64,000 nt of DNA from a virus (IMGVR_UViG_3300042197_002147:1-64000); one strand, 5' to 3'; positions 1 through 64,000 are shown, numbered from the stretch's first letter. Program-made: numbers and translations. Notes: generated from the sequence alone by a model not told the origin.

Positions 1-298
1 AGTTTACTATTTCTGCATCATTAATTGAAAATGTCATACCTTCAACTAAAAGATTCCAAAAATTTTGTAGCTCTTCCTTGCTGGTAGTATTTGATGCGTC
101 TGAAAAATCTATTATAACTTTTGTGTTATTATTGTAAAAAAGAAAATTAGGAGTAGAAACAATCCCTCTATTTGCGCTTATTTTTTCTTCTTTTTCTTTT
201 ACATAATTTAGACCATATAACAAACCAGTTCTAGCTAAAACTAAATTTTTATCTATTTTCTTTTTTAATTTGGAATTAGAATAATTAGAATTAGACAT
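1..298 (-). CDS. Partial hypothetical protein (window edge)
   Basis: An open frame reads leftwards from an ATG at 296-298 and runs off the left edge without a stop, giving 99 visible residues. The N-terminus is Asn/Ser-rich and then Lys-rich (MSNSNYSNSKLKKKIDKNL). It is followed by a more ordinary segment with alternating hydrophobic residues (VIIDFSDAS, FWNLLVEGM). I recognise no family. The ATG lies one base beyond the stop codon of the upstream minus-strand gene, and there is no clear Shine-Dalgarno sequence, so translation is probably coupled to that gene. The neighbourhood suggests a virion or phage-specific protein, but this is inference only. Confidence 0.6.
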   Translation of the reverse strand, partial: MSNSNYSNSKLKKKIDKNLVLARTGLLYGLNYVKEKEEKISANRGIVSTPNFLFYNNNTKVIIDFSDASNTTSKEELQNFWNLLVEGMTFSINDAEIVN

Positions 299-299
299 T

Positions 300-1562
300 T
301 TATGATGCTATGAAGTTTACTATTTGTGTTCCTCTGTCTGCTCTTACAAATATTTTACCAACAGCGTCACATTCGATAAATATTGATTCTCCTGCATCTA
401 GAGGATATCCATCGTTTTGTGCTGTTAGTAACGATCTTCCTCCAATAAAAACTGTTGCTGTATTGGTTGATGGGCATTTAATATGAACTCCAACTTTTGT
501 GTTTATTGTTACTGTTGTCAGTGCAACTGGAGTTGTTGTTGCTTCTTTTCTTCCACTAGTAACTGAAGTTGGTCTTGTTATCTCAGTTATTTTGGATTGT
601 ATTGTCCCGTTATTTAATTTATCATTGATTGTAGATATTACATTTGTATTTGTTTTTATAGTTGATAGATTTGAAACTATTGGTTTTGATGAAGACTCCA
701 GTGATTGTATTAAATCTGTGTCATCTATTGTTACTGTATTGTTTACTTGAACAGGTAGATTTGAGGAAGCTGAGACTTCTATTGCTCCACTTGCTAATGT
801 TCCCTGAACAATTACTGGATGGGATGCTGTATTACCAGTACCCCGTATCATTAAACCTACATTTCCATCATTAGTTACTCCAACGCTTGCTGCAATTGTT
901 ACACTAAATGTTACTCCAGAATTTGTAAGAGCAACCTTTAAAGCATCTCCAGAGTATCCTAAAGTTGTTCCATCAGAAGCATAAAGTCTTGTTAGAACTT
1001 TACCACCCAAATCAGAACCATAAACAGCTATACTGTCTGTAGCAGCGGCAAGTCCAATTCCTCCACTTATACCAACATCACCATAAACAGTAACAGAGTC
1101 TGTGGAATAATTCAATCTTCTTCCACCAGTTACACCTATTGCAGTTGCACCGGATATTCCAAATATACCTATTCCAGAATTTGCTATAGAAATTGTTCCA
1201 GTAACTCCTACTGGTTGACCACCGCTTATTCCTTGAATTGCTCCGCTGATTCCAACAAGTGTGGTCGAAAATGTTGTTCCTGCTATTTGCAAGAAACTGC
1301 CACTTGGATTTACTACATTAAAATTACCAGAACCAACCACAGAACCACTTATTGCAACGGTTGCTCCTGTTGCACCATGTATTGTTATTGGTAGAGGATT
1401 TGATGTGCTTACTCTTGTAGTTGTATTTTCATTGCCATAACCAATTTTAAATATTTGAACATGTGCGGCAGTAAAACCAGTTCCGCTTGTTCCATAATCT
1501 GTGGCAATTTCTGCGGTATTGTCGTGAGTTGTTATGAGAATATTGGATCCTGTATCTGGCAT
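300..1562 (-). CDS. Beta-rich virion structural protein, fibre-like
   Basis: A 420-residue protein rich in Gly, Ser, Thr, Val and Ile, with repeated short strands such as VTGTISI, VYGDVGISG and VYGSDLGG. This composition is typical of phage fibre or decoration proteins. The last 90 residues (from about 335) look like a compact beta domain containing VFIGGRSLLTAQNDG and GESIFIECDAVGKIFVRAD, resembling small beta-sandwich domains at the ends of virion decoration proteins. No membrane segment, signal peptide or enzyme motif is visible. GAAGGA lies about 6 nt upstream of the ATG and supports the start. The gene points away from gp33. The structural role is inferred from composition and context; the exact position in the virion is unknown. 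Confidence 0.6.
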   Translation of the reverse strand: MPDTGSNILITTHDNTAEIATDYGTSGTGFTAAHVQIFKIGYGNENTTTRVSTSNPLPITIHGATGATVAISGSVVGSGNFNVVNPSGSFLQIAGTTFSTTLVGISGAIQGISGGQPVGVTGTISIANSGIGIFGISGATAIGVTGGRRLNYSTDSVTVYGDVGISGGIGLAAATDSIAVYGSDLGGKVLTRLYASDGTTLGYSGDALKVALTNSGVTFSVTIAASVGVTNDGNVGLMIRGTGNTASHPVIVQGTLASGAIEVSASSNLPVQVNNTVTIDDTDLIQSLESSSKPIVSNLSTIKTNTNVISTINDKLNNGTIQSKITEITRPTSVTSGRKEATTTPVALTTVTINTKVGVHIKCPSTNTATVFIGGRSLLTAQNDGYPLDAGESIFIECDAVGKIFVRADRGTQIVNFIAS

Positions 1563-1583
1563 AATTTTTCCTTCTAAACTATA

Positions 1584-1591
1584 TATAAATA
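1584..1591 (+). promoter_or_regulatory. Possible T4-type late promoter before gp33
   Basis: An exact TATAAATA, the T4 late -10 consensus, lies 37 nt upstream of the gp33 start and would give a leader of about 30 nt. gp33 is needed to switch late transcription on, so a late promoter here would be a positive loop. The motif also lies in the divergent gap between gp33 and the minus-strand gene starting at 1562, and A/T-rich gaps produce such matches by chance. Confidence 0.35.
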
Positions 1592-1628
1592 GCTTTACAA
1601 ACTTTTAAAACAAGGTATACTTCGCTAG

Positions 1629-1859
1629 ATGATAACAGAAATAACAAAAGAAGAATTTTCCAAAAAAGTAGAAAATAAAATATCAAATAAAAAAAATGTT
1701 TCCTATATTGATGCTGTCATTTCGGTGTTAGAAGAATTATCACTAGACGCCTCTATAGCACAAAAACTACTTTCACAACCTCTTTTAGAAAAACTTAAAC
1801 AAGAGGGTCAAGAACTAAACATTTTACCAAAAAGTAAAAATGTTTTACCATTCTCTTGA
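1629..1859 (+). CDS. gp33: Late transcription coactivator gp33
   Basis: A 76-residue protein with the pattern of the short gp33 proteins of marine T4-like phages. These have a charged N-terminal helix, the segment SYIDAVISVLEE, a second helix (IAQKLLSQPLLEKLKQEGQ) and a short C-terminal tail ending LPKSKNVLPFS. In T4, gp33 bridges RNA polymerase (beta flap) and the sliding clamp and makes gp55-dependent late transcription clamp-responsive. It is shorter than T4 gp33 (112 residues) but of the usual size for the marine relatives. It lies directly upstream of gp32, and its TGA overlaps the -35 box of the gp32 promoter. The ATG comes soon after the A/T-rich divergent gap. The family call rests on the pattern from SYIDAV to the tail. 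Confidence 0.75.
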   Translation: MITEITKEEFSKKVENKISNKKNVSYIDAVISVLEELSLDASIAQKLLSQPLLEKLKQEGQELNILPKSKNVLPFS

Positions 1860-1884
1860 CTCTATATTTAGATCATGGTACAAT
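1856..1884 (+). promoter_or_regulatory. Sigma70-type promoter of gp32
   Basis: TTGACT (1856-1861), a 17-bp spacer and TACAAT (1879-1884) make a near-consensus host sigma70 promoter. Predicted initiation is near 1891, giving a gp32 leader of about 65 nt. The -35 hexamer overlaps the gp33 stop codon, so gp32 can be transcribed separately from gp33. This fits a protein needed in quantity from early infection. Confidence 0.8.
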
Positions 1885-1889
1885 CTGCT

Positions 1890-1943
1890 GTAATGTGGTG
1901 GGGAGTTCCCACCGTTACTTTTAGTCCGAAGGAGATCTTCGGG
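1890..1943 (+). promoter_or_regulatory. Structured gp32 mRNA leader (two hairpins)
   Basis: Two hairpins fill the leader. The first (1890-1918) has the stem GGTGGG/CCCACC with a 5-nt loop and an outer GTAA/TTAC clamp. The second (1926-1942) has a perfect 6-bp stem CCGAAG/CTTCGG with loop GAGAT. The Shine-Dalgarno AAGGA (1945-1949) follows directly, 6 nt before the ATG. In T4, gp32 represses its own mRNA by binding cooperatively from a 5' pseudoknot across the ribosome site. These hairpins are the likely counterpart, but no pseudoknot pairing was found. Confidence 0.55.
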
Positions 1944-1955
1944 GAAGGATAAGTT

Positions 1956-2855
1956 ATGGGTTCATTTAGCGATTTTAAGAAAAAGTCAAAATCTAGCATC
2001 GACCAGTTGGTTCAAAAGATGCAACAAGACAATACCAAGAACGATTACAAGGATGACCGTTTTTGGCGTCCAAAGCTAGATAATGCAAAAAACGGTTTTG
2101 CAGTAATTCGTTTTCTTCCTGCAATTGAGGGAGAGGACATTCCGTGGGTTAAGTTGTATTCTCATGCTTTTCAAGGACCCGGTGGTTGGTATATTGAAAA
2201 TTGCCTAACCACTCTTGGTCAAAAGGATCCAGTTTCGGAGATGAATACTCAACTCTGGAATAGCGGTCTTGATAGCGATAAGGATCTTGCTCGTCAGCGT
2301 AAGAGGAAACTGAACTACATCTCAAACATTTATGTTGTCAGTGATCCGGCAGAACCCTCGAATGAGGGAAGGGTGTTCCTGTTTAAGTATGGTCAAAAGA
2401 TCTTTGAAAAGATTCAAGAGGCAATGCAACCGGAGTTCAAGGACGAGGATCCACTTGATCCATTTAACTTTTGGAACGGTGCAAACTTCAAACTGAAGAT
2501 TCGTTCCGTTGGTGGTTATGTTAACTATGACAAATCTGAGTTTGATTCCCCCTCTGCTCTGTTGGGTGGAGAGGATGATAAACTAGAAAAGATTTGGAAG
2601 TCTCAGCATGCCCTTAAGAGTTTTGTTGATCCTTCAAACTTCAAGTCTTATGACGAACTGAAGCAGAAGCTTTTTGATGTCCTCAAGGGAGACATTCGTG
2701 GTGGCGGATCTGCACCAACACGAACCGCAGAGGATGTTGATGCAGAGGATCTGAAGGAAAAGAAGCCTTCTATTCGGTCAAAGCCCCCAGTTGAGGAGCA
2801 AGTTGACGAAGAAACAGATGCTCTTGATTACTTCAAGAAGCTTGCTGAAGAATAA
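1956..2855 (+). CDS. gp32: Single-stranded DNA-binding protein gp32
   Basis: A 299-residue homologue of T4 gp32, which coats ssDNA during replication, recombination and repair. The N-terminal basic stretch (FKKKSKSS) corresponds to the cooperativity region. The OB-fold core contains FWRPKLDNAKNGFAVIRFLP, HAFQGPGGWYIENCLTTL and YISNIYVVSDP. The C-terminus is an acidic tail ending LDYFKKLAEE, which in T4 recruits replication partners. T4 gp32 binds zinc through three Cys and one His; here only one Cys is present in the whole protein, so that zinc module is absent, as I recall for marine relatives. Arginine codons are 7 CGT, 2 AGG, 1 CGA, 1 CGG and no AGA, unlike AGA-rich neighbours. Own promoter upstream, strong terminator downstream. 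Confidence 0.95.
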   Translation: MGSFSDFKKKSKSSIDQLVQKMQQDNTKNDYKDDRFWRPKLDNAKNGFAVIRFLPAIEGEDIPWVKLYSHAFQGPGGWYIENCLTTLGQKDPVSEMNTQLWNSGLDSDKDLARQRKRKLNYISNIYVVSDPAEPSNEGRVFLFKYGQKIFEKIQEAMQPEFKDEDPLDPFNFWNGANFKLKIRSVGGYVNYDKSEFDSPSALLGGEDDKLEKIWKSQHALKSFVDPSNFKSYDELKQKLFDVLKGDIRGGGSAPTRTAEDVDAEDLKEKKPSIRSKPPVEEQVDEETDALDYFKKLAEE

Positions 2856-2872
2856 ATATTAATATTAACCCC

Positions 2873-2925
2873 ACCGGAGATAGCATCTCCGGTCCGACAA
2901 CCCCCGAAAGGGGGTTGTTTCTTTT
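2873..2925 (+). terminator. Tandem hairpins and intrinsic terminator after gp32
   Basis: The first hairpin, at 2873-2893, has an 8-bp stem ACCGGAGA/TCTCCGGT. A strong intrinsic terminator follows at 2897-2925: a 9-bp stem ACAACCCCC/GGGGGTTGT closed by a GAAA tetraloop, then TTCTTTT. It ends gp32 transcription. The T tract overlaps the stop codon of the convergent minus-strand gene. There is no T tract on the other strand, so it works in the plus direction only. Confidence 0.9.
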
Positions 2926-4309
2926 ATACGGTTTTTGATCTCCAATTTGGTAAACTATTAATTTTATTCGTTAATTGTTTTATTCCAATTGTATTTGTTG
3001 TTTTTGAAATTTTTTGCAAAGATTGTTCGACTTCGGAAACAGAACTAACAACACTTCTTGAATTGTTTCTATCAAATTTTGGAATCTCATTTGACATATT
3101 TGCAAATAGTGTTTCTTGGTCTAAATTGTCTTTCATTTTACCATTTTCATTAATTGAATTTATTACAGGTAGCATTGCAATATCGCCAGTTTTTACAAAT
3201 TCTTCAACAGATGATGATATTTTTTCTTTATTAACACTTGATTGAATATCTTTATTATTTTGATTAAAAATTTCTTTTAATTTACTTTGTGGTATTATAA
3301 CCTCTGGTTCCTTTTCACCTATGAGAGATAATGTTGGCTTTTTAACTATTCCACCCTTTTCGAACGCAGGAATAGTGTTTTCTTTATTTCTTATTATATT
3401 GTTTTCAGATCTATTGATTAGCATTGTTCTTATGCTAATATTTTCTGTGTTTAAATTATTTTGATTTACATTTTTAATGTCATCAAGTTTATAGTAAATT
3501 GGTTCTTCAAAGAAAGTAAATTGCGATGAACTTATATTTTCTGTTAAATTTACATTTTTATTTTGTTTTACTTCTGTGTTACTATTTACATTTTGTTTTA
3601 CTTCTGTGTTACTATTTTTGTTGTTTTCGTAAAAATTGTTAATTTCTTCTTTAGGAGATAAAATTTCTGTTTTATTTGTGTTTGTATTGAATGTTATATC
3701 TGTTGTGTTAGTTAAAAAATTATAAGGTTTTTCATAAAAAGTATTATTTAATTTAGTGGTATTGTTTATATTATTTGCTAGTGTTGATGATGAGTTTTTA
3801 TAATTTTCTAGTATTTTGACATATTCTTTTAGATATTCATTTTTTGTATTTTTTACTACATTTTCTTTTGTTATGTTATTTTGAACAATATCTTCTAGAT
3901 GTGGTGACATTACTGTTGTATTTGTATTTCTAAAAATATCATAGTTTATAACAGTCAAAGGTTTTACAAATTCAACTTTGTTCAGTATATCTTCAGAAGT
4001 GTTTAAGTAATTTACTAGGGGTATATTATTTTTTTTTATGTCTAAATTATATGTTTTACCGTTTCCAAGAGATTTTATTGTTTTCTTATAATTTGTTGTT
4101 TTTTTATCATCCGGTAAGACTATGGAAATATTGATATCTTCTGATTTTGGTTGCTTTAGACTAGAAGAACTTTCTTTTTCTTCCGTATTGTTTACGCTGG
4201 GCAAGCTAATAGAATTTGTGTTTATATTAATATTGGAATCCAAAGAAAGACTACTACCAAATAATTTCATTATTTCCTTTTTAAGTTTTGGTAAGTTTTT
4301 TTCTTTCAT
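2924..4309 (-). CDS. Asn/Ser-rich protein with tape-measure-type motif
   Basis: A 461-residue protein dominated by Asn, Ser, Thr, Lys and Glu, with long stretches that look disordered. At about residues 325-350 it carries FEKGGIVKKPTLSLIGEKE followed by PEVIIPQSKLKEIF. This closely matches the GGxxxxPTLxLxGExGPEAVIPL segment found near the C-terminus of many phage tail tape-measure proteins. The gene is last in a minus-strand baseplate-assembly run (gp4, tube-fold protein, gp26, small protein) and overlaps the small protein by 4 bp. It could be a divergent tape measure or hub-associated protein. Against a classic tape measure, it lacks long coiled coils and membrane segments. A 10-residue repeat (NSNTEVKQN) occurs near residues 232-250. 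Real gene, function uncertain. Confidence 0.6.
   Translation of the reverse strand: MKEKNLPKLKKEIMKLFGSSLSLDSNININTNSISLPSVNNTEEKESSSSLKQPKSEDINISIVLPDDKKTTNYKKTIKSLGNGKTYNLDIKKNNIPLVNYLNTSEDILNKVEFVKPLTVINYDIFRNTNTTVMSPHLEDIVQNNITKENVVKNTKNEYLKEYVKILENYKNSSSTLANNINNTTKLNNTFYEKPYNFLTNTTDITFNTNTNKTEILSPKEEINNFYENNKNSNTEVKQNVNSNTEVKQNKNVNLTENISSSQFTFFEEPIYYKLDDIKNVNQNNLNTENISIRTMLINRSENNIIRNKENTIPAFEKGGIVKKPTLSLIGEKEPEVIIPQSKLKEIFNQNNKDIQSSVNKEKISSSVEEFVKTGDIAMLPVINSINENGKMKDNLDQETLFANMSNEIPKFDRNNSRSVVSSVSEVEQSLQKISKTTNTIGIKQLTNKINSLPNWRSKTV
3561..3617. repeat. Two 27-bp direct repeats, 30-bp period
   Basis: The stretches 3561-3587 and 3591-3617 are identical over 27 bp. They lie within the Asn-rich minus-strand gene and encode two copies of the 10-residue unit containing NTEVKQN. 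The period is a multiple of three, so gain or loss of a unit keeps the frame. Confidence 0.85.
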
Positions 4310-4503
4310 CTCATATTCTTTCTACTATTAATTGCTCTTAGCATATTTTGTTTATTCAGGAGTTTTAGATTCTCGTCTTGTATGTGTTGCCTCAGTGATT
4401 CCACATATATGTCTCTTTCCCACGGTAGTAATGATTCGATTTCAGTTAAACTATAGTGGTATATTTGCATCATTTTGAAATTTAAATCAAAATATGTAGA
4501 CAA
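4306..4503 (-). CDS. Small baseplate-region protein
   Basis: A 65-residue protein starting MSTYFDLNFKMMQIYHYSLTE, with SLTEIESLLPWERDIYVESL and a basic C-terminus. A small protein of this pattern usually follows gp26 in marine T4-like phages and is sometimes labelled a baseplate hub assembly protein (gp51-like). I see no direct similarity to the much longer T4 gp51. The pattern of SLTEIESLPxWE plus a helical tail also resembles small tail-assembly chaperones. It starts 17 bp after gp26 and its stop overlaps the start of the next gene by 4 bp, so it is translationally coupled in the hub operon. Confidence 0.6.
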   Translation of the reverse strand: MSTYFDLNFKMMQIYHYSLTEIESLLPWERDIYVESLRQHIQDENLKLLNKQNMLRAINSRKNMR

Positions 4504-4520
4504 ACTATTGTGGCTGAGGC

Positions 4521-5225
4521 TTATCCGAAAAAATCTCTAATTCCCCTGAGTATTACCTTTCTTTCTACTTTATCACTTGTTGTATATTCGATCTCTTGTT
4601 CTATTCTTGGTATTGTTGCAAAGAAATTAATAATTTTGTCAAATTGTTCTTTTGTCATGTTGTCAACAAATTCTTTTATTTCTTCTTTATCCTTATCTTT
4701 GCAATCTATTCTTTCTTCTGGTGTTTCGATATAGTCAACACAATTTACAGCAAGATCATAAAAGTCCATTAAACTCATATCTGATGTTTCATTTTCTATA
4801 AACATATTCAATGAAGGATATTTCATTGATATGAAAAGTTTGTCATTTAGTTTTATTTTATTTTCGTGATTTTTAAATGTTTTTACTTTTATTTCTTCCA
4901 AATTAATTTTTAATTTGATTCTTTCTTGTGTCTCTGGACATATTAAATAAGGTTCTACTATTTCACCAACAGACTTGGATCTCAATTTTAAGAATAGATA
5001 TTCCAAATCAAAAATAGGCATTTCTCCTGCGTCTTCTATTTCGAAGCAAGACTCTATTAATTCCTTTATGGCCATTAATATTTCTTTTTCTTTTCCCGTT
5101 TCTTGAACCATCAAAAGTATTTTTTCATCTTTTACTAAAAACGGTCTAAACCAAATTTTCTTTTTTGTTGATGGAACTGTTTCTGAATATTTTGGTGTCT
5201 TTGATAATAAATCAATCAATTTCAT
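4521..5225 (-). CDS. gp26: Baseplate hub protein gp26
   Basis: A 234-residue protein matching the T4 baseplate hub family (gp26 type). Recognisable segments are WFRPFLVKDEKILLM near residue 26, AIKELIESCFE, IFDLEYLFLKLRSKSVGE near residues 70-86, and a later SLMDFYDLAVNCVDYI. The LEYLFLKLRxxSVGE segment is the best family signature. In T4, gp26 takes part in assembly of the central hub of the baseplate. ATGGAG lies upstream of the ATG. It sits between a tube-fold protein and a small helical protein in a minus-strand run of baseplate-assembly genes. Length is close to T4 gp26 (208). Confidence 0.8.
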   Translation of the reverse strand: MKLIDLLSKTPKYSETVPSTKKKIWFRPFLVKDEKILLMVQETGKEKEILMAIKELIESCFEIEDAGEMPIFDLEYLFLKLRSKSVGEIVEPYLICPETQERIKLKINLEEIKVKTFKNHENKIKLNDKLFISMKYPSLNMFIENETSDMSLMDFYDLAVNCVDYIETPEERIDCKDKDKEEIKEFVDNMTKEQFDKIINFFATIPRIEQEIEYTTSDKVERKVILRGIRDFFG

Positions 5226-5242
5226 AATTTACTCCATTGTAA

Positions 5243-5866
5243 TTAAGGTTTTACAAACTCGTAGTCTTTAAATGCAAATATTGCAACAAATGTTGTGTAT
5301 CCTGTTGCTTCGGATGATAATTGCGTTGGTGTTATTGTTAGGGGAAATGCTTCATTTAAAATTATATTTGATGTTTCATCCCCCTTATCTGCGGGTCTTT
5401 CTACACTTTTATTTCCGCCAATTTTTATAGGATTTGTTGTTATTACGACTGTTCCTGTAGAACTATTGAATGCATTGGAATAATCGCTATATGTGTTAGA
5501 AGTTATGGTATTACCGGAACCAACAATCTGGGAAGAACTCTGAGAAGATGGAACTGGTATTATCCTATCCATCCAACTTTCTAAAAACTTTCTTTCTTGC
5601 CAGTCCTCATAAATTATAAAAGACATTGCACATTCGCCATATTCTCTTCTAACTGGTAATTGTAAAATTGGACCCCAAGGTGTATATGGTGCTGTGTTAA
5701 AAGATCTTTGGGGTAAAGTCACAGATTCTGGATAGCATGTCAATTGATTAGATGCATTGTCTTGAATTAAGACTTTGTATCTATTTGGCTGTTGAATTTT
5801 TCTAGCAGCAACGGCGCTTCTAAATTCAGATATTGTTTTTGCAGCTGCGTCTGGTGTTATTGTCAT
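5243..5866 (-). CDS. Tail-tube-fold baseplate protein (gp54/gp19 type)
   Basis: A 207-residue protein with the look of the gp19/gp48/gp54 tube fold: PNRYKVLIQDNASNQLTCYPESVTLP, then PYTPWGPILQLPVRREYGECAMSFIIYEDWQERKFLESWMDRI, and a C-terminal strand set ending TFVAIFAFKDYEFVKP. The middle segment, where a strand is followed by the E-x-FLESWMDRI helix, is the usual tube-protein element that stacks between rings. Its place beside gp26 and opposite gp48 suggests the tube initiator (gp54-like) or a related adaptor. A Ser/Thr/Asn-rich insertion (about residues 110-145) separates the two halves. The exact T4 equivalent is not certain from sequence alone. Confidence 0.65.
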   Translation of the reverse strand: MTITPDAAAKTISEFRSAVAARKIQQPNRYKVLIQDNASNQLTCYPESVTLPQRSFNTAPYTPWGPILQLPVRREYGECAMSFIIYEDWQERKFLESWMDRIIPVPSSQSSSQIVGSGNTITSNTYSDYSNAFNSSTGTVVITTNPIKIGGNKSVERPADKGDETSNIILNEAFPLTITPTQLSSEATGYTTFVAIFAFKDYEFVKP

Positions 5867-5867
5867 T

Positions 5868-6299
5868 TTAGAATAAGTCCTCTTCCGTCAAAATTTTGAA
5901 TACTATTCCGTTATCTTTACAATATTTATTTGCTGCTTCCCATTTTGCTAAATTTGTCACATATGTAATATTTTCCATCAAAATTGTCTTCTTTTGTTTT
6001 TTGTTTTTTTCTGGTTGTTTTGTTTGTTTTTTTGGTTTGATTTCTATCAGCATTGTCTCCACTAAACCATTCTGTGTTTTTGCTTCAATTAGAAAATCTG
6101 GTATATAAAAATGCATTTTGTTGTCTATTGGAGAAAGATAAGGTATTTTTACTGCTTCAAATGACCAACGAACTATATTTGTATTAGAATCTAAATATTT
6201 ACAAAACCTTCTTTCCCACAAGGAACGACATAAAATTGAATTAATATCACCTATATATTTTGTGGGGTTATTCGGTATATATTTAGTTTTATACGGCAT
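5868..6299 (-). CDS. gp4: Head completion nuclease-like protein gp4
   Basis: A 143-residue protein starting MPYKTKYIPNNPTKYIGD and containing the signature SLWERRFCKYLDSN near residue 26. YIPDFLIEAK and MLIEIKPKKQ form an endonuclease-like E...D-x(n)-E-x-K motif, here E...PDF...IEIKPKKQ. This is the gp4 head-completion family (Tn7 TnsA-like nuclease fold), needed to finish T4 heads after packaging. The frame stays open to an ATG at 6329, but that start would overlap the divergent gp48 start. Family members begin near PYKTKY, so the ATG at 6297-6299 is chosen. It is the first gene of the minus-strand baseplate run. Confidence 0.85.
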   Translation of the reverse strand: MPYKTKYIPNNPTKYIGDINSILCRSLWERRFCKYLDSNTNIVRWSFEAVKIPYLSPIDNKMHFYIPDFLIEAKTQNGLVETMLIEIKPKKQTKQPEKNKKQKKTILMENITYVTNLAKWEAANKYCKDNGIVFKILTEEDLF

Positions 6300-6322
6300 A
6301 TGTAAATATATAGGGACAAAAA

Positions 6323-7201
6323 ATGGCAATAACAGAGAGTTTATTTTCCTCTAGCAAAAATCATATATTTCCTTCTAGTCAACAAGACAGAGCAAGCATA
6401 CCCCTCTGGTTGAAGTTTTTTTGCTATGAATACTCTGATAATTCTTTATATAGAGCGTTTGCCAATAGTGGCGCTGGTCTTATGCTTAAAAGCGTAATGC
6501 TACCCGCACCGAAGGAGTTCGTAACAAAAACAGACAATGTATATGATACTGGTTTGGTCAAGGATGATAAGTCCACACTGACAACGGCAGATCCCCAATC
6601 AGCAGATTCTTTGAGTGATTTTGCTTTTGCTGGAGGGGCCAGAGCAGTTGCTAGAGGTACAGAGTTTTTGAATTTTCCACAATGGATAGCAGAAACATTG
6701 GATGTTGGTGTCAAAATAGACATGGATATGTCTGATGCCAAATTTAGAGGTGTGAATAAAAGATTATATAATTTTAAAGTAATTCTTGCGGCAAGATCTG
6801 TACAGGATTCAAATCTGGCATCTACTATATGTGACGCATTTGAAGCATATTCTTTACCACAAGCAAGATTTGGTCTGTTTTCTAAGTTTGTTTCACATCC
6901 ACCTCTATGGAAATTTGGAATAGGACCGGCAGGAAATGAACAAATTGATCGCTCTTGGTCTGGTCAACCACAACTTTGTGTTCTAGATCAGATAACGGTA
7001 AGTAAAACTGGTTTTCAAGACAATTATGGTATATCGGATGAGAGTGGAAATATTAAACCAATATGTCAAACAATAAACATGACATTTGTTGAACTAGAAC
7101 CAGCGTTAAGAAAGTTTACTTTTGGTGGTTCTAGCGATATTATTAATCGTTCTTCTTCCTTTTATCAAGTTGGCGGTCTTGGTGCATCAGTAGTAAGGTA
7201 A
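6323..7201 (+). CDS. gp48: Baseplate tail tube cap gp48
   Basis: A 292-residue protein with features of the gp48 tail tube cap: an N-terminal Ser-rich part, IPLWLKFFCYEY, the segment FPQWIAETLDVGVKIDMDMSD, and near residues 185-225 HPPLWKFGIGP followed by DRSWSGQPQLCVLDQI. The HPPLWKFG...WSGxPxxCVLxxI pattern is typical of the family. In T4, gp48 caps the baseplate and, with gp54, starts tail-tube polymerisation. AGGGA lies 7 nt upstream of the ATG. It is divergent from gp4 and is the first gene of a plus-strand baseplate block, followed 3 bp later by gp53. Somewhat shorter than T4 gp48 (364). Confidence 0.85.
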   Translation: MAITESLFSSSKNHIFPSSQQDRASIPLWLKFFCYEYSDNSLYRAFANSGAGLMLKSVMLPAPKEFVTKTDNVYDTGLVKDDKSTLTTADPQSADSLSDFAFAGGARAVARGTEFLNFPQWIAETLDVGVKIDMDMSDAKFRGVNKRLYNFKVILAARSVQDSNLASTICDAFEAYSLPQARFGLFSKFVSHPPLWKFGIGPAGNEQIDRSWSGQPQLCVLDQITVSKTGFQDNYGISDESGNIKPICQTINMTFVELEPALRKFTFGGSSDIINRSSSFYQVGGLGASVVR

Positions 7202-7204
7202 AAT

Positions 7205-8269
7205 ATGGCATATTTTAACTTTTTCCCAACAATAGAATATACATTCAACAACGAAAAAACTTTAGAAATGGTTGATATTTTTAGAAAGGTGTCTTTTACA
7301 CAAAATACACTAAATAATGAATCTATTTTTGACAGTTATTATTTGTCAGACGGTGGATCACCAGAAAAAACATCATTTGATTTGTATGGTTCTAGTGAAT
7401 TTTCTTGGATGCTGTTTGCTTCTAACAGATTTGTAAATCCTCATAAAGAATGGGCAAGAGAATATACATCATTGATATCAGAATTGAATTCAAAATATAA
7501 TGGAAAAACAATATACATCAGCAGAATTCCAAATCTTTTACCCGGAGATGTAATTTTTAAAATAACAAGAGCTGGTTGTTCTGGAAATACATCGCAAGAA
7601 ATTTACACTGGATGTAATTTTAGTTTTGAAAATCCAATACAGACTTACAAAATAATAAAAGAGTGGAATCAAGAATTTCGTTATTTAATATGTGTTGGTG
7701 GTTCAAGTTCCTATGAATTTGCAGTAGGAGACACTTTTGCTGTTTTGAGAAAAAATAGTGCTGGAGAATATAAACCAGTTTTGTTTGGAGATGGTATTGC
7801 GGATACATCACCCGGTACAGATGGTTTTGTAGACATAACAATAAATTCTGAAACATTTTCTATTTTTAGAATAGCAAAAATAGAAGAAGAAAAAAATACA
7901 ATAGTAAAATTTTTGAAAAATAGCATTGTTGTTTCGCCATATAGAAAAGTAAGTACAATGGCTAGTTCTTCCTCTACATTAACTAATTACTACGCAAATA
8001 CCAGTTCAAACATAACAACATATCCGTCAGGAGTTCCATCAACAAGTGCAACAGATTTTGGTGGAACCGTATTAGACTCGTACATGAGGAATGTATTATC
8101 AACAGAAGTGACATATAAAACAAAAATGCAAATAGAAATAGAAAAAAATGAAAAAGCATATAGTATAAAGGCCCTAAAACCAAAATACTTAAGCTCAGTT
8201 ATAGGAATGTTTACAGAAACAATAAATACTAATCAAGGAAGAGTTCTATCTCTTGAACTCAATATATAA
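7205..8269 (+). CDS. gp53: Baseplate wedge protein gp53
   Basis: A 354-residue protein. It begins MAYFNFFPTIEYTFN and contains EMVDIFRKVSF and, near residues 60-80, DLYGSSEFSWMLFASNRFV. These match the gp53 wedge family, in which an N-terminal YF-FFP motif precedes a segment about a wait-and-stack YGxxxxxWxxxxxN motif shared with LysM-like baseplate proteins. In T4, gp53 stitches six wedges around the hub. T4 gp53 is only 196 residues, so this version has an extra internal beta-rich region (about residues 115-260) with Ser-rich turns. The last ~50 residues (ALKPKYLSSVIGMF) return to the family pattern. The stop overlaps the next ATG (TAATG). Confidence 0.8.
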   Translation: MAYFNFFPTIEYTFNNEKTLEMVDIFRKVSFTQNTLNNESIFDSYYLSDGGSPEKTSFDLYGSSEFSWMLFASNRFVNPHKEWAREYTSLISELNSKYNGKTIYISRIPNLLPGDVIFKITRAGCSGNTSQEIYTGCNFSFENPIQTYKIIKEWNQEFRYLICVGGSSSYEFAVGDTFAVLRKNSAGEYKPVLFGDGIADTSPGTDGFVDITINSETFSIFRIAKIEEEKNTIVKFLKNSIVVSPYRKVSTMASSSSTLTNYYANTSSNITTYPSGVPSTSATDFGGTVLDSYMRNVLSTEVTYKTKMQIEIEKNEKAYSIKALKPKYLSSVIGMFTETINTNQGRVLSLELNI

Positions 8270-11200
8270 TGCCTGAAAATTTTGAATCATTACAATCTAA
8301 TACTCCCACACCATCTTTCCTAGTAAATGTTAAAATTCAAAGAAAAGACGGAAAGGGTTCCTACGATATATTTAAAAACGACACAATGGGTCGTGGCAAC
8401 GACATTGTTGCCGAAATAAAAATATTACAAAATCTGTTTAATCCATTTATTTCTGGTTATATTGAACTGTATGACAAGGGAGACTGGACAGGTGAATTAA
8501 ATTTAACAACCTTTGAAGACATTATTTTTAAGTTTTCATTAGACGAGAACAAACTAGTAGATTTAAAGTGTAGAATTTATGAAGCAAAATTGGTCAATGA
8601 TATAACCTATGCACCAAGAATCAATAACATAGAAAAAGCAAATTTGTATAGATTGGAATTTATATCTGAGCCAATATTTAATTTTCAGTTTAAAGAAAAC
8701 TTTTTGAAGGATAAAGATTTCATTGGTTTGATTGCAAAAAAGGGTTCTGGACAAGGAAAATTAAAGGGTCTAATAAATGAAATATCTGAAAAATATGATT
8801 TAAAACCAATAGAAATAGAATCAACACAAAACGGTGTTTGGATCAAAAAGGATGAAATCTCTTTACCAACCGGCGTTGAGCAAGGTCAATTTGACATATT
8901 GCATTTGTTGAACTATATTAGTTCTTATGCCATAAGTAAAGACAATCAATATGCTCCTAATTTCTTTTTATGGCAAGACTTAGATGGTTGGCATTTTAAA
9001 TCAATAGAAAAAATACTAAAAGATCAAAAAAATAAATCTAGAAACAATTTAGAGTATTTTATTCTCAACACCGATGATGAAATCGACCCAAGAAAAGTTA
9101 GATCTTTAACTGTACTAAATCAGTACAATAGTATGAGTTTATTGAAAGATCGGACTTTAAAAAGTTATTACAAGAGAGTAGAACCAAATTTTCAAGATCC
9201 ATATTCTGACTTTTTAGATTCTAATAAAGGTTATACCTACAGCATAATAGATTACGATTACCATAGAGATTACAATAAAGTAAATAGAATTGAAAACAAT
9301 AAACTAGTACCAAAATCTATTAGCACTTCTCCTAAAGTAAATGGTCTTTATAATTCGGTAAATCGTGTTCAAGATGAAGTTCATTCATATTACACAAACG
9401 ACAAATATAATACACCTTTTCATCTTTTTTATGACAACAATGCTGACCGTGGTTTTGGTGATACACCAGATCATCATGCTATAGTATGGTGGGATTATTT
9501 AGGAAGAACTGCTGATTCTAGATGGTCAAATGTTGCATGGCAACCACAGTTTGATGTTTGTGATTTAGACATAGAAAAATTGCACACAATTGAAACAAAA
9601 ATAAGAGAGCCACTTAGAGAAAAAAGAAGAGAATTTGCGAGAAAGAAAAATATAAAAAGAGAATGGGAAGTATATAGATGTGCAGTTTGTTGTTTGTCAT
9701 CTGCAAATTTTGGTGGCACAGCAGATGTAAAAATGTTAGAATCTTTAGATCCTTCTGGAATAACCTATAATTTATTTTATGGTCCAACTGGATTGTTTTC
9801 CGATTTGCAGCAGGGATATAAAGTAGTTGCTGCTGGTTCTTTTACGGACACAATTAACTATGATCCTAGTATAGTGGGTAGTCAAAATGGATTGACTTTT
9901 TCATATGACTTTACAAAGGAACCATATAATCAAACTATAGGTCAGTTTTATAACATGAAGGAGGAAGTGCCAAACTTCATAAAATATTCATTAGAACAAA
10001 GTTTAGCACTTTATGATCAAACAATAGATTACTATAACAGAAGAATAGAAATAATGCAGTCTTTTATAAACAATGCTGATGGTTATATATCTTCTGCAAA
10101 TTCTTATATTGCTTCAAATACATTTCCAATACCAGAGGGCGCAGATCCATATAGTCCGGTTATTTATTATCCGCTTAGAGGTAACGAGGGTCCAAAATAT
10201 GTCACAACTTGGCATGGTCCACTAGTTGAACCAAATTTTTATCCATTTCCACCAAGTTGGTATAATGTTAATATGCCAGAAACGCCGATGCCTTATGTGC
10301 AAATACCAAAAGGTAAGTACTTAAGATATTACAATTATAGTGATGGATTGGAAACAAAATATGTAGAAGAAACAGGAAAAACAATACTAGTAAGTAAATC
10401 AACAAAACAAATTCCTGGATTCGTGAAACAATGTTCAAAAGAACAATACATGCCAGGATATTTAAGAGCTATTAGGAATTTTGACACCATACAACAATTC
10501 GCTGGAAGACTCTGGAATTCTAGTACTGGAGATGCTTCTGGAAATGAAATAGCATTTATTAATCCATATAGGTATAACATTTCTCTTCGTGGTTTACTGG
10601 AGGGTTTGTGGTATGAACCACAAACTTTAGATTTTTATTCTGTTCCAGATGGAATACGATCAAATTACGAAGAAGCATCAAGAAGTTTAAGAGAATGTGT
10701 CAATAATGGTGAGTGTTTTAATGAACTTTGTTTTGATCCTCTTTATGTGGAAATAACACAAAGAATAGCAGAAAAAGAAATACAAATAGTAAGATTTGAA
10801 AGAGATTTGTACATTTATCTGAGAGATATTGTAAGAAATACATTTATTCCAAAGTGGAAAGAGTTTTATAAAGAATGGTGGAATAGAAAAAGTTTCTTTG
10901 CTTCTAAGCAAATTGGAACTAGTATTTTTAAAGGAATTCCAGAAGGAAGAGGTAATACTTTAACACAACCTCTATCTTTGTATAATATCAAAAAAATTAC
11001 AAGGAAAGAAATAAAGGGAAGCAGATATGAAATACTAGCAAAGTCTAAATTGGGAGTTACCGGGGCATCTGCTGGTGTTTGGCTATATGACATATTTTTT
11101 GGAAATAATAATTCTTCAAATCCAAATGATTTTGTACCACAAAATGGAAAAACATGGTGGGAAGATAATAAAATTCACCCATATTATAGTCAAAGGTATG

Positions 11201-13350
11201 ATAGTAGATACGGAAAATCCGCATTTGTTACTAAAAGATCTTTGAACAATTGGTATGTTTATAAAGATGCAAATCCTATTAATAATGGACCATATAAGAC
11301 AGATAATGTATTGCCCCTAAGAGATGAAGAACTAACACAAACAGCATTTATAATTGGAACACCAAGTGAAGTAAGAGATCTTGATGTCACAATTGACAAT
11401 CTTGGTTATGCTTTATCACACTTAGAGTACATGGAACCAATTGATGAAGTTGATTTTATTAATGGTTTTAATTTATTCGATGAAAATATTTTTGATAAAA
11501 AACCACCAAATATTAAAAAGGAAGAAATAAGTTCTTATGTTAGAATTGAATTCCAGAGTCCAATTGGTTTAGATAGAATAGCGGATTTCCCAGATAGTTT
11601 TGTTCGTGATGCTGGTTCTGAATATTTCTTACCATATTTAGTTCAAGTAACTGCTGGTCCAAATGGAAGACAAACAATAAGAAATAATGTTGTTGTAATA
11701 GGCATGGATCCTTATGGTTTTGATGTTGCAATTAAAAAATCAAAGGTAGAAAATAGAAATGATGCAAGAAATTATTCTTGGTGGAAAAGTTATTCTCCAG
11801 TTAATATTGGAACAGATTTAAGTGATGCTGGCATGGATTTATGGCCAGAAAACGGTTTCAATGTAGAAGCCCCATATTACACAACTGATGTTTCTTCAAC
11901 AATTCCACAATTAAAAGATGGGTATGCTTTTGATTTTTATTATTGGGAAAGAACTGGTACAAATACTAAAAATCCAGGCCTAGCAGCAACCGATATTGAT
12001 CATGAATATAGACAGTCTGCGTTGGGTAGTGGTTATTTGCTTTCATCCCACAAGAAAACAAAACCACACAGATCTTGGTGGTCTTTCTATATTCCATCTA
12101 ATCTATATTTCAAACAAAAAATGCTGAGTCCCGCTCTTGGTGGAGCATATGGTGCAATCACTGATTATGGTTTTGGAAGCTATTGGTATGGTGTTGGAAG
12201 AGGAATGTGGACAGATTTTACTTCTTATAGAGGTCCTGTCTTGGATTATTCTGGCCACGCAAGTAAAAACCAATTTGGTTATTGGTGGTACGATGGTCAT
12301 ATGGGATCAAATGCAAGTTTGACTCAAATGAACAACAGAGGAGATGACCGTTGGATTGATTTAGCAAATTCTGCTGACACAATACAATTGCTGAATTCCT
12401 ACGATTTGAATTCAAAAATTATTAAACAAGATAATGTAAATAATCAATATGAATCAGTAAAGGTTCACACGGAAAACTCAATACAGGAACTGCATCCACA
12501 ACTTAGACAGTATTTTGAAAATGATGTTTTGCACTGGTTAAATTGTGATTATGCTCTATATCGTCCTGGCTTACTCGCAGAGGATCTTTGGAAATACGAT
12601 TTAAGTGGAGAAACAGATTATGGAATAATCACACCCCCAGTAGATGAGGCAAATTATGATGTATTTGATCAAAATTTTGCAGCACAATTTGTTGTCTTTG
12701 GAAGATCAACAAGTTTATGTGATAAGTTTACATGCGCCAATCCAAATGGAGTAACCGATTCATCTGGTTGTCCAGAGGACAATCCTTATTGCAATTGTCC
12801 GGCACAAGATAGAATGCCAGATGAACCAGAACCAACATATTTGGAACTTTATAGTCTCTATAATAGTATAAGGGAATGCGAATTAATTGAAAAGAATTTG
12901 GGAGAAGAATATCTTGGATGTATTTGGATTGATCCCAATAATCCATGCAGTTGCAATTGTCCAGAAGTTGGTGAAAAGTTCCACGAATATCTAAAATATT
13001 CAAGAACATACTCTACTTTCTGGTCAACCCCACCACATGTTCCTTTACATAGAATAGCTTATATGAATCAATTAAGTTCTCAGCAAATACAAATATCAGT
13101 TGCTCCCACAAAAAATGTAAAAATAGGAGATCTGATCTATTTGTATCACGAAAACCCAAAAACAAATCAAGGAAGTAGTAAACTTTTCAAGAATAAAGAT
13201 AAAAATTTGGCAGGAAAATGGTTAGTAACTGGAATAAATCATAGTTTCTTGAAGGAATCTTTACAAGTAACGGAACTTATACTTTCAAGAGATAGTTTAC
13301 CTGTTTCACCAGACTTTGGTTCAAGTCCAGAAACGGCATATCTGTTATAA
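8269..13350 (+). CDS. Giant hub-like baseplate protein
   Basis: A 1693-residue protein. Residues 1-300 (SFLVNVKIQRKDG, NPFISGYIELYDKGDW, YRLEFISEPIFNFQF, FDILHLLNYISSYA) and the last ~100 residues (IGDLIYLYHENPKT, GKWLVTGINHSFLKESLQVTELIL) resemble gp27-like hub proteins that cap the tail tube and hold the spike. T4 gp27 is 391 residues. Here more than 1000 residues rich in Tyr, Trp, Asn and Pro separate the two ends. A cysteine cluster (CDKFTC, CPEDNPYCNC, PCSCNC) lies at about 1482-1574. No lysozyme motif is seen. It sits between gp53 and gp25, where marine T4-like phages also carry a large structural gene. It could act as hub, hub-to-fibre connector or tail-tip adhesin. Confidence 0.65.
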   Translation: MPENFESLQSNTPTPSFLVNVKIQRKDGKGSYDIFKNDTMGRGNDIVAEIKILQNLFNPFISGYIELYDKGDWTGELNLTTFEDIIFKFSLDENKLVDLKCRIYEAKLVNDITYAPRINNIEKANLYRLEFISEPIFNFQFKENFLKDKDFIGLIAKKGSGQGKLKGLINEISEKYDLKPIEIESTQNGVWIKKDEISLPTGVEQGQFDILHLLNYISSYAISKDNQYAPNFFLWQDLDGWHFKSIEKILKDQKNKSRNNLEYFILNTDDEIDPRKVRSLTVLNQYNSMSLLKDRTLKSYYKRVEPNFQDPYSDFLDSNKGYTYSIIDYDYHRDYNKVNRIENNKLVPKSISTSPKVNGLYNSVNRVQDEVHSYYTNDKYNTPFHLFYDNNADRGFGDTPDHHAIVWWDYLGRTADSRWSNVAWQPQFDVCDLDIEKLHTIETKIREPLREKRREFARKKNIKREWEVYRCAVCCLSSANFGGTADVKMLESLDPSGITYNLFYGPTGLFSDLQQGYKVVAAGSFTDTINYDPSIVGSQNGLTFSYDFTKEPYNQTIGQFYNMKEEVPNFIKYSLEQSLALYDQTIDYYNRRIEIMQSFINNADGYISSANSYIASNTFPIPEGADPYSPVIYYPLRGNEGPKYVTTWHGPLVEPNFYPFPPSWYNVNMPETPMPYVQIPKGKYLRYYNYSDGLETKYVEETGKTILVSKSTKQIPGFVKQCSKEQYMPGYLRAIRNFDTIQQFAGRLWNSSTGDASGNEIAFINPYRYNISLRGLLEGLWYEPQTLDFYSVPDGIRSNYEEASRSLRECVNNGECFNELCFDPLYVEITQRIAEKEIQIVRFERDLYIYLRDIVRNTFIPKWKEFYKEWWNRKSFFASKQIGTSIFKGIPEGRGNTLTQPLSLYNIKKITRKEIKGSRYEILAKSKLGVTGASAGVWLYDIFFGNNNSSNPNDFVPQNGKTWWEDNKIHPYYSQRYDSRYGKSAFVTKRSLNNWYVYKDANPINNGPYKTDNVLPLRDEELTQTAFIIGTPSEVRDLDVTIDNLGYALSHLEYMEPIDEVDFINGFNLFDENIFDKKPPNIKKEEISSYVRIEFQSPIGLDRIADFPDSFVRDAGSEYFLPYLVQVTAGPNGRQTIRNNVVVIGMDPYGFDVAIKKSKVENRNDARNYSWWKSYSPVNIGTDLSDAGMDLWPENGFNVEAPYYTTDVSSTIPQLKDGYAFDFYYWERTGTNTKNPGLAATDIDHEYRQSALGSGYLLSSHKKTKPHRSWWSFYIPSNLYFKQKMLSPALGGAYGAITDYGFGSYWYGVGRGMWTDFTSYRGPVLDYSGHASKNQFGYWWYDGHMGSNASLTQMNNRGDDRWIDLANSADTIQLLNSYDLNSKIIKQDNVNNQYESVKVHTENSIQELHPQLRQYFENDVLHWLNCDYALYRPGLLAEDLWKYDLSGETDYGIITPPVDEANYDVFDQNFAAQFVVFGRSTSLCDKFTCANPNGVTDSSGCPEDNPYCNCPAQDRMPDEPEPTYLELYSLYNSIRECELIEKNLGEEYLGCIWIDPNNPCSCNCPEVGEKFHEYLKYSRTYSTFWSTPPHVPLHRIAYMNQLSSQQIQISVAPTKNVKIGDLIYLYHENPKTNQGSSKLFKNKDKNLAGKWLVTGINHSFLKESLQVTELILSRDSLPVSPDFGSSPETAYLL

Positions 13351-13353
13351 ATA
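13346..13353 (+). promoter_or_regulatory. T4-type late promoter before gp25
   Basis: Exact TATAAATA overlaps the stop codon of the hub-like gene and ends 8 nt before the gp25 ATG at 13362. Initiation about 6 nt downstream would give an mRNA with only a few bases before the start codon and no Shine-Dalgarno sequence. It would head the gp25-gp6-gp7-gp8 wedge block. Confidence 0.6.
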
Positions 13354-13361
13354 ATTAGCAA

Positions 13362-13748
13362 ATGAAGATAATAAGAAACAATTTTTCAGATTTACCGATG
13401 TTCTTAAGTAAAAACTTTTTTACTAATGATATAAATTTGAAAAAAGACTCAATTTCAATAAAAGAATCAATAAAAAATATAGTTTTGACTAGAGTTGGTG
13501 AACGACCTTTTGATTTAAATTTTAGTGGTTACATATATGATATGTTATTTGAAAATGTTTTAGACTCTGACATTGTTCACTATAAAGTTCATATATCAAA
13601 TATAGTAAATTTGTATGAGCCTAGAGTTCAAGTAAATGATGTTTTAATAGAAAACGAAAACAAAACTATAACTGTAGAAATTATTTACGAAATAATAAGT
13701 TTAGAAAAAGTAGATTCAGTAACAATAAACATCGAGAGGACTCGTTAA
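13362..13748 (+). CDS. gp25: Baseplate wedge protein gp25
   Basis: A 128-residue member of the gp25/lysozyme-like wedge family. Family features are DSISIKESIKNIVLTRVGERPFDLNFSG, where the N-xx-T-xx-GERPF segment is the strongest signature, then a C-terminal strand region (VHISNIVNLYEPRVQVNDVLI). gp25 is part of the wedge core bundle with gp6 and gp53 and is proposed to start sheath assembly. Length is close to T4 gp25 (132). The stop overlaps the start of gp6 (TAATG), consistent with fixed-ratio synthesis of wedge partners. A late promoter motif lies just upstream, and no Shine-Dalgarno sequence precedes the ATG. Confidence 0.9.
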   Translation: MKIIRNNFSDLPMFLSKNFFTNDINLKKDSISIKESIKNIVLTRVGERPFDLNFSGYIYDMLFENVLDSDIVHYKVHISNIVNLYEPRVQVNDVLIENENKTITVEIIYEIISLEKVDSVTINIERTR

Positions 13749-15496
13749 TGACTTATCCAAATAGCCAACCACAATTAGGTTCTTTAGATTTTGAAACTAT
13801 TAAATCAAATTTAACAAGCTACCTAAGACAACAATCTATTATTAAAGACTACGCATACGAGGGATCTGTTATGCAAACTCTCGTAAACTTACTGGCGTAT
13901 AATACATTTTACTACGCATATTATTCAAATATGATTGCAAGTGAAATGTTTTTAGATTCTGCACAAAGAATAGATTCTGTTGTTTCTTTAGTAAAACCTC
14001 TGGGATATACTGTTCCCGGACCAACTTCTTCTAGGGCAAAATTAAGACTAACAGGTGTCACTGACACAGTAATAGGAAAACATCAATCTTTTTCTGGAAC
14101 AACTATAGACGGTGTAAATTACATATTTTATACATTAAATGATTATAATGTAGATGCAGATGGTGCTGTAACCATAGATGTATATGAAGGAAAAGAGTTA
14201 GTTTATCTTGACAATTCAGGAAATGGTTTCGATGTCGATACTATTGTAAATTTAGATCAGCAAAAATATTTTATACTAGACAACACAATAGATCTTTCTA
14301 CTTTAGTTGTTGAGGTCAAGAGAGCAGGAGAAACCATATTTTATGAGTGGAAATTATCATCAAACATAGGATCTCCGTTTGATATAGATCAAAAAATATA
14401 TTTTGTTGAAAGATTGAGTGACGGATTTGCAATACAATTTGGAAAAGAAAATAAGTTAGGTCTTTCACTGCAAAGCGGTGACAAGATCAAAATAAGATAT
14501 TTGACATCAAGTGGTGCTTCTTCTAATACTATTAATATTTTTAATTTAGTACAACCAGCAAATTTTTCTTATGGTAATTTGGTAATAAATCTAATAGAAA
14601 CATCGTCTGGTGGTTTAAATGAACCTTCTCTTGATATGGTAAAGTTTCTTGCTCCGAAACTATTTTCAGCACAAGGAAGAGCAGTAACAAAAAATGACAT
14701 AAAGGCCATTTTACTTGAAGCGCAAAAAGTACAAAGTTTAGATGACTTCAATGTATTTGGTGGTGAAGAATTATTTCCACCAAGATTTGGTAGAGTTTTT
14801 GTTTCAATGAGGCCAGGAACAACACAGACTACAATACAAAATATATTAGATTTCTTAAAAGAAAGATGTGTTATAACAATTTTACCAGAATATGTTGAAC
14901 CAAAACAATCTAATGTTTTCATAAGATATACAGCAAATTATCAAAATCAATATTCAAATTCTAGAGAAAAAGAAAATAAACTAGAACAACTTAAAACATA
15001 TGTTGATACTAATTTTTTAAATAGAAATGTTTTTAATGCATCTGTTGATGCAGAACAAATTAAAAATTCAGTAGAATCTAATATTGACAATGTTCAAATA
15101 AATTTAAGTTCGTTTGAAATATTTTTTAGAGAAGTAAAAGTTCCAGAAGATGGTCAATATTCTTATAATTTTGGAAACGAAATACAAGTAAATTTAATTG
15201 ATAACTACGCAATAACAAATACATTTGTATTTAAAGATGGTTCAGTTGGAACACTTAGAATACAAGTTAATCAATCATCTCCCAGAAATACATTTATTCC
15301 ATTAAAAGCATATGATACAAATAATTTAGAATTATCTGGTGATTTTGGAAGAGTAAATATAAAAAATGGAACAATAGAAATAAATGATATAGCACAGACT
15401 GCATATGTTCTGACAATACCATTCAAAAACAAGTACTTTACAGCAAATTTAAACAATATCATTAATTTTTATCAAACTGAGGTTAGTTTTGTATGA
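13748..15496 (+). CDS. gp6: Baseplate wedge protein gp6
   Basis: A 582-residue gp6 homologue of the gpJ-like family. The N-terminus contains LDFETIKSNLTSYLRQQSII, DYAYEGSVMQTLVNLLAYNTF and NMIASEMFLDSAQRIDSVVS, which is the standard start of gp6/J proteins. A mid-region follows, then near residues 300-375 FLAPKLFSAQGRAVTKNDIK and GRVFVSMRPG, the conserved domain that closes the inner baseplate ring. gp6 dimers form the ring that holds the T4 baseplate together. Length is near T4 gp6 (660). It sits between gp25 (TAATG overlap) and the gp7-like gene (ATGA overlap). Confidence 0.92.
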   Translation: MTYPNSQPQLGSLDFETIKSNLTSYLRQQSIIKDYAYEGSVMQTLVNLLAYNTFYYAYYSNMIASEMFLDSAQRIDSVVSLVKPLGYTVPGPTSSRAKLRLTGVTDTVIGKHQSFSGTTIDGVNYIFYTLNDYNVDADGAVTIDVYEGKELVYLDNSGNGFDVDTIVNLDQQKYFILDNTIDLSTLVVEVKRAGETIFYEWKLSSNIGSPFDIDQKIYFVERLSDGFAIQFGKENKLGLSLQSGDKIKIRYLTSSGASSNTINIFNLVQPANFSYGNLVINLIETSSGGLNEPSLDMVKFLAPKLFSAQGRAVTKNDIKAILLEAQKVQSLDDFNVFGGEELFPPRFGRVFVSMRPGTTQTTIQNILDFLKERCVITILPEYVEPKQSNVFIRYTANYQNQYSNSREKENKLEQLKTYVDTNFLNRNVFNASVDAEQIKNSVESNIDNVQINLSSFEIFFREVKVPEDGQYSYNFGNEIQVNLIDNYAITNTFVFKDGSVGTLRIQVNQSSPRNTFIPLKAYDTNNLELSGDFGRVNIKNGTIEINDIAQTAYVLTIPFKNKYFTANLNNIINFYQTEVSFV

Positions 15497-17355
15497 TTAT
15501 TAATCCGAACCCACAAAATATAAATCATGCAATTCAGGCTTTAGGTATTTTACTTGAATCCGAATTTACTGATATTTTAAATACATCATCTACTTCCAAT
15601 TCTTTTGATTCTCCTGCGGAACCACCAACTTCTCCGGGCTTAGGTCTTCCTTTAAATTTAAATTCAAGTTACTGTGGTATAAACTTCGACATAACTCGTT
15701 ATATACCTCTTTGGGTTGTATATGAAAAAAATCAAAGAATAAGTGAAGGAGAAACACAACCAATTAGTATATTTGATTTTTTACAAAAATACTATAATTG
15801 GTTGTATTGTGACTTGAGTGGTGGCGGGGAGTACAATTTATCCTATGATTTGTTGGATTTAATTGATATAGAAAAAACAAAAACAGAATACTATAAGAAA
15901 TTTTTAAAAACTTTTGTAGATGGTGCTCCTGAAAGTATTTTAGATACTGTAACAACCACTGCTTTTGAAAGTTTTGTAAAAGACATAAGAAAAAATGTTT
16001 ATATCAGAAAAACAACAAAAGAAGCTGTAGTTTATTTTTTCAAGACATTATTTGAAATAAATGAAAATGATATCAAAATATATTTTCCAAAAGAAAATAT
16101 GTTAAGATTGAATGGTGGAAAATTTGATTCTGATAATTTCAATTTTACATACAAACCAAAGAAAAAATTAACTGACTTTTCGGATGTTCCTAATTTTTCT
16201 TCAACTACACAGACCAATATTGTAACTGCAAAAAATATATTTTTAGGTAATTATACATTAGATGGTGCTACATTTGGAAATTTTGAAACAAATTTGCAAA
16301 TTTCGCCAGTAAATTCTCAATATTGTATTTCTGTTAAATCCTCTACACCCCCTACACAAAATAGGCATAGATTTTATAGTAGGAGTATTAGCGGCATCAG
16401 GGAAAACTTATTAGAACCGGCAAAATGGTATAAAGCAAGCATTGTCGTTAAAAAATTAAGTGGTCAGTTAAATTGGATATTTTTTAGGGTTGCCAGAGCA
16501 GAACGATTTGGAGCTGGTGTATTTTTTGATATTCAAAATGGTGTTGTTGGAAAAGAAACCCCCTACAATCCTACCTTTAAGGGATCAATTGATAATTTAC
16601 AGAATGGTTGGTACAAATGTTCAATAACATTCAGAACAGACGAGATTGGCACTACAGTTCCAACTCTGCACTTTTTTGCTATTAGTTTTTCACTGAGCGA
16701 TGGACCATTTGTGACATCCATCAACACTGATCCAATTGGAACCTTATATACTCATGTTCCCGGATCAACGGATTGTGATATTTATATATCAAATAGTGAA
16801 ATAGTTTTAATAGATCAGTTAGATATTGGTGATTATTCGACAATAAATCATTTGGGTGGGTCTGCTTTAAATGTTGGTAGATTACAGGATAGCGATTGGA
16901 TACAAGATTATTCATATTTACTTAAAGTTGGTCAACCAGTAGAAAATTATGTAGAATCATATAAAGAAATATTACATCCAGCTGGACTAAGAGTTGTGTA
17001 TGAAAAGGAAATGACCGATTATGAAGGTCCAGGAGAAGGGGAAGATAGCAGTTTTATATGCGAATATCCCATTCTCAAAAACTATTCAGCTTATCAATTA
17101 GGCATAACTTATAACACAGTTGTTGGTTCTTTTGCTGGTGTTTCTTTGTATGGACTAACATGTTGTGATGGATATAGTTCTGGATTTACTTTAGGATTTA
17201 CTGGTCCTGCTTACTATTTTCCTAATTGGAATGGTAGTATAAATTCATTTAATTTTAATGATATAAATATCTTTGACTTTTTTACAATGTGTTTTATTTC
17301 TGGATTTACTAGTCCAAATGAAGGCATAACATGTGCTACGGCCCCATGTGAATAA
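15493..17355 (+). CDS. gp7: gp7-like baseplate wedge protein with inserted beta domain
   Basis: A 620-residue protein in the gp7 position between gp6 and gp8. Residues 60-200 (FDFLQKYYNWLYCD, YKKFLKTFVDGAPESIL, KEAVVYFFKTLFEIN, DIKIYFPKENML) match the conserved segment found in marine T4-like wedge proteins of this position. Residues about 235-455 look like an inserted jelly-roll carbohydrate-binding-type domain: AKWYKASIVVKKLSG, FFDIQNGVVG, LQNGWYKCSITF. The NGWYxCSxTF element is typical of phage adhesin modules. The C-terminus is Gly/Phe-rich with several Cys. T4 gp7 is 1032 residues, so assignment rests mainly on order and the N-terminal pattern. Confidence 0.65.
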   Translation: MIINPNPQNINHAIQALGILLESEFTDILNTSSTSNSFDSPAEPPTSPGLGLPLNLNSSYCGINFDITRYIPLWVVYEKNQRISEGETQPISIFDFLQKYYNWLYCDLSGGGEYNLSYDLLDLIDIEKTKTEYYKKFLKTFVDGAPESILDTVTTTAFESFVKDIRKNVYIRKTTKEAVVYFFKTLFEINENDIKIYFPKENMLRLNGGKFDSDNFNFTYKPKKKLTDFSDVPNFSSTTQTNIVTAKNIFLGNYTLDGATFGNFETNLQISPVNSQYCISVKSSTPPTQNRHRFYSRSISGIRENLLEPAKWYKASIVVKKLSGQLNWIFFRVARAERFGAGVFFDIQNGVVGKETPYNPTFKGSIDNLQNGWYKCSITFRTDEIGTTVPTLHFFAISFSLSDGPFVTSINTDPIGTLYTHVPGSTDCDIYISNSEIVLIDQLDIGDYSTINHLGGSALNVGRLQDSDWIQDYSYLLKVGQPVENYVESYKEILHPAGLRVVYEKEMTDYEGPGEGEDSSFICEYPILKNYSAYQLGITYNTVVGSFAGVSLYGLTCCDGYSSGFTLGFTGPAYYFPNWNGSINSFNFNDINIFDFFTMCFISGFTSPNEGITCATAPCE

Positions 17356-17370
17356 AACTAAGGATAAAAA

Positions 17371-19119
17371 ATGGCAGCAAAAAAATCAGATTTAGTTAAA
17401 ACATATTTAAATAGAGTCGGTACAAAAGATCAATACTATATGTTGCTTGGTAACACAAGTAACACATTAGAAGCAAATGATACAAATGATGCTGCTATTA
17501 CTATGTGGAAAGATTCTGAAATAGCTTATAAAATAAGCAGAGCAGATACTTCAGCAGTAGTACAAAATTATACATGGTCAAGAAGTAATGTTTATATTCC
17601 TTGGTCTTCTGTAAATACAAATGAGAGTAAGTACTACATTTACAACAAAACAAACGGAATAGTTTATTTGTGTTTATCTAACAATATTTTAAATAGAAAA
17701 GACCTAGAGACAAAAAATGCTTCAACCATAATACCAACACATGAATTTAATGTTGTCAGATATGAAGATGGTTATGAATGGTTACCACTATACAAGATAA
17801 CACCAAGTTTACTTAAATTTGTGTCAAATAATTGGATACCTGTAGTATCACTTGATGATTTTTTTGAAAACGAATCACTTAATAAGCACAATCAAATACT
17901 AGAATTTTGTGATGAAAATCAAGGTCAAACTGGAAATTGCGGAATATACTTTAAAAACAATACATCTTTGCCAGATTCAATAACTGGTATAGATTCTGCT
18001 TTTGAAAGTGGGTCTTTGTTTACAACACTAACAAATATCTCGTGCAGGCAATGTTTTCTTTTGTTTGAAGATGCTGAATCTGAATTTGTGGCGGAATTTT
18101 TTGGTATTGAAACACCAACTTCAACATTTGCAATACCCACAACAAAATCTAAAGTTAAAAAACTAATAGACAACAATACTTTATCTTCGGTTTCTCCATA
18201 TTATTGGTTATATTATGCAAACGAGTATGGGATAGAAGATGGTTGTATAATTTCTTGTTTTATTGATCTTTCTAATTTTACGGAATCACAACTTTATGTT
18301 ACTACAGCAAATCCAGATGTAAATATAATTTCCACTACTGGTTCTGGTGGTTCTATTAGATTAAAAACATATACTAATTCTTTAGGAGAGTATGTAATAG
18401 AAGGAATAGAAATCATTTCTAGAGGTTCAAATTATAAAGACATTAAAATAGAAGTTCCTTCTGGAATATTAAAAAATATTTCATCTGCTAGTTTAGTTTC
18501 TTCTATAGAAATTAATTTAGATTCAATAGATGGTCTTGGTATTGATCCGGTTAAAACACTTGATGCCAGACATGTTTCTACTAGTGCAAGAATATCTTTA
18601 ACAGAGTTACAGGACTCCGAAGTAACTATTCCAGATTCTATTAATTTTTATGGAATAGTAAAAAATCCAGAAAAAAGATTAACTGGAGAAACTATTACAG
18701 TTACCGCAGGGACAACTACAGGAAAGTACAAGTCAGAAGTTATTTCAACCGTTGTTTCTGTTATTATAGACTCACCACCAACTATACCAATAAAAAACGA
18801 TGTAATAGATTCAATTTACAATTCAAATGATACCAGTATACAAATAAATGATGTTATTGTTTCAGAAAATGCAGAATCTGGAGGTTTTGCGGGGGAAATA
18901 ACTACGATAAAAGTAAAATCTTTGGATGATCGGGGAGTTTTAAATGTAAATACCGTAACATTTGAAGGTGTGGACTATGACATAGTTGGTTATCAACTAC
19001 CAGATTTAGTTTTTTATAGCGGAAGCACAGAAACTGTAAAGAAAATAACATCTCTTTCTGTAGGAAGTGATCTTCAAAACACTAAATATTTTAACATAAC
19101 AACAATTACTGCACTATAA
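17371..19119 (+). CDS. gp8: Baseplate wedge protein gp8
   Basis: A 582-residue gp8-type wedge protein. The N-terminal part has FLARVG-like LVKTYLNRVGTKDQYYMLLGN, TMWKDSEIAYKISRAD, NVYIPWSSVN, YYIYNKTNGIVYLCLSNN and YEDGYEWLPLYKITPSLLKF. The pairing of an 'N..VYxCLxNN' strand with 'DGYxWxxLYKI' is the gp8 signature. In T4, a gp8 dimer links gp6, gp7 and gp10 in each wedge. T4 gp8 is 334 residues; the extra C-terminal half is beta-rich with Ser/Thr/Ile repeats and might be an added surface domain. AAGGA lies 7 nt before the ATG. Confidence 0.8.
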   Translation: MAAKKSDLVKTYLNRVGTKDQYYMLLGNTSNTLEANDTNDAAITMWKDSEIAYKISRADTSAVVQNYTWSRSNVYIPWSSVNTNESKYYIYNKTNGIVYLCLSNNILNRKDLETKNASTIIPTHEFNVVRYEDGYEWLPLYKITPSLLKFVSNNWIPVVSLDDFFENESLNKHNQILEFCDENQGQTGNCGIYFKNNTSLPDSITGIDSAFESGSLFTTLTNISCRQCFLLFEDAESEFVAEFFGIETPTSTFAIPTTKSKVKKLIDNNTLSSVSPYYWLYYANEYGIEDGCIISCFIDLSNFTESQLYVTTANPDVNIISTTGSGGSIRLKTYTNSLGEYVIEGIEIISRGSNYKDIKIEVPSGILKNISSASLVSSIEINLDSIDGLGIDPVKTLDARHVSTSARISLTELQDSEVTIPDSINFYGIVKNPEKRLTGETITVTAGTTTGKYKSEVISTVVSVIIDSPPTIPIKNDVIDSIYNSNDTSIQINDVIVSENAESGGFAGEITTIKVKSLDDRGVLNVNTVTFEGVDYDIVGYQLPDLVFYSGSTETVKKITSLSVGSDLQNTKYFNITTITAL

Positions 19120-19127
19120 GGATTACT

Positions 19128-19772
19128 ATGCCAACACCATTTACAAATTTACCACTAAAAACCAGACCATATTATAGTAGAGTTTCTACTACAACATTTA
19201 ATTATCCATTAATTGCATATACTCCAGGCTATGCGCTACAGGCATCTGAGTTAAATGAAATTCAAGAAACTTTTTATTTGCAACAAACTCTTTCAAATGA
19301 ACTTTTACAAAATTGGCCATTAACCGGAACAACTGGTGTTGTTGGTGCTTCTTTGAGGTTTCCAATGTGGTCTGGTGCTGTTCCCCTTTTACCATCACAA
19401 GTAACTTATGTTTCTGGAACAGTTACAGTAAATTCTGGTTGGTATTTGGTGACACTCCCATCTAACAATTTAAAAATTTGGTTGTATAAACCTGATAATA
19501 ATACTGCAAATATATCCGCAGGAAGTTCCGTTGGTTTAGTAATAACTACTTCATTTATACCTTGTAGTCCAGTTTCTGGTACTGAGGGATATGCATTTAA
19601 CGATAACTCAAATGGATCAATAAATGATAATTCTTGTGGAGCCCATAGATACAAAATAGAAATAAGTAATACCTTACAAATAAGTACAAATCCAACATAC
19701 CCAATAGCAAGAGCAATAACTAGTGGTACTACAACTGTTGTAGAATACCTAAATAATCTTAAAATAGGATAA
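19128..19772 (+). CDS. Baseplate/fibre connector-like protein
   Basis: A 214-residue protein between gp8 and the first fibre. Residues 30-60 (IAYTPGYALQASELNEIQETF) closely resemble the FxPGRALQARELNQLQ segment at the start of phage wedge and fibre-connector proteins (DUF4815-type). The rest is beta-rich with turns such as YVSGTVTVNSGWYLV, as in fibre-attachment domains. T4 gp9, which links the long tail fibre to the baseplate, occupies the same place after gp8. I do not see direct gp9 similarity. AGGA precedes the ATG. Likely adaptor between baseplate and fibres; the exact equivalent is unsettled. Confidence 0.55.
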   Translation: MPTPFTNLPLKTRPYYSRVSTTTFNYPLIAYTPGYALQASELNEIQETFYLQQTLSNELLQNWPLTGTTGVVGASLRFPMWSGAVPLLPSQVTYVSGTVTVNSGWYLVTLPSNNLKIWLYKPDNNTANISAGSSVGLVITTSFIPCSPVSGTEGYAFNDNSNGSINDNSCGAHRYKIEISNTLQISTNPTYPIARAITSGTTTVVEYLNNLKIG

Positions 19773-19779
19773 TATCCAA

Positions 19780-22038
19780 ATGTCTGTATCAAATAACACA
19801 TACCAAATACCAACACTGCAAGCAAATACTACTTTTTATGATTGGTATATAAAAGAAAACAATGAAATTATTGCAAAACTAAATCTTTTGCAACTATATG
19901 GAGCAACTAGCGGTGATGGTATATTAGCATCCACTAATTCCAGTGGGTTATTAACTCTTTCTATTGGTGGCACATCTGGAATTGTTCAATCTGGTTTGAC
20001 ATTTAATGGTTCTGTAACATTTAATAATTTAGTAAATTTGCCAAACTTAAGTTACAAAATAACTGGATTAACTTCCGGTACTCCCGGTATAAGTTTTGGA
20101 ATGCCATTAAGAATTACTACAACTGGATACACAGCAGGAAAAGCAGATAGTCAAGTAAATGCAGAAACCATAGGAATAGTTTCTAACTTAGATTCTACTG
20201 GAATATATTTAACTGTTTTGGGTAAAGTTGATGGTGACTTTGGACCTGTTAATTCTGGAAGTACGCTTTCCGCTGGTTGTTTTTACTTTCTTTCGCCTAG
20301 TGTTACTGGTGGTATTTCTGTAACAGAACCAAATATTTCTGGTCAAGTTTCTAAACCAATTTTACTAGGGTTGGGTGCAACCTCTGCAATGGTTTTGCCG
20401 TATAGAGGTAATTTCTTGACAAGTTCTGGATCTTCTGGTGGAACAGCAGCAAACAGAATTTATGTTTTAATTCCCGGAGGTGTCGCCAGTGGTCAATTTA
20501 CTGTTGGAAACGCAATATCGTATAATACATTTATACAAGAATCGGTATTAGAAGATTCTAGTTCCAATAGAGATTGGGTAAATGGTTGGTTTTTGAGCAA
20601 ATCTTCTTCTTCTGGTGTTTTAGCAAATGAAGAAAATTTTGTAATTGGAGTCATATCAAGCGCAAGTTCTATTGGTGCTGACACATTAATTGAAATTGCA
20701 ACAGGAGGTGAAATACCTCTTTCGCAAGCACTTGGAACCTATTATTTGAAAAATGATTTTGATGCAGACACAGATACCAGCAATTTATACTTAAGCAGTT
20801 CGGATTATTCTGGCAAAATAATGGGATTCCAAGTTGCTCCAGATAAATTTGTTGTTGTAAATAATCCCAAAAAATCAACTGGTGGTTTTGGTTTTGCAAG
20901 TTTAATCGGTTCTACTGGAAGCTCCATTCAAAATGAAAATCTTTTAATAAATGGAGATTTTGCAATATGGCAAAGACCAGACACTGGAAGAGATACACAA
21001 AATACGGAAATAGGAGATTTGGTATTTGCTGATATGTGGAGAAGACATGACGGTGTTTCTGGAGCAACAGCAAATAAATCATATTATATTCAAAGACAGA
21101 CATTTGCAGATATACAATCTGAAGTTGAAGGTGATCCAAAATATTATATTGATGTAAAAGCGTTAGGACTCAGTGGTGGAACTGGTGCAACATATGGTTT
21201 TGGCACAGATTACCTAACAGTTGGGCATGTTGTTCCTGACGCAAAGAGTTTTGATTCACAACAAATAACATTTACCTTTTACGCCAAATCTTCTCTTGGT
21301 GGTTATGCAATATCATCTTACATTGCAAGATATAACGGAACAAATTTGATTGACTATAATGAAATAGAAGAACATGGTTTAAATACTTCTTGGACAAAAT
21401 ATTCAGTTCAATACACAGTTCCAACTTTACCAAATCCAGGATCACCAATTGAAAATGATTATTTTGAAATTGGATTTAATTTCAAACCACTAATAAATGA
21501 AGCAAATGAAAGTGCTTTGTCACTAGGAACATCTTTATATATTAGTATTGCATCTGTGTGTTTATATCTTGGTGCAATAAATCAACCATATCATTATCAT
21601 GGTTCTATACAAAGTAGAATAAATCATTGTAGAAAGTTCTACTATTCAACTTATGCCCTAAATCAAACTGAAGGTCAAGTAACAATGATTAATAGAGAAG
21701 AACCAACATATAATGTTCCTTCTCACATATTACTACCAAATGGTCTTTGTAATTTCATACAATGGCCTTTTGAATTAAGAACTACACCAACAGTTACAAT
21801 TTATTCTCCAAAAACAGGAACGGAAAATGATGCGTATAACAGATCCTCTGGAAGAGATTTAAGAAATAGTTCTGGAACTATAGGTTATGGCTCGCAAAAC
21901 AGAGTTGCAATTTTAGGTGTTGACACTGTATTGAAAGATGCAACAAAAGATGGTCTAAAACTTTGTATTTCCGGTGGAGCAGTAAATTATGACAATGTAT
22001 TTTATCACATAGTCGCAGATGCGGATTATCCAATATAA
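19780..22038 (+). CDS. Tail fibre with receptor-binding-type domain
   Basis: A 752-residue fibre protein. The N-terminus (TFYDWYIKENNEIIAKLNLLQLYG) is the attachment segment seen in fibres of marine T4-like phages. Residues 60-370 are beta-rich and include a segment AGCFYFLSPSVTGG that recurs in the next gene. From about residue 386 comes a widespread phage receptor-binding module starting ENLLINGDFAIWQRPDTGR, with DMWRRHDG and ITFTFYAKSSLGG, a lectin-like jelly roll. It is the first large gene of the fibre block, and its position suggests a main receptor-binding fibre. Start ATG with AGGA about 9 nt upstream. Confidence 0.8.
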   Translation: MSVSNNTYQIPTLQANTTFYDWYIKENNEIIAKLNLLQLYGATSGDGILASTNSSGLLTLSIGGTSGIVQSGLTFNGSVTFNNLVNLPNLSYKITGLTSGTPGISFGMPLRITTTGYTAGKADSQVNAETIGIVSNLDSTGIYLTVLGKVDGDFGPVNSGSTLSAGCFYFLSPSVTGGISVTEPNISGQVSKPILLGLGATSAMVLPYRGNFLTSSGSSGGTAANRIYVLIPGGVASGQFTVGNAISYNTFIQESVLEDSSSNRDWVNGWFLSKSSSSGVLANEENFVIGVISSASSIGADTLIEIATGGEIPLSQALGTYYLKNDFDADTDTSNLYLSSSDYSGKIMGFQVAPDKFVVVNNPKKSTGGFGFASLIGSTGSSIQNENLLINGDFAIWQRPDTGRDTQNTEIGDLVFADMWRRHDGVSGATANKSYYIQRQTFADIQSEVEGDPKYYIDVKALGLSGGTGATYGFGTDYLTVGHVVPDAKSFDSQQITFTFYAKSSLGGYAISSYIARYNGTNLIDYNEIEEHGLNTSWTKYSVQYTVPTLPNPGSPIENDYFEIGFNFKPLINEANESALSLGTSLYISIASVCLYLGAINQPYHYHGSIQSRINHCRKFYYSTYALNQTEGQVTMINREEPTYNVPSHILLPNGLCNFIQWPFELRTTPTVTIYSPKTGTENDAYNRSSGRDLRNSSGTIGYGSQNRVAILGVDTVLKDATKDGLKLCISGGAVNYDNVFYHIVADADYPI

Positions 22039-22048
22039 GAGGTAAACT

Positions 22049-23218
22049 ATGACTTGTTCAAGTAGCAGTAATATAAGATCAACACAAACACTAGTATCCA
22101 TCACGCAAGGTGGTTCTAGACTAACAGCTGTTATTCCAGATGGATCGTACAGTTCAGGTATAACTGGGGGGGATGTAATTTATTGGAATCCTCTTGGTGG
22201 GGGTGGTGGGTTGTATGAAAAGTCAAATGCCAGCACTTCTGCTAGTGCTGAAGTTTTTGGAGTAGTAGAAAATGTAACTCAAACTGGTGTAAGTTCATAT
22301 TCCTTAAATGTTGTTTTATACGGATCAATAATATTACCTTCGTCTGCAATTTATACAATAGCAGGAGCAACAGGTGGTGCTGGTGGTGCAGATGTATATT
22401 TCTTAAGCGGTATAAGCGCAGGAAAAATACAAGTAGAAGCACCATCAACAATTGGTCATGTAATAAAACCAGTTTATCAAGTTGCTCCACACGGATCATA
22501 TACTGGAACAGTTGTAAATTACATTGGCTATAGATTAGGCGGCGAAATAGAAGCATTTACAGATCCTGCCGAAAATTTGACTGGAACTGTTTCCTTTTTG
22601 GTAAACTTAGCAGATACAGTAAATCCAGTAATACCAGCAAATTATGTTGATGCAAGAATATCACATGAATTATTAGTCTCGATTCATCCAAGTTTCTATA
22701 ACAAGTATGGAAAGCAGTTTGGTTTTGTTGAAGAAATTACATTAAAACCGGGATATTTGGCAGATGCATCTAAAATAGGAAAAGTTACTGTTACAAGAAC
22801 ATCCGATTCAACTCTTTCTTCTGGAAGTATTTTAGCAACAGCAAACGATAACAAATATTACATCAGATGGCCAGGAACGGCATCAACAACAACAAGTTCG
22901 CAAAAACTTAAAATTTCTGACACATTTTTGGAAGTTCAATCTTCTAGCGTATATTCAGTGTTTACTCCAAAAATAAATACAATAGCAAACTTTAGTATTT
23001 TTGATGTCAATGGAAATAATATAAGTGCAGATTTAGTTCCAATAATGAAATTAAATCCAGAAGAATTATCAGTAAACATACCACAAAATGTAGTCATTTC
23101 AGAAGCAACAATACAAACTATAAAATTAGGAACTGAGTCTAGTAATGACAATGTTGGTACAGTATTGACTGATTTGGAAAACAGATTATCTGCCGTAGAA
23201 GCAAGATTGTTAATGTAA
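22049..23218 (+). CDS. Short fibre protein with C-terminal coiled coil
   Basis: A 389-residue beta-rich protein. The segment DVYFLSGISAGKIQVEAPST matches the repeated module AGCFYFLSPSVTGGISVTEP of the preceding fibre, so the two genes share at least one domain type. The last 40 residues form a helical, heptad-like end (NVGTVLTDLENRLSAVEARLLM) typical of trimeric fibres. GAGG lies 7 nt before the ATG. It stands between the main fibre and the collagen-like adhesins. Probably a fibre or fibre-base component; receptor and partner are unknown. Confidence 0.7.
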   Translation: MTCSSSSNIRSTQTLVSITQGGSRLTAVIPDGSYSSGITGGDVIYWNPLGGGGGLYEKSNASTSASAEVFGVVENVTQTGVSSYSLNVVLYGSIILPSSAIYTIAGATGGAGGADVYFLSGISAGKIQVEAPSTIGHVIKPVYQVAPHGSYTGTVVNYIGYRLGGEIEAFTDPAENLTGTVSFLVNLADTVNPVIPANYVDARISHELLVSIHPSFYNKYGKQFGFVEEITLKPGYLADASKIGKVTVTRTSDSTLSSGSILATANDNKYYIRWPGTASTTTSSQKLKISDTFLEVQSSSVYSVFTPKINTIANFSIFDVNGNNISADLVPIMKLNPEELSVNIPQNVVISEATIQTIKLGTESSNDNVGTVLTDLENRLSAVEARLLM

Positions 23219-23219
23219 A

Positions 23220-26084
23220 ATGGCAAAATTTATATACGGAAGTAGCAATATACCGATAAACAATGTACCTACAACGATAGGTATAACTGGTCCTACTGGA
23301 CCTGCTGGTATAACTGGCCCAGAGGGTCCGGTTGGACCAGTCAGACCCGGTCCAACCGGAGACACTGGTCCTTCTCTCGTAAATATAGTAAAAAATTCTC
23401 AAAACTTTTTTGAACATTATTTTGATAATGGACAAATAGTAAATAGTCCTTCTAAAATAGTAGGACCCAATGGACCTTCCTATCTCAATATTCAGGGTGT
23501 AAGTTTAGATACATTCAATGTATTGACAGCAGATCTTGATAATTATTCATATAAAAAATTAACAGAAACATTTACAATTGATGCAGTCGGTTTTAGAAAC
23601 ATAACAACAAATAGTTCACCATATATCACAATAACAAGTGAAGATGATGAAACAATAGAAATTAATTATAATTTAATAGGTCTATCTTTTCTCGGAATAA
23701 GTGGTGGTTCCGATGGTCAATTGTTAAAAAATACAATAGGAAACTTTCAATCTGGTGAAACAGGAACAAATTACAACGAACAATTAAGAACTATCGACGC
23801 CAGAACTAGTAATATAGTTCAAAGATTTTTAAAGGTCAATTTCTTGCAGGCTGCATCTGGTGCTGTTCGATATTGGAATATAGACCCATCATTAGGTAAT
23901 TCTTTTTACTTAAGTCCCGTTGATTTGTCAACTGGTACAATATACTTTTTAGTCCTTAAAAAACCAGATAATGTTAATAGTTCAAAATCTATTACTGTTA
24001 TAGTTCCATCGGCCGGAATGACTCCAACAAAACAAATTCAATATGTCACTGTAAATGAACTCGGAGAAATAACAGATTGGTCTTTGAGGAATGTAAGTCC
24101 TATTTCTTGGTCATTGAATCAAGCACCATGTATTCCAAAAACTGGTTTTACTATTTTAAATTTTACTTCTATTGGTGGTGTTTGGTATGGAAATGTAATT
24201 GGTCATGCACAAACTAGTGTTTCTTCTGTTGCAACTTCTTTTGATAATTCAAATAGTACAGATAGATCAAACATATACCACTGTAATCCTACATCAATAT
24301 ATCAACAAGGTTCTTCAGATGAACCTGCACTGTTATTCGGAACAAATACAGGAATAACTGCTGGCCTTTGCTGCGATTCAACATGCACACCATCTGAAAA
24401 TTTGAATATTTTCTGTAATGGTTATTTTATACCAGGCGTTACATCTGGAGGTTCTACATTTTGTGATGCATTGGGTGCTTGTTGCTTGAAAAGTTCAAAT
24501 GGAAAAGTTTTACCTTGTCAGAAGTTAAAATACTGTGAGTGTGCTTCGATAGCAGAAAACACAAATTTAGAATTTTCTTGGAATAAATTTAAAAATGCAA
24601 AAGAATCTTGCTTAGATTTTGATTGTGCAAACGCATTTGAAGACATTGGTGCATGTTGCGATGGTTCTGGAAATTGTTCAGAAATAACATATACAGATTG
24701 TGTTGCAAGACATGGATTTTTTCAAGGATATGGTATCAAATGTGTTACTTCTAAAAATATTCAAATATGCTATGGTGGTACGGGTGGATGCTGTGATTCT
24801 GGCATAACTTGCGAAAACAATGTTTATGGACCAAATTGCATATCATCAAAGAAAACATTCTTGGGAGATGGAACAAATTGCATTGATTATGATTGTCAAA
24901 TAAAAAGCATTCCTTGTTATGATATTATACCAAACGAAATTTTAAAATTTGGTGATTTGTATAGCAATGCCATGGTTTGTGGTATATTCAATCCAAATAA
25001 AGCAGAGTGTTTTGGTAATACAATTTTTGGTTCAAATCAATCACTAACATTTGATGATTTAGTAGAATCTGAAGCAGAAGTAAACTGTATGGATTATGCT
25101 TCAGTTTATGATTATGTTGGATATGGTTTTACTGGTCAAAATGCCTGCGATAATAACTCGGATTCTTATATTATACTTCTTTCTTTACATCCAGTCACTG
25201 TGGATGAAAACAATAATATAGTTTCTTATAGTGGAAATAGCAAAAATTATACAGACTTTACATGGAGTCACGGTGGAAATTACTGGGGTCCTTTGTTGAA
25301 TCCATTTAGTGGTGTTATTTCAGAGATGTCTGATGATAAATTAGTTTATAAAGAGGGTTATATTTACGATTACACCAACGAAAATACAAAAATTAATTTA
25401 ACTATAAACTCATTTATTGATTGTGGATTTGTAAGAAAATCTGATAATCCACAAAGTTGGTTACAAAGCAATCCAAATAGTTCGTTCAATGGAAAATGGT
25501 TTAGAAATTATGGTTTAATTAACTCTATTAGAATGGTCAATGCCGAATATGCATATTACTTAGGACTCACCGGAGAGAATTTTACAACATCGACTTATAC
25601 ACCAACTCAAAGTAGTTCTCAAATGACTGCTGGGCGTGCAATTTCCCTGTTCAATAAAAATTATGAAGAAAATAATGATTTTATTTCTGATTGGTATTTA
25701 CCAAGTTATGATGAATTGGCATATTTAGCAAAAAATTGCTTAATGGATGCGGAAAATAATATTAATTCAAAACTTCTACAAAATGGCGGCACACCTTTAG
25801 ATGGATGGCATTGGTCTTCAACTGGAACATTTAATTCACAAGAAAATGAATATATTTTAAATCATCCAAGTGGTTTAACACATGGAACAATGGCATGGGC
25901 AATACAATTTGATTCGGATGGAAATTCAGAAAAATTCAAGACGAAAAAAGCAAATAGAACAGAAAATAAATATAAAGTAAGGCCAATTAAATTGATAAGA
26001 TGTGATAAAAAATATCATGCAAACAATTCATCCAATAATAAATATTGGAGATTGATAAACTTGAACGAGAACGCAATAACATGA
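23220..26084 (+). CDS. Collagen-like, Cys-rich adhesin A with lectin-like tip
   Basis: A 954-residue protein in four parts. An N-terminal anchor (MAKFIYGSSNIPINN) is followed by a short collagen-like Gly-X-Y run (about residues 22-52), a beta-rich region, and a cysteine-rich region (about 380-560) with units such as GACCDGSGNCSEITYTDC. The C-terminal domain (about 820-945) has DWYLPSYDELAYLAKNC, GWHWSST and a final VRPIKLIR, the DUF1566/Lcl pattern of a C-type-lectin-like fold. It is first of four related genes; its stop overlaps the next start (ATGA). Adhesion is inferred from architecture. Confidence 0.7.
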   Translation: MAKFIYGSSNIPINNVPTTIGITGPTGPAGITGPEGPVGPVRPGPTGDTGPSLVNIVKNSQNFFEHYFDNGQIVNSPSKIVGPNGPSYLNIQGVSLDTFNVLTADLDNYSYKKLTETFTIDAVGFRNITTNSSPYITITSEDDETIEINYNLIGLSFLGISGGSDGQLLKNTIGNFQSGETGTNYNEQLRTIDARTSNIVQRFLKVNFLQAASGAVRYWNIDPSLGNSFYLSPVDLSTGTIYFLVLKKPDNVNSSKSITVIVPSAGMTPTKQIQYVTVNELGEITDWSLRNVSPISWSLNQAPCIPKTGFTILNFTSIGGVWYGNVIGHAQTSVSSVATSFDNSNSTDRSNIYHCNPTSIYQQGSSDEPALLFGTNTGITAGLCCDSTCTPSENLNIFCNGYFIPGVTSGGSTFCDALGACCLKSSNGKVLPCQKLKYCECASIAENTNLEFSWNKFKNAKESCLDFDCANAFEDIGACCDGSGNCSEITYTDCVARHGFFQGYGIKCVTSKNIQICYGGTGGCCDSGITCENNVYGPNCISSKKTFLGDGTNCIDYDCQIKSIPCYDIIPNEILKFGDLYSNAMVCGIFNPNKAECFGNTIFGSNQSLTFDDLVESEAEVNCMDYASVYDYVGYGFTGQNACDNNSDSYIILLSLHPVTVDENNNIVSYSGNSKNYTDFTWSHGGNYWGPLLNPFSGVISEMSDDKLVYKEGYIYDYTNENTKINLTINSFIDCGFVRKSDNPQSWLQSNPNSSFNGKWFRNYGLINSIRMVNAEYAYYLGLTGENFTTSTYTPTQSSSQMTAGRAISLFNKNYEENNDFISDWYLPSYDELAYLAKNCLMDAENNINSKLLQNGGTPLDGWHWSSTGTFNSQENEYILNHPSGLTHGTMAWAIQFDSDGNSEKFKTKKANRTENKYKVRPIKLIRCDKKYHANNSSNNKYWRLINLNENAIT

Positions 26085-29000
26085 TTCAAAATTACGGTAG
26101 TTCAAATATTATTTTAGGTTACTCTGGCGTTACTGGATTTACTGGTCCAACAGGTCCTACTGGGCCCACCGGACCTACTGGTGCGACTGGAGCAACCGGA
26201 TATGGTATTACTGGATCTACCGGATTTGGCATTACTGGCGGAACATATTCCTCGCCAGGATCTGTTATTTTTTATATCGGAAATACTGGTAGCGTTACAA
26301 TAGGAATTACTGGTCCAGTTGGTTCTAATTTTAACGATACATTTGTTGTTTTGATAGGACCGACTCTTTCTTCTTCCGGTTCTACTCTGTTTTCTCCATT
26401 CTACACAACAGATCCGTTAGAAAAAATTACAAACAAAATAGAAATTGGTTATGGAGAAGATTTAAATGTAAAAAGTTTAGATTTTGTTTCTCTAAATGGT
26501 GAAATATTATCAGTAACAGAAAATACAAATCAAATAATTGTAGCTGGTAAAACATTTAGTACATTTCCAATGGGAAACACTGGTGAACTTCTTTATATCA
26601 AAAATGGAGTCGCAGTTGGTGCAAGAGAAACTAAATGGGATAATGCCACAAATCAATTAATTGTTTCCTTTGATACTTTTAGACAATCAATAGAAGGAAA
26701 CACCGGAAACATTTGGACTCCAATTTCTGGTGTTTGCTTTAATACTACTTCACTATTTACACAATTAGTGACATCTGGTGGGTTTACTTATGGTAAATCA
26801 CAGATAATAGAAAATTGGGATGATAGTAATTCTTTCAAATCAAATAATGGAATTTATAATATTACAAATTCCACATTCAATATACAGCAAAAGTATTTCT
26901 TCGGGCAAAGCGGAGGAACAGATTTACAATTATTGCCCAGAACAATTACATTTACAAAAGGATCAAACCAATTTCTTCCCCAAATTTTTACTGAAGACAA
27001 ACTAGGATCTTGTTGTTTTTGCAGAAGTGGTTCTTCGGATAAAGAATGCTTAGATTATGTTTCCAGAGATTATTGCATAAGCATCGGTGGTCAGTTTGGA
27101 GTAAAGGCATGCGTCGAGCGTCTTGGAACATCCGACTGTTTTCCAGAAGGTGCTTGTTGTGTAAACGGAAAGTGCGTAAATTCAGATGTAGATGCATGTG
27201 TAAAATATGGTGGAGTATTTTTTCCGGGAGAAATTTGTTCTACAACAATTATTGAAGGAGAACCAGCATTTGTATGTCCGAATGCTTGTTCTTTTGGAAT
27301 AGGTTCATGTTGCTATAAAGGAAACTGTTTAGATTTAAACGAATCAGAGTGCAAAGCAATACCAAATACTGTCTTTGTTCGTGGAAAAAGATGTAACGAA
27401 TTGCCAAAAGTTACGGGAGAACCACCAGATACAACAGAATATGATTATTGTTGCAGAGTTTCTAGTTTTTATGGTCCTTGCTGCACATATACTTCTGGAA
27501 ATGGTGATTCAAATTCAACATGCATTCCAAACCTGTCTCCGAAAGATTGCATAGACAGAGATGGAATTTTTATGGGTTTCGGGAAATCGTGTGATGAAAT
27601 CAATTGCTGCGGAGTTTCATATTCTCCAGAATATTATAGAGAATCTTCTACTTGCAGAAAAACATCAAACGATCCTTGCAGTCCTACCGGAACTAGAATT
27701 GGTGGTGGTTATTTAGTTGCAATAATTGGTTCTCCAAATTCATGCACAACTTTCTCACAACCACAATTTGGAAAAGGAGAACCGCTTGAGTGTCTTTGTA
27801 ATCCTAGAGGTGAGGTGTTCGGGGAAGGAAGAGAAACATGGAAGTTTAAAAATTGCCTAGATTATTCTGCAAATACTGCATATATCGACTACTATGATCG
27901 ACCTTTGTTTGTAAGAACTCACCCAAGAATTCCAACAATAAAAATGTATGCAAATAAGTGCTTACTGAAGGCAGGAGCACCATACATAACCCAACTAAAT
28001 GACGGAGCATATAGTCTTCAGGATGGAAGTCAAAAAAATACAAATGGTGGAAGTCTTCCAGAATTTACTTGGCCAGACGCAAAATTCTTTGAGGGTTCTG
28101 AAACTTATGATCAAACAATTTTTCCATCATTTGATAATCAAACTTGCAATATAATGGTAGAAGCAATTGGTTTGGGTACACCACCATCAACTCTTTACAA
28201 ATATCTTGCAGAAAAATTCTATGGCGCAAATGCAATTCATATAGTATGGGCTCTTATAATGGCGCCAAGAGATTTGACTGTAAATTATACTGGCGTTACT
28301 TATGATTATATGAAATGGTCGAACATGGTTGAATCTAGAGTTGGACCTGGTTCAGAATCAAATTCTCCTAATTTCTTCTTAGAACCAATAGCAACATCAC
28401 CAGTAGATGGATTGTTAAATACTAGACTTCACGATGCCCATTCAAAATCAAAACCAGAATTCTGGTTTAGGGATTATGACAATGATGGAATAGATTCTAG
28501 AGCATATGACAGATTTGTTACCCAAAATATAAATCAATGGGATTTGGTCGAAAACGCAGATGAACAAAAAATAAAAACAGATAAACAAGAATTTGAATAT
28601 TATTATTCCCAACTATGGGAAAAATTAAACCCAGAAAATACTGCAATAAGACAGATATCAAAGGCAAATGAAACTAATTTTTATGGATATGATGATTGGT
28701 ATATTCCAAGTGCTCTAGAGATGTATTATATTTCAAACTATGTTGATGAATTAAACACATCTATTTTGACAAATGGTGATGATGATCATCAGATTTTACA
28801 ATATACAACTTATCCAAACACTTCAGGACCAACCCCAGGCGCGCCCGGACAAACTCGTAGCGTATACTGGACATCAACTAGTGTTTGTAGAATAAATGCA
28901 TGGAATAAAAATAACCACACAATAAAAGATTTTTATCAAATAGAATCAACAAATACATCTTTAAATGTTAAATCTAGATATAAATCTGGTGAATTTGGTC

Positions 29001-29308
29001 TAAGCGATTCTGATGCTTTTGATTTGTCACACCAGATATGCAATGGTCAAAAAATGTTAGGTGTAGATTTATCTAGAACTGGAATGGGAAGATGGGGGTT
29101 CACCCGCGCCTACGACAGACAAACACAATGTAGAGTAAGACCTGTTAGAAGAATACCAATTGTAGTAGGTTGCTCTAATTTGGAAATAATAAATGCCTAT
29201 GAAGATTATGATTTTAAGGAATGTCCTTCTTGTTTTGATTATGATAATTGTAATTCCGATATAAATAACAACGGTAACAACGGACCAACTCCGGGTACTA
29301 TGAGTTAA
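26081..29308 (+). CDS. Collagen-like, Cys-rich adhesin B with lectin-like tip
   Basis: A 1075-residue paralogue of the previous gene. The open frame extends to a TTG at 26045, but the ATG at 26081 gives MIQNYGSSNIILGYSG, matching the anchor YGSSNI of adhesin A, and overlaps the previous stop, so it is chosen. A collagen-like run (about residues 17-55) has many GPTG and GATG units. The double-Cys region (about 308-517) includes GACCVNGKCVNSDVDAC and SCCYKGNCLDLNESEC. The C-terminal lectin-like domain (about 865-1027) contains YDDWYIPSALEMYYISN, VYWTSTS and CRVRPVRR. Three tips of this type occur in the locus with little sequence identity, suggesting changing receptor specificity. Confidence 0.7.
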   Translation: MIQNYGSSNIILGYSGVTGFTGPTGPTGPTGPTGATGATGYGITGSTGFGITGGTYSSPGSVIFYIGNTGSVTIGITGPVGSNFNDTFVVLIGPTLSSSGSTLFSPFYTTDPLEKITNKIEIGYGEDLNVKSLDFVSLNGEILSVTENTNQIIVAGKTFSTFPMGNTGELLYIKNGVAVGARETKWDNATNQLIVSFDTFRQSIEGNTGNIWTPISGVCFNTTSLFTQLVTSGGFTYGKSQIIENWDDSNSFKSNNGIYNITNSTFNIQQKYFFGQSGGTDLQLLPRTITFTKGSNQFLPQIFTEDKLGSCCFCRSGSSDKECLDYVSRDYCISIGGQFGVKACVERLGTSDCFPEGACCVNGKCVNSDVDACVKYGGVFFPGEICSTTIIEGEPAFVCPNACSFGIGSCCYKGNCLDLNESECKAIPNTVFVRGKRCNELPKVTGEPPDTTEYDYCCRVSSFYGPCCTYTSGNGDSNSTCIPNLSPKDCIDRDGIFMGFGKSCDEINCCGVSYSPEYYRESSTCRKTSNDPCSPTGTRIGGGYLVAIIGSPNSCTTFSQPQFGKGEPLECLCNPRGEVFGEGRETWKFKNCLDYSANTAYIDYYDRPLFVRTHPRIPTIKMYANKCLLKAGAPYITQLNDGAYSLQDGSQKNTNGGSLPEFTWPDAKFFEGSETYDQTIFPSFDNQTCNIMVEAIGLGTPPSTLYKYLAEKFYGANAIHIVWALIMAPRDLTVNYTGVTYDYMKWSNMVESRVGPGSESNSPNFFLEPIATSPVDGLLNTRLHDAHSKSKPEFWFRDYDNDGIDSRAYDRFVTQNINQWDLVENADEQKIKTDKQEFEYYYSQLWEKLNPENTAIRQISKANETNFYGYDDWYIPSALEMYYISNYVDELNTSILTNGDDDHQILQYTTYPNTSGPTPGAPGQTRSVYWTSTSVCRINAWNKNNHTIKDFYQIESTNTSLNVKSRYKSGEFGLSDSDAFDLSHQICNGQKMLGVDLSRTGMGRWGFTRAYDRQTQCRVRPVRRIPIVVGCSNLEIINAYEDYDFKECPSCFDYDNCNSDINNNGNNGPTPGTMS

Positions 29309-29309
29309 A

Positions 29310-30865
29310 ATGTATAATAGTGTAATTAATAATAAAATTATATCTGGACCTATTGGACCAACTGGCGCTACAGGAGCAACTGGTTCTACAGGTCCAACAG
29401 GTCCAACAGGTTCTACTGGTGCAACTGGATCCGTTGGTCCTTACATCATTTCCGTAGATGCAACAACAAGTAGAGCAATATTTACACTCTCAAATGGTTT
29501 AACATTTGGTATTACTGGTTCTTTTTCGGGTAATACTGGATATGCATCTACTGAGCAAGCAACTAGCATTGGTTCCGGGACATCTATATTAGGAACAGCA
29601 ACGCCAGGTCAACTTAATATAAAAGGTATAAGTGCAATTGGATCTTTAGTTGTTACAACTACTACTAATAATCTGTCAATTGATACAATCTATAAAAGCA
29701 CTGTCGGAAATTTAGATGCTCTTGGTTTGTCTGCCGATACTTTAATGTATTTAAAAAGTCCAGAACTGGCATCTAGCACAAGAATAAAATTAGATGGAAC
29801 TGGTGATTTAGATTTTCAAAATCAATTTTACTTAAATGATTCGGCATATATTCGTGAAGTTGGTCCTGTTAAAAAAAATCAATATGTCGGCATAACAGGT
29901 GCAATTGAAAATATAACAAACGGAACAACTGGTGGAATTTATGTCGATCTTGAAAATGGTGGATTTTATTTACTAAGAACACCAATTGGAATTGCTGGTT
30001 TTACTGGAACTTTCCGAAGAAACGAAATCGTATCATCCACTTTAGTTTTTGAGTCCGATGACATCTGGAAATTCCCAGAAAATGTCTACTTCGAATCTGG
30101 TGAAAATTATTTTACATGTGGTAAAAGTATAGTAAACATTTCTACTTTCGACGGTGGAGAAAATTGGTATGCTGTTGTTTCACAACGCGGTCTAGATATC
30201 GAAAAAATAACTGCTTGTAAACCGTCAATAGGTAAAGGTTCCTGTTGCTATACAAAATATCCAGAAAATACAAAGCGTTGTTTGGAATATGTTTCCAAGG
30301 AACAATGTGACAGACTTTCCGGTGAGTTTAACTCACTGTTGTCTTGCTCACAGACATGTAATACCGGAATAGGAATATGTTGTTCCAACGGAAATTGCAT
30401 AGAGAATGTCTCCGTAGAAGAATGTGCTTTTTTTGGTGGAAATTATTATAGTGGCATAGACTGTAATACATATCCAAATAATCCAAACGGTAAAAATTAC
30501 GATGAACCCATACAAAATGGTAGACTGTGTTTTGATCCATGTCAGACAGAACAAATTGCATGTTGCAAAGACGGAGTGTGCTTAGGTAGTAATTACTCAA
30601 GAATACAATGTGAAAGTATTTTAGGAGGAAAAGCATACACTGGAGGAAATTGCTCTACAATAAATTGTTGCGAAAATAATGTAGGAGTTGGTGCTTGCTG
30701 TATATGTGCTCCTGCATATATTGACCCAAAGACATTACAATGCTTTGATGGTTTGACTAAAAAACAATGTGAACAAAAAGCAAAATCAATAAGTTCAGTC
30801 TATACTGGCGTTTTTATGGGAGAGGGAGAACAATGTGGTGATGTAAATTGCGGATGTGCTTGTGT
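29310..30865 (+). repeat. Long paralogous repeat shared with 32632-34150
   Basis: This 5' portion of adhesin C and 32632-34150 of the next gene encode the same domains in the same order (collagen-like run, VDATTSRAIF domain, double-Cys units). Stretches of DNA are near identical; for example the region encoding VDATTSRAIFTLSNGLTFGI (from 29455 and 32778) is the same for about 60 bases. This looks like a recent gene duplication, or ongoing conversion, with different middles downstream. Confidence 0.85.
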
Positions 30866-32618
30866 TAATGCTCCACCTCCACCACCACCCCCTCCACCAC
30901 CCGGTCCACCGCCAGGTCCTCCGCCAGGTCCTCCGCCAGGTCCTCCGCCGGGACCACCGCCAGGTCCGCCGCCGGGGCCACCTCCCGGTCCACCACCACC
31001 ACCACCACCAGATGGTCCACCACCACCACCACCAGATGGTCCACCACCTAGCGGTCCACCACCAAGTGGCCCACCACCTAGTGGTCCACCACCAAGTGGT
31101 CCACCACCTAGTGGTCCACCAAGTGGTCCACCAAGTGGTCCACCACCAACACCACCACCAACACCACCACCGACACCACCACCAACGCCACCACCACCAA
31201 CGCCACCGAGCGGCGGCGGTTGTAAAAAGTGTAATACCACCGGATGGGGAGGACCCATTGATGGTAGCGGTAATGCACAAGATACAAGTCCGCCACCAAC
31301 TGACGGTAAAACAGATGTAGCCGATCCTGCTAATTATACAAATAATTGTTGCACAAGACATAATAATCCCTACAAAGACGATAATGGTAATTGGGGAGAT
31401 AATTGTGGTGGCGGTGTTTTGCCTCAATGGAAACAAGGTGAGCCAATTGATCCGAAAGATAAACCAGATGGTCCTTATGGAGCACAATTCCATGTTCAAC
31501 CAAATTGTGGTGGTCAGCAAGGTTGTCCTTCATTTCCTGTTTGTAGATTAGATTGTCTAAGTAAAGCACTTGAACTTGCAGCTTGTTGTAAGATGAAAAA
31601 GGCAGTAGATGATGCTGGTAGCGGCGGACGAGTTAATACCAAATCTTTCTGTGGTGGCAGTGGAATTGATTGTCCTCCGGGATCATTTACCCCACCAGAC
31701 TGCAAAAAAATGGCACAAGAAATACAAGGAGGCACTTTGGGTTGTCCTCTGGGGGATAATGTTTGTGATTGGGCAAATAAAATTAATGGAGGTGGCGGTG
31801 TTTGGCAAACAACGCAATATATCTACAAATGTCTTTGTCCACAAGTTCCTGCTAAATGTGGAATTGCATTGTGTGGAATTTATGGAGACATAAACGATGG
31901 TAGACCATGCTTAGGTAAAAATAGTCCTAACGATACTGTTCCGGGTGTTCCACCATCTTCACCACCATTTACACCGGGTCAGGGCGGTGGTAAACATGGA
32001 AAAGACTGGGAAATTGGGCCAGATGGACCACAGTGCAAGGGAGGAAATAAAAATGGAGTTGGTGGAGGTAAGGGAGGAGCCGGAGGTGGTGTAGGACATG
32101 GAAAATGTTGTGGAAATCCAGGATCAAGTTCTGTTCCTGGTCCACCACCGCCAGGTGGAGCAAACGGTGGATATTGTGTTACTGGAGGAGGTTGTGGACC
32201 TTTCTGTCAAGGTGATTCTGTTTGCACAGTAATGAAAGATCCATGTTTAGAACAATGGGTAAAGGATTGGGACGAAACGGATTCTAGCGGCGGCCACGAT
32301 CCCGGAGGAGGAACACAGGGAGGAACTGGTGGTAACGGAGGTCCAATATGGCATGTAACTGGATGTCCTGCTTGTGCCCCCGGTGGTATAATGCCCGGTC
32401 CTGGTGGTAAAACTATACAAACCGCAACATGTAACGGGGAATGGGGTCATGGTGGAGGAACTGGTGGCGGGGGTCCGGTTCCATTTACTGCCCCAAATCA
32501 ACCAGTAGATGTTCAAATACAATATGTTAAAATTTATAATAATGATAAAACAGAATTTGAATGTATACCAATTGTATTAGATGAGACAACAGAATACGAA
32601 CTATGTTCAGAAACATAG
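29310..32618 (+). CDS. Collagen-like, Cys-rich, Pro-rich adhesin C
   Basis: A 1102-residue protein. N-terminal anchor, collagen-like run (about residues 14-46) and a domain beginning YIISVDATTSRAIFTLSN are nearly identical to the following giant gene. A double-Cys region spans about 307-515 (e.g. GICCSNGNCIENVSVEEC). Residues about 521-634 are almost pure Pro/Gly/Ser/Thr (GPPP, GPPPS, TPPP units). A Cys/Gly-rich region follows to the C-terminal 35 residues (QYVKIYNNDKTEFEC, TTEYELCSET), which match the end of the next gene. No enzyme motif is seen. The Pro-rich stretch probably acts as a rigid spacer. This arrangement in a phage fibre is unfamiliar to me. Confidence 0.7.
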   Translation: MYNSVINNKIISGPIGPTGATGATGSTGPTGPTGSTGATGSVGPYIISVDATTSRAIFTLSNGLTFGITGSFSGNTGYASTEQATSIGSGTSILGTATPGQLNIKGISAIGSLVVTTTTNNLSIDTIYKSTVGNLDALGLSADTLMYLKSPELASSTRIKLDGTGDLDFQNQFYLNDSAYIREVGPVKKNQYVGITGAIENITNGTTGGIYVDLENGGFYLLRTPIGIAGFTGTFRRNEIVSSTLVFESDDIWKFPENVYFESGENYFTCGKSIVNISTFDGGENWYAVVSQRGLDIEKITACKPSIGKGSCCYTKYPENTKRCLEYVSKEQCDRLSGEFNSLLSCSQTCNTGIGICCSNGNCIENVSVEECAFFGGNYYSGIDCNTYPNNPNGKNYDEPIQNGRLCFDPCQTEQIACCKDGVCLGSNYSRIQCESILGGKAYTGGNCSTINCCENNVGVGACCICAPAYIDPKTLQCFDGLTKKQCEQKAKSISSVYTGVFMGEGEQCGDVNCGCACVNAPPPPPPPPPPGPPPGPPPGPPPGPPPGPPPGPPPGPPPGPPPPPPPDGPPPPPPDGPPPSGPPPSGPPPSGPPPSGPPPSGPPSGPPSGPPPTPPPTPPPTPPPTPPPPTPPSGGGCKKCNTTGWGGPIDGSGNAQDTSPPPTDGKTDVADPANYTNNCCTRHNNPYKDDNGNWGDNCGGGVLPQWKQGEPIDPKDKPDGPYGAQFHVQPNCGGQQGCPSFPVCRLDCLSKALELAACCKMKKAVDDAGSGGRVNTKSFCGGSGIDCPPGSFTPPDCKKMAQEIQGGTLGCPLGDNVCDWANKINGGGGVWQTTQYIYKCLCPQVPAKCGIALCGIYGDINDGRPCLGKNSPNDTVPGVPPSSPPFTPGQGGGKHGKDWEIGPDGPQCKGGNKNGVGGGKGGAGGGVGHGKCCGNPGSSSVPGPPPPGGANGGYCVTGGGCGPFCQGDSVCTVMKDPCLEQWVKDWDETDSSGGHDPGGGTQGGTGGNGGPIWHVTGCPACAPGGIMPGPGGKTIQTATCNGEWGHGGGTGGGGPVPFTAPNQPVDVQIQYVKIYNNDKTEFECIPIVLDETTEYELCSET
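30872..31212 (+). repeat. Pro/Gly-encoding tandem repeat tract
   Basis: In-frame minisatellite of CCA/CCG/CCT and GGT codons. It starts with GPPP units of about 12 bp, continues with DGPPPPPP and GPPPS units of 12-15 bp, and ends with TPPP units. All periods are multiples of three, so slippage would change length without breaking the frame. The antisense strand gives an open Gly/Trp/Arg-rich frame that is only a shadow. Confidence 0.9.
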
Positions 32619-32631
32619 ATAATTTTATAAC

Positions 32632-35600
32632 ATGTATAGTAGTAGCATCAATACTTTAAAAATGATGGGTCCTGATGGCCCCACTGGTTCGGTGGGTCCA
32701 ACCGGATCTACCGGACCAACAGGACCCACTGGCGCAACTGGATCCACAGGAGCAGTTGGTCCTTACATCGTTTCCGTAGATGCAACAACAAGTAGAGCAA
32801 TATTTACACTCTCAAATGGTTTAACATTTGGTATTACAGGTTCTTTCTCCGGTAATACTGCATATTCTTCAACCGAACAAGCGACTAGCATTGGTTCTGG
32901 AACATCTATACTTGGAACAGCAACTCCAGGCCAACTTAATATAAAAGGTATAAGTGCAATTGGATCTTTGGTCGTAAGTACCACAAGTAATAATCTGTCA
33001 ATTGATACAATTTATAAAAGTGTTGTTGGAAATTTAGATGCTCTTGGTTTGTCTGCTGACACTTTAATGTATTTAAAAAGTCCAGAACTTGCAAGCAGCA
33101 CACGAATAAAATTAGACGGAACTGGTGATTTAGATTTTCAAAATCAATTTTACTTAAATGATGCCGCTTTTATAAAATATGTTGGCCCCATAAAAAAGAA
33201 TCAATATGTTGGCATAACAGGTGCAATTGAAAATATAACAAACGGAACAACTGGTGGAATTTATATTGATTTAGAAAATGGTGGGTTTTATCAATTAAAT
33301 ACACCAATCGGAATTGCTGGTTTTACTGGAACCTTTAACAAAAACGAAATTATTAGTGCAACACTAGTGTTTACTTCAGATGATATCTGGAAATTCCCAG
33401 AAAATGTCTATTTTGAATCTGGTGAAAATTATTTTACATGCGGTAAAAGTATAGTAAACATTTCTACTTTCGACGGTGGAGAAAATTGGTATGCTGTTGT
33501 TTCGCAGCGTGGTTTAGATATAGAATCATTTGCTTCTTGTAAACCATCAATAGGTAAAGGTTCCTGTTGTTATGTAAAATACCCGCAAAACACAGTAAAT
33601 TGCATAGATTATGTTTCTCGTGACGAATGTGATTTACTGGGTGGTTCTTTTAATCCACTTTTGTCTTGTTCACAGTCCTGTGGTTTGACTTTTGGTTTGT
33701 GTTGTTCCAATGGAAATTGCATAGAAAATGTTTCACCAGACGAATGTGCTTTTTTTGGTGGTGTTTTTTATTCTGCTTTAAGTTGTAATACTTATACAAA
33801 TAATCCAAATGGTAAAAATTATGATGAACCTATAGAAAATGGTAGACTTTGCTACAATCCATGCGAAACTGAAAAATTAGTTTGTTGCAAAAACGGAACA
33901 TGTTTGGGTAGTAATTACTCAAGAATACAATGTGAACTTATTCTTGGTGGAAAATCTGTAACTGGCGGAGATTGCTCTACTGTAAATTGCTGTGAAAACA
34001 ACATTGGTGTTGGTGCTTGTTGTGCTTGCAAGGCAAAAGGATTGTTGTGCTATGATAATCTAACACCACAAGAATGTTTAAGTGCAGAGTATGATGGTGT
34101 TTTCATGGGACAAAATGAATTGTGTGATAATGTAAATTGCACATGCGTTGGTGGTTCAAATGAACAGGTTGGTGAAACTTTTCCGACATTTGATTTGATT
34201 GTTGTACAAAATCCTGTAGCACCAAATCAAAGAGGTCATGTACGAATAGTTAATGTGGAAGATGCAGAAGGCGGACCATTTCAATATAAAGTAACTTTAA
34301 ATAGAATAATTGATCTTTTACCGGAAACAATTTATACTACTGAATATTTTGATATAACAAATCCTATAAACACAGATTATTTTACCGAACCATTGGAACA
34401 TCTCACTGACGAAGGAATTCCAACAATTTATGAAGTTGTTATATCGGTAAGAGATACTGATAATAATATATCAACAAAATCCAAATTTATTTCAGTAAAT
34501 GATGTAATTCCAGAAATTGTTTCAATATCTGTAGTACCAAGTTCTCCAATAATTTATGAAGAACCAGAAACATATCCAATAAATGTTGGATCCACAGTTT
34601 TAGTAACTGCAAGAGATCCTGATGGTGGATCAGTTTTCTATGAATTTAGCATAGAACCTTCAGAAAATGAAGTTTCTTTTATTGAAATGCAATCCAACAT
34701 GATTGCAGTTACTCTTGTGGTAAAGGAAACTACCAATAACAATACAACAGTAACCGTTAAATGTGTCGTAACAGACGAAGAATCTCAAAGCGTAACTGTT
34801 ATGGTTCCTATAGTTTTTCAAAAAGATGTAGCACCAGAATATGATATTGTTATAGATCCTCCCGGAGAGGGAACCGATTTACCAGATTGGGTATACAATG
34901 GTTGCTTAAATGCTTCAACTTATCCTGCTGCTGGAAGAATAGGAACAACATTAAGACCTCGTATTAAAATTCCAGCAAATCAAGGAAATATTAAATTATA
35001 TTATGGAATGGCTATGTACAGAGAAGAAGGACCTGGTCAGTACTATTGCTGCATGAATTGTCAGCAAATTGTAATGCCAAACGGGGAACAAGATATTATC
35101 TCTGGAATAAATGATATAACTATAGATTTACCTGAAGTAGCAGGAAATACAGCAGGACTTTATATTCTTAGCACCATACTACGGCAACAACCATACAATG
35201 AGTTCAATACAATATCTAGAGCAAAAGCAGTTAGAATAACAAATGAAGGTCCTCAAATAATTGAAATAACTCCTGATATTGTAATCAATATGGATCCTTC
35301 TGAACCGCAATTACAAGTTCCAACTGCTTTTATTCCAAATGGTATTTTCAAGGAAGTTCAATTTGGTGTAACTGCCGCCGATATAAACAATAATCTAGTT
35401 GGTGCATTGTTTTTTCCAAGGTTAATAGCCAATGGAAATGTATTAAGTTACAATTATACTTACACATCTGGATATGTTCGACCTGTCTCAAATGTAACAA
35501 AAATTGGCAATTATTTTACCCAAAGATGGAGATTTTTTTACGAGTCAAATTATCAAATAGATCATCAAGTTAACGATGAAGTTTTATATACTGATATTGA

Positions 35601-38600
35601 TTCTAGTAATTTGTCAATTATAAGAGTCAGTAACACTTCCCCTTCTATTTTTTCTATAACATCAAATATAGTAATACCACCAGAAACCGCATTTTCTGTA
35701 ACAGGAAGTGGTATAACAGATCCAGATCCTGCTGATGTATTACAATTTAAATGGGTTTTATCTAAATCGGATTCTTCTATTATAGAGGATACTGGTTGGC
35801 AAACACTATCTGGTTCTAGTGTGACATATACAAAATCTACTGGATTACCCGGAGCACAGACGAATCAAGTTTATTTTGTAGATCTTTTTGTAAAAGATCC
35901 AAACGAAAATGTAGCAACAAAAAGATGTACTGTAACCGTACAGAATAGTTTACCTATAATTGGTGTAACTTATGATACAGACATAAGTTCTCCTTTTGTT
36001 AAATTTATAAATGGAACTGATGCCAATCTTGGTCTTTTAGAAAAATTAATTTTAGACACCACAATTACTGCTTCTGATCCAGATGGTGGTTCTTTGACAT
36101 ACAATACAACAGTTTCTGGTGGTCCATTTTCGATAAATGGTCAAACTACTTCAAAACCAAAAATAGAACTATTGCAAAAGGGAAATTATTTAATATTCCA
36201 CACAGTAACTGATAATGAAGGTGGAACCGACTTCATTCAAAGTAATGTAGAAATTTTAGAAAATGAAAGACCTTCTATAAATTTTGATTCAACACAATCT
36301 TCTATTTTGTTTCCTTGCTCTGGTCAAAATTTAGTTGATGTAATTGCAACAGTTTCTGATACAGAAACGCCATTTTCTAATCTCACAAATGCTACAATTG
36401 TTCCGATTAGTTATCCATCAACACCACCAGAATTGATAGGTACTGTTCTAACAGACAATGGTTCAAGTGGTGACATAACAACTAGATTTAAAGTATTCAA
36501 CACAGGAACATATACATTTAAAGCATCTATAACCGAACCGGGAATAGATGACACTATTTCTCAAACAGTAGAAGCATCAACTACTATAACAGTATCTGCT
36601 GATCCTAACTTCAATCCTTCAATTCCACCCATATCCCCGATTACTGTTTCGAATCCAATTTCAAATTTCTTATTTACAATCAACGCTTTCGATGTCAACG
36701 GAATAAATCCATTATTATCCAATGTCAGACTTGAAACTGGTGCTGATCCGTATTTTAGAATTAATTCAACCACCACAACACAGCAGGGCGACAATACTAG
36801 TATACAATTTGTATTAGATATATCTGTTCTTTCCACCACTGTACCTAATGGTTTATATTCTCTTATTATAAAAATTATAGACAATTGTGGAAGATCTTTC
36901 GAACAAACATCTGGATTTGTTAATGTGCAAAATACAGCACCATCCGTAACCATAACAAACCCAACTCAGACCGTTGTTTCTTCAACACTTCCAGTAACAT
37001 TAAATTTGAGTGCAAGTGGTTATGATCCAGATGGTTCAACACTAATTTATAATTGGACATTGACTGGCCCAAGTACAACATACAATTTTTCAGCAAATAA
37101 TTCATCATCATCAAATAACACAATTTTAACTGGATTGAATAAAGGTGGCCAGCATCAAGTTTCTGTTACGGTAACAGATAGTTCTGGTTCTACATCTGTT
37201 CCGGCAGCAGTTACATTGAATGTGACGGATCCAAATCCTACAGCAAATGCAGGAAACGATTTATCAATAACATATCCAGATTTAACAACATTTCCTAAAA
37301 CTTTTTCATTAGATGGAACAGGAAGCACGGATCAATCTGGCGGTTCTATAAGTTTATATCAGTGGAGTATTATTTCCCAAAGCGGTTCTACAATTGAATT
37401 TGTTGGGTCAAATCAAATTTCTACACCAACGGTTAAGGTTAATGGTTTTGGAACATATACTTTATCTTTAGTAGTTACTGATAATAATTCAAATGTTTCC
37501 AGTCCAGATACTGTTACTTTAACTTTGTTAAGAGACATTGCACCAACAGTAAATTTGACCGCATCATCAACAAACATTACACTTCCAACAAATTCTATTA
37601 ATTTACAAATTAATACATCAACAGATGTAACTTCGGCAACAATAACAGAGGTGACTTCTTTTGGTGCTACAATAGTTTCACCCGTAAAACTAAATTCAAC
37701 AACTTGGCAAGCAACTATTAATAATTTGACAACAAATAGTAATGGTTCTTCTAGAAACTATACATTCAAGGCAACTGTAGATGATGGTGTAAATCCACCA
37801 GTTGATTCAAATCCACAAACAATAACAATAAACAATCAAATACCAACTGCCGAAATATTTATTCCATCTAGTACTTCTGGTGTTAATATGACAAGTAACT
37901 ACACATTTGGTATTACGGCATTTGCCGTTGACCCAGATGGTGGTTCTCTGGTAAATCCTGAATTTCTTATAACTACGGTTCCTCCAACATATACTGGAAG
38001 TGTTTTATTTGGTGCAATTTCCCAAAATGTAAGTACAAGCGGAACAACATATTCGGCACAATGCACGATAGCTGCACCAATAAAAATTGGAAATTATGGT
38101 TTTGCATTCATGATAACTGACAATGAAGGACAAACAGTTCAGTCTAATCCAAAAGAATTAATATTCACAAATCAAAGTCCTACAATAACAGCATCAAAAC
38201 TGGCACACATTATACCATTTCCAACAGTTACACAGTTCAATACATCTGTATATGGAATTTCGGTCACGGATCAAGATAATAATATAACATCAAGTAGATG
38301 GAGAATGAAAAGTGTTCCTTCTGGTGCAAATTCTGGATACTCCAATCCCTTATCATCGACTTCTTCATATTCTGATATTTTAATTCCATTTATTGATTCG
38401 CCGGCTCCGGTGGGTGGTACATATACTCTTGAATTACAAATTCAAGATTTGGGAGGAAGTGTAGTTAGTCAAGATTTTACTGTTAAAAGAAATCAAGCCC
38501 CAAATGTTAGTATTACAAATCCAGATCCAAACAATTCTGTAAATATAACATTACCTTCTACTCTTAATTTAACCGCAGTTGCAAATGATCCTGATGGATT

Positions 38601-41600
38601 TATTTCTAGTTATATCTGGACCGCATCTGATCCAAGCAGAGTAACTTTTAGTAATGCCTCTTCTTTAAACACAACAGCAACATTTACTCCAATTGGTTCT
38701 ACATATTCGATTTCAATTGGATTTTCAGCAACAGACAATAATGGAAGACCTACATCAGCAAGTCCAAGTTTAACAGTAAATGTTTCCCCAAATCCAGCAC
38801 CAGTAATAACATCATTTTCTGCTTCTCCAACTAATCCACTTATTTCCGGTGCTAATCAAAGTGCATCCACCACACTTACAGTAAATGCAACAGATAACGA
38901 AGGAATTACATACTTCTTTAAACAAGTACCAGAAGCAGGAACACCAACAGTAAGTATAACACAAAATCCATTACAAAATCAAGCAGTTGTTTCTGGTATG
39001 ACACTTCCATTTTCGAATAGCACAATAGCTTCTTCTAAAGTTTATAAATTTCAAGCAGAAGTCACTGACGCCTCTGGAAACAAAATAACTAGTAACACAT
39101 TAAATGTTACAGCAGAAAGCAGTCAACCAACAATATCTAATGTAAATAGTAATTTGGGTTCGATTACATTTACAGGGTCATCACAATCAATAAACATAAA
39201 TCCTACACCTGGCGCAACAGCAATAGATCCAGATGGTGGAATTTTAAATTATTTATGGACAAACCCAACTAAACCCGCCGGAGCAGGAATCGTCACAATA
39301 AATAATAGCAATACATTCACACCAACTGCAACAAACTTTACTCAGCCAGGATCTTATGGTTTTAATTTACTTGTAACAGATAACGAGGGAACACAAAATA
39401 ATCAAACAGTATCCTTAACTTTAACTAATGCAGCGGCTCCAACATTTGGTACTCTTCCTGTGAGCGGCGTAGTACAAAACCCTGTTTTAAGTGTTTCAAG
39501 AACTTGCACAATTTCAAATGCAAGTGCAACTCCATCTTCAACAAATGCCGGACCCGTTAATGTAACAGCAGGGGTTACGCAAATTTCAGGTCAAACTGCA
39601 CCAACAGTATCAGTAAGTAATGGAACGAATATACAGTCTAGTGCTACTGTCTCTATAAACATTAATACAGCAACGATGACTCCCGGTATTGATTTTACTA
39701 TTTCAGTAACGGCAACTTCTACAACAAATGCATCGCTTTCAGCAACAACAGCATTTACTATAAGAAAAAATGCATTACCTATTTTACCACCACTCTCTGG
39801 AAGCGGTGGTAATGTAAATACTAAATTAAATTTTACAATATCTGGTGTTGGATTTGCATCTGATCCCGATGTAGGTGGATCAATTACAAGATATGATTGG
39901 ACAACAAATCCTCCGACCAGTTCAATTTTTCCAAATAATAATGCTGGTGCGACATTTGTTGGTATAACATTTAATGCAACAGGAACATATACCGTTTCTT
40001 GCCGAGCTGTTGACATTTTGAGTGAAGGTACTACTGCTAATTTAACTGGTATTGCTATAGCTGCACCACCAGCAGATCCTTGTACATTAAAGAATTATGC
40101 ACGAAGTAGTGGATATTTGTATAATATTATCGTGCCAAATGAAGCAATACGAGGCGCATCAAAAGGACCAGGAGCTCCTCCAGCTCCACCCAATACATGT
40201 CCGCCGCCCCCTTCTAGTCCTATTCAAAGTTTGTTTAATTCGGGAAGTGCATTTGCTTCGAACTGGGATTATTTGGGCGCTTTTAGTGCTGGTGAGTTAG
40301 GATGGAAAATAAATCCAGCAAAACCAACGGGCGATGATAATACAGGAACAAAATATCCTTATTCTAATTTTATTTTAAGAAATGGAAATTATTTTGATCA
40401 TTCTGCTACTGCTTTTAGTTTGGATTATTTTGACAGTTGGAAATCAGCATCAACTGCACTGATTCCAGTTGCTGCCATTAGAAGAGTTACTAGACCATTT
40501 GATTTGTCTTTTGCATATTTAAGCGGTATTTATCCAAATTTACAAAATAGAACTCAATATGAAAATAGATTTATACAATTTATAAATTCAAATGAATTCG
40601 ATTTCACATCAAATGCAGAACAAGACAAAACTGTAAGACTTGGTGATGGAATTCCATTTATTTTCAAATGCTCCTGTTGGGACGCAAATGAGGAATTGTC
40701 CTATACAAATTGGTATGATTATACTTCACAAACTGGTTCACAAGAATTTAATTTAACATGTCCATCAGGAACTACAAGAAAACCAAGATCTTTGATTGTT
40801 GTTAGATTTAAACAAGCAACAGCGATGTCAGCAGTAACAAATGGTCCTTCAGGAAATGCAACAAAATGTCATAATTTTACTAATGTTGGTGGCGGCGAAG
40901 GCGCACAAGTAGTCACAACTGATATAACTGCATATTATGTTTCAAGAAATGAAGCACAATCGGCTACAACGGACACATGTAAAATAGGTGTAGGTAAATA
41001 TGCACTTATAAGATATGAAATAAATTACCCAAAAGACTCAACAGGTGATGGTTCGTTAACAAAAACAATTTGTAGCGATTCATCGACAAATGTGGGTACA
41101 TGCTCTGGTGCTAGTAATTTGTTTATTCCGGTTAGCACTCTTTCTTTCACAACTTATCAAAGTGATCCAGATATTGCAAATCAGCTTGGAAATTTTCCAA
41201 AAGTAGTTAATATTCCAGAAATTTGCACTCCGTGTACGACATCAGGTCCAGCGCAAACAGATGCGAATAGAACAGCTAAAAGAAAATACTCAGATATAAC
41301 TTGGACAACTTCTAGCATGGCATGGGCAACAACTTCAGCTCCTTTAAGTGTAACATCAAATCGTGCGTTTGTTCCACCCGAATTTATATGTGTTGCGGAT
41401 TGTGAAAATTCATCGTATTTATCTGGAGGAACATGTATAACTACCATGACCGGTCCTTGTGCAGCAGCTGCATTTACTGGAGAAGAAACACCAATAAATG
41501 ATTCAAATGGTAATGAAAATCTCATTTGGATTAAAATATATAGTAGTGAGGATCCAACACTATATGAATGTGTTCCTGTTCTATATGATTTAGAAATTTT

Positions 41601-41628
41601 AAAACAATACGAACTTTGCGAGGAATAA
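32632..41628 (+). CDS. Giant adhesin D with Ig/PKD-like array
   Basis: A 2998-residue protein from one 9-kb frame. Residues 1-505 copy adhesin C: anchor, collagen-like run (about 14-45), VDATTSRAIF domain and double-Cys units (about 308-503). Residues about 507-2480 form a long series of Ig-like/PKD/cadherin-like repeats, marked by recurring DPDGG, VTDNEG and SxPxxxxNLTASxxDPDG segments (e.g. LNLSASGYDPDGSTLIYNW). Residues 2482-2980 are a separate Cys-containing region starting PCTLKNYARSS. The final ~38 residues (WIKIYSSEDPTLYECVPV, KQYELCEE) match the end of adhesin C. No protease, lyase or lectin motif is seen. It is likely an extended rod holding a distal binding part far from the particle. 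Confidence 0.75.
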   Translation: MYSSSINTLKMMGPDGPTGSVGPTGSTGPTGPTGATGSTGAVGPYIVSVDATTSRAIFTLSNGLTFGITGSFSGNTAYSSTEQATSIGSGTSILGTATPGQLNIKGISAIGSLVVSTTSNNLSIDTIYKSVVGNLDALGLSADTLMYLKSPELASSTRIKLDGTGDLDFQNQFYLNDAAFIKYVGPIKKNQYVGITGAIENITNGTTGGIYIDLENGGFYQLNTPIGIAGFTGTFNKNEIISATLVFTSDDIWKFPENVYFESGENYFTCGKSIVNISTFDGGENWYAVVSQRGLDIESFASCKPSIGKGSCCYVKYPQNTVNCIDYVSRDECDLLGGSFNPLLSCSQSCGLTFGLCCSNGNCIENVSPDECAFFGGVFYSALSCNTYTNNPNGKNYDEPIENGRLCYNPCETEKLVCCKNGTCLGSNYSRIQCELILGGKSVTGGDCSTVNCCENNIGVGACCACKAKGLLCYDNLTPQECLSAEYDGVFMGQNELCDNVNCTCVGGSNEQVGETFPTFDLIVVQNPVAPNQRGHVRIVNVEDAEGGPFQYKVTLNRIIDLLPETIYTTEYFDITNPINTDYFTEPLEHLTDEGIPTIYEVVISVRDTDNNISTKSKFISVNDVIPEIVSISVVPSSPIIYEEPETYPINVGSTVLVTARDPDGGSVFYEFSIEPSENEVSFIEMQSNMIAVTLVVKETTNNNTTVTVKCVVTDEESQSVTVMVPIVFQKDVAPEYDIVIDPPGEGTDLPDWVYNGCLNASTYPAAGRIGTTLRPRIKIPANQGNIKLYYGMAMYREEGPGQYYCCMNCQQIVMPNGEQDIISGINDITIDLPEVAGNTAGLYILSTILRQQPYNEFNTISRAKAVRITNEGPQIIEITPDIVINMDPSEPQLQVPTAFIPNGIFKEVQFGVTAADINNNLVGALFFPRLIANGNVLSYNYTYTSGYVRPVSNVTKIGNYFTQRWRFFYESNYQIDHQVNDEVLYTDIDSSNLSIIRVSNTSPSIFSITSNIVIPPETAFSVTGSGITDPDPADVLQFKWVLSKSDSSIIEDTGWQTLSGSSVTYTKSTGLPGAQTNQVYFVDLFVKDPNENVATKRCTVTVQNSLPIIGVTYDTDISSPFVKFINGTDANLGLLEKLILDTTITASDPDGGSLTYNTTVSGGPFSINGQTTSKPKIELLQKGNYLIFHTVTDNEGGTDFIQSNVEILENERPSINFDSTQSSILFPCSGQNLVDVIATVSDTETPFSNLTNATIVPISYPSTPPELIGTVLTDNGSSGDITTRFKVFNTGTYTFKASITEPGIDDTISQTVEASTTITVSADPNFNPSIPPISPITVSNPISNFLFTINAFDVNGINPLLSNVRLETGADPYFRINSTTTTQQGDNTSIQFVLDISVLSTTVPNGLYSLIIKIIDNCGRSFEQTSGFVNVQNTAPSVTITNPTQTVVSSTLPVTLNLSASGYDPDGSTLIYNWTLTGPSTTYNFSANNSSSSNNTILTGLNKGGQHQVSVTVTDSSGSTSVPAAVTLNVTDPNPTANAGNDLSITYPDLTTFPKTFSLDGTGSTDQSGGSISLYQWSIISQSGSTIEFVGSNQISTPTVKVNGFGTYTLSLVVTDNNSNVSSPDTVTLTLLRDIAPTVNLTASSTNITLPTNSINLQINTSTDVTSATITEVTSFGATIVSPVKLNSTTWQATINNLTTNSNGSSRNYTFKATVDDGVNPPVDSNPQTITINNQIPTAEIFIPSSTSGVNMTSNYTFGITAFAVDPDGGSLVNPEFLITTVPPTYTGSVLFGAISQNVSTSGTTYSAQCTIAAPIKIGNYGFAFMITDNEGQTVQSNPKELIFTNQSPTITASKLAHIIPFPTVTQFNTSVYGISVTDQDNNITSSRWRMKSVPSGANSGYSNPLSSTSSYSDILIPFIDSPAPVGGTYTLELQIQDLGGSVVSQDFTVKRNQAPNVSITNPDPNNSVNITLPSTLNLTAVANDPDGFISSYIWTASDPSRVTFSNASSLNTTATFTPIGSTYSISIGFSATDNNGRPTSASPSLTVNVSPNPAPVITSFSASPTNPLISGANQSASTTLTVNATDNEGITYFFKQVPEAGTPTVSITQNPLQNQAVVSGMTLPFSNSTIASSKVYKFQAEVTDASGNKITSNTLNVTAESSQPTISNVNSNLGSITFTGSSQSININPTPGATAIDPDGGILNYLWTNPTKPAGAGIVTINNSNTFTPTATNFTQPGSYGFNLLVTDNEGTQNNQTVSLTLTNAAAPTFGTLPVSGVVQNPVLSVSRTCTISNASATPSSTNAGPVNVTAGVTQISGQTAPTVSVSNGTNIQSSATVSININTATMTPGIDFTISVTATSTTNASLSATTAFTIRKNALPILPPLSGSGGNVNTKLNFTISGVGFASDPDVGGSITRYDWTTNPPTSSIFPNNNAGATFVGITFNATGTYTVSCRAVDILSEGTTANLTGIAIAAPPADPCTLKNYARSSGYLYNIIVPNEAIRGASKGPGAPPAPPNTCPPPPSSPIQSLFNSGSAFASNWDYLGAFSAGELGWKINPAKPTGDDNTGTKYPYSNFILRNGNYFDHSATAFSLDYFDSWKSASTALIPVAAIRRVTRPFDLSFAYLSGIYPNLQNRTQYENRFIQFINSNEFDFTSNAEQDKTVRLGDGIPFIFKCSCWDANEELSYTNWYDYTSQTGSQEFNLTCPSGTTRKPRSLIVVRFKQATAMSAVTNGPSGNATKCHNFTNVGGGEGAQVVTTDITAYYVSRNEAQSATTDTCKIGVGKYALIRYEINYPKDSTGDGSLTKTICSDSSTNVGTCSGASNLFIPVSTLSFTTYQSDPDIANQLGNFPKVVNIPEICTPCTTSGPAQTDANRTAKRKYSDITWTTSSMAWATTSAPLSVTSNRAFVPPEFICVADCENSSYLSGGTCITTMTGPCAAAAFTGEETPINDSNGNENLIWIKIYSSEDPTLYECVPVLYDLEILKQYELCEE

Positions 41629-43206
41629 ATGGCAATACAGTTTAGAACAAGAACAAAAAGTGCAATAAACTATTCCACGGAACTGAAATCTATTGGAGTG
41701 TGTTGTGGTATAGATGGATCAAAAACATCTAAAACATTTTTAGAATGTTTTCAGTCTGGTGGAAACTTTCAATACGGAAACATAAATGAAGTTGATTGTA
41801 TAAGTCCGGGTGCAACTGGTTGTTGTTGCTCATGTTCAAATGAAACATTAGAAGGTAGTTTATTTAATGGTGTTATTTATCCAGATTTATTAACGCAATG
41901 TGGAGGAATAATAAACAATAATAGATTAGGTTTAGTGAATGGAACTTCAAAGTGTGAATGTGAAAGATTGGGTGGCGTTTGGAATCAGGGACCCTGTCCA
42001 ACAAATGGTCAAAGTGCGACATTAGATCCAGCCTACGACCCAAATAGTATTTTAATTGGTAATTCAACAGCAGACAAATATTGTGGAAAATTATTTCCAG
42101 TTGGTGATTTATTATCAAATGAAGCATGTCTATTTGATGTAAGAGTTCCAAGATCTTGTTGCTATATGGATAGAGATGATAACAATGTTCCCACTAAAGT
42201 TATTTGTGAAAATGTTTGCAAGAGTTCAGATTGCATGGGTTATACTGCATCAAATCAACCAGCAATATTTTCCAAGAAAAAATTATGCAATGCTGATTTA
42301 TTAGGTAATGGCACGGCAGATTGCACATCTTCTAGTTTTTTGAGTTATTATTCTACTGGAACTGCTTTATTTGATGATTTTTCACATGGACCTTGTTTCA
42401 GATTAAAGAAAACAAATAACACATATTCATATGATTGTGAATTGACATCAAAAGAATTATGTGAAGAGTACTGGACTGAATTATTAGATGATTCGAAGGT
42501 ATGCAACCACAATTATGCACCACAAGTTCCAACTAAAACTGGAAGTAGAATTATAGAACCAGAAACAATGTCAGAATATTCTTTTAATTTGCTTGGTCTT
42601 AATATTGGTGCAACTTATAAAGGTGGAATTTATATGGGAATCTATGAACCGGGTTCTCCGATTACACCAACTGCTTCTGATATTTTTGGTGCAGAACAAT
42701 TAACACAAAAAACAGGAACACTGTTAAAATCAAATGCTTCCGGACCTGGAGAAAAGAAAAATAAAAAATGGGCAATAATAGTAGAACCCTCAATTTATTT
42801 TACAACATTTTTAGATGTGGGGGAACAACTACAAACAAGTCAAAGAAATTTATCAAAATATGATGGATTTTATAATTTTTATGGGGACAATAGAACATTT
42901 AACGGAATAAAAACAAAATTAACAAATACAATATGCGGTAAAAATAGAAAAGGATTTGCAGATTTTTATGTTCCCTCTTTGAAAGAGTTGCAATTTTTTG
43001 CAAAACAATATCAGGTTTATGTTTCTGGTGTCACTAATTATATAATACCAAGAGGCGCATTTATGACATCATCAATGTATAACGAAAAATTATTATATAG
43101 TCAGTATTTGACTCTATCTGATTCGTATAACTATGGTAGAGTAATTTTGTCTGCTCCGACTACAAATCTTTCTATATTGTTTTTTAGAAGAATTTTATTG
43201 ACATAA
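41629..43206 (+). CDS. Cys-rich adhesin E with lectin-like C-terminus
   Basis: A 525-residue protein without the collagen-like run. Residues 20-120 carry a cysteine-rich region related to the other adhesins (IGVCCGIDGSKTSKTFLEC, TGCCCSCSN, CECERLGGVWNQGPC), and a second cluster lies at about 180-260. The end (about 440-524) has FADFYVPSLKELQFFAKQY and AFMTSSMY, a weaker form of the lectin-like domain of adhesins A and B; the usual final VRPxR is replaced by LFFRRI. It follows adhesin D by one base. Lacking the N-terminal run, it may attach differently or be a secreted or accessory tip protein. Confidence 0.65.
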   Translation: MAIQFRTRTKSAINYSTELKSIGVCCGIDGSKTSKTFLECFQSGGNFQYGNINEVDCISPGATGCCCSCSNETLEGSLFNGVIYPDLLTQCGGIINNNRLGLVNGTSKCECERLGGVWNQGPCPTNGQSATLDPAYDPNSILIGNSTADKYCGKLFPVGDLLSNEACLFDVRVPRSCCYMDRDDNNVPTKVICENVCKSSDCMGYTASNQPAIFSKKKLCNADLLGNGTADCTSSSFLSYYSTGTALFDDFSHGPCFRLKKTNNTYSYDCELTSKELCEEYWTELLDDSKVCNHNYAPQVPTKTGSRIIEPETMSEYSFNLLGLNIGATYKGGIYMGIYEPGSPITPTASDIFGAEQLTQKTGTLLKSNASGPGEKKNKKWAIIVEPSIYFTTFLDVGEQLQTSQRNLSKYDGFYNFYGDNRTFNGIKTKLTNTICGKNRKGFADFYVPSLKELQFFAKQYQVYVSGVTNYIIPRGAFMTSSMYNEKLLYSQYLTLSDSYNYGRVILSAPTTNLSILFFRRILLT

Positions 43207-43209
43207 ATA
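43202..43209 (+). promoter_or_regulatory. Late promoter-like CATAAATA
   Basis: CATAAATA differs by one base from the T4 late consensus and overlaps the stop of adhesin E. Predicted initiation about 6 nt downstream (near 43215) would start the mRNA on GGAG, 7 nt before the ATG at 43226. The Shine-Dalgarno sequence would then be the very 5' end of the message. Confidence 0.5.
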
Positions 43210-43225
43210 GAAATGGAGATATATT

Positions 43226-43753
43226 ATGGGGTGCAATTGTAGGAAAAATAATATGAATAATGAAACTGAATTTCGTAAAGATGAAATAAAAGAACAAAAC
43301 ATAGTAAGTAAAAAGATCAGTATGATTCAAAGTTTTGCAACTGCTTTGACATCTAGAGGTCTGAGTAACGAAAAGGTTAATAAACCAACAAAACAACTTA
43401 GAGTTCTTAGTTGCTTTGGAAATAAACAAGAGGGTGGAGAACTTCCTCCTTGCGAATATCTAAAGCAGAGCACAACCCCCGGAAAACATTTTTGCGGTGG
43501 ATGCGGTTGTGGTGATCGCAAAGGAACATGGTTGGTCGCAGAAGGCGATGAGTATAGTAAGTTGGATTATCCTAAGTTGAACTGTCCTTTACAGATGCCA
43601 GGATTCACCAATTACAAAGCCTCTTCTCAGGAAGAGTCAGTTGCACCTATAACACGAAGATATTACATAGAAAACATATCTTATAAAGATTTAGAAAAGA
43701 TAAAGGTTTCTACACACGAACCTCCTGTAACTGAAGAAAAAACAAAAGATTAA
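43226..43753 (+). CDS. Small Cys-rich protein, unknown function
   Basis: A 175-residue protein I do not recognise. It starts MGCNCRKN and has eight cysteines: C3, C5, C63, C76, C90, C93, C95 and C120. The C90-x2-C93-x-C95 cluster (HFCGGCGCGDRKGTWL) followed by YPKLNCPLQMPGF suggests a zinc-binding or metal-cluster module. The C-terminus is acidic/Lys-rich and probably flexible. GGAG lies 7 nt before the ATG, with a late promoter-like site further upstream and a terminator-like hairpin after the stop, so it may be its own late unit. It lies between the adhesins and the neck genes, which does not by itself suggest a role. Confidence 0.65.
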   Translation: MGCNCRKNNMNNETEFRKDEIKEQNIVSKKISMIQSFATALTSRGLSNEKVNKPTKQLRVLSCFGNKQEGGELPPCEYLKQSTTPGKHFCGGCGCGDRKGTWLVAEGDEYSKLDYPKLNCPLQMPGFTNYKASSQEESVAPITRRYYIENISYKDLEKIKVSTHEPPVTEEKTKD

Positions 43754-43759
43754 TAAAAT

Positions 43760-43791
43760 AAAATCTCCTTATAAATAAGTAAGGAGATTTT
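43760..43791 (+). promoter_or_regulatory. 12-bp hairpin holding late promoter and SD of gp13
   Basis: A perfect 12-bp inverted repeat has arms at 43760-43771 and 43780-43791 (core AAATCTCCTTA/TAAGGAGATTT) and an 8-nt loop. The 3' arm contains AAGGAG, the gp13 Shine-Dalgarno (ATG at 43795), and ends in a T run. RNA reading through from upstream would fold the ribosome site away, and may terminate. RNA starting at the late promoter in the loop would lack the 5' arm. Confidence 0.7.
43770..43777 (+). promoter_or_regulatory. T4-type late promoter of the neck block
   Basis: Exact TATAAATA at the loop side of the hairpin before gp13. Initiation near 43783 would begin the mRNA on GGAG, 8 nt before the gp13 ATG. 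It probably heads gp13-gp14-gp15-gp16-gp17, which are tightly packed and same-strand. Confidence 0.75.
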
Positions 43792-43794
43792 TAA

Positions 43795-44595
43795 ATGGCA
43801 ATTAATTCCAGAGAAGCAATAATAGACTACGCACTCAGAAATCTGGGTCATCCTGTAATTCAAATAAATGTCGATTATAAGCAATGTGAAGACAGATTAG
43901 ATGAGGCCCTTGAGTATTTTGCCGAAAGACACTTTGATGGTGTCGAGCGTGCATTTTTTAAATACCAATTAACACAAACAGATATAAACAATGGATATAT
44001 TGAAACATCTAGTCTAGGTCCAACTAATGGACCTGGTGGGGATGGACCAACAGGAAACGACATATTAAGCGTAGTTAAAATTTTTCAATTTGGAAATTTA
44101 ACAACAGTTGATATGTTTGATATTCGCTATCAATTAGCTTTAACAGATTATTTTGGTATAAATCGCGGACTTGCTGGTTCGCCGGCAATGGGTCTTGCTT
44201 CTTACGATTCCGCAAAAAGATATATCAAACTAATTCAAGATTTTTTCCAACCAGAAAAAAGAATTGAATTTAGCAAAGTTACAAACAGAATTCATATAAC
44301 CGGAAGAAAAGCAGATCTGATCGCTGGACAGTATGTTATTTTGGAAACATTTGTGCTATTGAATCCAGAAAAATATACAGAAATCTATAACGACCGTCTA
44401 TTAAAAAAGTACCTAACGGCCCTCATAAAAAGACAATGGGGCGCAAACATGGCTAAATATGACGGCGTTCAGCTCCCTGGCGGAATAACCCTTAAGGGAG
44501 CTGCGATATATCAAGAAGCACAGGCCGAAATACAAGCAATTGAGGTCGAACTTCTAACCGCGTATGAGTTACCTATAGATTTTATGGTAGGATAA
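43795..44595 (+). CDS. gp13: Neck protein gp13
   Basis: A 266-residue gp13 neck protein. Family features are MAINSREAIIDYALRNLGHP, DEALEYFAERHFDGVERAFF near residues 35-55, a Gly/Pro-rich loop (about 75-85), and DRLLKKYLTALIKRQWGAN with GVQLPGGITLKGAAIYQEA near the C-terminus. These match marine T4-like gp13 closely. With gp14, gp13 forms the neck that closes the filled head and accepts the tail. AAGGAG lies 8 nt before the ATG and is involved in the upstream hairpin. gp14 follows after 3 bp. Length is near T4 gp13 (309). Confidence 0.92.
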   Translation: MAINSREAIIDYALRNLGHPVIQINVDYKQCEDRLDEALEYFAERHFDGVERAFFKYQLTQTDINNGYIETSSLGPTNGPGGDGPTGNDILSVVKIFQFGNLTTVDMFDIRYQLALTDYFGINRGLAGSPAMGLASYDSAKRYIKLIQDFFQPEKRIEFSKVTNRIHITGRKADLIAGQYVILETFVLLNPEKYTEIYNDRLLKKYLTALIKRQWGANMAKYDGVQLPGGITLKGAAIYQEAQAEIQAIEVELLTAYELPIDFMVG

Positions 44596-44598
44596 TAA

Positions 44599-45537
44599 AT
44601 GGCAGTTAATCCATTCTTTCGTGACAGCACAGCAGAGCAAAGACTACTCAACGATTTGACTATAGAGACAATTCGTGCAATGGGTAGAGATATGGTTTAT
44701 ATACCAAGAAATTATGTAAACCTAGATGAATTATTTGGTGAAGATATACAAAACAAATTTACTGACGCATACACAATTGAAATGTACATTAAAAATGTCA
44801 TGCAATTTGATGGTCAGGGTGATGTTATCAGTAAATTTGGAATAAACATAACAGATAGAGTTTCTTTAGTTTTGTCAAAAACAAGATTTGAACAGGAAAT
44901 TACAACTAAAGATGCAGAAATAAAATATCCAAGAGTAGGTGATCTTGTTTACTTTCCATTGAGCAATTCTTTGTTTGAGATTAATCATGTAAATAAAAGA
45001 GATCCATTTTATCAATTTGGTACACTAACAACATATACATTGGAGTGCGAACTCTTCTCATATAGCAATGAAGAAATCACCACTGGTATTAGCGACATTG
45101 ATACAATAGAAGATGATCGAAAAGAGTATGCACTAAAAATGTTTATTGGTGCAACTGCCGTTGATCCTGTTTTTGGTTCATACTATTCTGGAGAAAAGGT
45201 ATATCAAGTTCTTGGTTTAAGTGGAGCTGGTGCTACATTGTCCTCAGCAACAGCAACAGCAACAATTGTAGAACAAATAGACGGAACAACTTACGATATT
45301 CTGTATCTTGCCAATGTCGTTGGAACATTTGCTACGGGTGGTCAAACAATCAAAGGAGCAAATTCTGGTGCAGAATTTACAGTACAAAACAGTTTCACAA
45401 CAAATATTCTTATACAGAAAGATCCACAGAATACAATATCTGCAAACAAGGATAATGACATATTGCAATTTAAGAGCACAAGTACAGGAATCTTTGACTT
45501 CACCGAAACAGATCCATTCTCGGAAGGTAAATATTAA
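44599..45537 (+). CDS. gp14: Neck protein gp14
   Basis: A 312-residue gp14 neck protein. The N-terminus (MAVNPFFRDSTAEQRLLNDL, IRAMGRDMVYIPRNYVNLDE, LFGEDIQNKF, IEMYIKNVMQFDGQGD) is the standard family pattern. YPRVGDLVYFPLSNSLFEI and YQFGTLTTYTLECELFSYSNEEI follow in the middle. The C-terminal third contains a beta segment rich in Ala/Thr (LSSATATATIVEQIDGT) not needed for the family call. It forms the head-tail joining ring with gp13. The stop overlaps the gp15 start (TAATG). Length is close to T4 gp14 (256) plus the C-terminal extension common in marine relatives. Confidence 0.92.
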   Translation: MAVNPFFRDSTAEQRLLNDLTIETIRAMGRDMVYIPRNYVNLDELFGEDIQNKFTDAYTIEMYIKNVMQFDGQGDVISKFGINITDRVSLVLSKTRFEQEITTKDAEIKYPRVGDLVYFPLSNSLFEINHVNKRDPFYQFGTLTTYTLECELFSYSNEEITTGISDIDTIEDDRKEYALKMFIGATAVDPVFGSYYSGEKVYQVLGLSGAGATLSSATATATIVEQIDGTTYDILYLANVVGTFATGGQTIKGANSGAEFTVQNSFTTNILIQKDPQNTISANKDNDILQFKSTSTGIFDFTETDPFSEGKY

Positions 45538-46298
45538 TGTTTGGAATAGAATCAAGTTATTATAACGAAACAATTAGAAAGCTAGTAATAGCATTTGGTT
45601 CTCTATTTAATGAAATTTATTTGTCAAAATACGATGCAAATGACAATGTAACGGAAAAAGTAAGAGTTCCTATAACATACGGACCGAAGGAAAAGTTTGT
45701 TCGTAAGCTCAGAGAAGATAGCACAATAACAGACAATGCTCATGTTCAAATAACTTTACCAAGATTTGGTTTTGATATTACTACTTACTTGTATGACCCG
45801 ACAAGAAAAGTAAATAAAATGAAAAAGATTTCTATGGAATCGAATAATGTAGAAAGTTCAATGTGGGCCGAGGTTCCATACAATATAAATTTTGGTTTGT
45901 ATCTTTTTACTAGAAATGTAACAGATAATTTGCAAATTGTAGAACAAATTCTTCCAAATTTTTCTCCAGACTTTACTGTGACATTAAAAATGAACAAACT
46001 GGCAACTAAGGTAGATGTTCCAGTAATTCTAAACTCTGTTGCAACGAATGAAGATTATGAGGGAGATTTTGGTAATCGAAGACTCATAACAACAGTTTTT
46101 GATTTTACAGCAAAAGCGTATTTGTATGGGCAAATTAAAGATAGATCACCGCTTTCAATTGAGACATCCGAAGTTAACTTCTTCAACATGTCTCTTGGTT
46201 CTACAGCAAGTGCTTATAACTTTATAACTGATTTTGGTTGGACTGGCGATTCTGCAACTGGAAATACGACAAGCACAAATGGATCGAATATAATATGA
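45537..46298 (+). CDS. gp15: Tail sheath stabiliser gp15
   Basis: A 253-residue gp15, the tail terminator that caps sheath and tube and connects to the neck. Family features are MFGIESSYYNETIRKLVIAFGSLFNEI, VRVPITYGPKEKFVRKLRED, ITLPRFGFDITTYLYDPTRKVNK and ANYNINFGLYLFTR-like VPYNINFGLYLFTRNVTDNLQIVEQILPNFSP. Length matches T4 gp15 (272). It is the third gene of the neck block and overlaps gp14 by one base. Confidence 0.93.
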   Translation: MFGIESSYYNETIRKLVIAFGSLFNEIYLSKYDANDNVTEKVRVPITYGPKEKFVRKLREDSTITDNAHVQITLPRFGFDITTYLYDPTRKVNKMKKISMESNNVESSMWAEVPYNINFGLYLFTRNVTDNLQIVEQILPNFSPDFTVTLKMNKLATKVDVPVILNSVATNEDYEGDFGNRRLITTVFDFTAKAYLYGQIKDRSPLSIETSEVNFFNMSLGSTASAYNFITDFGWTGDSATGNTTSTNGSNII

Positions 46299-46308
46299 GG
46301 TTTAAATT

Positions 46309-46791
46309 ATGTCTGAAGAAAAAATATCAAAAGCTTTGGAAATAAAGTATGAAGCTTCTGAAAAACCAAAAGAAGTTATTGTAGATAAAAAACAACTCTC
46401 TCAGATGAAAAGAGAGAGAAGAGAACAATTACTAAATACTGATTTTGATTCTGCCAGAGATGGTATAAAGGATTTGATCAATACCGGGATGGATGCTGTT
46501 GATGGAATAATGAAAGTAGCAACAGCAGGGGATTCCCCCCGCGCTTATGAGGTTGCAGCGACTCTTTTGAAAACAATAAGCGATATGAACAAAGACTTAT
46601 TGGAGATTCATAAACAGGCAAATGAAGCGGAAAAAGATAAAATATCTGTAAAAAACACAACAAATAATTCAATATATGTTGGATCTACCACAGATTTACA
46701 AAATTTGTTAAACAAATCAAGAAGTCAATTTAAATCAGAAGCAAACGATGATAGTATTATAGATGTGGAGGGTGAAGAAGATGCCAATTAA
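46309..46791 (+). CDS. gp16: Small terminase subunit gp16
   Basis: A 160-residue small terminase. The central helical region (DSARDGIKDLINTGMDAVDG, ATAGDSPRAYEVAATLLKTI, DMNKDLLEIHKQANEAEKD) matches gp16, which forms a ring that recognises DNA and regulates the gp17 packaging motor. Both ends are charged and flexible, and the C-terminus is acidic (DVEGEEDAN). Length matches T4 gp16 (164). GAGG precedes the ATG. The 3' end overlaps the gp17 start by 11 bp, and the gp17 Shine-Dalgarno lies inside it, as expected for packaging partners. Confidence 0.9.
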   Translation: MSEEKISKALEIKYEASEKPKEVIVDKKQLSQMKRERREQLLNTDFDSARDGIKDLINTGMDAVDGIMKVATAGDSPRAYEVAATLLKTISDMNKDLLEIHKQANEAEKDKISVKNTTNNSIYVGSTTDLQNLLNKSRSQFKSEANDDSIIDVEGEEDAN

Positions 46792-48511
46792 GTACAATAA
46801 AAAAGGTTATTTAGGTAATAAAAATCTAAAACCAGTCGGCGTAAAGATAGATTTCACAAAAGAACAAGTAGAAGAGTACTTAAAGTGTGCAAATGACCCT
46901 TTGTATTTTGCAAAAAATTATATCAAAGTTGTATCTCTTGACTCTGGTGTAGTTCCTTTTAATTTATACGATTATCAAGAAAAAATTGTACAAACATTAG
47001 CAAATAACAGACATGTAATTTGCAAATTACCCAGACAGTCTGGAAAAACTACAACAGTTGGTCCTGGATATCTGTTAGGAAAAGCATTATTTAATCAGAA
47101 CATGAATATAGCAATTCTTGCAAACAAACAATCTGCTGCAAGAGAAGTTTTAGCAAGAATTAAAATGGCATATGAATATCTTCCTTTGTGGATGCAGCAA
47201 GGTATAGTTGAATGGAACAAGCACTCAATTCAATTAGAAAATGGTTCAAGAATAATTGCTGCCGCCACCAGTTCGAGTGCTGTTCGTGGTGGATCTTTTA
47301 ATATTATTTTATTAGATGAGTTCGGACATGTACCTACGAATGTATCTGAAGAATTTTTTAGTTCGGTGTATCCAACAGTAACATCTGGTCAAACTACTCA
47401 AGTTATCATAATTTCCACTCCAAATGGGTTGAATATGTTTTATCAGTTTTGGAAGGGTGCTGTAAATCAAAAAAATGAATACATTCCAATAGAAGTACAC
47501 TGGAGTCAAGTTCCTGCATATCCTGGCGGTCCTCTTAGAGATGAAGAATGGAAAAAGAAAACAATACAAAATACATCAGAAAGACAGTTTCAACAAGAGT
47601 TTGAATGCGACTTTGTTGGATCTAGTAACACATTAATATCTTCAACCAAATTAAATAGTTTATATTGGAAACAACCACTAGTACGAAATAAAGATGGTTA
47701 TTGGGTTTACGAGGAACCAATAAAACACCAAAAAGACGAAGACAATGTAGAAAAAGATCATGTATATTTCATGACTGTCGATACATCTAGAGGACAAGGA
47801 AAAGATTATAGTGCAATTGTTGTTTTAGATGTAACCCAAACTCCATATAAAGTTGTGGCAAAATACAGAAATAATATTATATCCCCTTTGGTGCTACCTT
47901 CTATAGTTAGATCAATAGGCAAAAAATATAATAATGCTTATTGTTTAGTCGAAGTAAATGATATAGGAGGACAGGTTGCTGATATTTTGCATAATGATCT
48001 AGAATATGAAAATTTAATAAAGGTAAATGTTTTAGGAAGAAAAGGTCAAATAATTAGCGAATTTGGCAGATCTCAGCAAATGGGTGTAAGAACTACAACC
48101 ATAGTGAAAAAATTAGGCTGTTCTGTTTTAAAAAATTTAATAGAACAGGATAAATTGGTTATTGAGGATATAGACATAATTGATGAGTTGACTACCTTTA
48201 TTGCAAAAAGAAATAGTTTTGAGGCAGATGATGGTCATAATGATGATTTAGTGATGTGTTTGGTGTTTTTTGCTTGGGCCACAAGACAAGAATTTTTTAA
48301 AAATTTGACAGATTTAGATGTTCGTTTAGAAATGTATAAAAATGAAATAGAAAAAATAGAATCAGAAATAATGCCTTTTGGTTTTTTTGATGATGGAACA
48401 CCTGAAACTGAAAAAACAGAAAAAATTGGTGAAGATTATTGGATTCTGAGTGATAAACCTATTAAAAAAGTCGATTTTGACACTCCAATTGATATGAAAA
48501 TGTGGTTTTAG
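46781..48511 (+). CDS. gp17: Large terminase subunit gp17
   Basis: A 576-residue large terminase: packaging ATPase plus nuclease. From the ATG at 46781, the Walker A-type motif PRQSGKTT is at residues 84-91, Walker B IILLDE at 175-180 and the coupling motif ISTP near 211-214. The nuclease domain follows with MTVDTSRGQGKDYSA (D334) and, near the end, GHNDDLVMC. The frame is open to an upstream ATG at 46763, but GGAGG lies 9 nt before 46781 and family members begin near MPIKYNKKGY, so the later start is used. Length is near T4 gp17 (610). It overlaps gp16. Confidence 0.96.
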   Translation: MPIKYNKKGYLGNKNLKPVGVKIDFTKEQVEEYLKCANDPLYFAKNYIKVVSLDSGVVPFNLYDYQEKIVQTLANNRHVICKLPRQSGKTTTVGPGYLLGKALFNQNMNIAILANKQSAAREVLARIKMAYEYLPLWMQQGIVEWNKHSIQLENGSRIIAAATSSSAVRGGSFNIILLDEFGHVPTNVSEEFFSSVYPTVTSGQTTQVIIISTPNGLNMFYQFWKGAVNQKNEYIPIEVHWSQVPAYPGGPLRDEEWKKKTIQNTSERQFQQEFECDFVGSSNTLISSTKLNSLYWKQPLVRNKDGYWVYEEPIKHQKDEDNVEKDHVYFMTVDTSRGQGKDYSAIVVLDVTQTPYKVVAKYRNNIISPLVLPSIVRSIGKKYNNAYCLVEVNDIGGQVADILHNDLEYENLIKVNVLGRKGQIISEFGRSQQMGVRTTTIVKKLGCSVLKNLIEQDKLVIEDIDIIDELTTFIAKRNSFEADDGHNDDLVMCLVFFAWATRQEFFKNLTDLDVRLEMYKNEIEKIESEIMPFGFFDDGTPETEKTEKIGEDYWILSDKPIKKVDFDTPIDMKMWF

Positions 48512-48574
48512 TGAAAACGATAAAAAGGATATATATTTTAGACATATTCTAATAATCATCAAGGAGAAGATAAA

Positions 48575-49783
48575 ATGGCAAGACCAAATGTTACAATAAG
48601 AATAGTTGATGAATCTCTTTCGCCACCAGCTGGCGAAACTTTAGGTCCAGTAAGAGGCGGAATGGTTTCTCGTAATGGTCTTTTACTAAGAATGGGATAT
48701 ACTTCAGACAAAGAACAAGGTTATCTTTTTACAGAAAATGTAAATGATTGGTTTGCTCGTTTGAGAGACTATACATATAGAACAAATTTAGCAGCAGGAT
48801 TTGCTGGTGCAACATTGACTGCATCTATAGGTCCATCTGCTGCTGCATTTATAGCGGCAACCAATGCCAATAACGGTTCAAATTGGGCATCAGAATGGTG
48901 GGCTGTTCATAATTTCTTGCAATATGGTGCAGGATGCTATGTTGGTGGAACTGGTTCTGTTTCAAATACAGTAAATGTTTATACTGCATTGCAACCATCA
49001 GAGGTTGATTTGGATGTAATGTTTATGGGTGGAACCGCCGCGGCAGATGTTACAAATATGCAAGCAGTTGTTGATGCAAAATCTTCGACAGATTTTGCAA
49101 TAATTGGCGTTCAAACATCAGTTGGTAGCACATATCCAAGTACAGCACCTACATCTGGTACTAGCGAATTCTATGTTCATACATGGGGTCACAAATTACA
49201 CTTTGATACTGCTGGCGATCTAATCAGAACAAATCTAACTCCAGATGTAGCCGGTTGTATAGCAAGAACAGATAGAGATTATTATCCATGGTATTCTCCA
49301 GCAGGAAGAATTCGTGGAAGAGTTTTAAATGTAGTTCGTTTGGAAAACAACCCAACTGCATCAGAACAAGATACTATGTTTGATGCTGGTTATAATCCAG
49401 TAGTTACTTTCCCAGGCGAAGGAACTATTTTGTTTGGTGATAAAACTGGAGCATCAGATACTTCTACCTTGAGCAGAATAAATGTTTCTAGATTGTTCAT
49501 TCATCTTAGAAAGACACTTTCACCAATTGCTAGAGCAATATTGTTTGAGCAAAATGATGAAACAACAAGATCTAGATTCCGTCTTGCTGCTGATACTGTG
49601 TTGAGTCAAGTACAAGGTCAAAGAGGCATAAGTGACTATAGAATAATTTGTGATTCTACTAACAATACACCAGATTTAATTCAACAAAGAATATTTGTTG
49701 CCGATGTATTGGTTAAACCAGTCACTGCAATAAATTATGTAAGATTGACATTCACAAATAAGAATCTAAGTGATCCCTTATAA
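48575..49783 (+). CDS. gp18: Tail sheath protein gp18 (short form)
   Basis: A 402-residue contractile sheath protein. The N-terminus (MARPNVTIRIVDESLSPP) and the C-terminal half (GHKLHFDTAGDLIRTNLTPDVAG, DYYPWYSPAGRIRGRVLNV, LSRINVSRLFIHLRKTLSPIARAILFEQND) match the conserved sheath core that makes the contractile lattice. T4 gp18 is 659 residues. The outer domains I-II of T4 are largely missing, leaving a compact sheath of the size seen in simpler contractile systems. AAGGAG lies 9 nt upstream of the ATG. Followed by gp19 behind a late-promoter-like site. Confidence 0.92.
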   Translation: MARPNVTIRIVDESLSPPAGETLGPVRGGMVSRNGLLLRMGYTSDKEQGYLFTENVNDWFARLRDYTYRTNLAAGFAGATLTASIGPSAAAFIAATNANNGSNWASEWWAVHNFLQYGAGCYVGGTGSVSNTVNVYTALQPSEVDLDVMFMGGTAAADVTNMQAVVDAKSSTDFAIIGVQTSVGSTYPSTAPTSGTSEFYVHTWGHKLHFDTAGDLIRTNLTPDVAGCIARTDRDYYPWYSPAGRIRGRVLNVVRLENNPTASEQDTMFDAGYNPVVTFPGEGTILFGDKTGASDTSTLSRINVSRLFIHLRKTLSPIARAILFEQNDETTRSRFRLAADTVLSQVQGQRGISDYRIICDSTNNTPDLIQQRIFVADVLVKPVTAINYVRLTFTNKNLSDPL

Positions 49784-49784
49784 A

Positions 49785-49796
49785 CATAAATAAATA
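49785..49796 (+). promoter_or_regulatory. Late promoter-like site before gp19
   Basis: Two overlapping near-matches to TATAAATA (CATAAATA at 49785-49792 and AATAAATA at 49789-49796), each one base off. Initiation near 49798-49802 would leave a leader of about 15-18 nt containing AAGGGAG, 8 nt before the gp19 ATG. This suits a highly expressed late protein. Confidence 0.5.
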
Positions 49797-49815
49797 GAAA
49801 GCAAGGGAGAAAAAT

Positions 49816-50406
49816 ATGGCAACAGGTATAAATGATTTTAGACAGAGATTTAATGGTCATAGACCAAATAGATTTTTAATTAATGGTTCCTTTCCAAATG
49901 CGGTGACACAAGGAAACACTTCAAGTTCTGCTGGAGCAGCATCTGGTGTTCATTTTGATGTCTATTGCAAAGCAACTCAAGTTCCTGGTTCTAGTATTGG
50001 AGTAATTCCAGTTGCTTGGCAGGGAAGAACTGTTAAGTTTTCTGGTGAAAGAACATACGCCGATTGGTCAATACAAATATATGATTCAAGCGATAGTTCT
50101 CAAAATCTAAGACAAATGTTTGAAACATGGATCAATTTGATGGATCATAGAACATTACACACAATGGACTATAGTTTAACATCAAACTGGACTGTTTCCT
50201 TCAATGATGCAACAAGTTCTGTTATTTCTAATCCACAAAGTGGACACAATGAGACTTATACGCTCAGAAATTGTTTCCCATTGGATATATCTCCAATAGA
50301 TTTGTCTTATGAAATGACTGATACTTTTGCAGAATTCACGGTTACATTGGCATATGATTTCTGGGAACCCAATGGTAGTTCTATACCACCACTCATTGCG
50401 CTTTAA
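49816..50406 (+). CDS. gp19: Tail tube protein gp19
   Basis: A 196-residue tube protein. RPNRFLINGSFP, FDVYCKATQVPGSSIGVIPVAWQGRTVKFSGERTYADWSIQIYD with QNLRQMFETWINLMDH, and YTLRNCFPLDISPIDLSYEMTDTFAEFTVTLAYDFW give the complete gp19 fold signature. It forms the hexameric rings of the inner tube. Length is near T4 gp19 (163). It lies between sheath and portal, as in T4. Two further genes in this window (5243-5866 minus and 56485-57060) show the same fold pattern. Confidence 0.93.
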   Translation: MATGINDFRQRFNGHRPNRFLINGSFPNAVTQGNTSSSAGAASGVHFDVYCKATQVPGSSIGVIPVAWQGRTVKFSGERTYADWSIQIYDSSDSSQNLRQMFETWINLMDHRTLHTMDYSLTSNWTVSFNDATSSVISNPQSGHNETYTLRNCFPLDISPIDLSYEMTDTFAEFTVTLAYDFWEPNGSSIPPLIAL

Positions 50407-50452
50407 TAGTACAGTTTAAATTGTTTTGAACTAAAAAGGAGATTTTTATATT

Positions 50453-52030
50453 ATGGGTTTAATAGATAGAGTATTTGGTTTTTCTTTCAAGAAAGATGAT
50501 TTTCCAAAAGAGAACGACTTAGGAGGGTTGGAACAACCAAAGTCCCAGCCCTCTTTTGTTGCTCAAGAAGACTACGATGGAACCTATGTCATAGAAGGTG
50601 GCGGGTTCTTTAGTAGTTACTTTGACTTTGGTGGAGCTCTTGTTCAAGAAAATACACAAATACAACAATATCGTTCAATGGCAATGTATCCAGAAGTTGA
50701 TCGTGCTATTCAAGATATTGTAAATGATTCAATTGTTTTTGATGGTGAATATGAATGCGTAAAATTAGATTTGGATAATGTAAGCACAATCTCCGATAAC
50801 ATCAAACAAAAAGTTCATCAAGAATTTAAAAATATTAAAAAACTTTTAGACTTTTCAAATAAAGCAGATGATATCTTTAGAAGATGGTATATAGATTCTA
50901 AAGTATTTTATCATATTATTATTGATGTTGAACATCCAGAAAAAGGTATTCAACAACTTCGTTCTATTGATCCTACAAAAATTCAAAAAGTAAGAAAAGT
51001 AGAAAAAGAAAATAAAAATATAAATGGTATGAATCTCTCTATTGTCAAAAAAGTAGATGAATTTTATGTTTATACAGATTTAGACAAAGATTCATTAACA
51101 CCAACTACGACAGCAGGACTCAAAATATCAGTGGATTCTATTTGCTATGTCCATTCTGGAGTAGTAGATAGCGGTTCTAAGCGTGTTATAGGTTATCTAC
51201 AAAAAGCAATTCGACCAGTAAATATGTTGCGTCAAATAGAAGATGCTGTAGTAATCTACAGAATTTCTAGAGCACCTGAAAGAAGAGTTTTTTACATTGA
51301 TGTAGGAAATCTACCAAAGCAAAAAGCAGAACAATATATTTCAAGTTTGATGAATAAGTATCGCAATAAAATAACATACGATACTAAATCTGGTGAAATA
51401 AAAGATGAAAGAAACCACATGTCTATGTTGGAGGATTTCTGGATTCCTAGAAGAGAAGGAAATCGTGGAACAGAAATTTCTTTGTTAGATGGGGGTCAAA
51501 ATCTTGGTCAAATGGACGATGTTGATTATCTATTAAAGAAAGTCTATAGAGCATTAAATGTTCCAATAAGTAGACTTGAAACCACAACTGGATTCAACAT
51601 GGGTAGATCAACCGAAATATCCAGAGATGAAGTCCAATTTTTCAAATTTATAGAAAAATTAAGAAAGAAATTCTCATTTTTATTCTTAGATCTTTTAAGA
51701 AAACAGTGTCTATTAAAAGGTATAATGACTGAAGAAGATTGGGACAATATAGTTCAGGATATAAGATTTGACTGGAATAAAGATTCGTACTTTACCGAAC
51801 TCAAAGAAAACGAAATAATGAGAGAAAAAGTTGATATGTTAAATATTATGGCAAATTATACAAATCAATTCTTCTCTGCAAAGTGGGTTCGTAAGAATAT
51901 CTTGAAGCAAACTGATGAAGAAATTGCAGAAATGAACGCCGAAATAGAAGAAGAACAGGCAAAAATAATGCAACAACAGATGCTTCAACAACAAATGAAC
52001 CCAGAAGGCGAACAAACAGAACAAATTTAA
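50453..52030 (+). CDS. gp20: Portal protein gp20
   Basis: A 525-residue portal. Family landmarks are QYRSMAMYPEVDRAIQDIVN, RRWYIDSKVFYHIIID, QLRSIDPTKIQKVRKVEKE, GYLQKAIRPVNMLRQIEDAVVIYRISRAPERRVFYIDVGNLP, SMLEDFWIPRREGNRGTEI with SLLDGGQNLGQMDDVDYLL, and a Gln/Glu-rich C-terminal tail. The dodecameric portal sits at one head vertex, nucleates the prohead and is the channel for packaging. Length matches T4 gp20 (524). GGAG is upstream of the ATG with a rather long 10-nt spacing. Followed by prohead core, protease and scaffold genes. Confidence 0.96.
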   Translation: MGLIDRVFGFSFKKDDFPKENDLGGLEQPKSQPSFVAQEDYDGTYVIEGGGFFSSYFDFGGALVQENTQIQQYRSMAMYPEVDRAIQDIVNDSIVFDGEYECVKLDLDNVSTISDNIKQKVHQEFKNIKKLLDFSNKADDIFRRWYIDSKVFYHIIIDVEHPEKGIQQLRSIDPTKIQKVRKVEKENKNINGMNLSIVKKVDEFYVYTDLDKDSLTPTTTAGLKISVDSICYVHSGVVDSGSKRVIGYLQKAIRPVNMLRQIEDAVVIYRISRAPERRVFYIDVGNLPKQKAEQYISSLMNKYRNKITYDTKSGEIKDERNHMSMLEDFWIPRREGNRGTEISLLDGGQNLGQMDDVDYLLKKVYRALNVPISRLETTTGFNMGRSTEISRDEVQFFKFIEKLRKKFSFLFLDLLRKQCLLKGIMTEEDWDNIVQDIRFDWNKDSYFTELKENEIMREKVDMLNIMANYTNQFFSAKWVRKNILKQTDEEIAEMNAEIEEEQAKIMQQQMLQQQMNPEGEQTEQI

Positions 52031-52059
52031 AATAATATATACAAATAGGAGAAAATAAC

Positions 52060-52554
52060 ATGACAAACTTAGAAAAAGCAGTAGTCAGCATACTCAACAA
52101 TAATTTGGTTGAAGGAAAAAAATTAATAGAATCTAGTCTTTATCAAAAAATGGGCGAACATTTGGAGAAAAAACTTATGGAATTTGCACCATCTGTATTT
52201 AACGAAAAAATGGATCCAGTTGGCGATGAAGATGAAGATGTTGATAATGATGGTGATTCTGATGAGTCTGATGATTATTTAAAAAATCGTAGAGAAAAGA
52301 TTTCTGCTGCAATGAAGGAAGAGAAAGAAGAAGAGGAAGAAGAGGAAGAGGAAGAAGAGGAAGAAGAGGAAGAGGAAGAAGAGGACGAAGAGGACGAGGA
52401 AGAGGAAGAGGAAATGAAAGAGTCTCTTTCTGATCAAGAATTACAAGAAATGCTTTCAGAATTAATTGAACAAATTGAAAAAGAATCTGGTTATGAGTTA
52501 ACCGAAGAGGAAATTCAACAAGTAGTTGAAGCATTTTTAAACGAAAACAAATAA
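52060..52554 (+). CDS. gp67: Acidic prohead core protein (gp67-like)
   Basis: A 164-residue, strongly acidic protein. The N-terminal helix (TNLEKAVVSILNNNLVEGKK) resembles the start of prohead core proteins of T4-like phages. Residues about 45-70 are Asp-rich, and about 87-120 are an almost unbroken Glu run interrupted by Asp. The C-terminal part (QELQEMLSELIEQIEKESG) is helical. T4 has small gp67 and gp68 core proteins at exactly this position between portal and protease. gp67 there is 80 residues and is chopped by gp21 into internal peptides. The poly-Glu DNA (GAAGAGGAAGAAGAGG) is a simple repeat prone to length change. Confidence 0.75.
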   Translation: MTNLEKAVVSILNNNLVEGKKLIESSLYQKMGEHLEKKLMEFAPSVFNEKMDPVGDEDEDVDNDGDSDESDDYLKNRREKISAAMKEEKEEEEEEEEEEEEEEEEEEEDEEDEEEEEEMKESLSDQELQEMLSELIEQIEKESGYELTEEEIQQVVEAFLNENK

Positions 52555-52566
52555 TAGGAATTAAAA

Positions 52567-53214
52567 ATGAAGCTAATAACTGAGACTATAGAATCTGTAA
52601 AACCAATAGTTGAATCTCGTGAGGATGGAAAAAAGAACTACTTCCTCGAAGGTATTATGCTTCAGGCAGAAACTGTAAATCGAAACGGAAGAAGATATCC
52701 TCTTAACATTTTAGAAAATGAAATAGGAAGATATAATCAAAATTTTGTTGCTAAAAAAAGAGCACTTGGTGAATTAAACCATCCACAGGGGCCTACAGTT
52801 AATTTAGATCGTGTTTCACACATGATCACAGAACTTCGTAGAAATGGTAATGATTTTATAGGTCGAGCAAAAATTCTTGCAGAAACTCCAATGGGTAATA
52901 TTGTGAAGAATTTGATTGATGAAGGTGCTTTACTGGGTGTCTCTTCTAGAGGTATGGGTTCTCTCAAGAAAGTAAACGAAGTGAATGAGGTTCAACCAGA
53001 TTTTTCTTTATCTGCAATAGACATTGTTGCTGATCCATCTGCACCAAATGCATTTGTGAATGGAATCATGGAAGGAAAAGAATGGGTTTGGGATAATGGA
53101 ATATTAAAAGAAAAAGTAATTCATGGTTATAAAACAGAACTTTCAAAAACATCAAGAAGAAATCTTGAGAAAAAAGCAATTCAATTATTTGAAGACTTTT
53201 TGAGAAGACTTTAA
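52567..53214 (+). CDS. gp21: Prohead protease gp21
   Basis: A 215-residue prohead protease. Features are NYFLEGIMLQAETVNRNGRRYP, GELNHPQGPTVNLDRVSHMI (catalytic His near 72), GALLGVSSRGMGSL (catalytic Ser near 127) and FSLSAIDIVADPSAP. gp21 assembles inside the prohead and cuts the scaffold, core and shell proteins at (L/I)xE sites before packaging. Length matches T4 gp21 (212). It lies between core and scaffold genes, and a basic protein follows 1-8 bp after its stop. Confidence 0.95.
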   Translation: MKLITETIESVKPIVESREDGKKNYFLEGIMLQAETVNRNGRRYPLNILENEIGRYNQNFVAKKRALGELNHPQGPTVNLDRVSHMITELRRNGNDFIGRAKILAETPMGNIVKNLIDEGALLGVSSRGMGSLKKVNEVNEVQPDFSLSAIDIVADPSAPNAFVNGIMEGKEWVWDNGILKEKVIHGYKTELSKTSRRNLEKKAIQLFEDFLRRL

Positions 53215-53215
53215 A

Positions 53216-53908
53216 TTGCACATGAATAGAAATCCAAAAAATCTTCAAGAAATTAATAAATTTGAAGCCTGGAAGCGGCAACAAATTATAAATGAGATTT
53301 TTAGAGCATCTTTCCCCAGAATTGCTGCAGCCGGTCTTGGTAGAGCAGCAAAAAGACTAGGATCTGGTTTAATTGGTGCTGTTTCTGTTGCACCAAAATA
53401 TGTAACTAAAACTGCAAAAGCAATGGGTGATGTTCAGCAAAAAACAAAAGTTTTAGGTACTCAAATTACACCAAGATATACCGCATGGATAAAAGCAGGA
53501 AAACCAGATAGCGGTAGACCTTTTGGAAGAGGAGAAATAAGACAATTTAAAAGAACTCAAAGAGATATAAGAAATCAAAGTTTTAAAGTAGATTCAGTTT
53601 CCAAGAAACAAATCATTAAAGCAAAAAGTTCAATAGGTTTAGGAATTCAAGGTGCAAAAAGTGCAATTAGTGCAGTCGATAGAGCATTTGATATAAAAAT
53701 GCCTAAACCAGTGGTCGCTGCTAAAAATATATTAACTACAATACCAAGAATAGTAACAGGGGCAGCAATAGAAAATATTAAACAAAATATCTTAAGTTAT
53801 GATCCAGATTTAACTTCCGCCCAAAATAAAAGATTGCCACATAGAAGTTCTTTGGGTGGAGAATTGATTGGTCAGACCAGAAAAACAATAAAAAGATTAA
53901 ATAAGTAA
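53216..53908 (+). CDS. Basic protein in the prohead cluster
   Basis: A 230-residue, strongly basic protein (many Arg/Lys, few acidic residues) between protease and scaffold. I recognise no family. The N-terminal part (KFEAWKRQQIINEIFRASF, then AAAGLGRAAKRLGSGLIGA) is an amphipathic helical, Ala/Gly-rich region; the rest alternates basic helices and turns. The longest frame starts at a TTG (53216); GAGAAG lies about 8 nt upstream of it. The ATG at 53222 is the alternative. Position, charge and possible IxE sites (e.g. IINEIF) would suit an internal head protein that binds DNA, but this is inference. Confidence 0.6.
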   Translation: MHMNRNPKNLQEINKFEAWKRQQIINEIFRASFPRIAAAGLGRAAKRLGSGLIGAVSVAPKYVTKTAKAMGDVQQKTKVLGTQITPRYTAWIKAGKPDSGRPFGRGEIRQFKRTQRDIRNQSFKVDSVSKKQIIKAKSSIGLGIQGAKSAISAVDRAFDIKMPKPVVAAKNILTTIPRIVTGAAIENIKQNILSYDPDLTSAQNKRLPHRSSLGGELIGQTRKTIKRLNK

Positions 53909-53940
53909 TTTAATATCGTCAAAAATTAAATTATTCTAAA

Positions 53941-53948
53941 TATAAATG
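53941..53948 (+). promoter_or_regulatory. Late promoter-like TATAAATG before gp22
   Basis: TATAAATG differs by one base from the late consensus. Initiation near 53954 would place GTGGAGG at the 5' end of the mRNA and GTG (53970) 8 nt after GGAGG. It follows an A/T-only 9-bp inverted repeat (53906-53914/53925-53933). Confidence 0.5.
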
Positions 53949-53969
53949 ATAAAAGTGGAGGAACAAATC

Positions 53970-54953
53970 GTGCAAGATAACACACAACAAGTAACAGATA
54001 TGGGATACTCTTCACCGGGTTTATACAGTGATGTAAACGGAAGAGGAGCAGTAATAGGAACACTTCAAACACAAGATAACTCATTGAGAAATAAGTCATC
54101 TCTTCGTCCAGGCGGTTCTGTAAATCAACCAGCACAATTGGGCGAACTAGAAAGAGATGAGGAAATGACACAATCAGAAAGTATTGCTACAGATATAGAA
54201 AACACACTGAATTCTTTGTTTGAAAATTCTGGTGCTTCTGAAGAATTTGTACAAAAAATCAAGACAGTGTTTACTGCTGCGCTAAATGAAAAAGTTTCTT
54301 TAATTGAACAAGCAATTCTAGAAGCATCTAAAGAAATAATTGAGCAAAAAATTCAAGAAAACATAGGTCAAGTAGTTGAACATGTTGACCAATACCTCAG
54401 CTATGTTGTAGAGGAATGGTCAAAGGAAAATCAACTTGCAATAGAAAATGGTTTCCGCACCGAAATTGCAGAAAACTTTATTCTTGGTCTAAAGGAACTT
54501 TTTGAAAATAGTTTCATTGATGTGCCACAAGAAAAGTATGACATTCTTGACGATCTGTTCTCAGCAAACGCTGAACTAGAAAAAGCAGCAAACACTGCTC
54601 TTTCCGAGAACATGCAACTCAGAAATGAAATTCTTGCTCATCAATGTGCAGAATCTTTCATTGAAATAAGCGAGGGTTTAGCAGATACAGAAATAGAAAA
54701 ACTTGCAAAACTTTCTGAATCTTTAGAATTTGACAGTGTAGATCAGTATGCACAAAAAGTTCAAATTTTGAAGGAATCTTATTTCGGTCAAAGACCACAA
54801 CAATCACAACAGCAAATTGCACCAAATTATGGTTCAATCACTGAAGAAACAACAAATACAAACACAAAACCAGTTGGTTCTGATCCTTTAATGGAACAAT
54901 ATGTCAGAAGCATCAGTAATCAACTAAAGTTAACAAACAAACCAAAAAAGTAA
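53970..54953 (+). CDS. gp22: Prohead scaffold gp22
   Basis: A 327-residue prohead core scaffold. It is helical and acidic, with long Glu/Gln/Lys-rich coils (VEHVDQYLSYVVEEWSKENQ, IENGFRTEIAENFILGLKEL, EISEGLADTEIEKLAKLSE), and matches gp22 of marine T4-like phages by pattern and place before gp23. It forms the temporary inner core and is later degraded by gp21; several LxE/IxE sites are present. The frame is open to ATG 53946, but that ATG lies in the promoter-like site, whereas GGAGG sits 8 nt before GTG 53970; the GTG is chosen. T4 gp22 is 269 residues. Confidence 0.88.
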   Translation: MQDNTQQVTDMGYSSPGLYSDVNGRGAVIGTLQTQDNSLRNKSSLRPGGSVNQPAQLGELERDEEMTQSESIATDIENTLNSLFENSGASEEFVQKIKTVFTAALNEKVSLIEQAILEASKEIIEQKIQENIGQVVEHVDQYLSYVVEEWSKENQLAIENGFRTEIAENFILGLKELFENSFIDVPQEKYDILDDLFSANAELEKAANTALSENMQLRNEILAHQCAESFIEISEGLADTEIEKLAKLSESLEFDSVDQYAQKVQILKESYFGQRPQQSQQQIAPNYGSITEETTNTNTKPVGSDPLMEQYVRSISNQLKLTNKPKK

Positions 54954-54998
54954 GTTGAAAAATTTAAATCTACTACATATTTAAACAAGGAGAAAAAG

Positions 54999-56414
54999 AT
55001 GGACTTTAATTCAACAACACCGTATGACACATTGGTAGAAAAATGGGAACCAGTAATCAATCACTCGGAACTCCCAGATATAGCAGATGTACACAAGCGC
55101 AGAGTTACTGCCGTTCTCTTAGAGAACCAAAAGAGAGCTCTTGCTGAAGGAATGCTTACAGAAGCACCAGCCAATGCAATTGGTGGTGGTTTCCAGACAG
55201 GACAAATTGGTACACCAAATACAAGTCTTGCTGGTTATGACCCAATTCTAATTTCATTGGTTCGTCGTGCAATGCCAAATGTTGTTGCTTACGACATTGC
55301 TGGCGTTCAACCAATGACCGCACCAACAGGCTTGATCTTTGCAATGAGATCTAAGTACCAACAACAAGGTTTAGTTGGCGACAACAACGAAGCAATGTTT
55401 GATGAACCATGGGCCCAGTTCTCTGGTGCATCTGGTGCATCTGGTGCATTTAGTTTTGCAAACATGCTTGCTGGTCACACACTCGGTGTTGAACCAATTA
55501 CAAGCAGCGGCACAAAGAACGATGTGTTTAGCAAGTTCCGTGGCATTATAACAAATAACGCAGAAGGTCTTGGTGGATCTTCTGATACCTACCAATTCCG
55601 CGAGATGGCATTCAGCATTGAGCGCGTCGCTGTAGAAGCAAGAACACGCGCCCTCAAGGCAGAATACACCACAGAGTTGGCACAAGACCTCAAGGCCGTT
55701 CACGGACTTGATGCTGAATCTGAATTGGCCAACATTCTCAGCACAGAAATTCTCAATGAAATCAACCGCGAGATCATCCGTGCAGTCTACACCATCTCCA
55801 AGAAGGGTGCTCAAAACAGCGACCTCAATGGTGCTGGTAACGGCGTCTACGATGTAGTTGCTGACTCTGACGGTCGTTGGAGCGCAGAACGCTACCGTGG
55901 TTTGATGTTCCAAATCGAACGCGAAGCAAACACCATTGCCAAGCAAACTCGTAGAGGAAAGGGTAACTTCATCCTTTGCAGCGCAGATGTCGCTTCTGCT
56001 CTCGCAATGGGTGGATTCCTCAACCTCTCACCAGCACTCAATGTCAACATGAATGTTGACGACACAGGAAATGTCTTCGCTGGTGTTCTTAACGGTAAGT
56101 TTAAGGTCTTCATCGACCCATTCGTTAAGGAAGGCGTTGATTTCTGCATGGTCGGATATAAGGGAGTTTCCCCATATGACGCCGGTATGTTCTACTGCCC
56201 ATATGTTCCTCTCCAAATGGTTCGTGCAGTATCTCAAGATACCTTCCAACCAAAGATTGGTTTCAAGACCCGTTATGGAATGGTTGCAAATCCATTCGCA
56301 AAGGGAAGAACAGCAATCTCTCTGAACAGTGATGGTCTTGACGCAGACAGCAATGTTTACTACAGACTCTTTGCAGTCAAAAACCTCCACGGTCAAACTG
56401 GTGGAATCGTCTGA
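54999..56414 (+). CDS. gp23: Major capsid protein gp23
   Basis: A 471-residue major capsid protein. The N-terminal propeptide ends at a likely gp21 site LTE (residues 53-55). Then NTSLAGYDPILISLVRRAMPNVVAYDIAGVQPMTAPTGLIFAM is the classic gp23 segment. Later landmarks are FREMAFSIERVAVEARTRALKAEYT, LSTEILNEINREIIRAVY, and near the end YVPLQMVRAVSQDTFQPKIGFKTRYGMVANPF. It forms the shell hexamers. Length is near T4 gp23 (521). AAGGAG lies 7 nt before the ATG. Of 23 Arg codons, 16 are CGT or CGC and 7 are AGA, and the gene is visibly richer in G/C than its flanks. Strong terminator downstream. Confidence 0.97.
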   Translation: MDFNSTTPYDTLVEKWEPVINHSELPDIADVHKRRVTAVLLENQKRALAEGMLTEAPANAIGGGFQTGQIGTPNTSLAGYDPILISLVRRAMPNVVAYDIAGVQPMTAPTGLIFAMRSKYQQQGLVGDNNEAMFDEPWAQFSGASGASGAFSFANMLAGHTLGVEPITSSGTKNDVFSKFRGIITNNAEGLGGSSDTYQFREMAFSIERVAVEARTRALKAEYTTELAQDLKAVHGLDAESELANILSTEILNEINREIIRAVYTISKKGAQNSDLNGAGNGVYDVVADSDGRWSAERYRGLMFQIEREANTIAKQTRRGKGNFILCSADVASALAMGGFLNLSPALNVNMNVDDTGNVFAGVLNGKFKVFIDPFVKEGVDFCMVGYKGVSPYDAGMFYCPYVPLQMVRAVSQDTFQPKIGFKTRYGMVANPFAKGRTAISLNSDGLDADSNVYYRLFAVKNLHGQTGGIV

Positions 56415-56439
56415 GTAACTGAATAATTCAGTAACCCGA

Positions 56440-56472
56440 AACCGGGAGCAGAAATGCTCCCGGTTTTCTTTT
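56440..56472 (+). terminator. Intrinsic terminator after gp23
   Basis: An 11-bp stem, AACCGGGAGCA (56440-56450) with TGCTCCCGGTT (56455-56465), is closed by GAAA and followed by a T tract to 56472. It ends the highly expressed capsid transcript. A small ACTGAA/TTCAGT hairpin precedes it. The T tract runs straight into the next late promoter. Confidence 0.92.
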
Positions 56473-56479
56473 ATAAATA
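56472..56479 (+). promoter_or_regulatory. T4-type late promoter with start codon at +1
   Basis: Exact TATAAATA directly after the gp23 terminator T tract. The next ATG is at 56485, about where initiation is expected, so the mRNA may have no leader. No Shine-Dalgarno sequence is present between motif and ATG. Confidence 0.7.
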
Positions 56480-56484
56480 GTTGT

Positions 56485-57060
56485 ATGAGTTTTGTAGACT
56501 ACTTAAATCAATTACCAAATTCCTTTAAAAGCAAATTGCCTGGCGATTTGCTAATGGAAAACGACTGGAAACCAGAGAATAGAAATTTCTTAACTGGCAA
56601 TAAGTTTATATTTGTTTTAAATCGTGTTCCTACTGTTTCTTTCTTTTGTCAAAGAGTAAACATACCATCTATTGGATTTGGTCAAACTCCTCAGGCAAAT
56701 CCAAGATCTGTAAATATAGTTCGGCCAGGAACACAATTATTGTATGAAGATTTACAAGTTGGTTTTAGTGTTGACGAAGAAATGAAAAACTGGTTAGAAA
56801 TTCATAATTGGTTAGTAAACCTAAGTACATTTACTGGTAATAACGAAAGATTACCAGAAGATCAGAAAATTTCCACGGCAGGAATATATGTATTATCAAG
56901 TTCCTACAAACCAATTTTGACTGTAAAATTTAGCAATGTTTATCCAATTTCGTTGAGTGGTTTAGATTTTGATGTTTCAATACAAGATGTTGATGTCTTA
57001 CAAGCAACCGCAACATTTTCATACACACATTACGAAATAATACAAGGTGCTAATTTTTAA
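56485..57060 (+). CDS. Tail-tube-fold protein after gp23
   Basis: A 191-residue protein with tube-fold features: NRNFLTGNKFIFVLNRVPTVSFFCQRVNIPSIG, ARSVNIVRPGTQLLYEDLQVGF-like RSVNIVRPGTQLLYEDLQVG, DEEMKNWLEIHNWLVNLS and a C-terminal strand pair (LSGLDFDVSIQDVDVLQATA). Related proteins at this site in marine T4-like phages carry gp3 (tail completion) or gp19-paralogue labels. The D-EEMKNWLEIHNWLV helix is the equivalent of the stacking helix of gp19. It may cap the tube or form part of it. The ATG follows a late promoter with no leader. No Shine-Dalgarno sequence is seen, so the true start might instead be inside (ATG at residue 24), though the N-terminal part looks helical and real. Confidence 0.65.
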   Translation: MSFVDYLNQLPNSFKSKLPGDLLMENDWKPENRNFLTGNKFIFVLNRVPTVSFFCQRVNIPSIGFGQTPQANPRSVNIVRPGTQLLYEDLQVGFSVDEEMKNWLEIHNWLVNLSTFTGNNERLPEDQKISTAGIYVLSSSYKPILTVKFSNVYPISLSGLDFDVSIQDVDVLQATATFSYTHYEIIQGANF

Positions 57061-57065
57061 ATTTG

Positions 57066-57074
57066 TGTTATACT
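57066..57074 (+). promoter_or_regulatory. Possible extended -10 promoter of uvsY
   Basis: TG-T-TATACT fits an extended -10 sigma70 promoter. No good -35 is present at the usual spacing. Initiation would fall at or next to the uvsY ATG (57082). Listed because uvsY/uvsW should be expressed earlier than the capsid operon before it, but it is only suggestive. Confidence 0.3.
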
Positions 57075-57081
57075 ATACATT

Positions 57082-57519
57082 ATGCTAAAAATTTCAGATA
57101 TTAGACAAATGATTGAAACTGATATGAAGATTGACCCGACTAATCTAGATCGGGAAAGTTTGCTCATACCACAACTGCATAACAAATATTTGTGCATAAT
57201 GATGGATGAGAAATTAATTCTTAAAAAATATGAATCAGATTTGGCAGTTTTAAAAAAGAATAAGTGGTTATATTACTTGGGAAAAATGTCAGAAGAACAA
57301 TTGCTTTCTCTCGGATGGGAAGCATTTGAACTGGCGATAACCAGACAAGATGTTGACCGATTTATGGAATCTGATTCGGATTACATAACACTTTTTAATA
57401 AAGTAGAATTACAAAAAGAAAAAATAACATATCTAGAAAATATTATTAAATCTATTAGTAATAGAATTTGGAATATCAGAGCCGCTATAGATTGGCATAA
57501 GTTTACTCAGGGACAATGA
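57082..57519 (+). CDS. uvsY: Recombination mediator UvsY
   Basis: A 145-residue UvsY homologue. UvsY loads UvsX recombinase onto gp32-coated ssDNA. The N-terminal LKISDIRQMIETDMKIDPTNLDRESL, the central helix LHNKYLCIMMDEKLILKKYESDLAVLKKNKWLYYLGK and the C-terminal helix YLENIIKSISNRIWNIRAAIDWHKF match the family, which pairs an acid/hydrophobic start with a basic KxxWLYYxGK core. Length matches T4 UvsY (137). It overlaps uvsW by 4 bp (ATGA), as in T4-like genomes. Confidence 0.88.
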   Translation: MLKISDIRQMIETDMKIDPTNLDRESLLIPQLHNKYLCIMMDEKLILKKYESDLAVLKKNKWLYYLGKMSEEQLLSLGWEAFELAITRQDVDRFMESDSDYITLFNKVELQKEKITYLENIIKSISNRIWNIRAAIDWHKFTQGQ

Positions 57520-59012
57520 TTACGATAAATGAATTAGATTCCGTCAATATAAAAATTGATTGCGATAGATCTATCGCAAAGGAAATTAGTTCGTTTTTTA
57601 CATTTACTGTTCCAAATTTTAAATTCACTCCTGCATATAGAAATAAAATATGGGATGGAAAAATAAGACTTTTCAACAGTTTAAGTCACACTTTATATGC
57701 GGGTCTACTTGATTATGTTTTTAAATTTGCAGAAGAAAGAAACTATAAAGTAGAATATAAACCAAAACCAAAACAAACAATATCAATAGAAAAATTGAAT
57801 GAATTTTTAAATTCATTTAAGTGCTATTCTGGCGGGAAAGAAATAACACCCCACGAACATCAAATAGAAGCAGTTAAACACGCTATAAACAAATCTAGAG
57901 CACTTCTAATATCACCAACAGGTAGTGGTAAATCACTGATAATTTATCTATTGATTAGATTCTTAGAATCACAAATACCTGATGATAGTCAAATACTTAT
58001 TGTTGTGCCAACAACTGGATTAGTTACGCAGATGTTTAATGACTTTAAAGATTATGCAAACAAAGACGGTTTTATTAAAAAATGTCACATTGTTTACTCT
58101 GGTCAAGAAAAACAAACAAATAAAAAAGTAATAATTTCAACTTGGCAAAGTATTTACAAACAAAAAGAAGATTTCTTTAAAAACATATATTGTGTGTTTG
58201 GTGATGAATGTCACTTATTTAAAGCAAAATCTTTGACTACCCTGATGTCAAAAATGAAAAATTGTCCATTTAGAATAGGAACAACTGGAACTCTTGATGG
58301 TACTCATGTACATAAACTTGTAGTAGAAGGTCTTTTTGGTCCTGTATACAGCGTGACATCAACTAAAACACTGATTGATAAAAATTTATTGTCAAATTTA
58401 AAAATAAAATGTTTACTACTTCAATATACAGATCAAGAAGTTCAAGAAATAAAAAGAGCAAAATATATTGACGAGGTACAGTGGCTTGTTCAAAATAAAA
58501 AAAGAAACAAATTTATAGTAAATCTATGTTGTCATCTAAAAGGGAATACCTTAGTTCTTTTCAATTATGTTGAAAAGCATGGATTACCTCTTTTTAAAGA
58601 CATGAAAGCAAATTGCAATAAATCTTGTTTTTTAATTTATGGAGGAACAGAAGCAAGTGAACGAGAAGATATTCGTCAAATAGTAAATAATCAAACAGAT
58701 AGCATACTTGTTGCTTCATATGGTACTTGTTCGACTGGTATAAATATAAAGAACATACACAACATTGTATTTACATCTCCATCTAAATCTGTAGTAAGAG
58801 TACTACAATCCATTGGAAGAGGATTAAGAAAAAGTGAATCTAAAGATAAAGTAGTTGTATATGATATAGGAGATGATTTGCGTCACAAAGCACATAGAAA
58901 CCACGCACTAAGACACATGGATGACCGTATTAACATATATAATAGTGAGAAGTTCTTATATAACTTAACTAGTATACGCCTGGAGGAATTAAATGATTTA
59001 CAAGATTCTTAA
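57516..59012 (+). CDS. uvsW: Helicase UvsW
   Basis: A 498-residue SF2 helicase. Walker A SPTGSGKS is at residues 133-140, motif Ia VVPTTGLV near 163-170, the DEAD-type box DECH at 230-233, motif III GTTGTL near 255-260, and motif VI QSIGRGLRKSESKD in the last quarter. The N-terminal segment (KIDCDRSIAKEISSFFTFTVPNFKFTPAYRNKIWDGKIRLF) is the UvsW DNA-binding domain. UvsW unwinds R-loops and branched DNA, moving T4 from origin-dependent to recombination-dependent replication. Length matches T4 UvsW (503). It overlaps both neighbours. Confidence 0.95.
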   Translation: MITINELDSVNIKIDCDRSIAKEISSFFTFTVPNFKFTPAYRNKIWDGKIRLFNSLSHTLYAGLLDYVFKFAEERNYKVEYKPKPKQTISIEKLNEFLNSFKCYSGGKEITPHEHQIEAVKHAINKSRALLISPTGSGKSLIIYLLIRFLESQIPDDSQILIVVPTTGLVTQMFNDFKDYANKDGFIKKCHIVYSGQEKQTNKKVIISTWQSIYKQKEDFFKNIYCVFGDECHLFKAKSLTTLMSKMKNCPFRIGTTGTLDGTHVHKLVVEGLFGPVYSVTSTKTLIDKNLLSNLKIKCLLLQYTDQEVQEIKRAKYIDEVQWLVQNKKRNKFIVNLCCHLKGNTLVLFNYVEKHGLPLFKDMKANCNKSCFLIYGGTEASEREDIRQIVNNQTDSILVASYGTCSTGINIKNIHNIVFTSPSKSVVRVLQSIGRGLRKSESKDKVVVYDIGDDLRHKAHRNHALRHMDDRINIYNSEKFLYNLTSIRLEELNDLQDS

Positions 59013-59730
59013 ACTAAAAAGTGGCGAAGAACTAATTGCTGAAATAACAGATAAAAATAGAAGAACTATGACATTGACTAGACCAATGGTTTTTCGAACA
59101 ACAACCATGATGGATCCTATTGGTCGTCCTTATGACATGACAATACTAAAAGATTGGTTGATTCATAGTCAATCAAAGGAAGTTGAAATTCCTAAAAATC
59201 ATGTTGCTTCAATTATAGATCCAAATCCAGAAACAACTAAACTATACAATTTAGAAGTAACTCGTTTGGACAACATAATTCAAGAAACAAAACAAATAAC
59301 AGATGAGGACATAGTAAATAAATTAAAAGAAAAGAAAAAATTACTTACTGATGAACAAGTAATTAATGAAATCTTTGGTAATTTGTTTAAAGAAATGGAA
59401 GAAATGGGACAAGATGCATACAATAAAATAGCAGATTTGCCAGAACTTCCACCAGAAAATAATGTAATAGATCAAGACAATTCAGAAAATTCTGATTTTA
59501 TTGAGCGTCCTATGATTTATATTTCAATGATGCTTCCTCCAGAAGCAATAATGGATTTAATGAACGCAGGAATATTAAATCCAAAGCAATTATCAAAAAT
59601 TGCAAAAAAGATTAAAAAAGATAATAAATTTACAGGTGATGAAAAAGATCACCCAAATTATGGTAATCGTTGGACTGATTGGAGTCCCGATCCAAACTCA
59701 GATGATTATGATGGCCCCAAGAGTACTTAA
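58993..59730 (+). CDS. Unknown protein, possible Sm-like N-terminus
   Basis: A 245-residue protein. Residues 1-50 (YKILKLKSGEELIAEITDKN, MTLTRPMVFRTT) read like the strand order of an Sm-like domain: a short strand, the GEELIAEI turn, then an LxRPM strand, as in small phage Sm-like proteins. A helical acidic middle (DEDIVNKLKEKKKLLTDEQVI) and a Met/Pro-rich segment (MISMMLPPEAIMDLMNAGIL-like) follow, and the C-terminus is Asp/Pro-rich and flexible. I recognise no family with confidence. GGAGGA lies 6 nt before the ATG inside the end of uvsW, so it is coupled to it. Located between uvsW and gp55. Confidence 0.55.
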   Translation: MIYKILKLKSGEELIAEITDKNRRTMTLTRPMVFRTTTMMDPIGRPYDMTILKDWLIHSQSKEVEIPKNHVASIIDPNPETTKLYNLEVTRLDNIIQETKQITDEDIVNKLKEKKKLLTDEQVINEIFGNLFKEMEEMGQDAYNKIADLPELPPENNVIDQDNSENSDFIERPMIYISMMLPPEAIMDLMNAGILNPKQLSKIAKKIKKDNKFTGDEKDHPNYGNRWTDWSPDPNSDDYDGPKST

Positions 59731-59791
59731 AGCTTCTTTATTAAAGCTCTATACTTCTTCTTCATACCAGACACAGGAATTGTAATAATGG

Positions 59792-59808
59792 TGTCAAGTG
59801 TTGTCAAG
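59792..59808 (+). repeat. Paired TGTCAAG direct repeats upstream of gp55 promoter
   Basis: TGTCAAG occurs at 59792-59798 and 59802-59808, one helical turn (10 bp) apart, 20-35 bp before the gp55 -35 box. Two same-face 7-mers could be a protein-binding site. The rest of the 141-bp gap (59731-59871) holds a TTAAAGCT direct repeat just after the upstream stop, the gp55 promoter, and nothing else recognisable. Confidence 0.5.
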
Positions 59809-59826
59809 AGATTTTTTACAAATTTC

Positions 59827-59854
59827 TTGATTTTTGAATTTTAGTCGTTATAAT
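59827..59854 (+). promoter_or_regulatory. Sigma70-type promoter of gp55
   Basis: TTGATT (59827-59832), a 16-bp spacer and consensus TATAAT (59849-59854). Predicted initiation is near 59861, about 11 nt before the gp55 ATG. It lies in the only large non-coding gap of the right half. A host-type promoter fits a sigma factor that must exist before late transcription. Confidence 0.75.
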
Positions 59855-59871
59855 CTGTGCATGGGTAAATT

Positions 59872-60477
59872 ATGAAAAAGAAAAAGAAAAAAGAAGAATC
59901 AGTAGAAGAAATAATTCAGTCAGAAGAAAAGCAAATTAAAAATTTAAAACATTATATTGATAATGATAAGTTTTGTGATGCTATGATTGAATGGAAAAAG
60001 CAAGTAAGGGCAGCAGAAGCCTGCGACGATCCTAGACCACCAGTAACCGATTATATTGCTGAGTGCTTTTTAAAGATAGCAGAACATTTATCTTATAGAC
60101 CAAATTTTATTAATTATCCTTTTAGAGAGGATATGGTTGGTGATGGTATAGAAAACTGCCTATTATATGCCCATAATTTTGATCCTAAAAAATCAAGCAA
60201 TCCGTTTTCATATTTTACTCAAATAATTTACTATGCCTTTTTACGAAGAATAGAAAAAGAAAAGAAACAAGCTTTTGTTAAATATAAAGCTTTACAAATG
60301 ACTGATATGGATGGTAGATTCACAGAGTGGTTGAGAGAAAATCAAGGTTCTCATACATACAGTGAATTTTTACAGAAAACTTTTTTCTTGACAGAACAAG
60401 ACATCGACAAGATGGAACCAAAAGAAAAGAAAAGAAAAAAGAAGAAAAGAAAAAAGAAATCTAATTACTTTGATTAA
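59872..60477 (+). CDS. gp55: Late sigma factor gp55
   Basis: A 201-residue homologue of T4 gp55, the sigma factor that with the host core polymerase reads TATAAATA late promoters. The core PFREDMVGDGIENCLLYAHN, FDPKKSSNPFSYFTQIIYYA, FLRRIEKEKKQAFVKYKAL corresponds to sigma region 2. Both ends are Lys-rich, and the end KKRKKKSNYFD keeps a terminal hydrophobic pair that in T4 gp55 binds the sliding clamp or beta flap. Length is close to T4 gp55 (185). Own host-type promoter upstream. A 4-codon frame (ATG at 59861, TGA overlapping the gp55 ATG) begins near the predicted transcription start. Confidence 0.92.
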   Translation: MKKKKKKEESVEEIIQSEEKQIKNLKHYIDNDKFCDAMIEWKKQVRAAEACDDPRPPVTDYIAECFLKIAEHLSYRPNFINYPFREDMVGDGIENCLLYAHNFDPKKSSNPFSYFTQIIYYAFLRRIEKEKKQAFVKYKALQMTDMDGRFTEWLRENQGSHTYSEFLQKTFFLTEQDIDKMEPKEKKRKKKKRKKKSNYFD

Positions 60478-60480
60478 ATT

Positions 60481-61533
60481 ATGAAAATTGCAATAATAAA
60501 TGACACTCATTTTGGTGCAAGAAACGACTCACCGTTTTTTCTTGAGCAGTCTTTAGATTTTTTTGAAAAGACATTTTTTCCTTATTTAAAGGAACATAAA
60601 ATACAAAATGTACTTCATTTGGGGGATCTTTTAGATCGAAGGAAGTTTATTAACTTCAATACTTTAGCTCAAGTAAAGAAAAGATTTTTTAATCCATTAA
60701 TCGAAAACAATGTAAATATCCATATAACGGTTGGAAATCACGATACTTATTATAAAAATACAAATTCTTTAAATTCTTTAAGAGAACTTTTTTACAAAGA
60801 AAGTTCTTTTATTCACATTCACGAAAATCCTGTAGAGTTAAATTTTGACGGTTTATGCATTGGAATGATTCCGTGGATTGCAAAGGATAATGAACAAGAA
60901 TGTTTAACTTTTATAAAAAATTGTAAATGTCCAATAGTTGTTGGTCATTTTGAAATAAAAGGATTTCAAGTAATAAATGGAGTTGTTCATCCACACGGAA
61001 TTACTGAAAAAGAATTCAATCGTTTTGAGATGGTATTGTCTGGTCATTTCCATATGAAACAAAGTGGAAAAAACATTCACTATTTGGGAACACAATATCA
61101 ACTTAATTTTGGAGATGCAAATACTATAAAAGGATTTCATGTTCTGGATACAGTTACGAGAGAATTAGAATTTATAAAAAATCCGATAGAAATATTTCAT
61201 ACAATAAAATATGATGATGAGAAAGAAACAACCAAGAAGTTATTGATTTCTGATATTTCAAAATATAAAAATTGTTTTGTAAAAATAATTGTCTCGAATA
61301 AAACAAGAGCATATGATTTTGACAAATTTATAGATTCCTTGTATGCTGTCCCGGCACAAGAAGTTTCTATAATAGAGGATTATCAGGAAAAACAAACAGA
61401 AACAGATATTGATATTGCCGAGGATACACTTAGCATTATAAATAAAGAGATAGATAGTTTAGAGAGTATAGAAAACAAGACAAAGTTAAAGGTTCTTGTG
61501 AAAGATTTATATATGGAGAGTTTGACTTTATGA
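60481..61533 (+). CDS. gp47: Recombination nuclease subunit gp47 (Mre11-like)
   Basis: A 350-residue Mre11/SbcD-type nuclease. Metal-binding motifs are intact: NDTHFGARN (D8, H10), HLGDLLDRR (D49), VGNHDTYY (N86, H87, D88), VGHFEIKG (H156) and SGHFHMKQ (H189, H191). With gp46 it makes the complex that processes DNA ends for recombination and degrades host DNA. Length matches T4 gp47 (339). It begins 3 bp after gp55 and overlaps the SET gene by 4 bp. T4 keeps 47 and 46 almost adjacent; here another gene lies between. Confidence 0.95.
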   Translation: MKIAIINDTHFGARNDSPFFLEQSLDFFEKTFFPYLKEHKIQNVLHLGDLLDRRKFINFNTLAQVKKRFFNPLIENNVNIHITVGNHDTYYKNTNSLNSLRELFYKESSFIHIHENPVELNFDGLCIGMIPWIAKDNEQECLTFIKNCKCPIVVGHFEIKGFQVINGVVHPHGITEKEFNRFEMVLSGHFHMKQSGKNIHYLGTQYQLNFGDANTIKGFHVLDTVTRELEFIKNPIEIFHTIKYDDEKETTKKLLISDISKYKNCFVKIIVSNKTRAYDFDKFIDSLYAVPAQEVSIIEDYQEKQTETDIDIAEDTLSIINKEIDSLESIENKTKLKVLVKDLYMESLTL

Positions 61534-62345
61534 ACACAAATGAAATGCCAACAAAAGAAAATCGTCCAGATGTTTTTGATCCAAGTGTTTACCGGCCGGG
61601 AGAAAACGACATGGCTCCCATTTATGATGAATATGGATATCCGGCAAGACACTCACATAGTTACTATGTTTCTGCCTATATAAGAAAAGAAAATAAATTT
61701 GCAGTCAAAAACAAATTTATACAACCAAAGGTATATGTTGGTAAATCAAAAATAAGTGGGTTGGGTGTATTTGCTTCAGAGGATATTCCCGCAGGAGAAA
61801 TAATTGAACAATGTCCGGTTGTTTTGTTGGATACAACATTTCAACAAAATAAAGACTGGGTATTAAACAGGTACGCATTTACATGGGGATGTGGATGTCA
61901 GATATGTCAAAAACACGGTCATACAATGGCATTAGTTTTGGGAAATGGAATGATTTATAATCATTCGGAAGAACCAAACTCATATTGGACACAGGATACA
62001 GCATTAAAATATTTTACTTTACATTCTATTGTTGATATAAAGAAAGATGAAGAAATTGTTTGGTACTATGGTGCTGGATACTCTATGAGATTAAAGATGG
62101 AAGCAGCGATGACATTTGAAAGAGGAACGCCTGAGGGATGGCCCGGCGACGGTGCAAATCTACCAGCAAAGGGTTGCACATCTTGCGGGAACAATAACAA
62201 GCAACCAGAAACAGAACCAATTGAACTATTAAAAGAAGAAAATAATGAAACTGAAAATAAAAGTAATGCAGATCAACTACTTTTTAGGTCAATGGTTGTC
62301 CCGGAGAAAATTTTAAATGATAAAGTTCAAGAAGGTACGGTTTAA
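61530..62345 (+). CDS. SET-domain protein (putative lysine methyltransferase)
   Basis: A 271-residue protein with a SET domain at about residues 68-184. Cofactor and catalytic motifs are present: SKISGLGVFASEDIPAG (GLGVFA 77-82), NHSEEPN (144-150) and KKDEEIVWYYG (173-181), with Tyr179/180 in the expected catalytic-Tyr region. A CGCxxC group (121-126) and a CTSC pair (216-219) could bind zinc. The N-terminal 65 residues are polar, with HSHSYYVSAYIRKENKF. SET proteins usually methylate lysines with S-adenosylmethionine. The target here is unknown: phage, polymerase or host protein. It lies in the recombination/transcription block, overlapping gp47 and gp46, so it is co-expressed with them. Confidence 0.8.
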   Translation: MNTNEMPTKENRPDVFDPSVYRPGENDMAPIYDEYGYPARHSHSYYVSAYIRKENKFAVKNKFIQPKVYVGKSKISGLGVFASEDIPAGEIIEQCPVVLLDTTFQQNKDWVLNRYAFTWGCGCQICQKHGHTMALVLGNGMIYNHSEEPNSYWTQDTALKYFTLHSIVDIKKDEEIVWYYGAGYSMRLKMEAAMTFERGTPEGWPGDGANLPAKGCTSCGNNNKQPETEPIELLKEENNETENKSNADQLLFRSMVVPEKILNDKVQEGTV

Positions 62346-64000
62346 AAATTTTGGATCTTTTGGTAACAATTTTACTGAACTAATTCTTGATAAAAATCCA
62401 ACAACACTAATATGTGGAAACAATGGAAGCGGAAAATCCTTCGCTTTCCTTGATTCCATTACTTTTGCGTTGTTTGGAAAACCTTTTAGAAAAATAAACA
62501 TACCACAACTTGTAAATTCTGTAAATGATAAGAATTGTCTAGTTGAAATAGAGTTTACTAAAGGAAATGATGAGTATTTAGTTCGTCGTGGGTTGAATCC
62601 AAAAGTATTTGAAATTCACAGAAATAATGTTTTAGTTAATCAAGATGCAAAAAGTCTTGATTATCAAGAGGTTCTTGAGGATCAAATCCTAAAGATGAAT
62701 TATAAAACATTTACTCAAGTTGTAATTCTTGGCAGTTCTTCATTTGTTCCTTTTATGCAATTGGCTGCTGCTGATCGTAGAGCAGTTATTGAGAATATTT
62801 TGGATATTAATGTTTTCAGTACCATGAATGTTTTGCTTAAGGGTAAAATGATGCAACTTAAGGAAATAATAAAAGAAATAACTAATAAAATAGAAATTGA
62901 AAACCAAAAAATATTATTACAATCTCAGTTTATTAGTACTCTTGAGAACAAAAGTAAAGAGGATAAAAAGGGTTTAAATGAAAAAACCAATTCTTTATCT
63001 CTAGAGATTCAGAATTTACAAATAGAAATTGACTCTCTAGACTTAGAAGTAAAAAATATATTAACTTCAGTTGAAGATGAAACTAAGACAAATAAATCAT
63101 TTTCTGATTTAGAAAAACTTAGAACAAAAATATACATTAATTTTAAGAATTTAGAAAAAGATATAGAATTTTTTGAAACAAATACATCTTGTCCTTCTTG
63201 CAATCAAAAAATAGATGAAACAATAAAAGTAGAGGAAGTAAAAAAGAAGGAAGAAAAAAGAAAAGAATACGAAAAAGCATTGAATGATCTTGATAATAAT
63301 ATTGAAAAAATTTCTGATAAAATAAAAGAAATTAAGGAAACCAATAAAAAAATTCAAGATTTAAATTTACAAATAGTTCAAAAGAAGACATCAATAAAAA
63401 ATGCAGAAAAATATCGTGAATCTCTCGTTAAAGAATTAAACGATATGGGTACATCGACAGAGCAAATAAAAGAAGAAATTAAAAAACTGGAAAATTTAAA
63501 ACAATTTATTGCTGGTCTTGAAAAAGAAAAAAATGAGCATAAAGAAGAATTATTGTATCACGAACATGCTCATATACTTTTGAAAGATTCGGGAGTTAAA
63601 GCAAAAATTATTAAGTATTATCTTCCTTATATGAACAAATATATTAATAAGTTTTTATCTTCTATGGATTTCTTTGCACAGTTTACACTTGACGAAGATT
63701 TCAATGAAAAAATTAAAAGCAGACACCGAGATGAATTTAGTTATATGAATTTCAGTGAAGGTGAAAAAATGCGTATAGATTTGGCCTTGTTATTGGCTTG
63801 GAGAGAAATAGCAAGAACAAAAAATAGTGTAAACTGCAATTTATTAATATTGGATGAGGTTTTTGATTCATCTTTAGATTCTCTTGGCATGGATGAACTT
63901 ATGAAATTACTGAATACAGTAAGTGATAAATCAAATATATTTGTTATAAGTCATAAGTCCGATCAATTAGTTGATAAATTTCAAAACTTAATTGGATTTG
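62317..64000 (+). CDS. gp46: Recombination nuclease ATPase gp46 (partial)
   Basis: A Rad50/SbcC-like ATPase cut by the right edge after 561 residues; T4 gp46 is 560, so little is missing. Walker A GNNGSGKS is at 34-41, and ILGSSSFVPFMQLAAADRR follows near 144. Long coiled coils flank a zinc hook CPSC (C292, C295). The C-terminal lobe has signature NFSEGEKMRID (478-488) and Walker B LLILDEVFDSS (509-519), then VISHK. The ATG at 62317 has GGAG about 10 nt upstream and overlaps the SET gene by 29 bp. It forms a complex with gp47. Confidence 0.96.
   Translation, partial: MIKFKKVRFKNFGSFGNNFTELILDKNPTTLICGNNGSGKSFAFLDSITFALFGKPFRKINIPQLVNSVNDKNCLVEIEFTKGNDEYLVRRGLNPKVFEIHRNNVLVNQDAKSLDYQEVLEDQILKMNYKTFTQVVILGSSSFVPFMQLAAADRRAVIENILDINVFSTMNVLLKGKMMQLKEIIKEITNKIEIENQKILLQSQFISTLENKSKEDKKGLNEKTNSLSLEIQNLQIEIDSLDLEVKNILTSVEDETKTNKSFSDLEKLRTKIYINFKNLEKDIEFFETNTSCPSCNQKIDETIKVEEVKKKEEKRKEYEKALNDLDNNIEKISDKIKEIKETNKKIQDLNLQIVQKKTSIKNAEKYRESLVKELNDMGTSTEQIKEEIKKLENLKQFIAGLEKEKNEHKEELLYHEHAHILLKDSGVKAKIIKYYLPYMNKYINKFLSSMDFFAQFTLDEDFNEKIKSRHRDEFSYMNFSEGEKMRIDLALLLAWREIARTKNSVNCNLLILDEVFDSSLDSLGMDELMKLLNTVSDKSNIFVISHKSDQLVDKFQNLIGF

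Follow-up and report, generated by a model that had tools for sequence, protein, structure and literature searches.

In an uncultured T4-like myovirus related to cyanophages and pelagiphages, the locus described here forms the host-recognition cluster. It encodes a family of paralogous adhesins, and we think it probable that the tips of one slot in this family (genes C and D) are replaced by recombination at the end of a common N-terminal anchor, and that the anchors themselves are kept homogeneous.

The source is an IMG/VR record of 156.7 kb (G000, possibly incomplete); the window, that is, the whole stretch of 64,000 nucleotides analyzed, comprises its bases 1–64000. Genes A to E are five successive plus-strand genes, located where a first-pass annotation of the window had placed them (Table 1). 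The most likely start of B is the ATG at 26081, which overlaps the stop codon of A, rather than the TTG at 26045. Structural genes follow a T4-like order: a gp6-type gene (13748), the adhesin locus, genes of the gp13, gp14 and gp15 types (43795–46298) and, downstream, terminase (TerL, 46763), sheath and portal. The terminase is 55–57% identical, and the portal 49% identical, to those of marine cyanophages. Neither psbA nor CsgG was matched in the record, and the possibilities of a photosynthetic cyanophage and of a curli-bearing pelagiphage were rejected on these grounds. Both left-flank genes are kept in one relative, L004 (80% and 76%), and E follows the C/D gene in relatives too. Promoter and terminator scans of the locus gave nothing clearly above shuffled sequence.

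Table 1. Features of the adhesin locus and its flanks (coordinates are those of the window).
Feature	Position	Strand	Description
Left flank	19780..23218	+	tail-fibre protein 19780–22038 (phrog_4492) and gene 22049–23218
Gene A	23220..26084	+	954 aa; GSSNI N-terminus, collagen-like stretch
Gene A, parts			anchor residues 1–330; Cys units 24369–24896; Lcl_C-like tip ∼25623–25916
Gene B	26081..29308	+	1075 aa from ATG 26081; GSSNI N-terminus, collagen-like stretch
Gene B, parts			anchor residues 1–300; Cys units 27011–27610; Lcl_C-like tip ∼28637–28918
Gene C	29310..32618	+	1102 aa; anchor 29310–30209, ∼90% amino acid identity with D anchor
Gene C, parts			Cys units 30243–30863; Pro-rich spacer 30893–31207; Cys/Gly-rich tip; tail 32502–32615
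Gene D	32632..41628	+	2998 aa; anchor 32632–33531; Cys units 33565–34155
Gene D, parts			PKD/Ig array ∼34264–40300, then C-terminal domain; tail 41512–41625
Gene E	41629..43206	+	525 aa; conserved IQFRTR N-terminus, variant double-Cys region, predicted Lcl-CTD-like fold
Gene F	43226..43753	+	175 aa; small CxC protein in E–gp13 interval, conserved within group
gp13-type neck protein	43795..44595	+	head-tail adaptor Ad2; right flank; phrog_211 E 1e-35

Genes A to D are related through their N-termini. When collagen repeats were cut out, profile comparison matched the B anchor to the C/D anchors with a probability of 99.9% over 221 columns and the A anchor to the same set with 97.5% over 137 columns; A and B compared directly reached 84% only. 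Because the match persists without the repeats, it reflects more than low complexity, and the anchor that the first-pass annotation had described as common to four genes holds for A to D as a family, the direct A–B comparison being the one part that falls short. C and D are ∼80% identical across the anchor and Cys region. A short motif, [GSN]S[SP]x[IVFLY], lies within the first 16 residues of 25 of 28 relatives of A, 32 of 38 of B and 29 of 45 of C/D, compared with 45 of 691 other frames. The monomer model of the anchor is poor (pLDDT 64) and found no fold match, gp34 appearing only at a Foldseek E of 0.47; sequence matches of the anchor in the PDB are nearly all to collagen.

The anchor is followed by a neck of double-Cys units: three each in A, B and C and four in D, where shuffled sequences average 0.00–0.23 (maximum 3, for C). 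Such units had been proposed for five regions, and four bear this out; E has four CC pairs, but in a shorter variant that yields no unit under the strict pattern. The last ∼38 residues of C and D also proved to be shared, as had been suggested. A profile trained on distant relatives only, which replaced a regular expression that was too strict, places the tail motif at the very C-terminal end of the C and D homologues that belong to the window's clade (E 1e-5 to 1e-3, with D of the window itself at 0.016); elsewhere it gives only a few matches at E ∼1 or worse. The tail is thus a genuine family trait, a C-terminal motif conserved across distant relatives.

The distal parts are unlike one another. 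The tips of A and B match Pfam Lcl_C at E 2e-4 and 5e-5, under the curated cut-off, and 15 of 24 relatives of A and B match the same family at E ≤ 0.001 (best 1.5e-7). E has no Pfam match; its AlphaFold model (pLDDT 81) resembles the C-terminal domain of Legionella Lcl (8q4e, the second-best PDB match: Foldseek probability 0.99, E 0.008, TMt 0.55). The description of A, B and E as lectin-like is retained in a qualified form: A and B resemble the Lcl C-terminal domain weakly, through Pfam, and E does so through its predicted fold. C carries Pro-rich repeats and then a Cys/Gly-rich stretch, in agreement with the earlier description; the latter stretch has no Pfam match. The possibility that the Pro-rich spacer is an inversion of a Gly-rich spacer in L004 was rejected, the reverse-complement match being of low complexity only and not diagnostic. 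The Ig-like array ascribed to D is a PKD/Ig array (K319L-like_PKD, Pfam, E 1.5e-30).

Many relatives of the locus are present in IMG/VR, and the order A–B–C/D–E is preserved in ∼17 records. Searches for the D anchor, B, E and F by tblastn gave no match among 50,697 named phage records, and the anchor profile gave no confirmed relative among bacterial genome contigs. The C/D anchor is present in 38 of 39 records tested, mostly as a single copy. Adjacent pairs of copies were seen at three positions that lie apart in the anchor tree: the window's clade, L126/L128/L132 and L159 (G031). As read from these positions, the C/D gene has been duplicated in tandem at least three times, giving copies with closely similar anchors and unlike tips.

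How variable the tips are depends on the gene and on the distance at which relatives are compared. In the closest relatives (L002, L003 and L004), whose C/D anchors are 64–72% identical to the window's, gene order and tip types are the same as in the window as far as their contigs extend. Between the window and L003 the tip of A is 71% identical and its anchor 56%, and the tip of B 67% and its anchor 66%, whereas the tips of C and D evolve faster (41% and 33–48%, against 68% for the anchor). In the wider set of relatives, 47 C/D tips fall into 23 unrelated clusters, and what varies is the C/D tips, the presence of one or two C/D copies, and large insertions in E. A fixed arrangement with fixed middles, which the first-pass annotation had named as its refutation should it hold in all relatives, is hence a feature of the closest relatives and not of the wider set; these comparisons show that variation resides in the C/D slot.

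The clearest case of tip replacement comes from two phages, L112 and L122, that are mostly 97–100% identical at the DNA level across the flanking genes, A, gp13 and beyond. In gene B the anchor is 96–100% identical and the distal part ∼70%. The C/D anchor that follows is again mostly 96–100% identical (∼97% overall), with third positions 90–100% identical in nine of ten blocks. Past the anchor the Cys neck falls to ∼70% and the tips are unrelated (3055 versus 1798 bp); E and F are ∼70% identical, and identity is back at ∼99% from the first base of gp13. The result is a pattern that is new: an island of C/D anchor retained between two replaced blocks. The kinship of the tips crosses anchor lineages, the L112 tip belonging with that of L144 and the L122 tip with that of L114. 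An independent metagenome contig backs the L112 haplotype from tip through E and F to gp13 (99.9% over 7.3 kb); the L112 anchor–tip junction is seen in a single contig only. A second pair, L111/L121, mostly 93–100% identical elsewhere, also has an abrupt difference at the C/D tip; comparison of L103/L104 revealed none.

The same pair bears on two further points. The first-pass annotation had taken the conserved tail of C and D to be the end of a cassette, but in L112/L122 the tail differs along with the tip, and its role as a recombination border or fixed crossover end was rejected. In addition, residues 421–800 of A show 54.7 non-synonymous and 13.3 synonymous differences (dN/dS 1.2, compared with 0.19 in the N-terminal part), which hints, from this one pair only, that the middle of A may be under selection for change.

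Exchange also extends into the Ig array of D. Here L003 and L019 share patches of 91–100% DNA identity on a background of ∼60%, and L003 and its sister L002 are ∼70% identical in the same region; the array has recombined recently between phages. The suggestion that the locus is a cassette system for changing host binding thus survives in part. It agrees with the retention of the C/D anchor beneath many unrelated tips, with the replacement in L112/L122 and with recombination in the D array. It does not agree with the fixed order and tip types of the closest relatives, with A and B, where conservation of the tip equals or exceeds that of the anchor, or with the failure to find dedicated switching machinery.

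The C and D anchors of one genome are more alike than those of different genomes. In the anchor tree the two anchors of the window form one group (95/100) and the C and D anchors of L002/L003 another (97/97), and an orthologous arrangement is rejected by the AU test (p 9e-41 for C and 9e-6 for D). The C and D tips are orthologous between genomes, and the distal Cys part points, with weak support, in the same direction. Third positions of the C/D anchors are 71% identical inside the window versus 40–45% to the L003 orthologues. Most simply, gene conversion would account for the likeness of C and D anchors inside one genome. For the second tandem clade (L126/L128/L132) the test goes the other way: grouping of anchors by genome is rejected, and conversion after the split of these phages was therefore discarded; the process is thus not universal.

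These observations can be assembled into a mechanism. A to D have one common N-terminal docking module – a GSSxI peptide, collagen-like triplets and a β-rich anchor – and a common disulphide-rich neck bearing unlike distal parts. Judged from the genes alone, A to E are probably fibre components of the virion, in which A to D may dock as trimers at equivalent sites near the baseplate; the tips would bind host surface glycans or proteins, with E a putative lectin-fold companion. Comparison shows that tips have been replaced between strains by recombination with borders at the anchor end, and that the anchors of C and D have stayed alike within a genome, for which gene conversion is the simplest cause. 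A more tentative proposal goes further: gene conversion may lock the docking module into uniformity among neighboring paralogues, such that any tip could be displayed from the same sites, and the distal parts of B and C/D may be swapped between strains together with E and F, as whole co-adapted haplotypes whose borders lie at the anchor ends.

The main rival to gene conversion holds that the distal parts travel around resident anchors. The tips of C and D would have moved between lineages together with E and F as a co-adapted set, each lineage having its own duplicated anchor, and the likeness of anchors would reflect local duplication. In L112/L122 the distal parts of B and C/D differ jointly with E and F, and the C/D anchor between them is retained, which is what such movement should leave behind. 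However, the window and L002/L003 must then have duplicated their anchors independently and yet have gained the same C and D tips, identically ordered, and conversion takes fewer events; we regard this account as rather unlikely.

Ordinary divergence of tail-fibre paralogues, with anchors held alike by docking constraint and tips evolving fast in the absence of real exchange or conversion, appears improbable. Collinear, orthologous tips throughout the closest relatives are in keeping with it, as is the rejection of within-genome grouping in the L126/L128/L132 pairs. Yet constraint on protein cannot yield the third-position identities – far higher between the C/D anchors of the window than between orthologues, and 90–100% over most of the L112/L122 anchor beside non-homologous tips – nor the near-identical patches in the L003/L019 Ig array, and this account is therefore disfavored.

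A dedicated diversification system acting on the tips (a diversity-generating retroelement (DGR), an invertase or another programmed switch) is highly improbable: C-type-lectin-like and Lcl_C-like tips are known DGR targets, but no match to reverse transcriptase (PF00078; controls positive) or to the serine (PF00239) and tyrosine (PF00589) recombinases of the resolvase and integrase families was found in the 156.7 kb record, the inverted repeats of the locus are weak, with no strong long ones, and both DGR and invertase were rejected. Generic homologous recombination therefore suffices for the favored reading, in which tips are replaced and anchors homogenized; the phage encodes a UvsX/RecA homologue, and exchange is probably of this ordinary type, with no dedicated switch.

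The family is widespread among metagenomic T4-like phages yet, for the D anchor, B, E and F, has no match in named ones, and may serve an abundant uncultured group as its host-recognition apparatus. Near-identical backbones with exchanged tips amount to natural host-range experiments, in which linkage to hosts would show what the tips decide, and the anchors provide a case, open to testing, of concerted evolution that maintains one docking interface across several adhesins. A literature search at the level of titles and abstracts found no direct precedent in phage tail fibres for either concerted evolution or gene conversion.

On the T4 map gp9–gp12–wac sit upstream of gp13, and the adhesin genes occupy this same place. 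No significant homology to T4 gp34–gp37 was detected by PHROG or fold comparison, and PHROG matches of the adhesin genes are to generic collagen and tail-fibre stretches only. Legionella Lcl is a trimeric glycosaminoglycan-binding adhesin with a C-terminal domain preceded by a collagen stalk (PMC11162425). A and B have a collagen-like region and then a putative Lcl_C (DUF1566) domain, matched below the Pfam cut-off in the window, and E has a similar predicted fold; the phage genes differ in having a long double-Cys neck between collagen and tip, and in being arranged as a cluster.

The closest parallel in genome position is the host recognition cluster of pelagimyophages and cyanomyophages, from which collagen repeats and carbohydrate-binding domains have been reported (PMC7029224). 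Our locus is alike in its T4-like position between baseplate and neck genes, in its variable gene content, in its Lcl_C-like, PKD and collagen domains, and in having phrog_4492 upstream. It differs in consisting of one paralogous family with a common anchor and Cys neck, in giving no CsgG or psbA match, and in that the D anchor, B, E and F are unmatched in the named phage records.

In the branched tailspike complexes of Ackermannviridae each virion bears several receptor-binding proteins, whose N-terminal modules are conserved and whose C-termini vary; the conserved 5′ ends have been proposed as recombination sites, and recombination between tsp genes has been observed by experiment (PMC11414711). 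Conserved N-terminal modules with variable distal parts are common to both systems, whereas the stalks here are collagen-like and Cys-rich and anchor conversion is deduced by comparison only; gp10-like XD/TD domains were not matched at the N-termini of A, B, C and E in PHROGs and Pfam, or of D in Pfam. The principle of a constant N-terminal module bearing variable tips, with recombination at conserved 5′ ends, is thus already known (PMC11414711); what is new is the gene family and its evolution, the Cys neck and the conserved tail.

The Ig repeat arrays of gene D in two related phages (contigs L003 and L019) share two patches of 91-100% DNA identity and are ~60% identical outside both; the patches stem from recent recombination between phages. 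In gene A of the strain pair L112 and L122, amino-acid-changing substitutions prevail across residues 421-800 (dN/dS 1.2) within a backbone that is ~99% identical, as if this segment were under diversifying selection.

The spacer of gene C is Pro-rich in the window and Gly-rich in its closest relatives (L002, L003 and L004). The L004 spacer matches that of the window as the reverse complement only (67.6% over 219 nt); the two are possibly related by inversion, but the match is of low complexity and not diagnostic.

In L072 and L077 the counterpart of C and D is carried by two slightly overlapping frames, one with the N-terminal anchor and a separate one bearing the C-terminal tail; the break falls within or directly after a Gly-rich stretch. 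A frameshift, an assembly error and a true split are all candidates. Gene E is present as a 2628-aa protein in L030 and as a 1305-aa fragment in L032, and a long Cys-rich insertion parts its N- from its C-terminal portion.

Positions of the genes and segments compared
Feature	Sequence	Positions
Segment in Ig array of D	L003	15029-16229
Segment in Ig array of D	L019	3542-4724
Gene A	L112	4281-6995
Gene A	L122	4324-7038
C spacer	window	30893-31207
C spacer	L004	11555-11960
Two-frame C/D gene	L072	1-3242
Two-frame C/D gene	L077	4525-7814
Gene E	L030	1468-9354
Gene E	L032	2-3919
Gene F (encodes a small CxC protein; lies between E and gp13)	window	43226-43753

Gene F is kept across the whole group of related phages and is without a match among named phages or in PHROGs. 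Tandem pairs of anchor genes also occur in the distant phages L126, L128, L132 and L159; N-termini are closely similar within pairs, and in the first three the distal tips are unlike.
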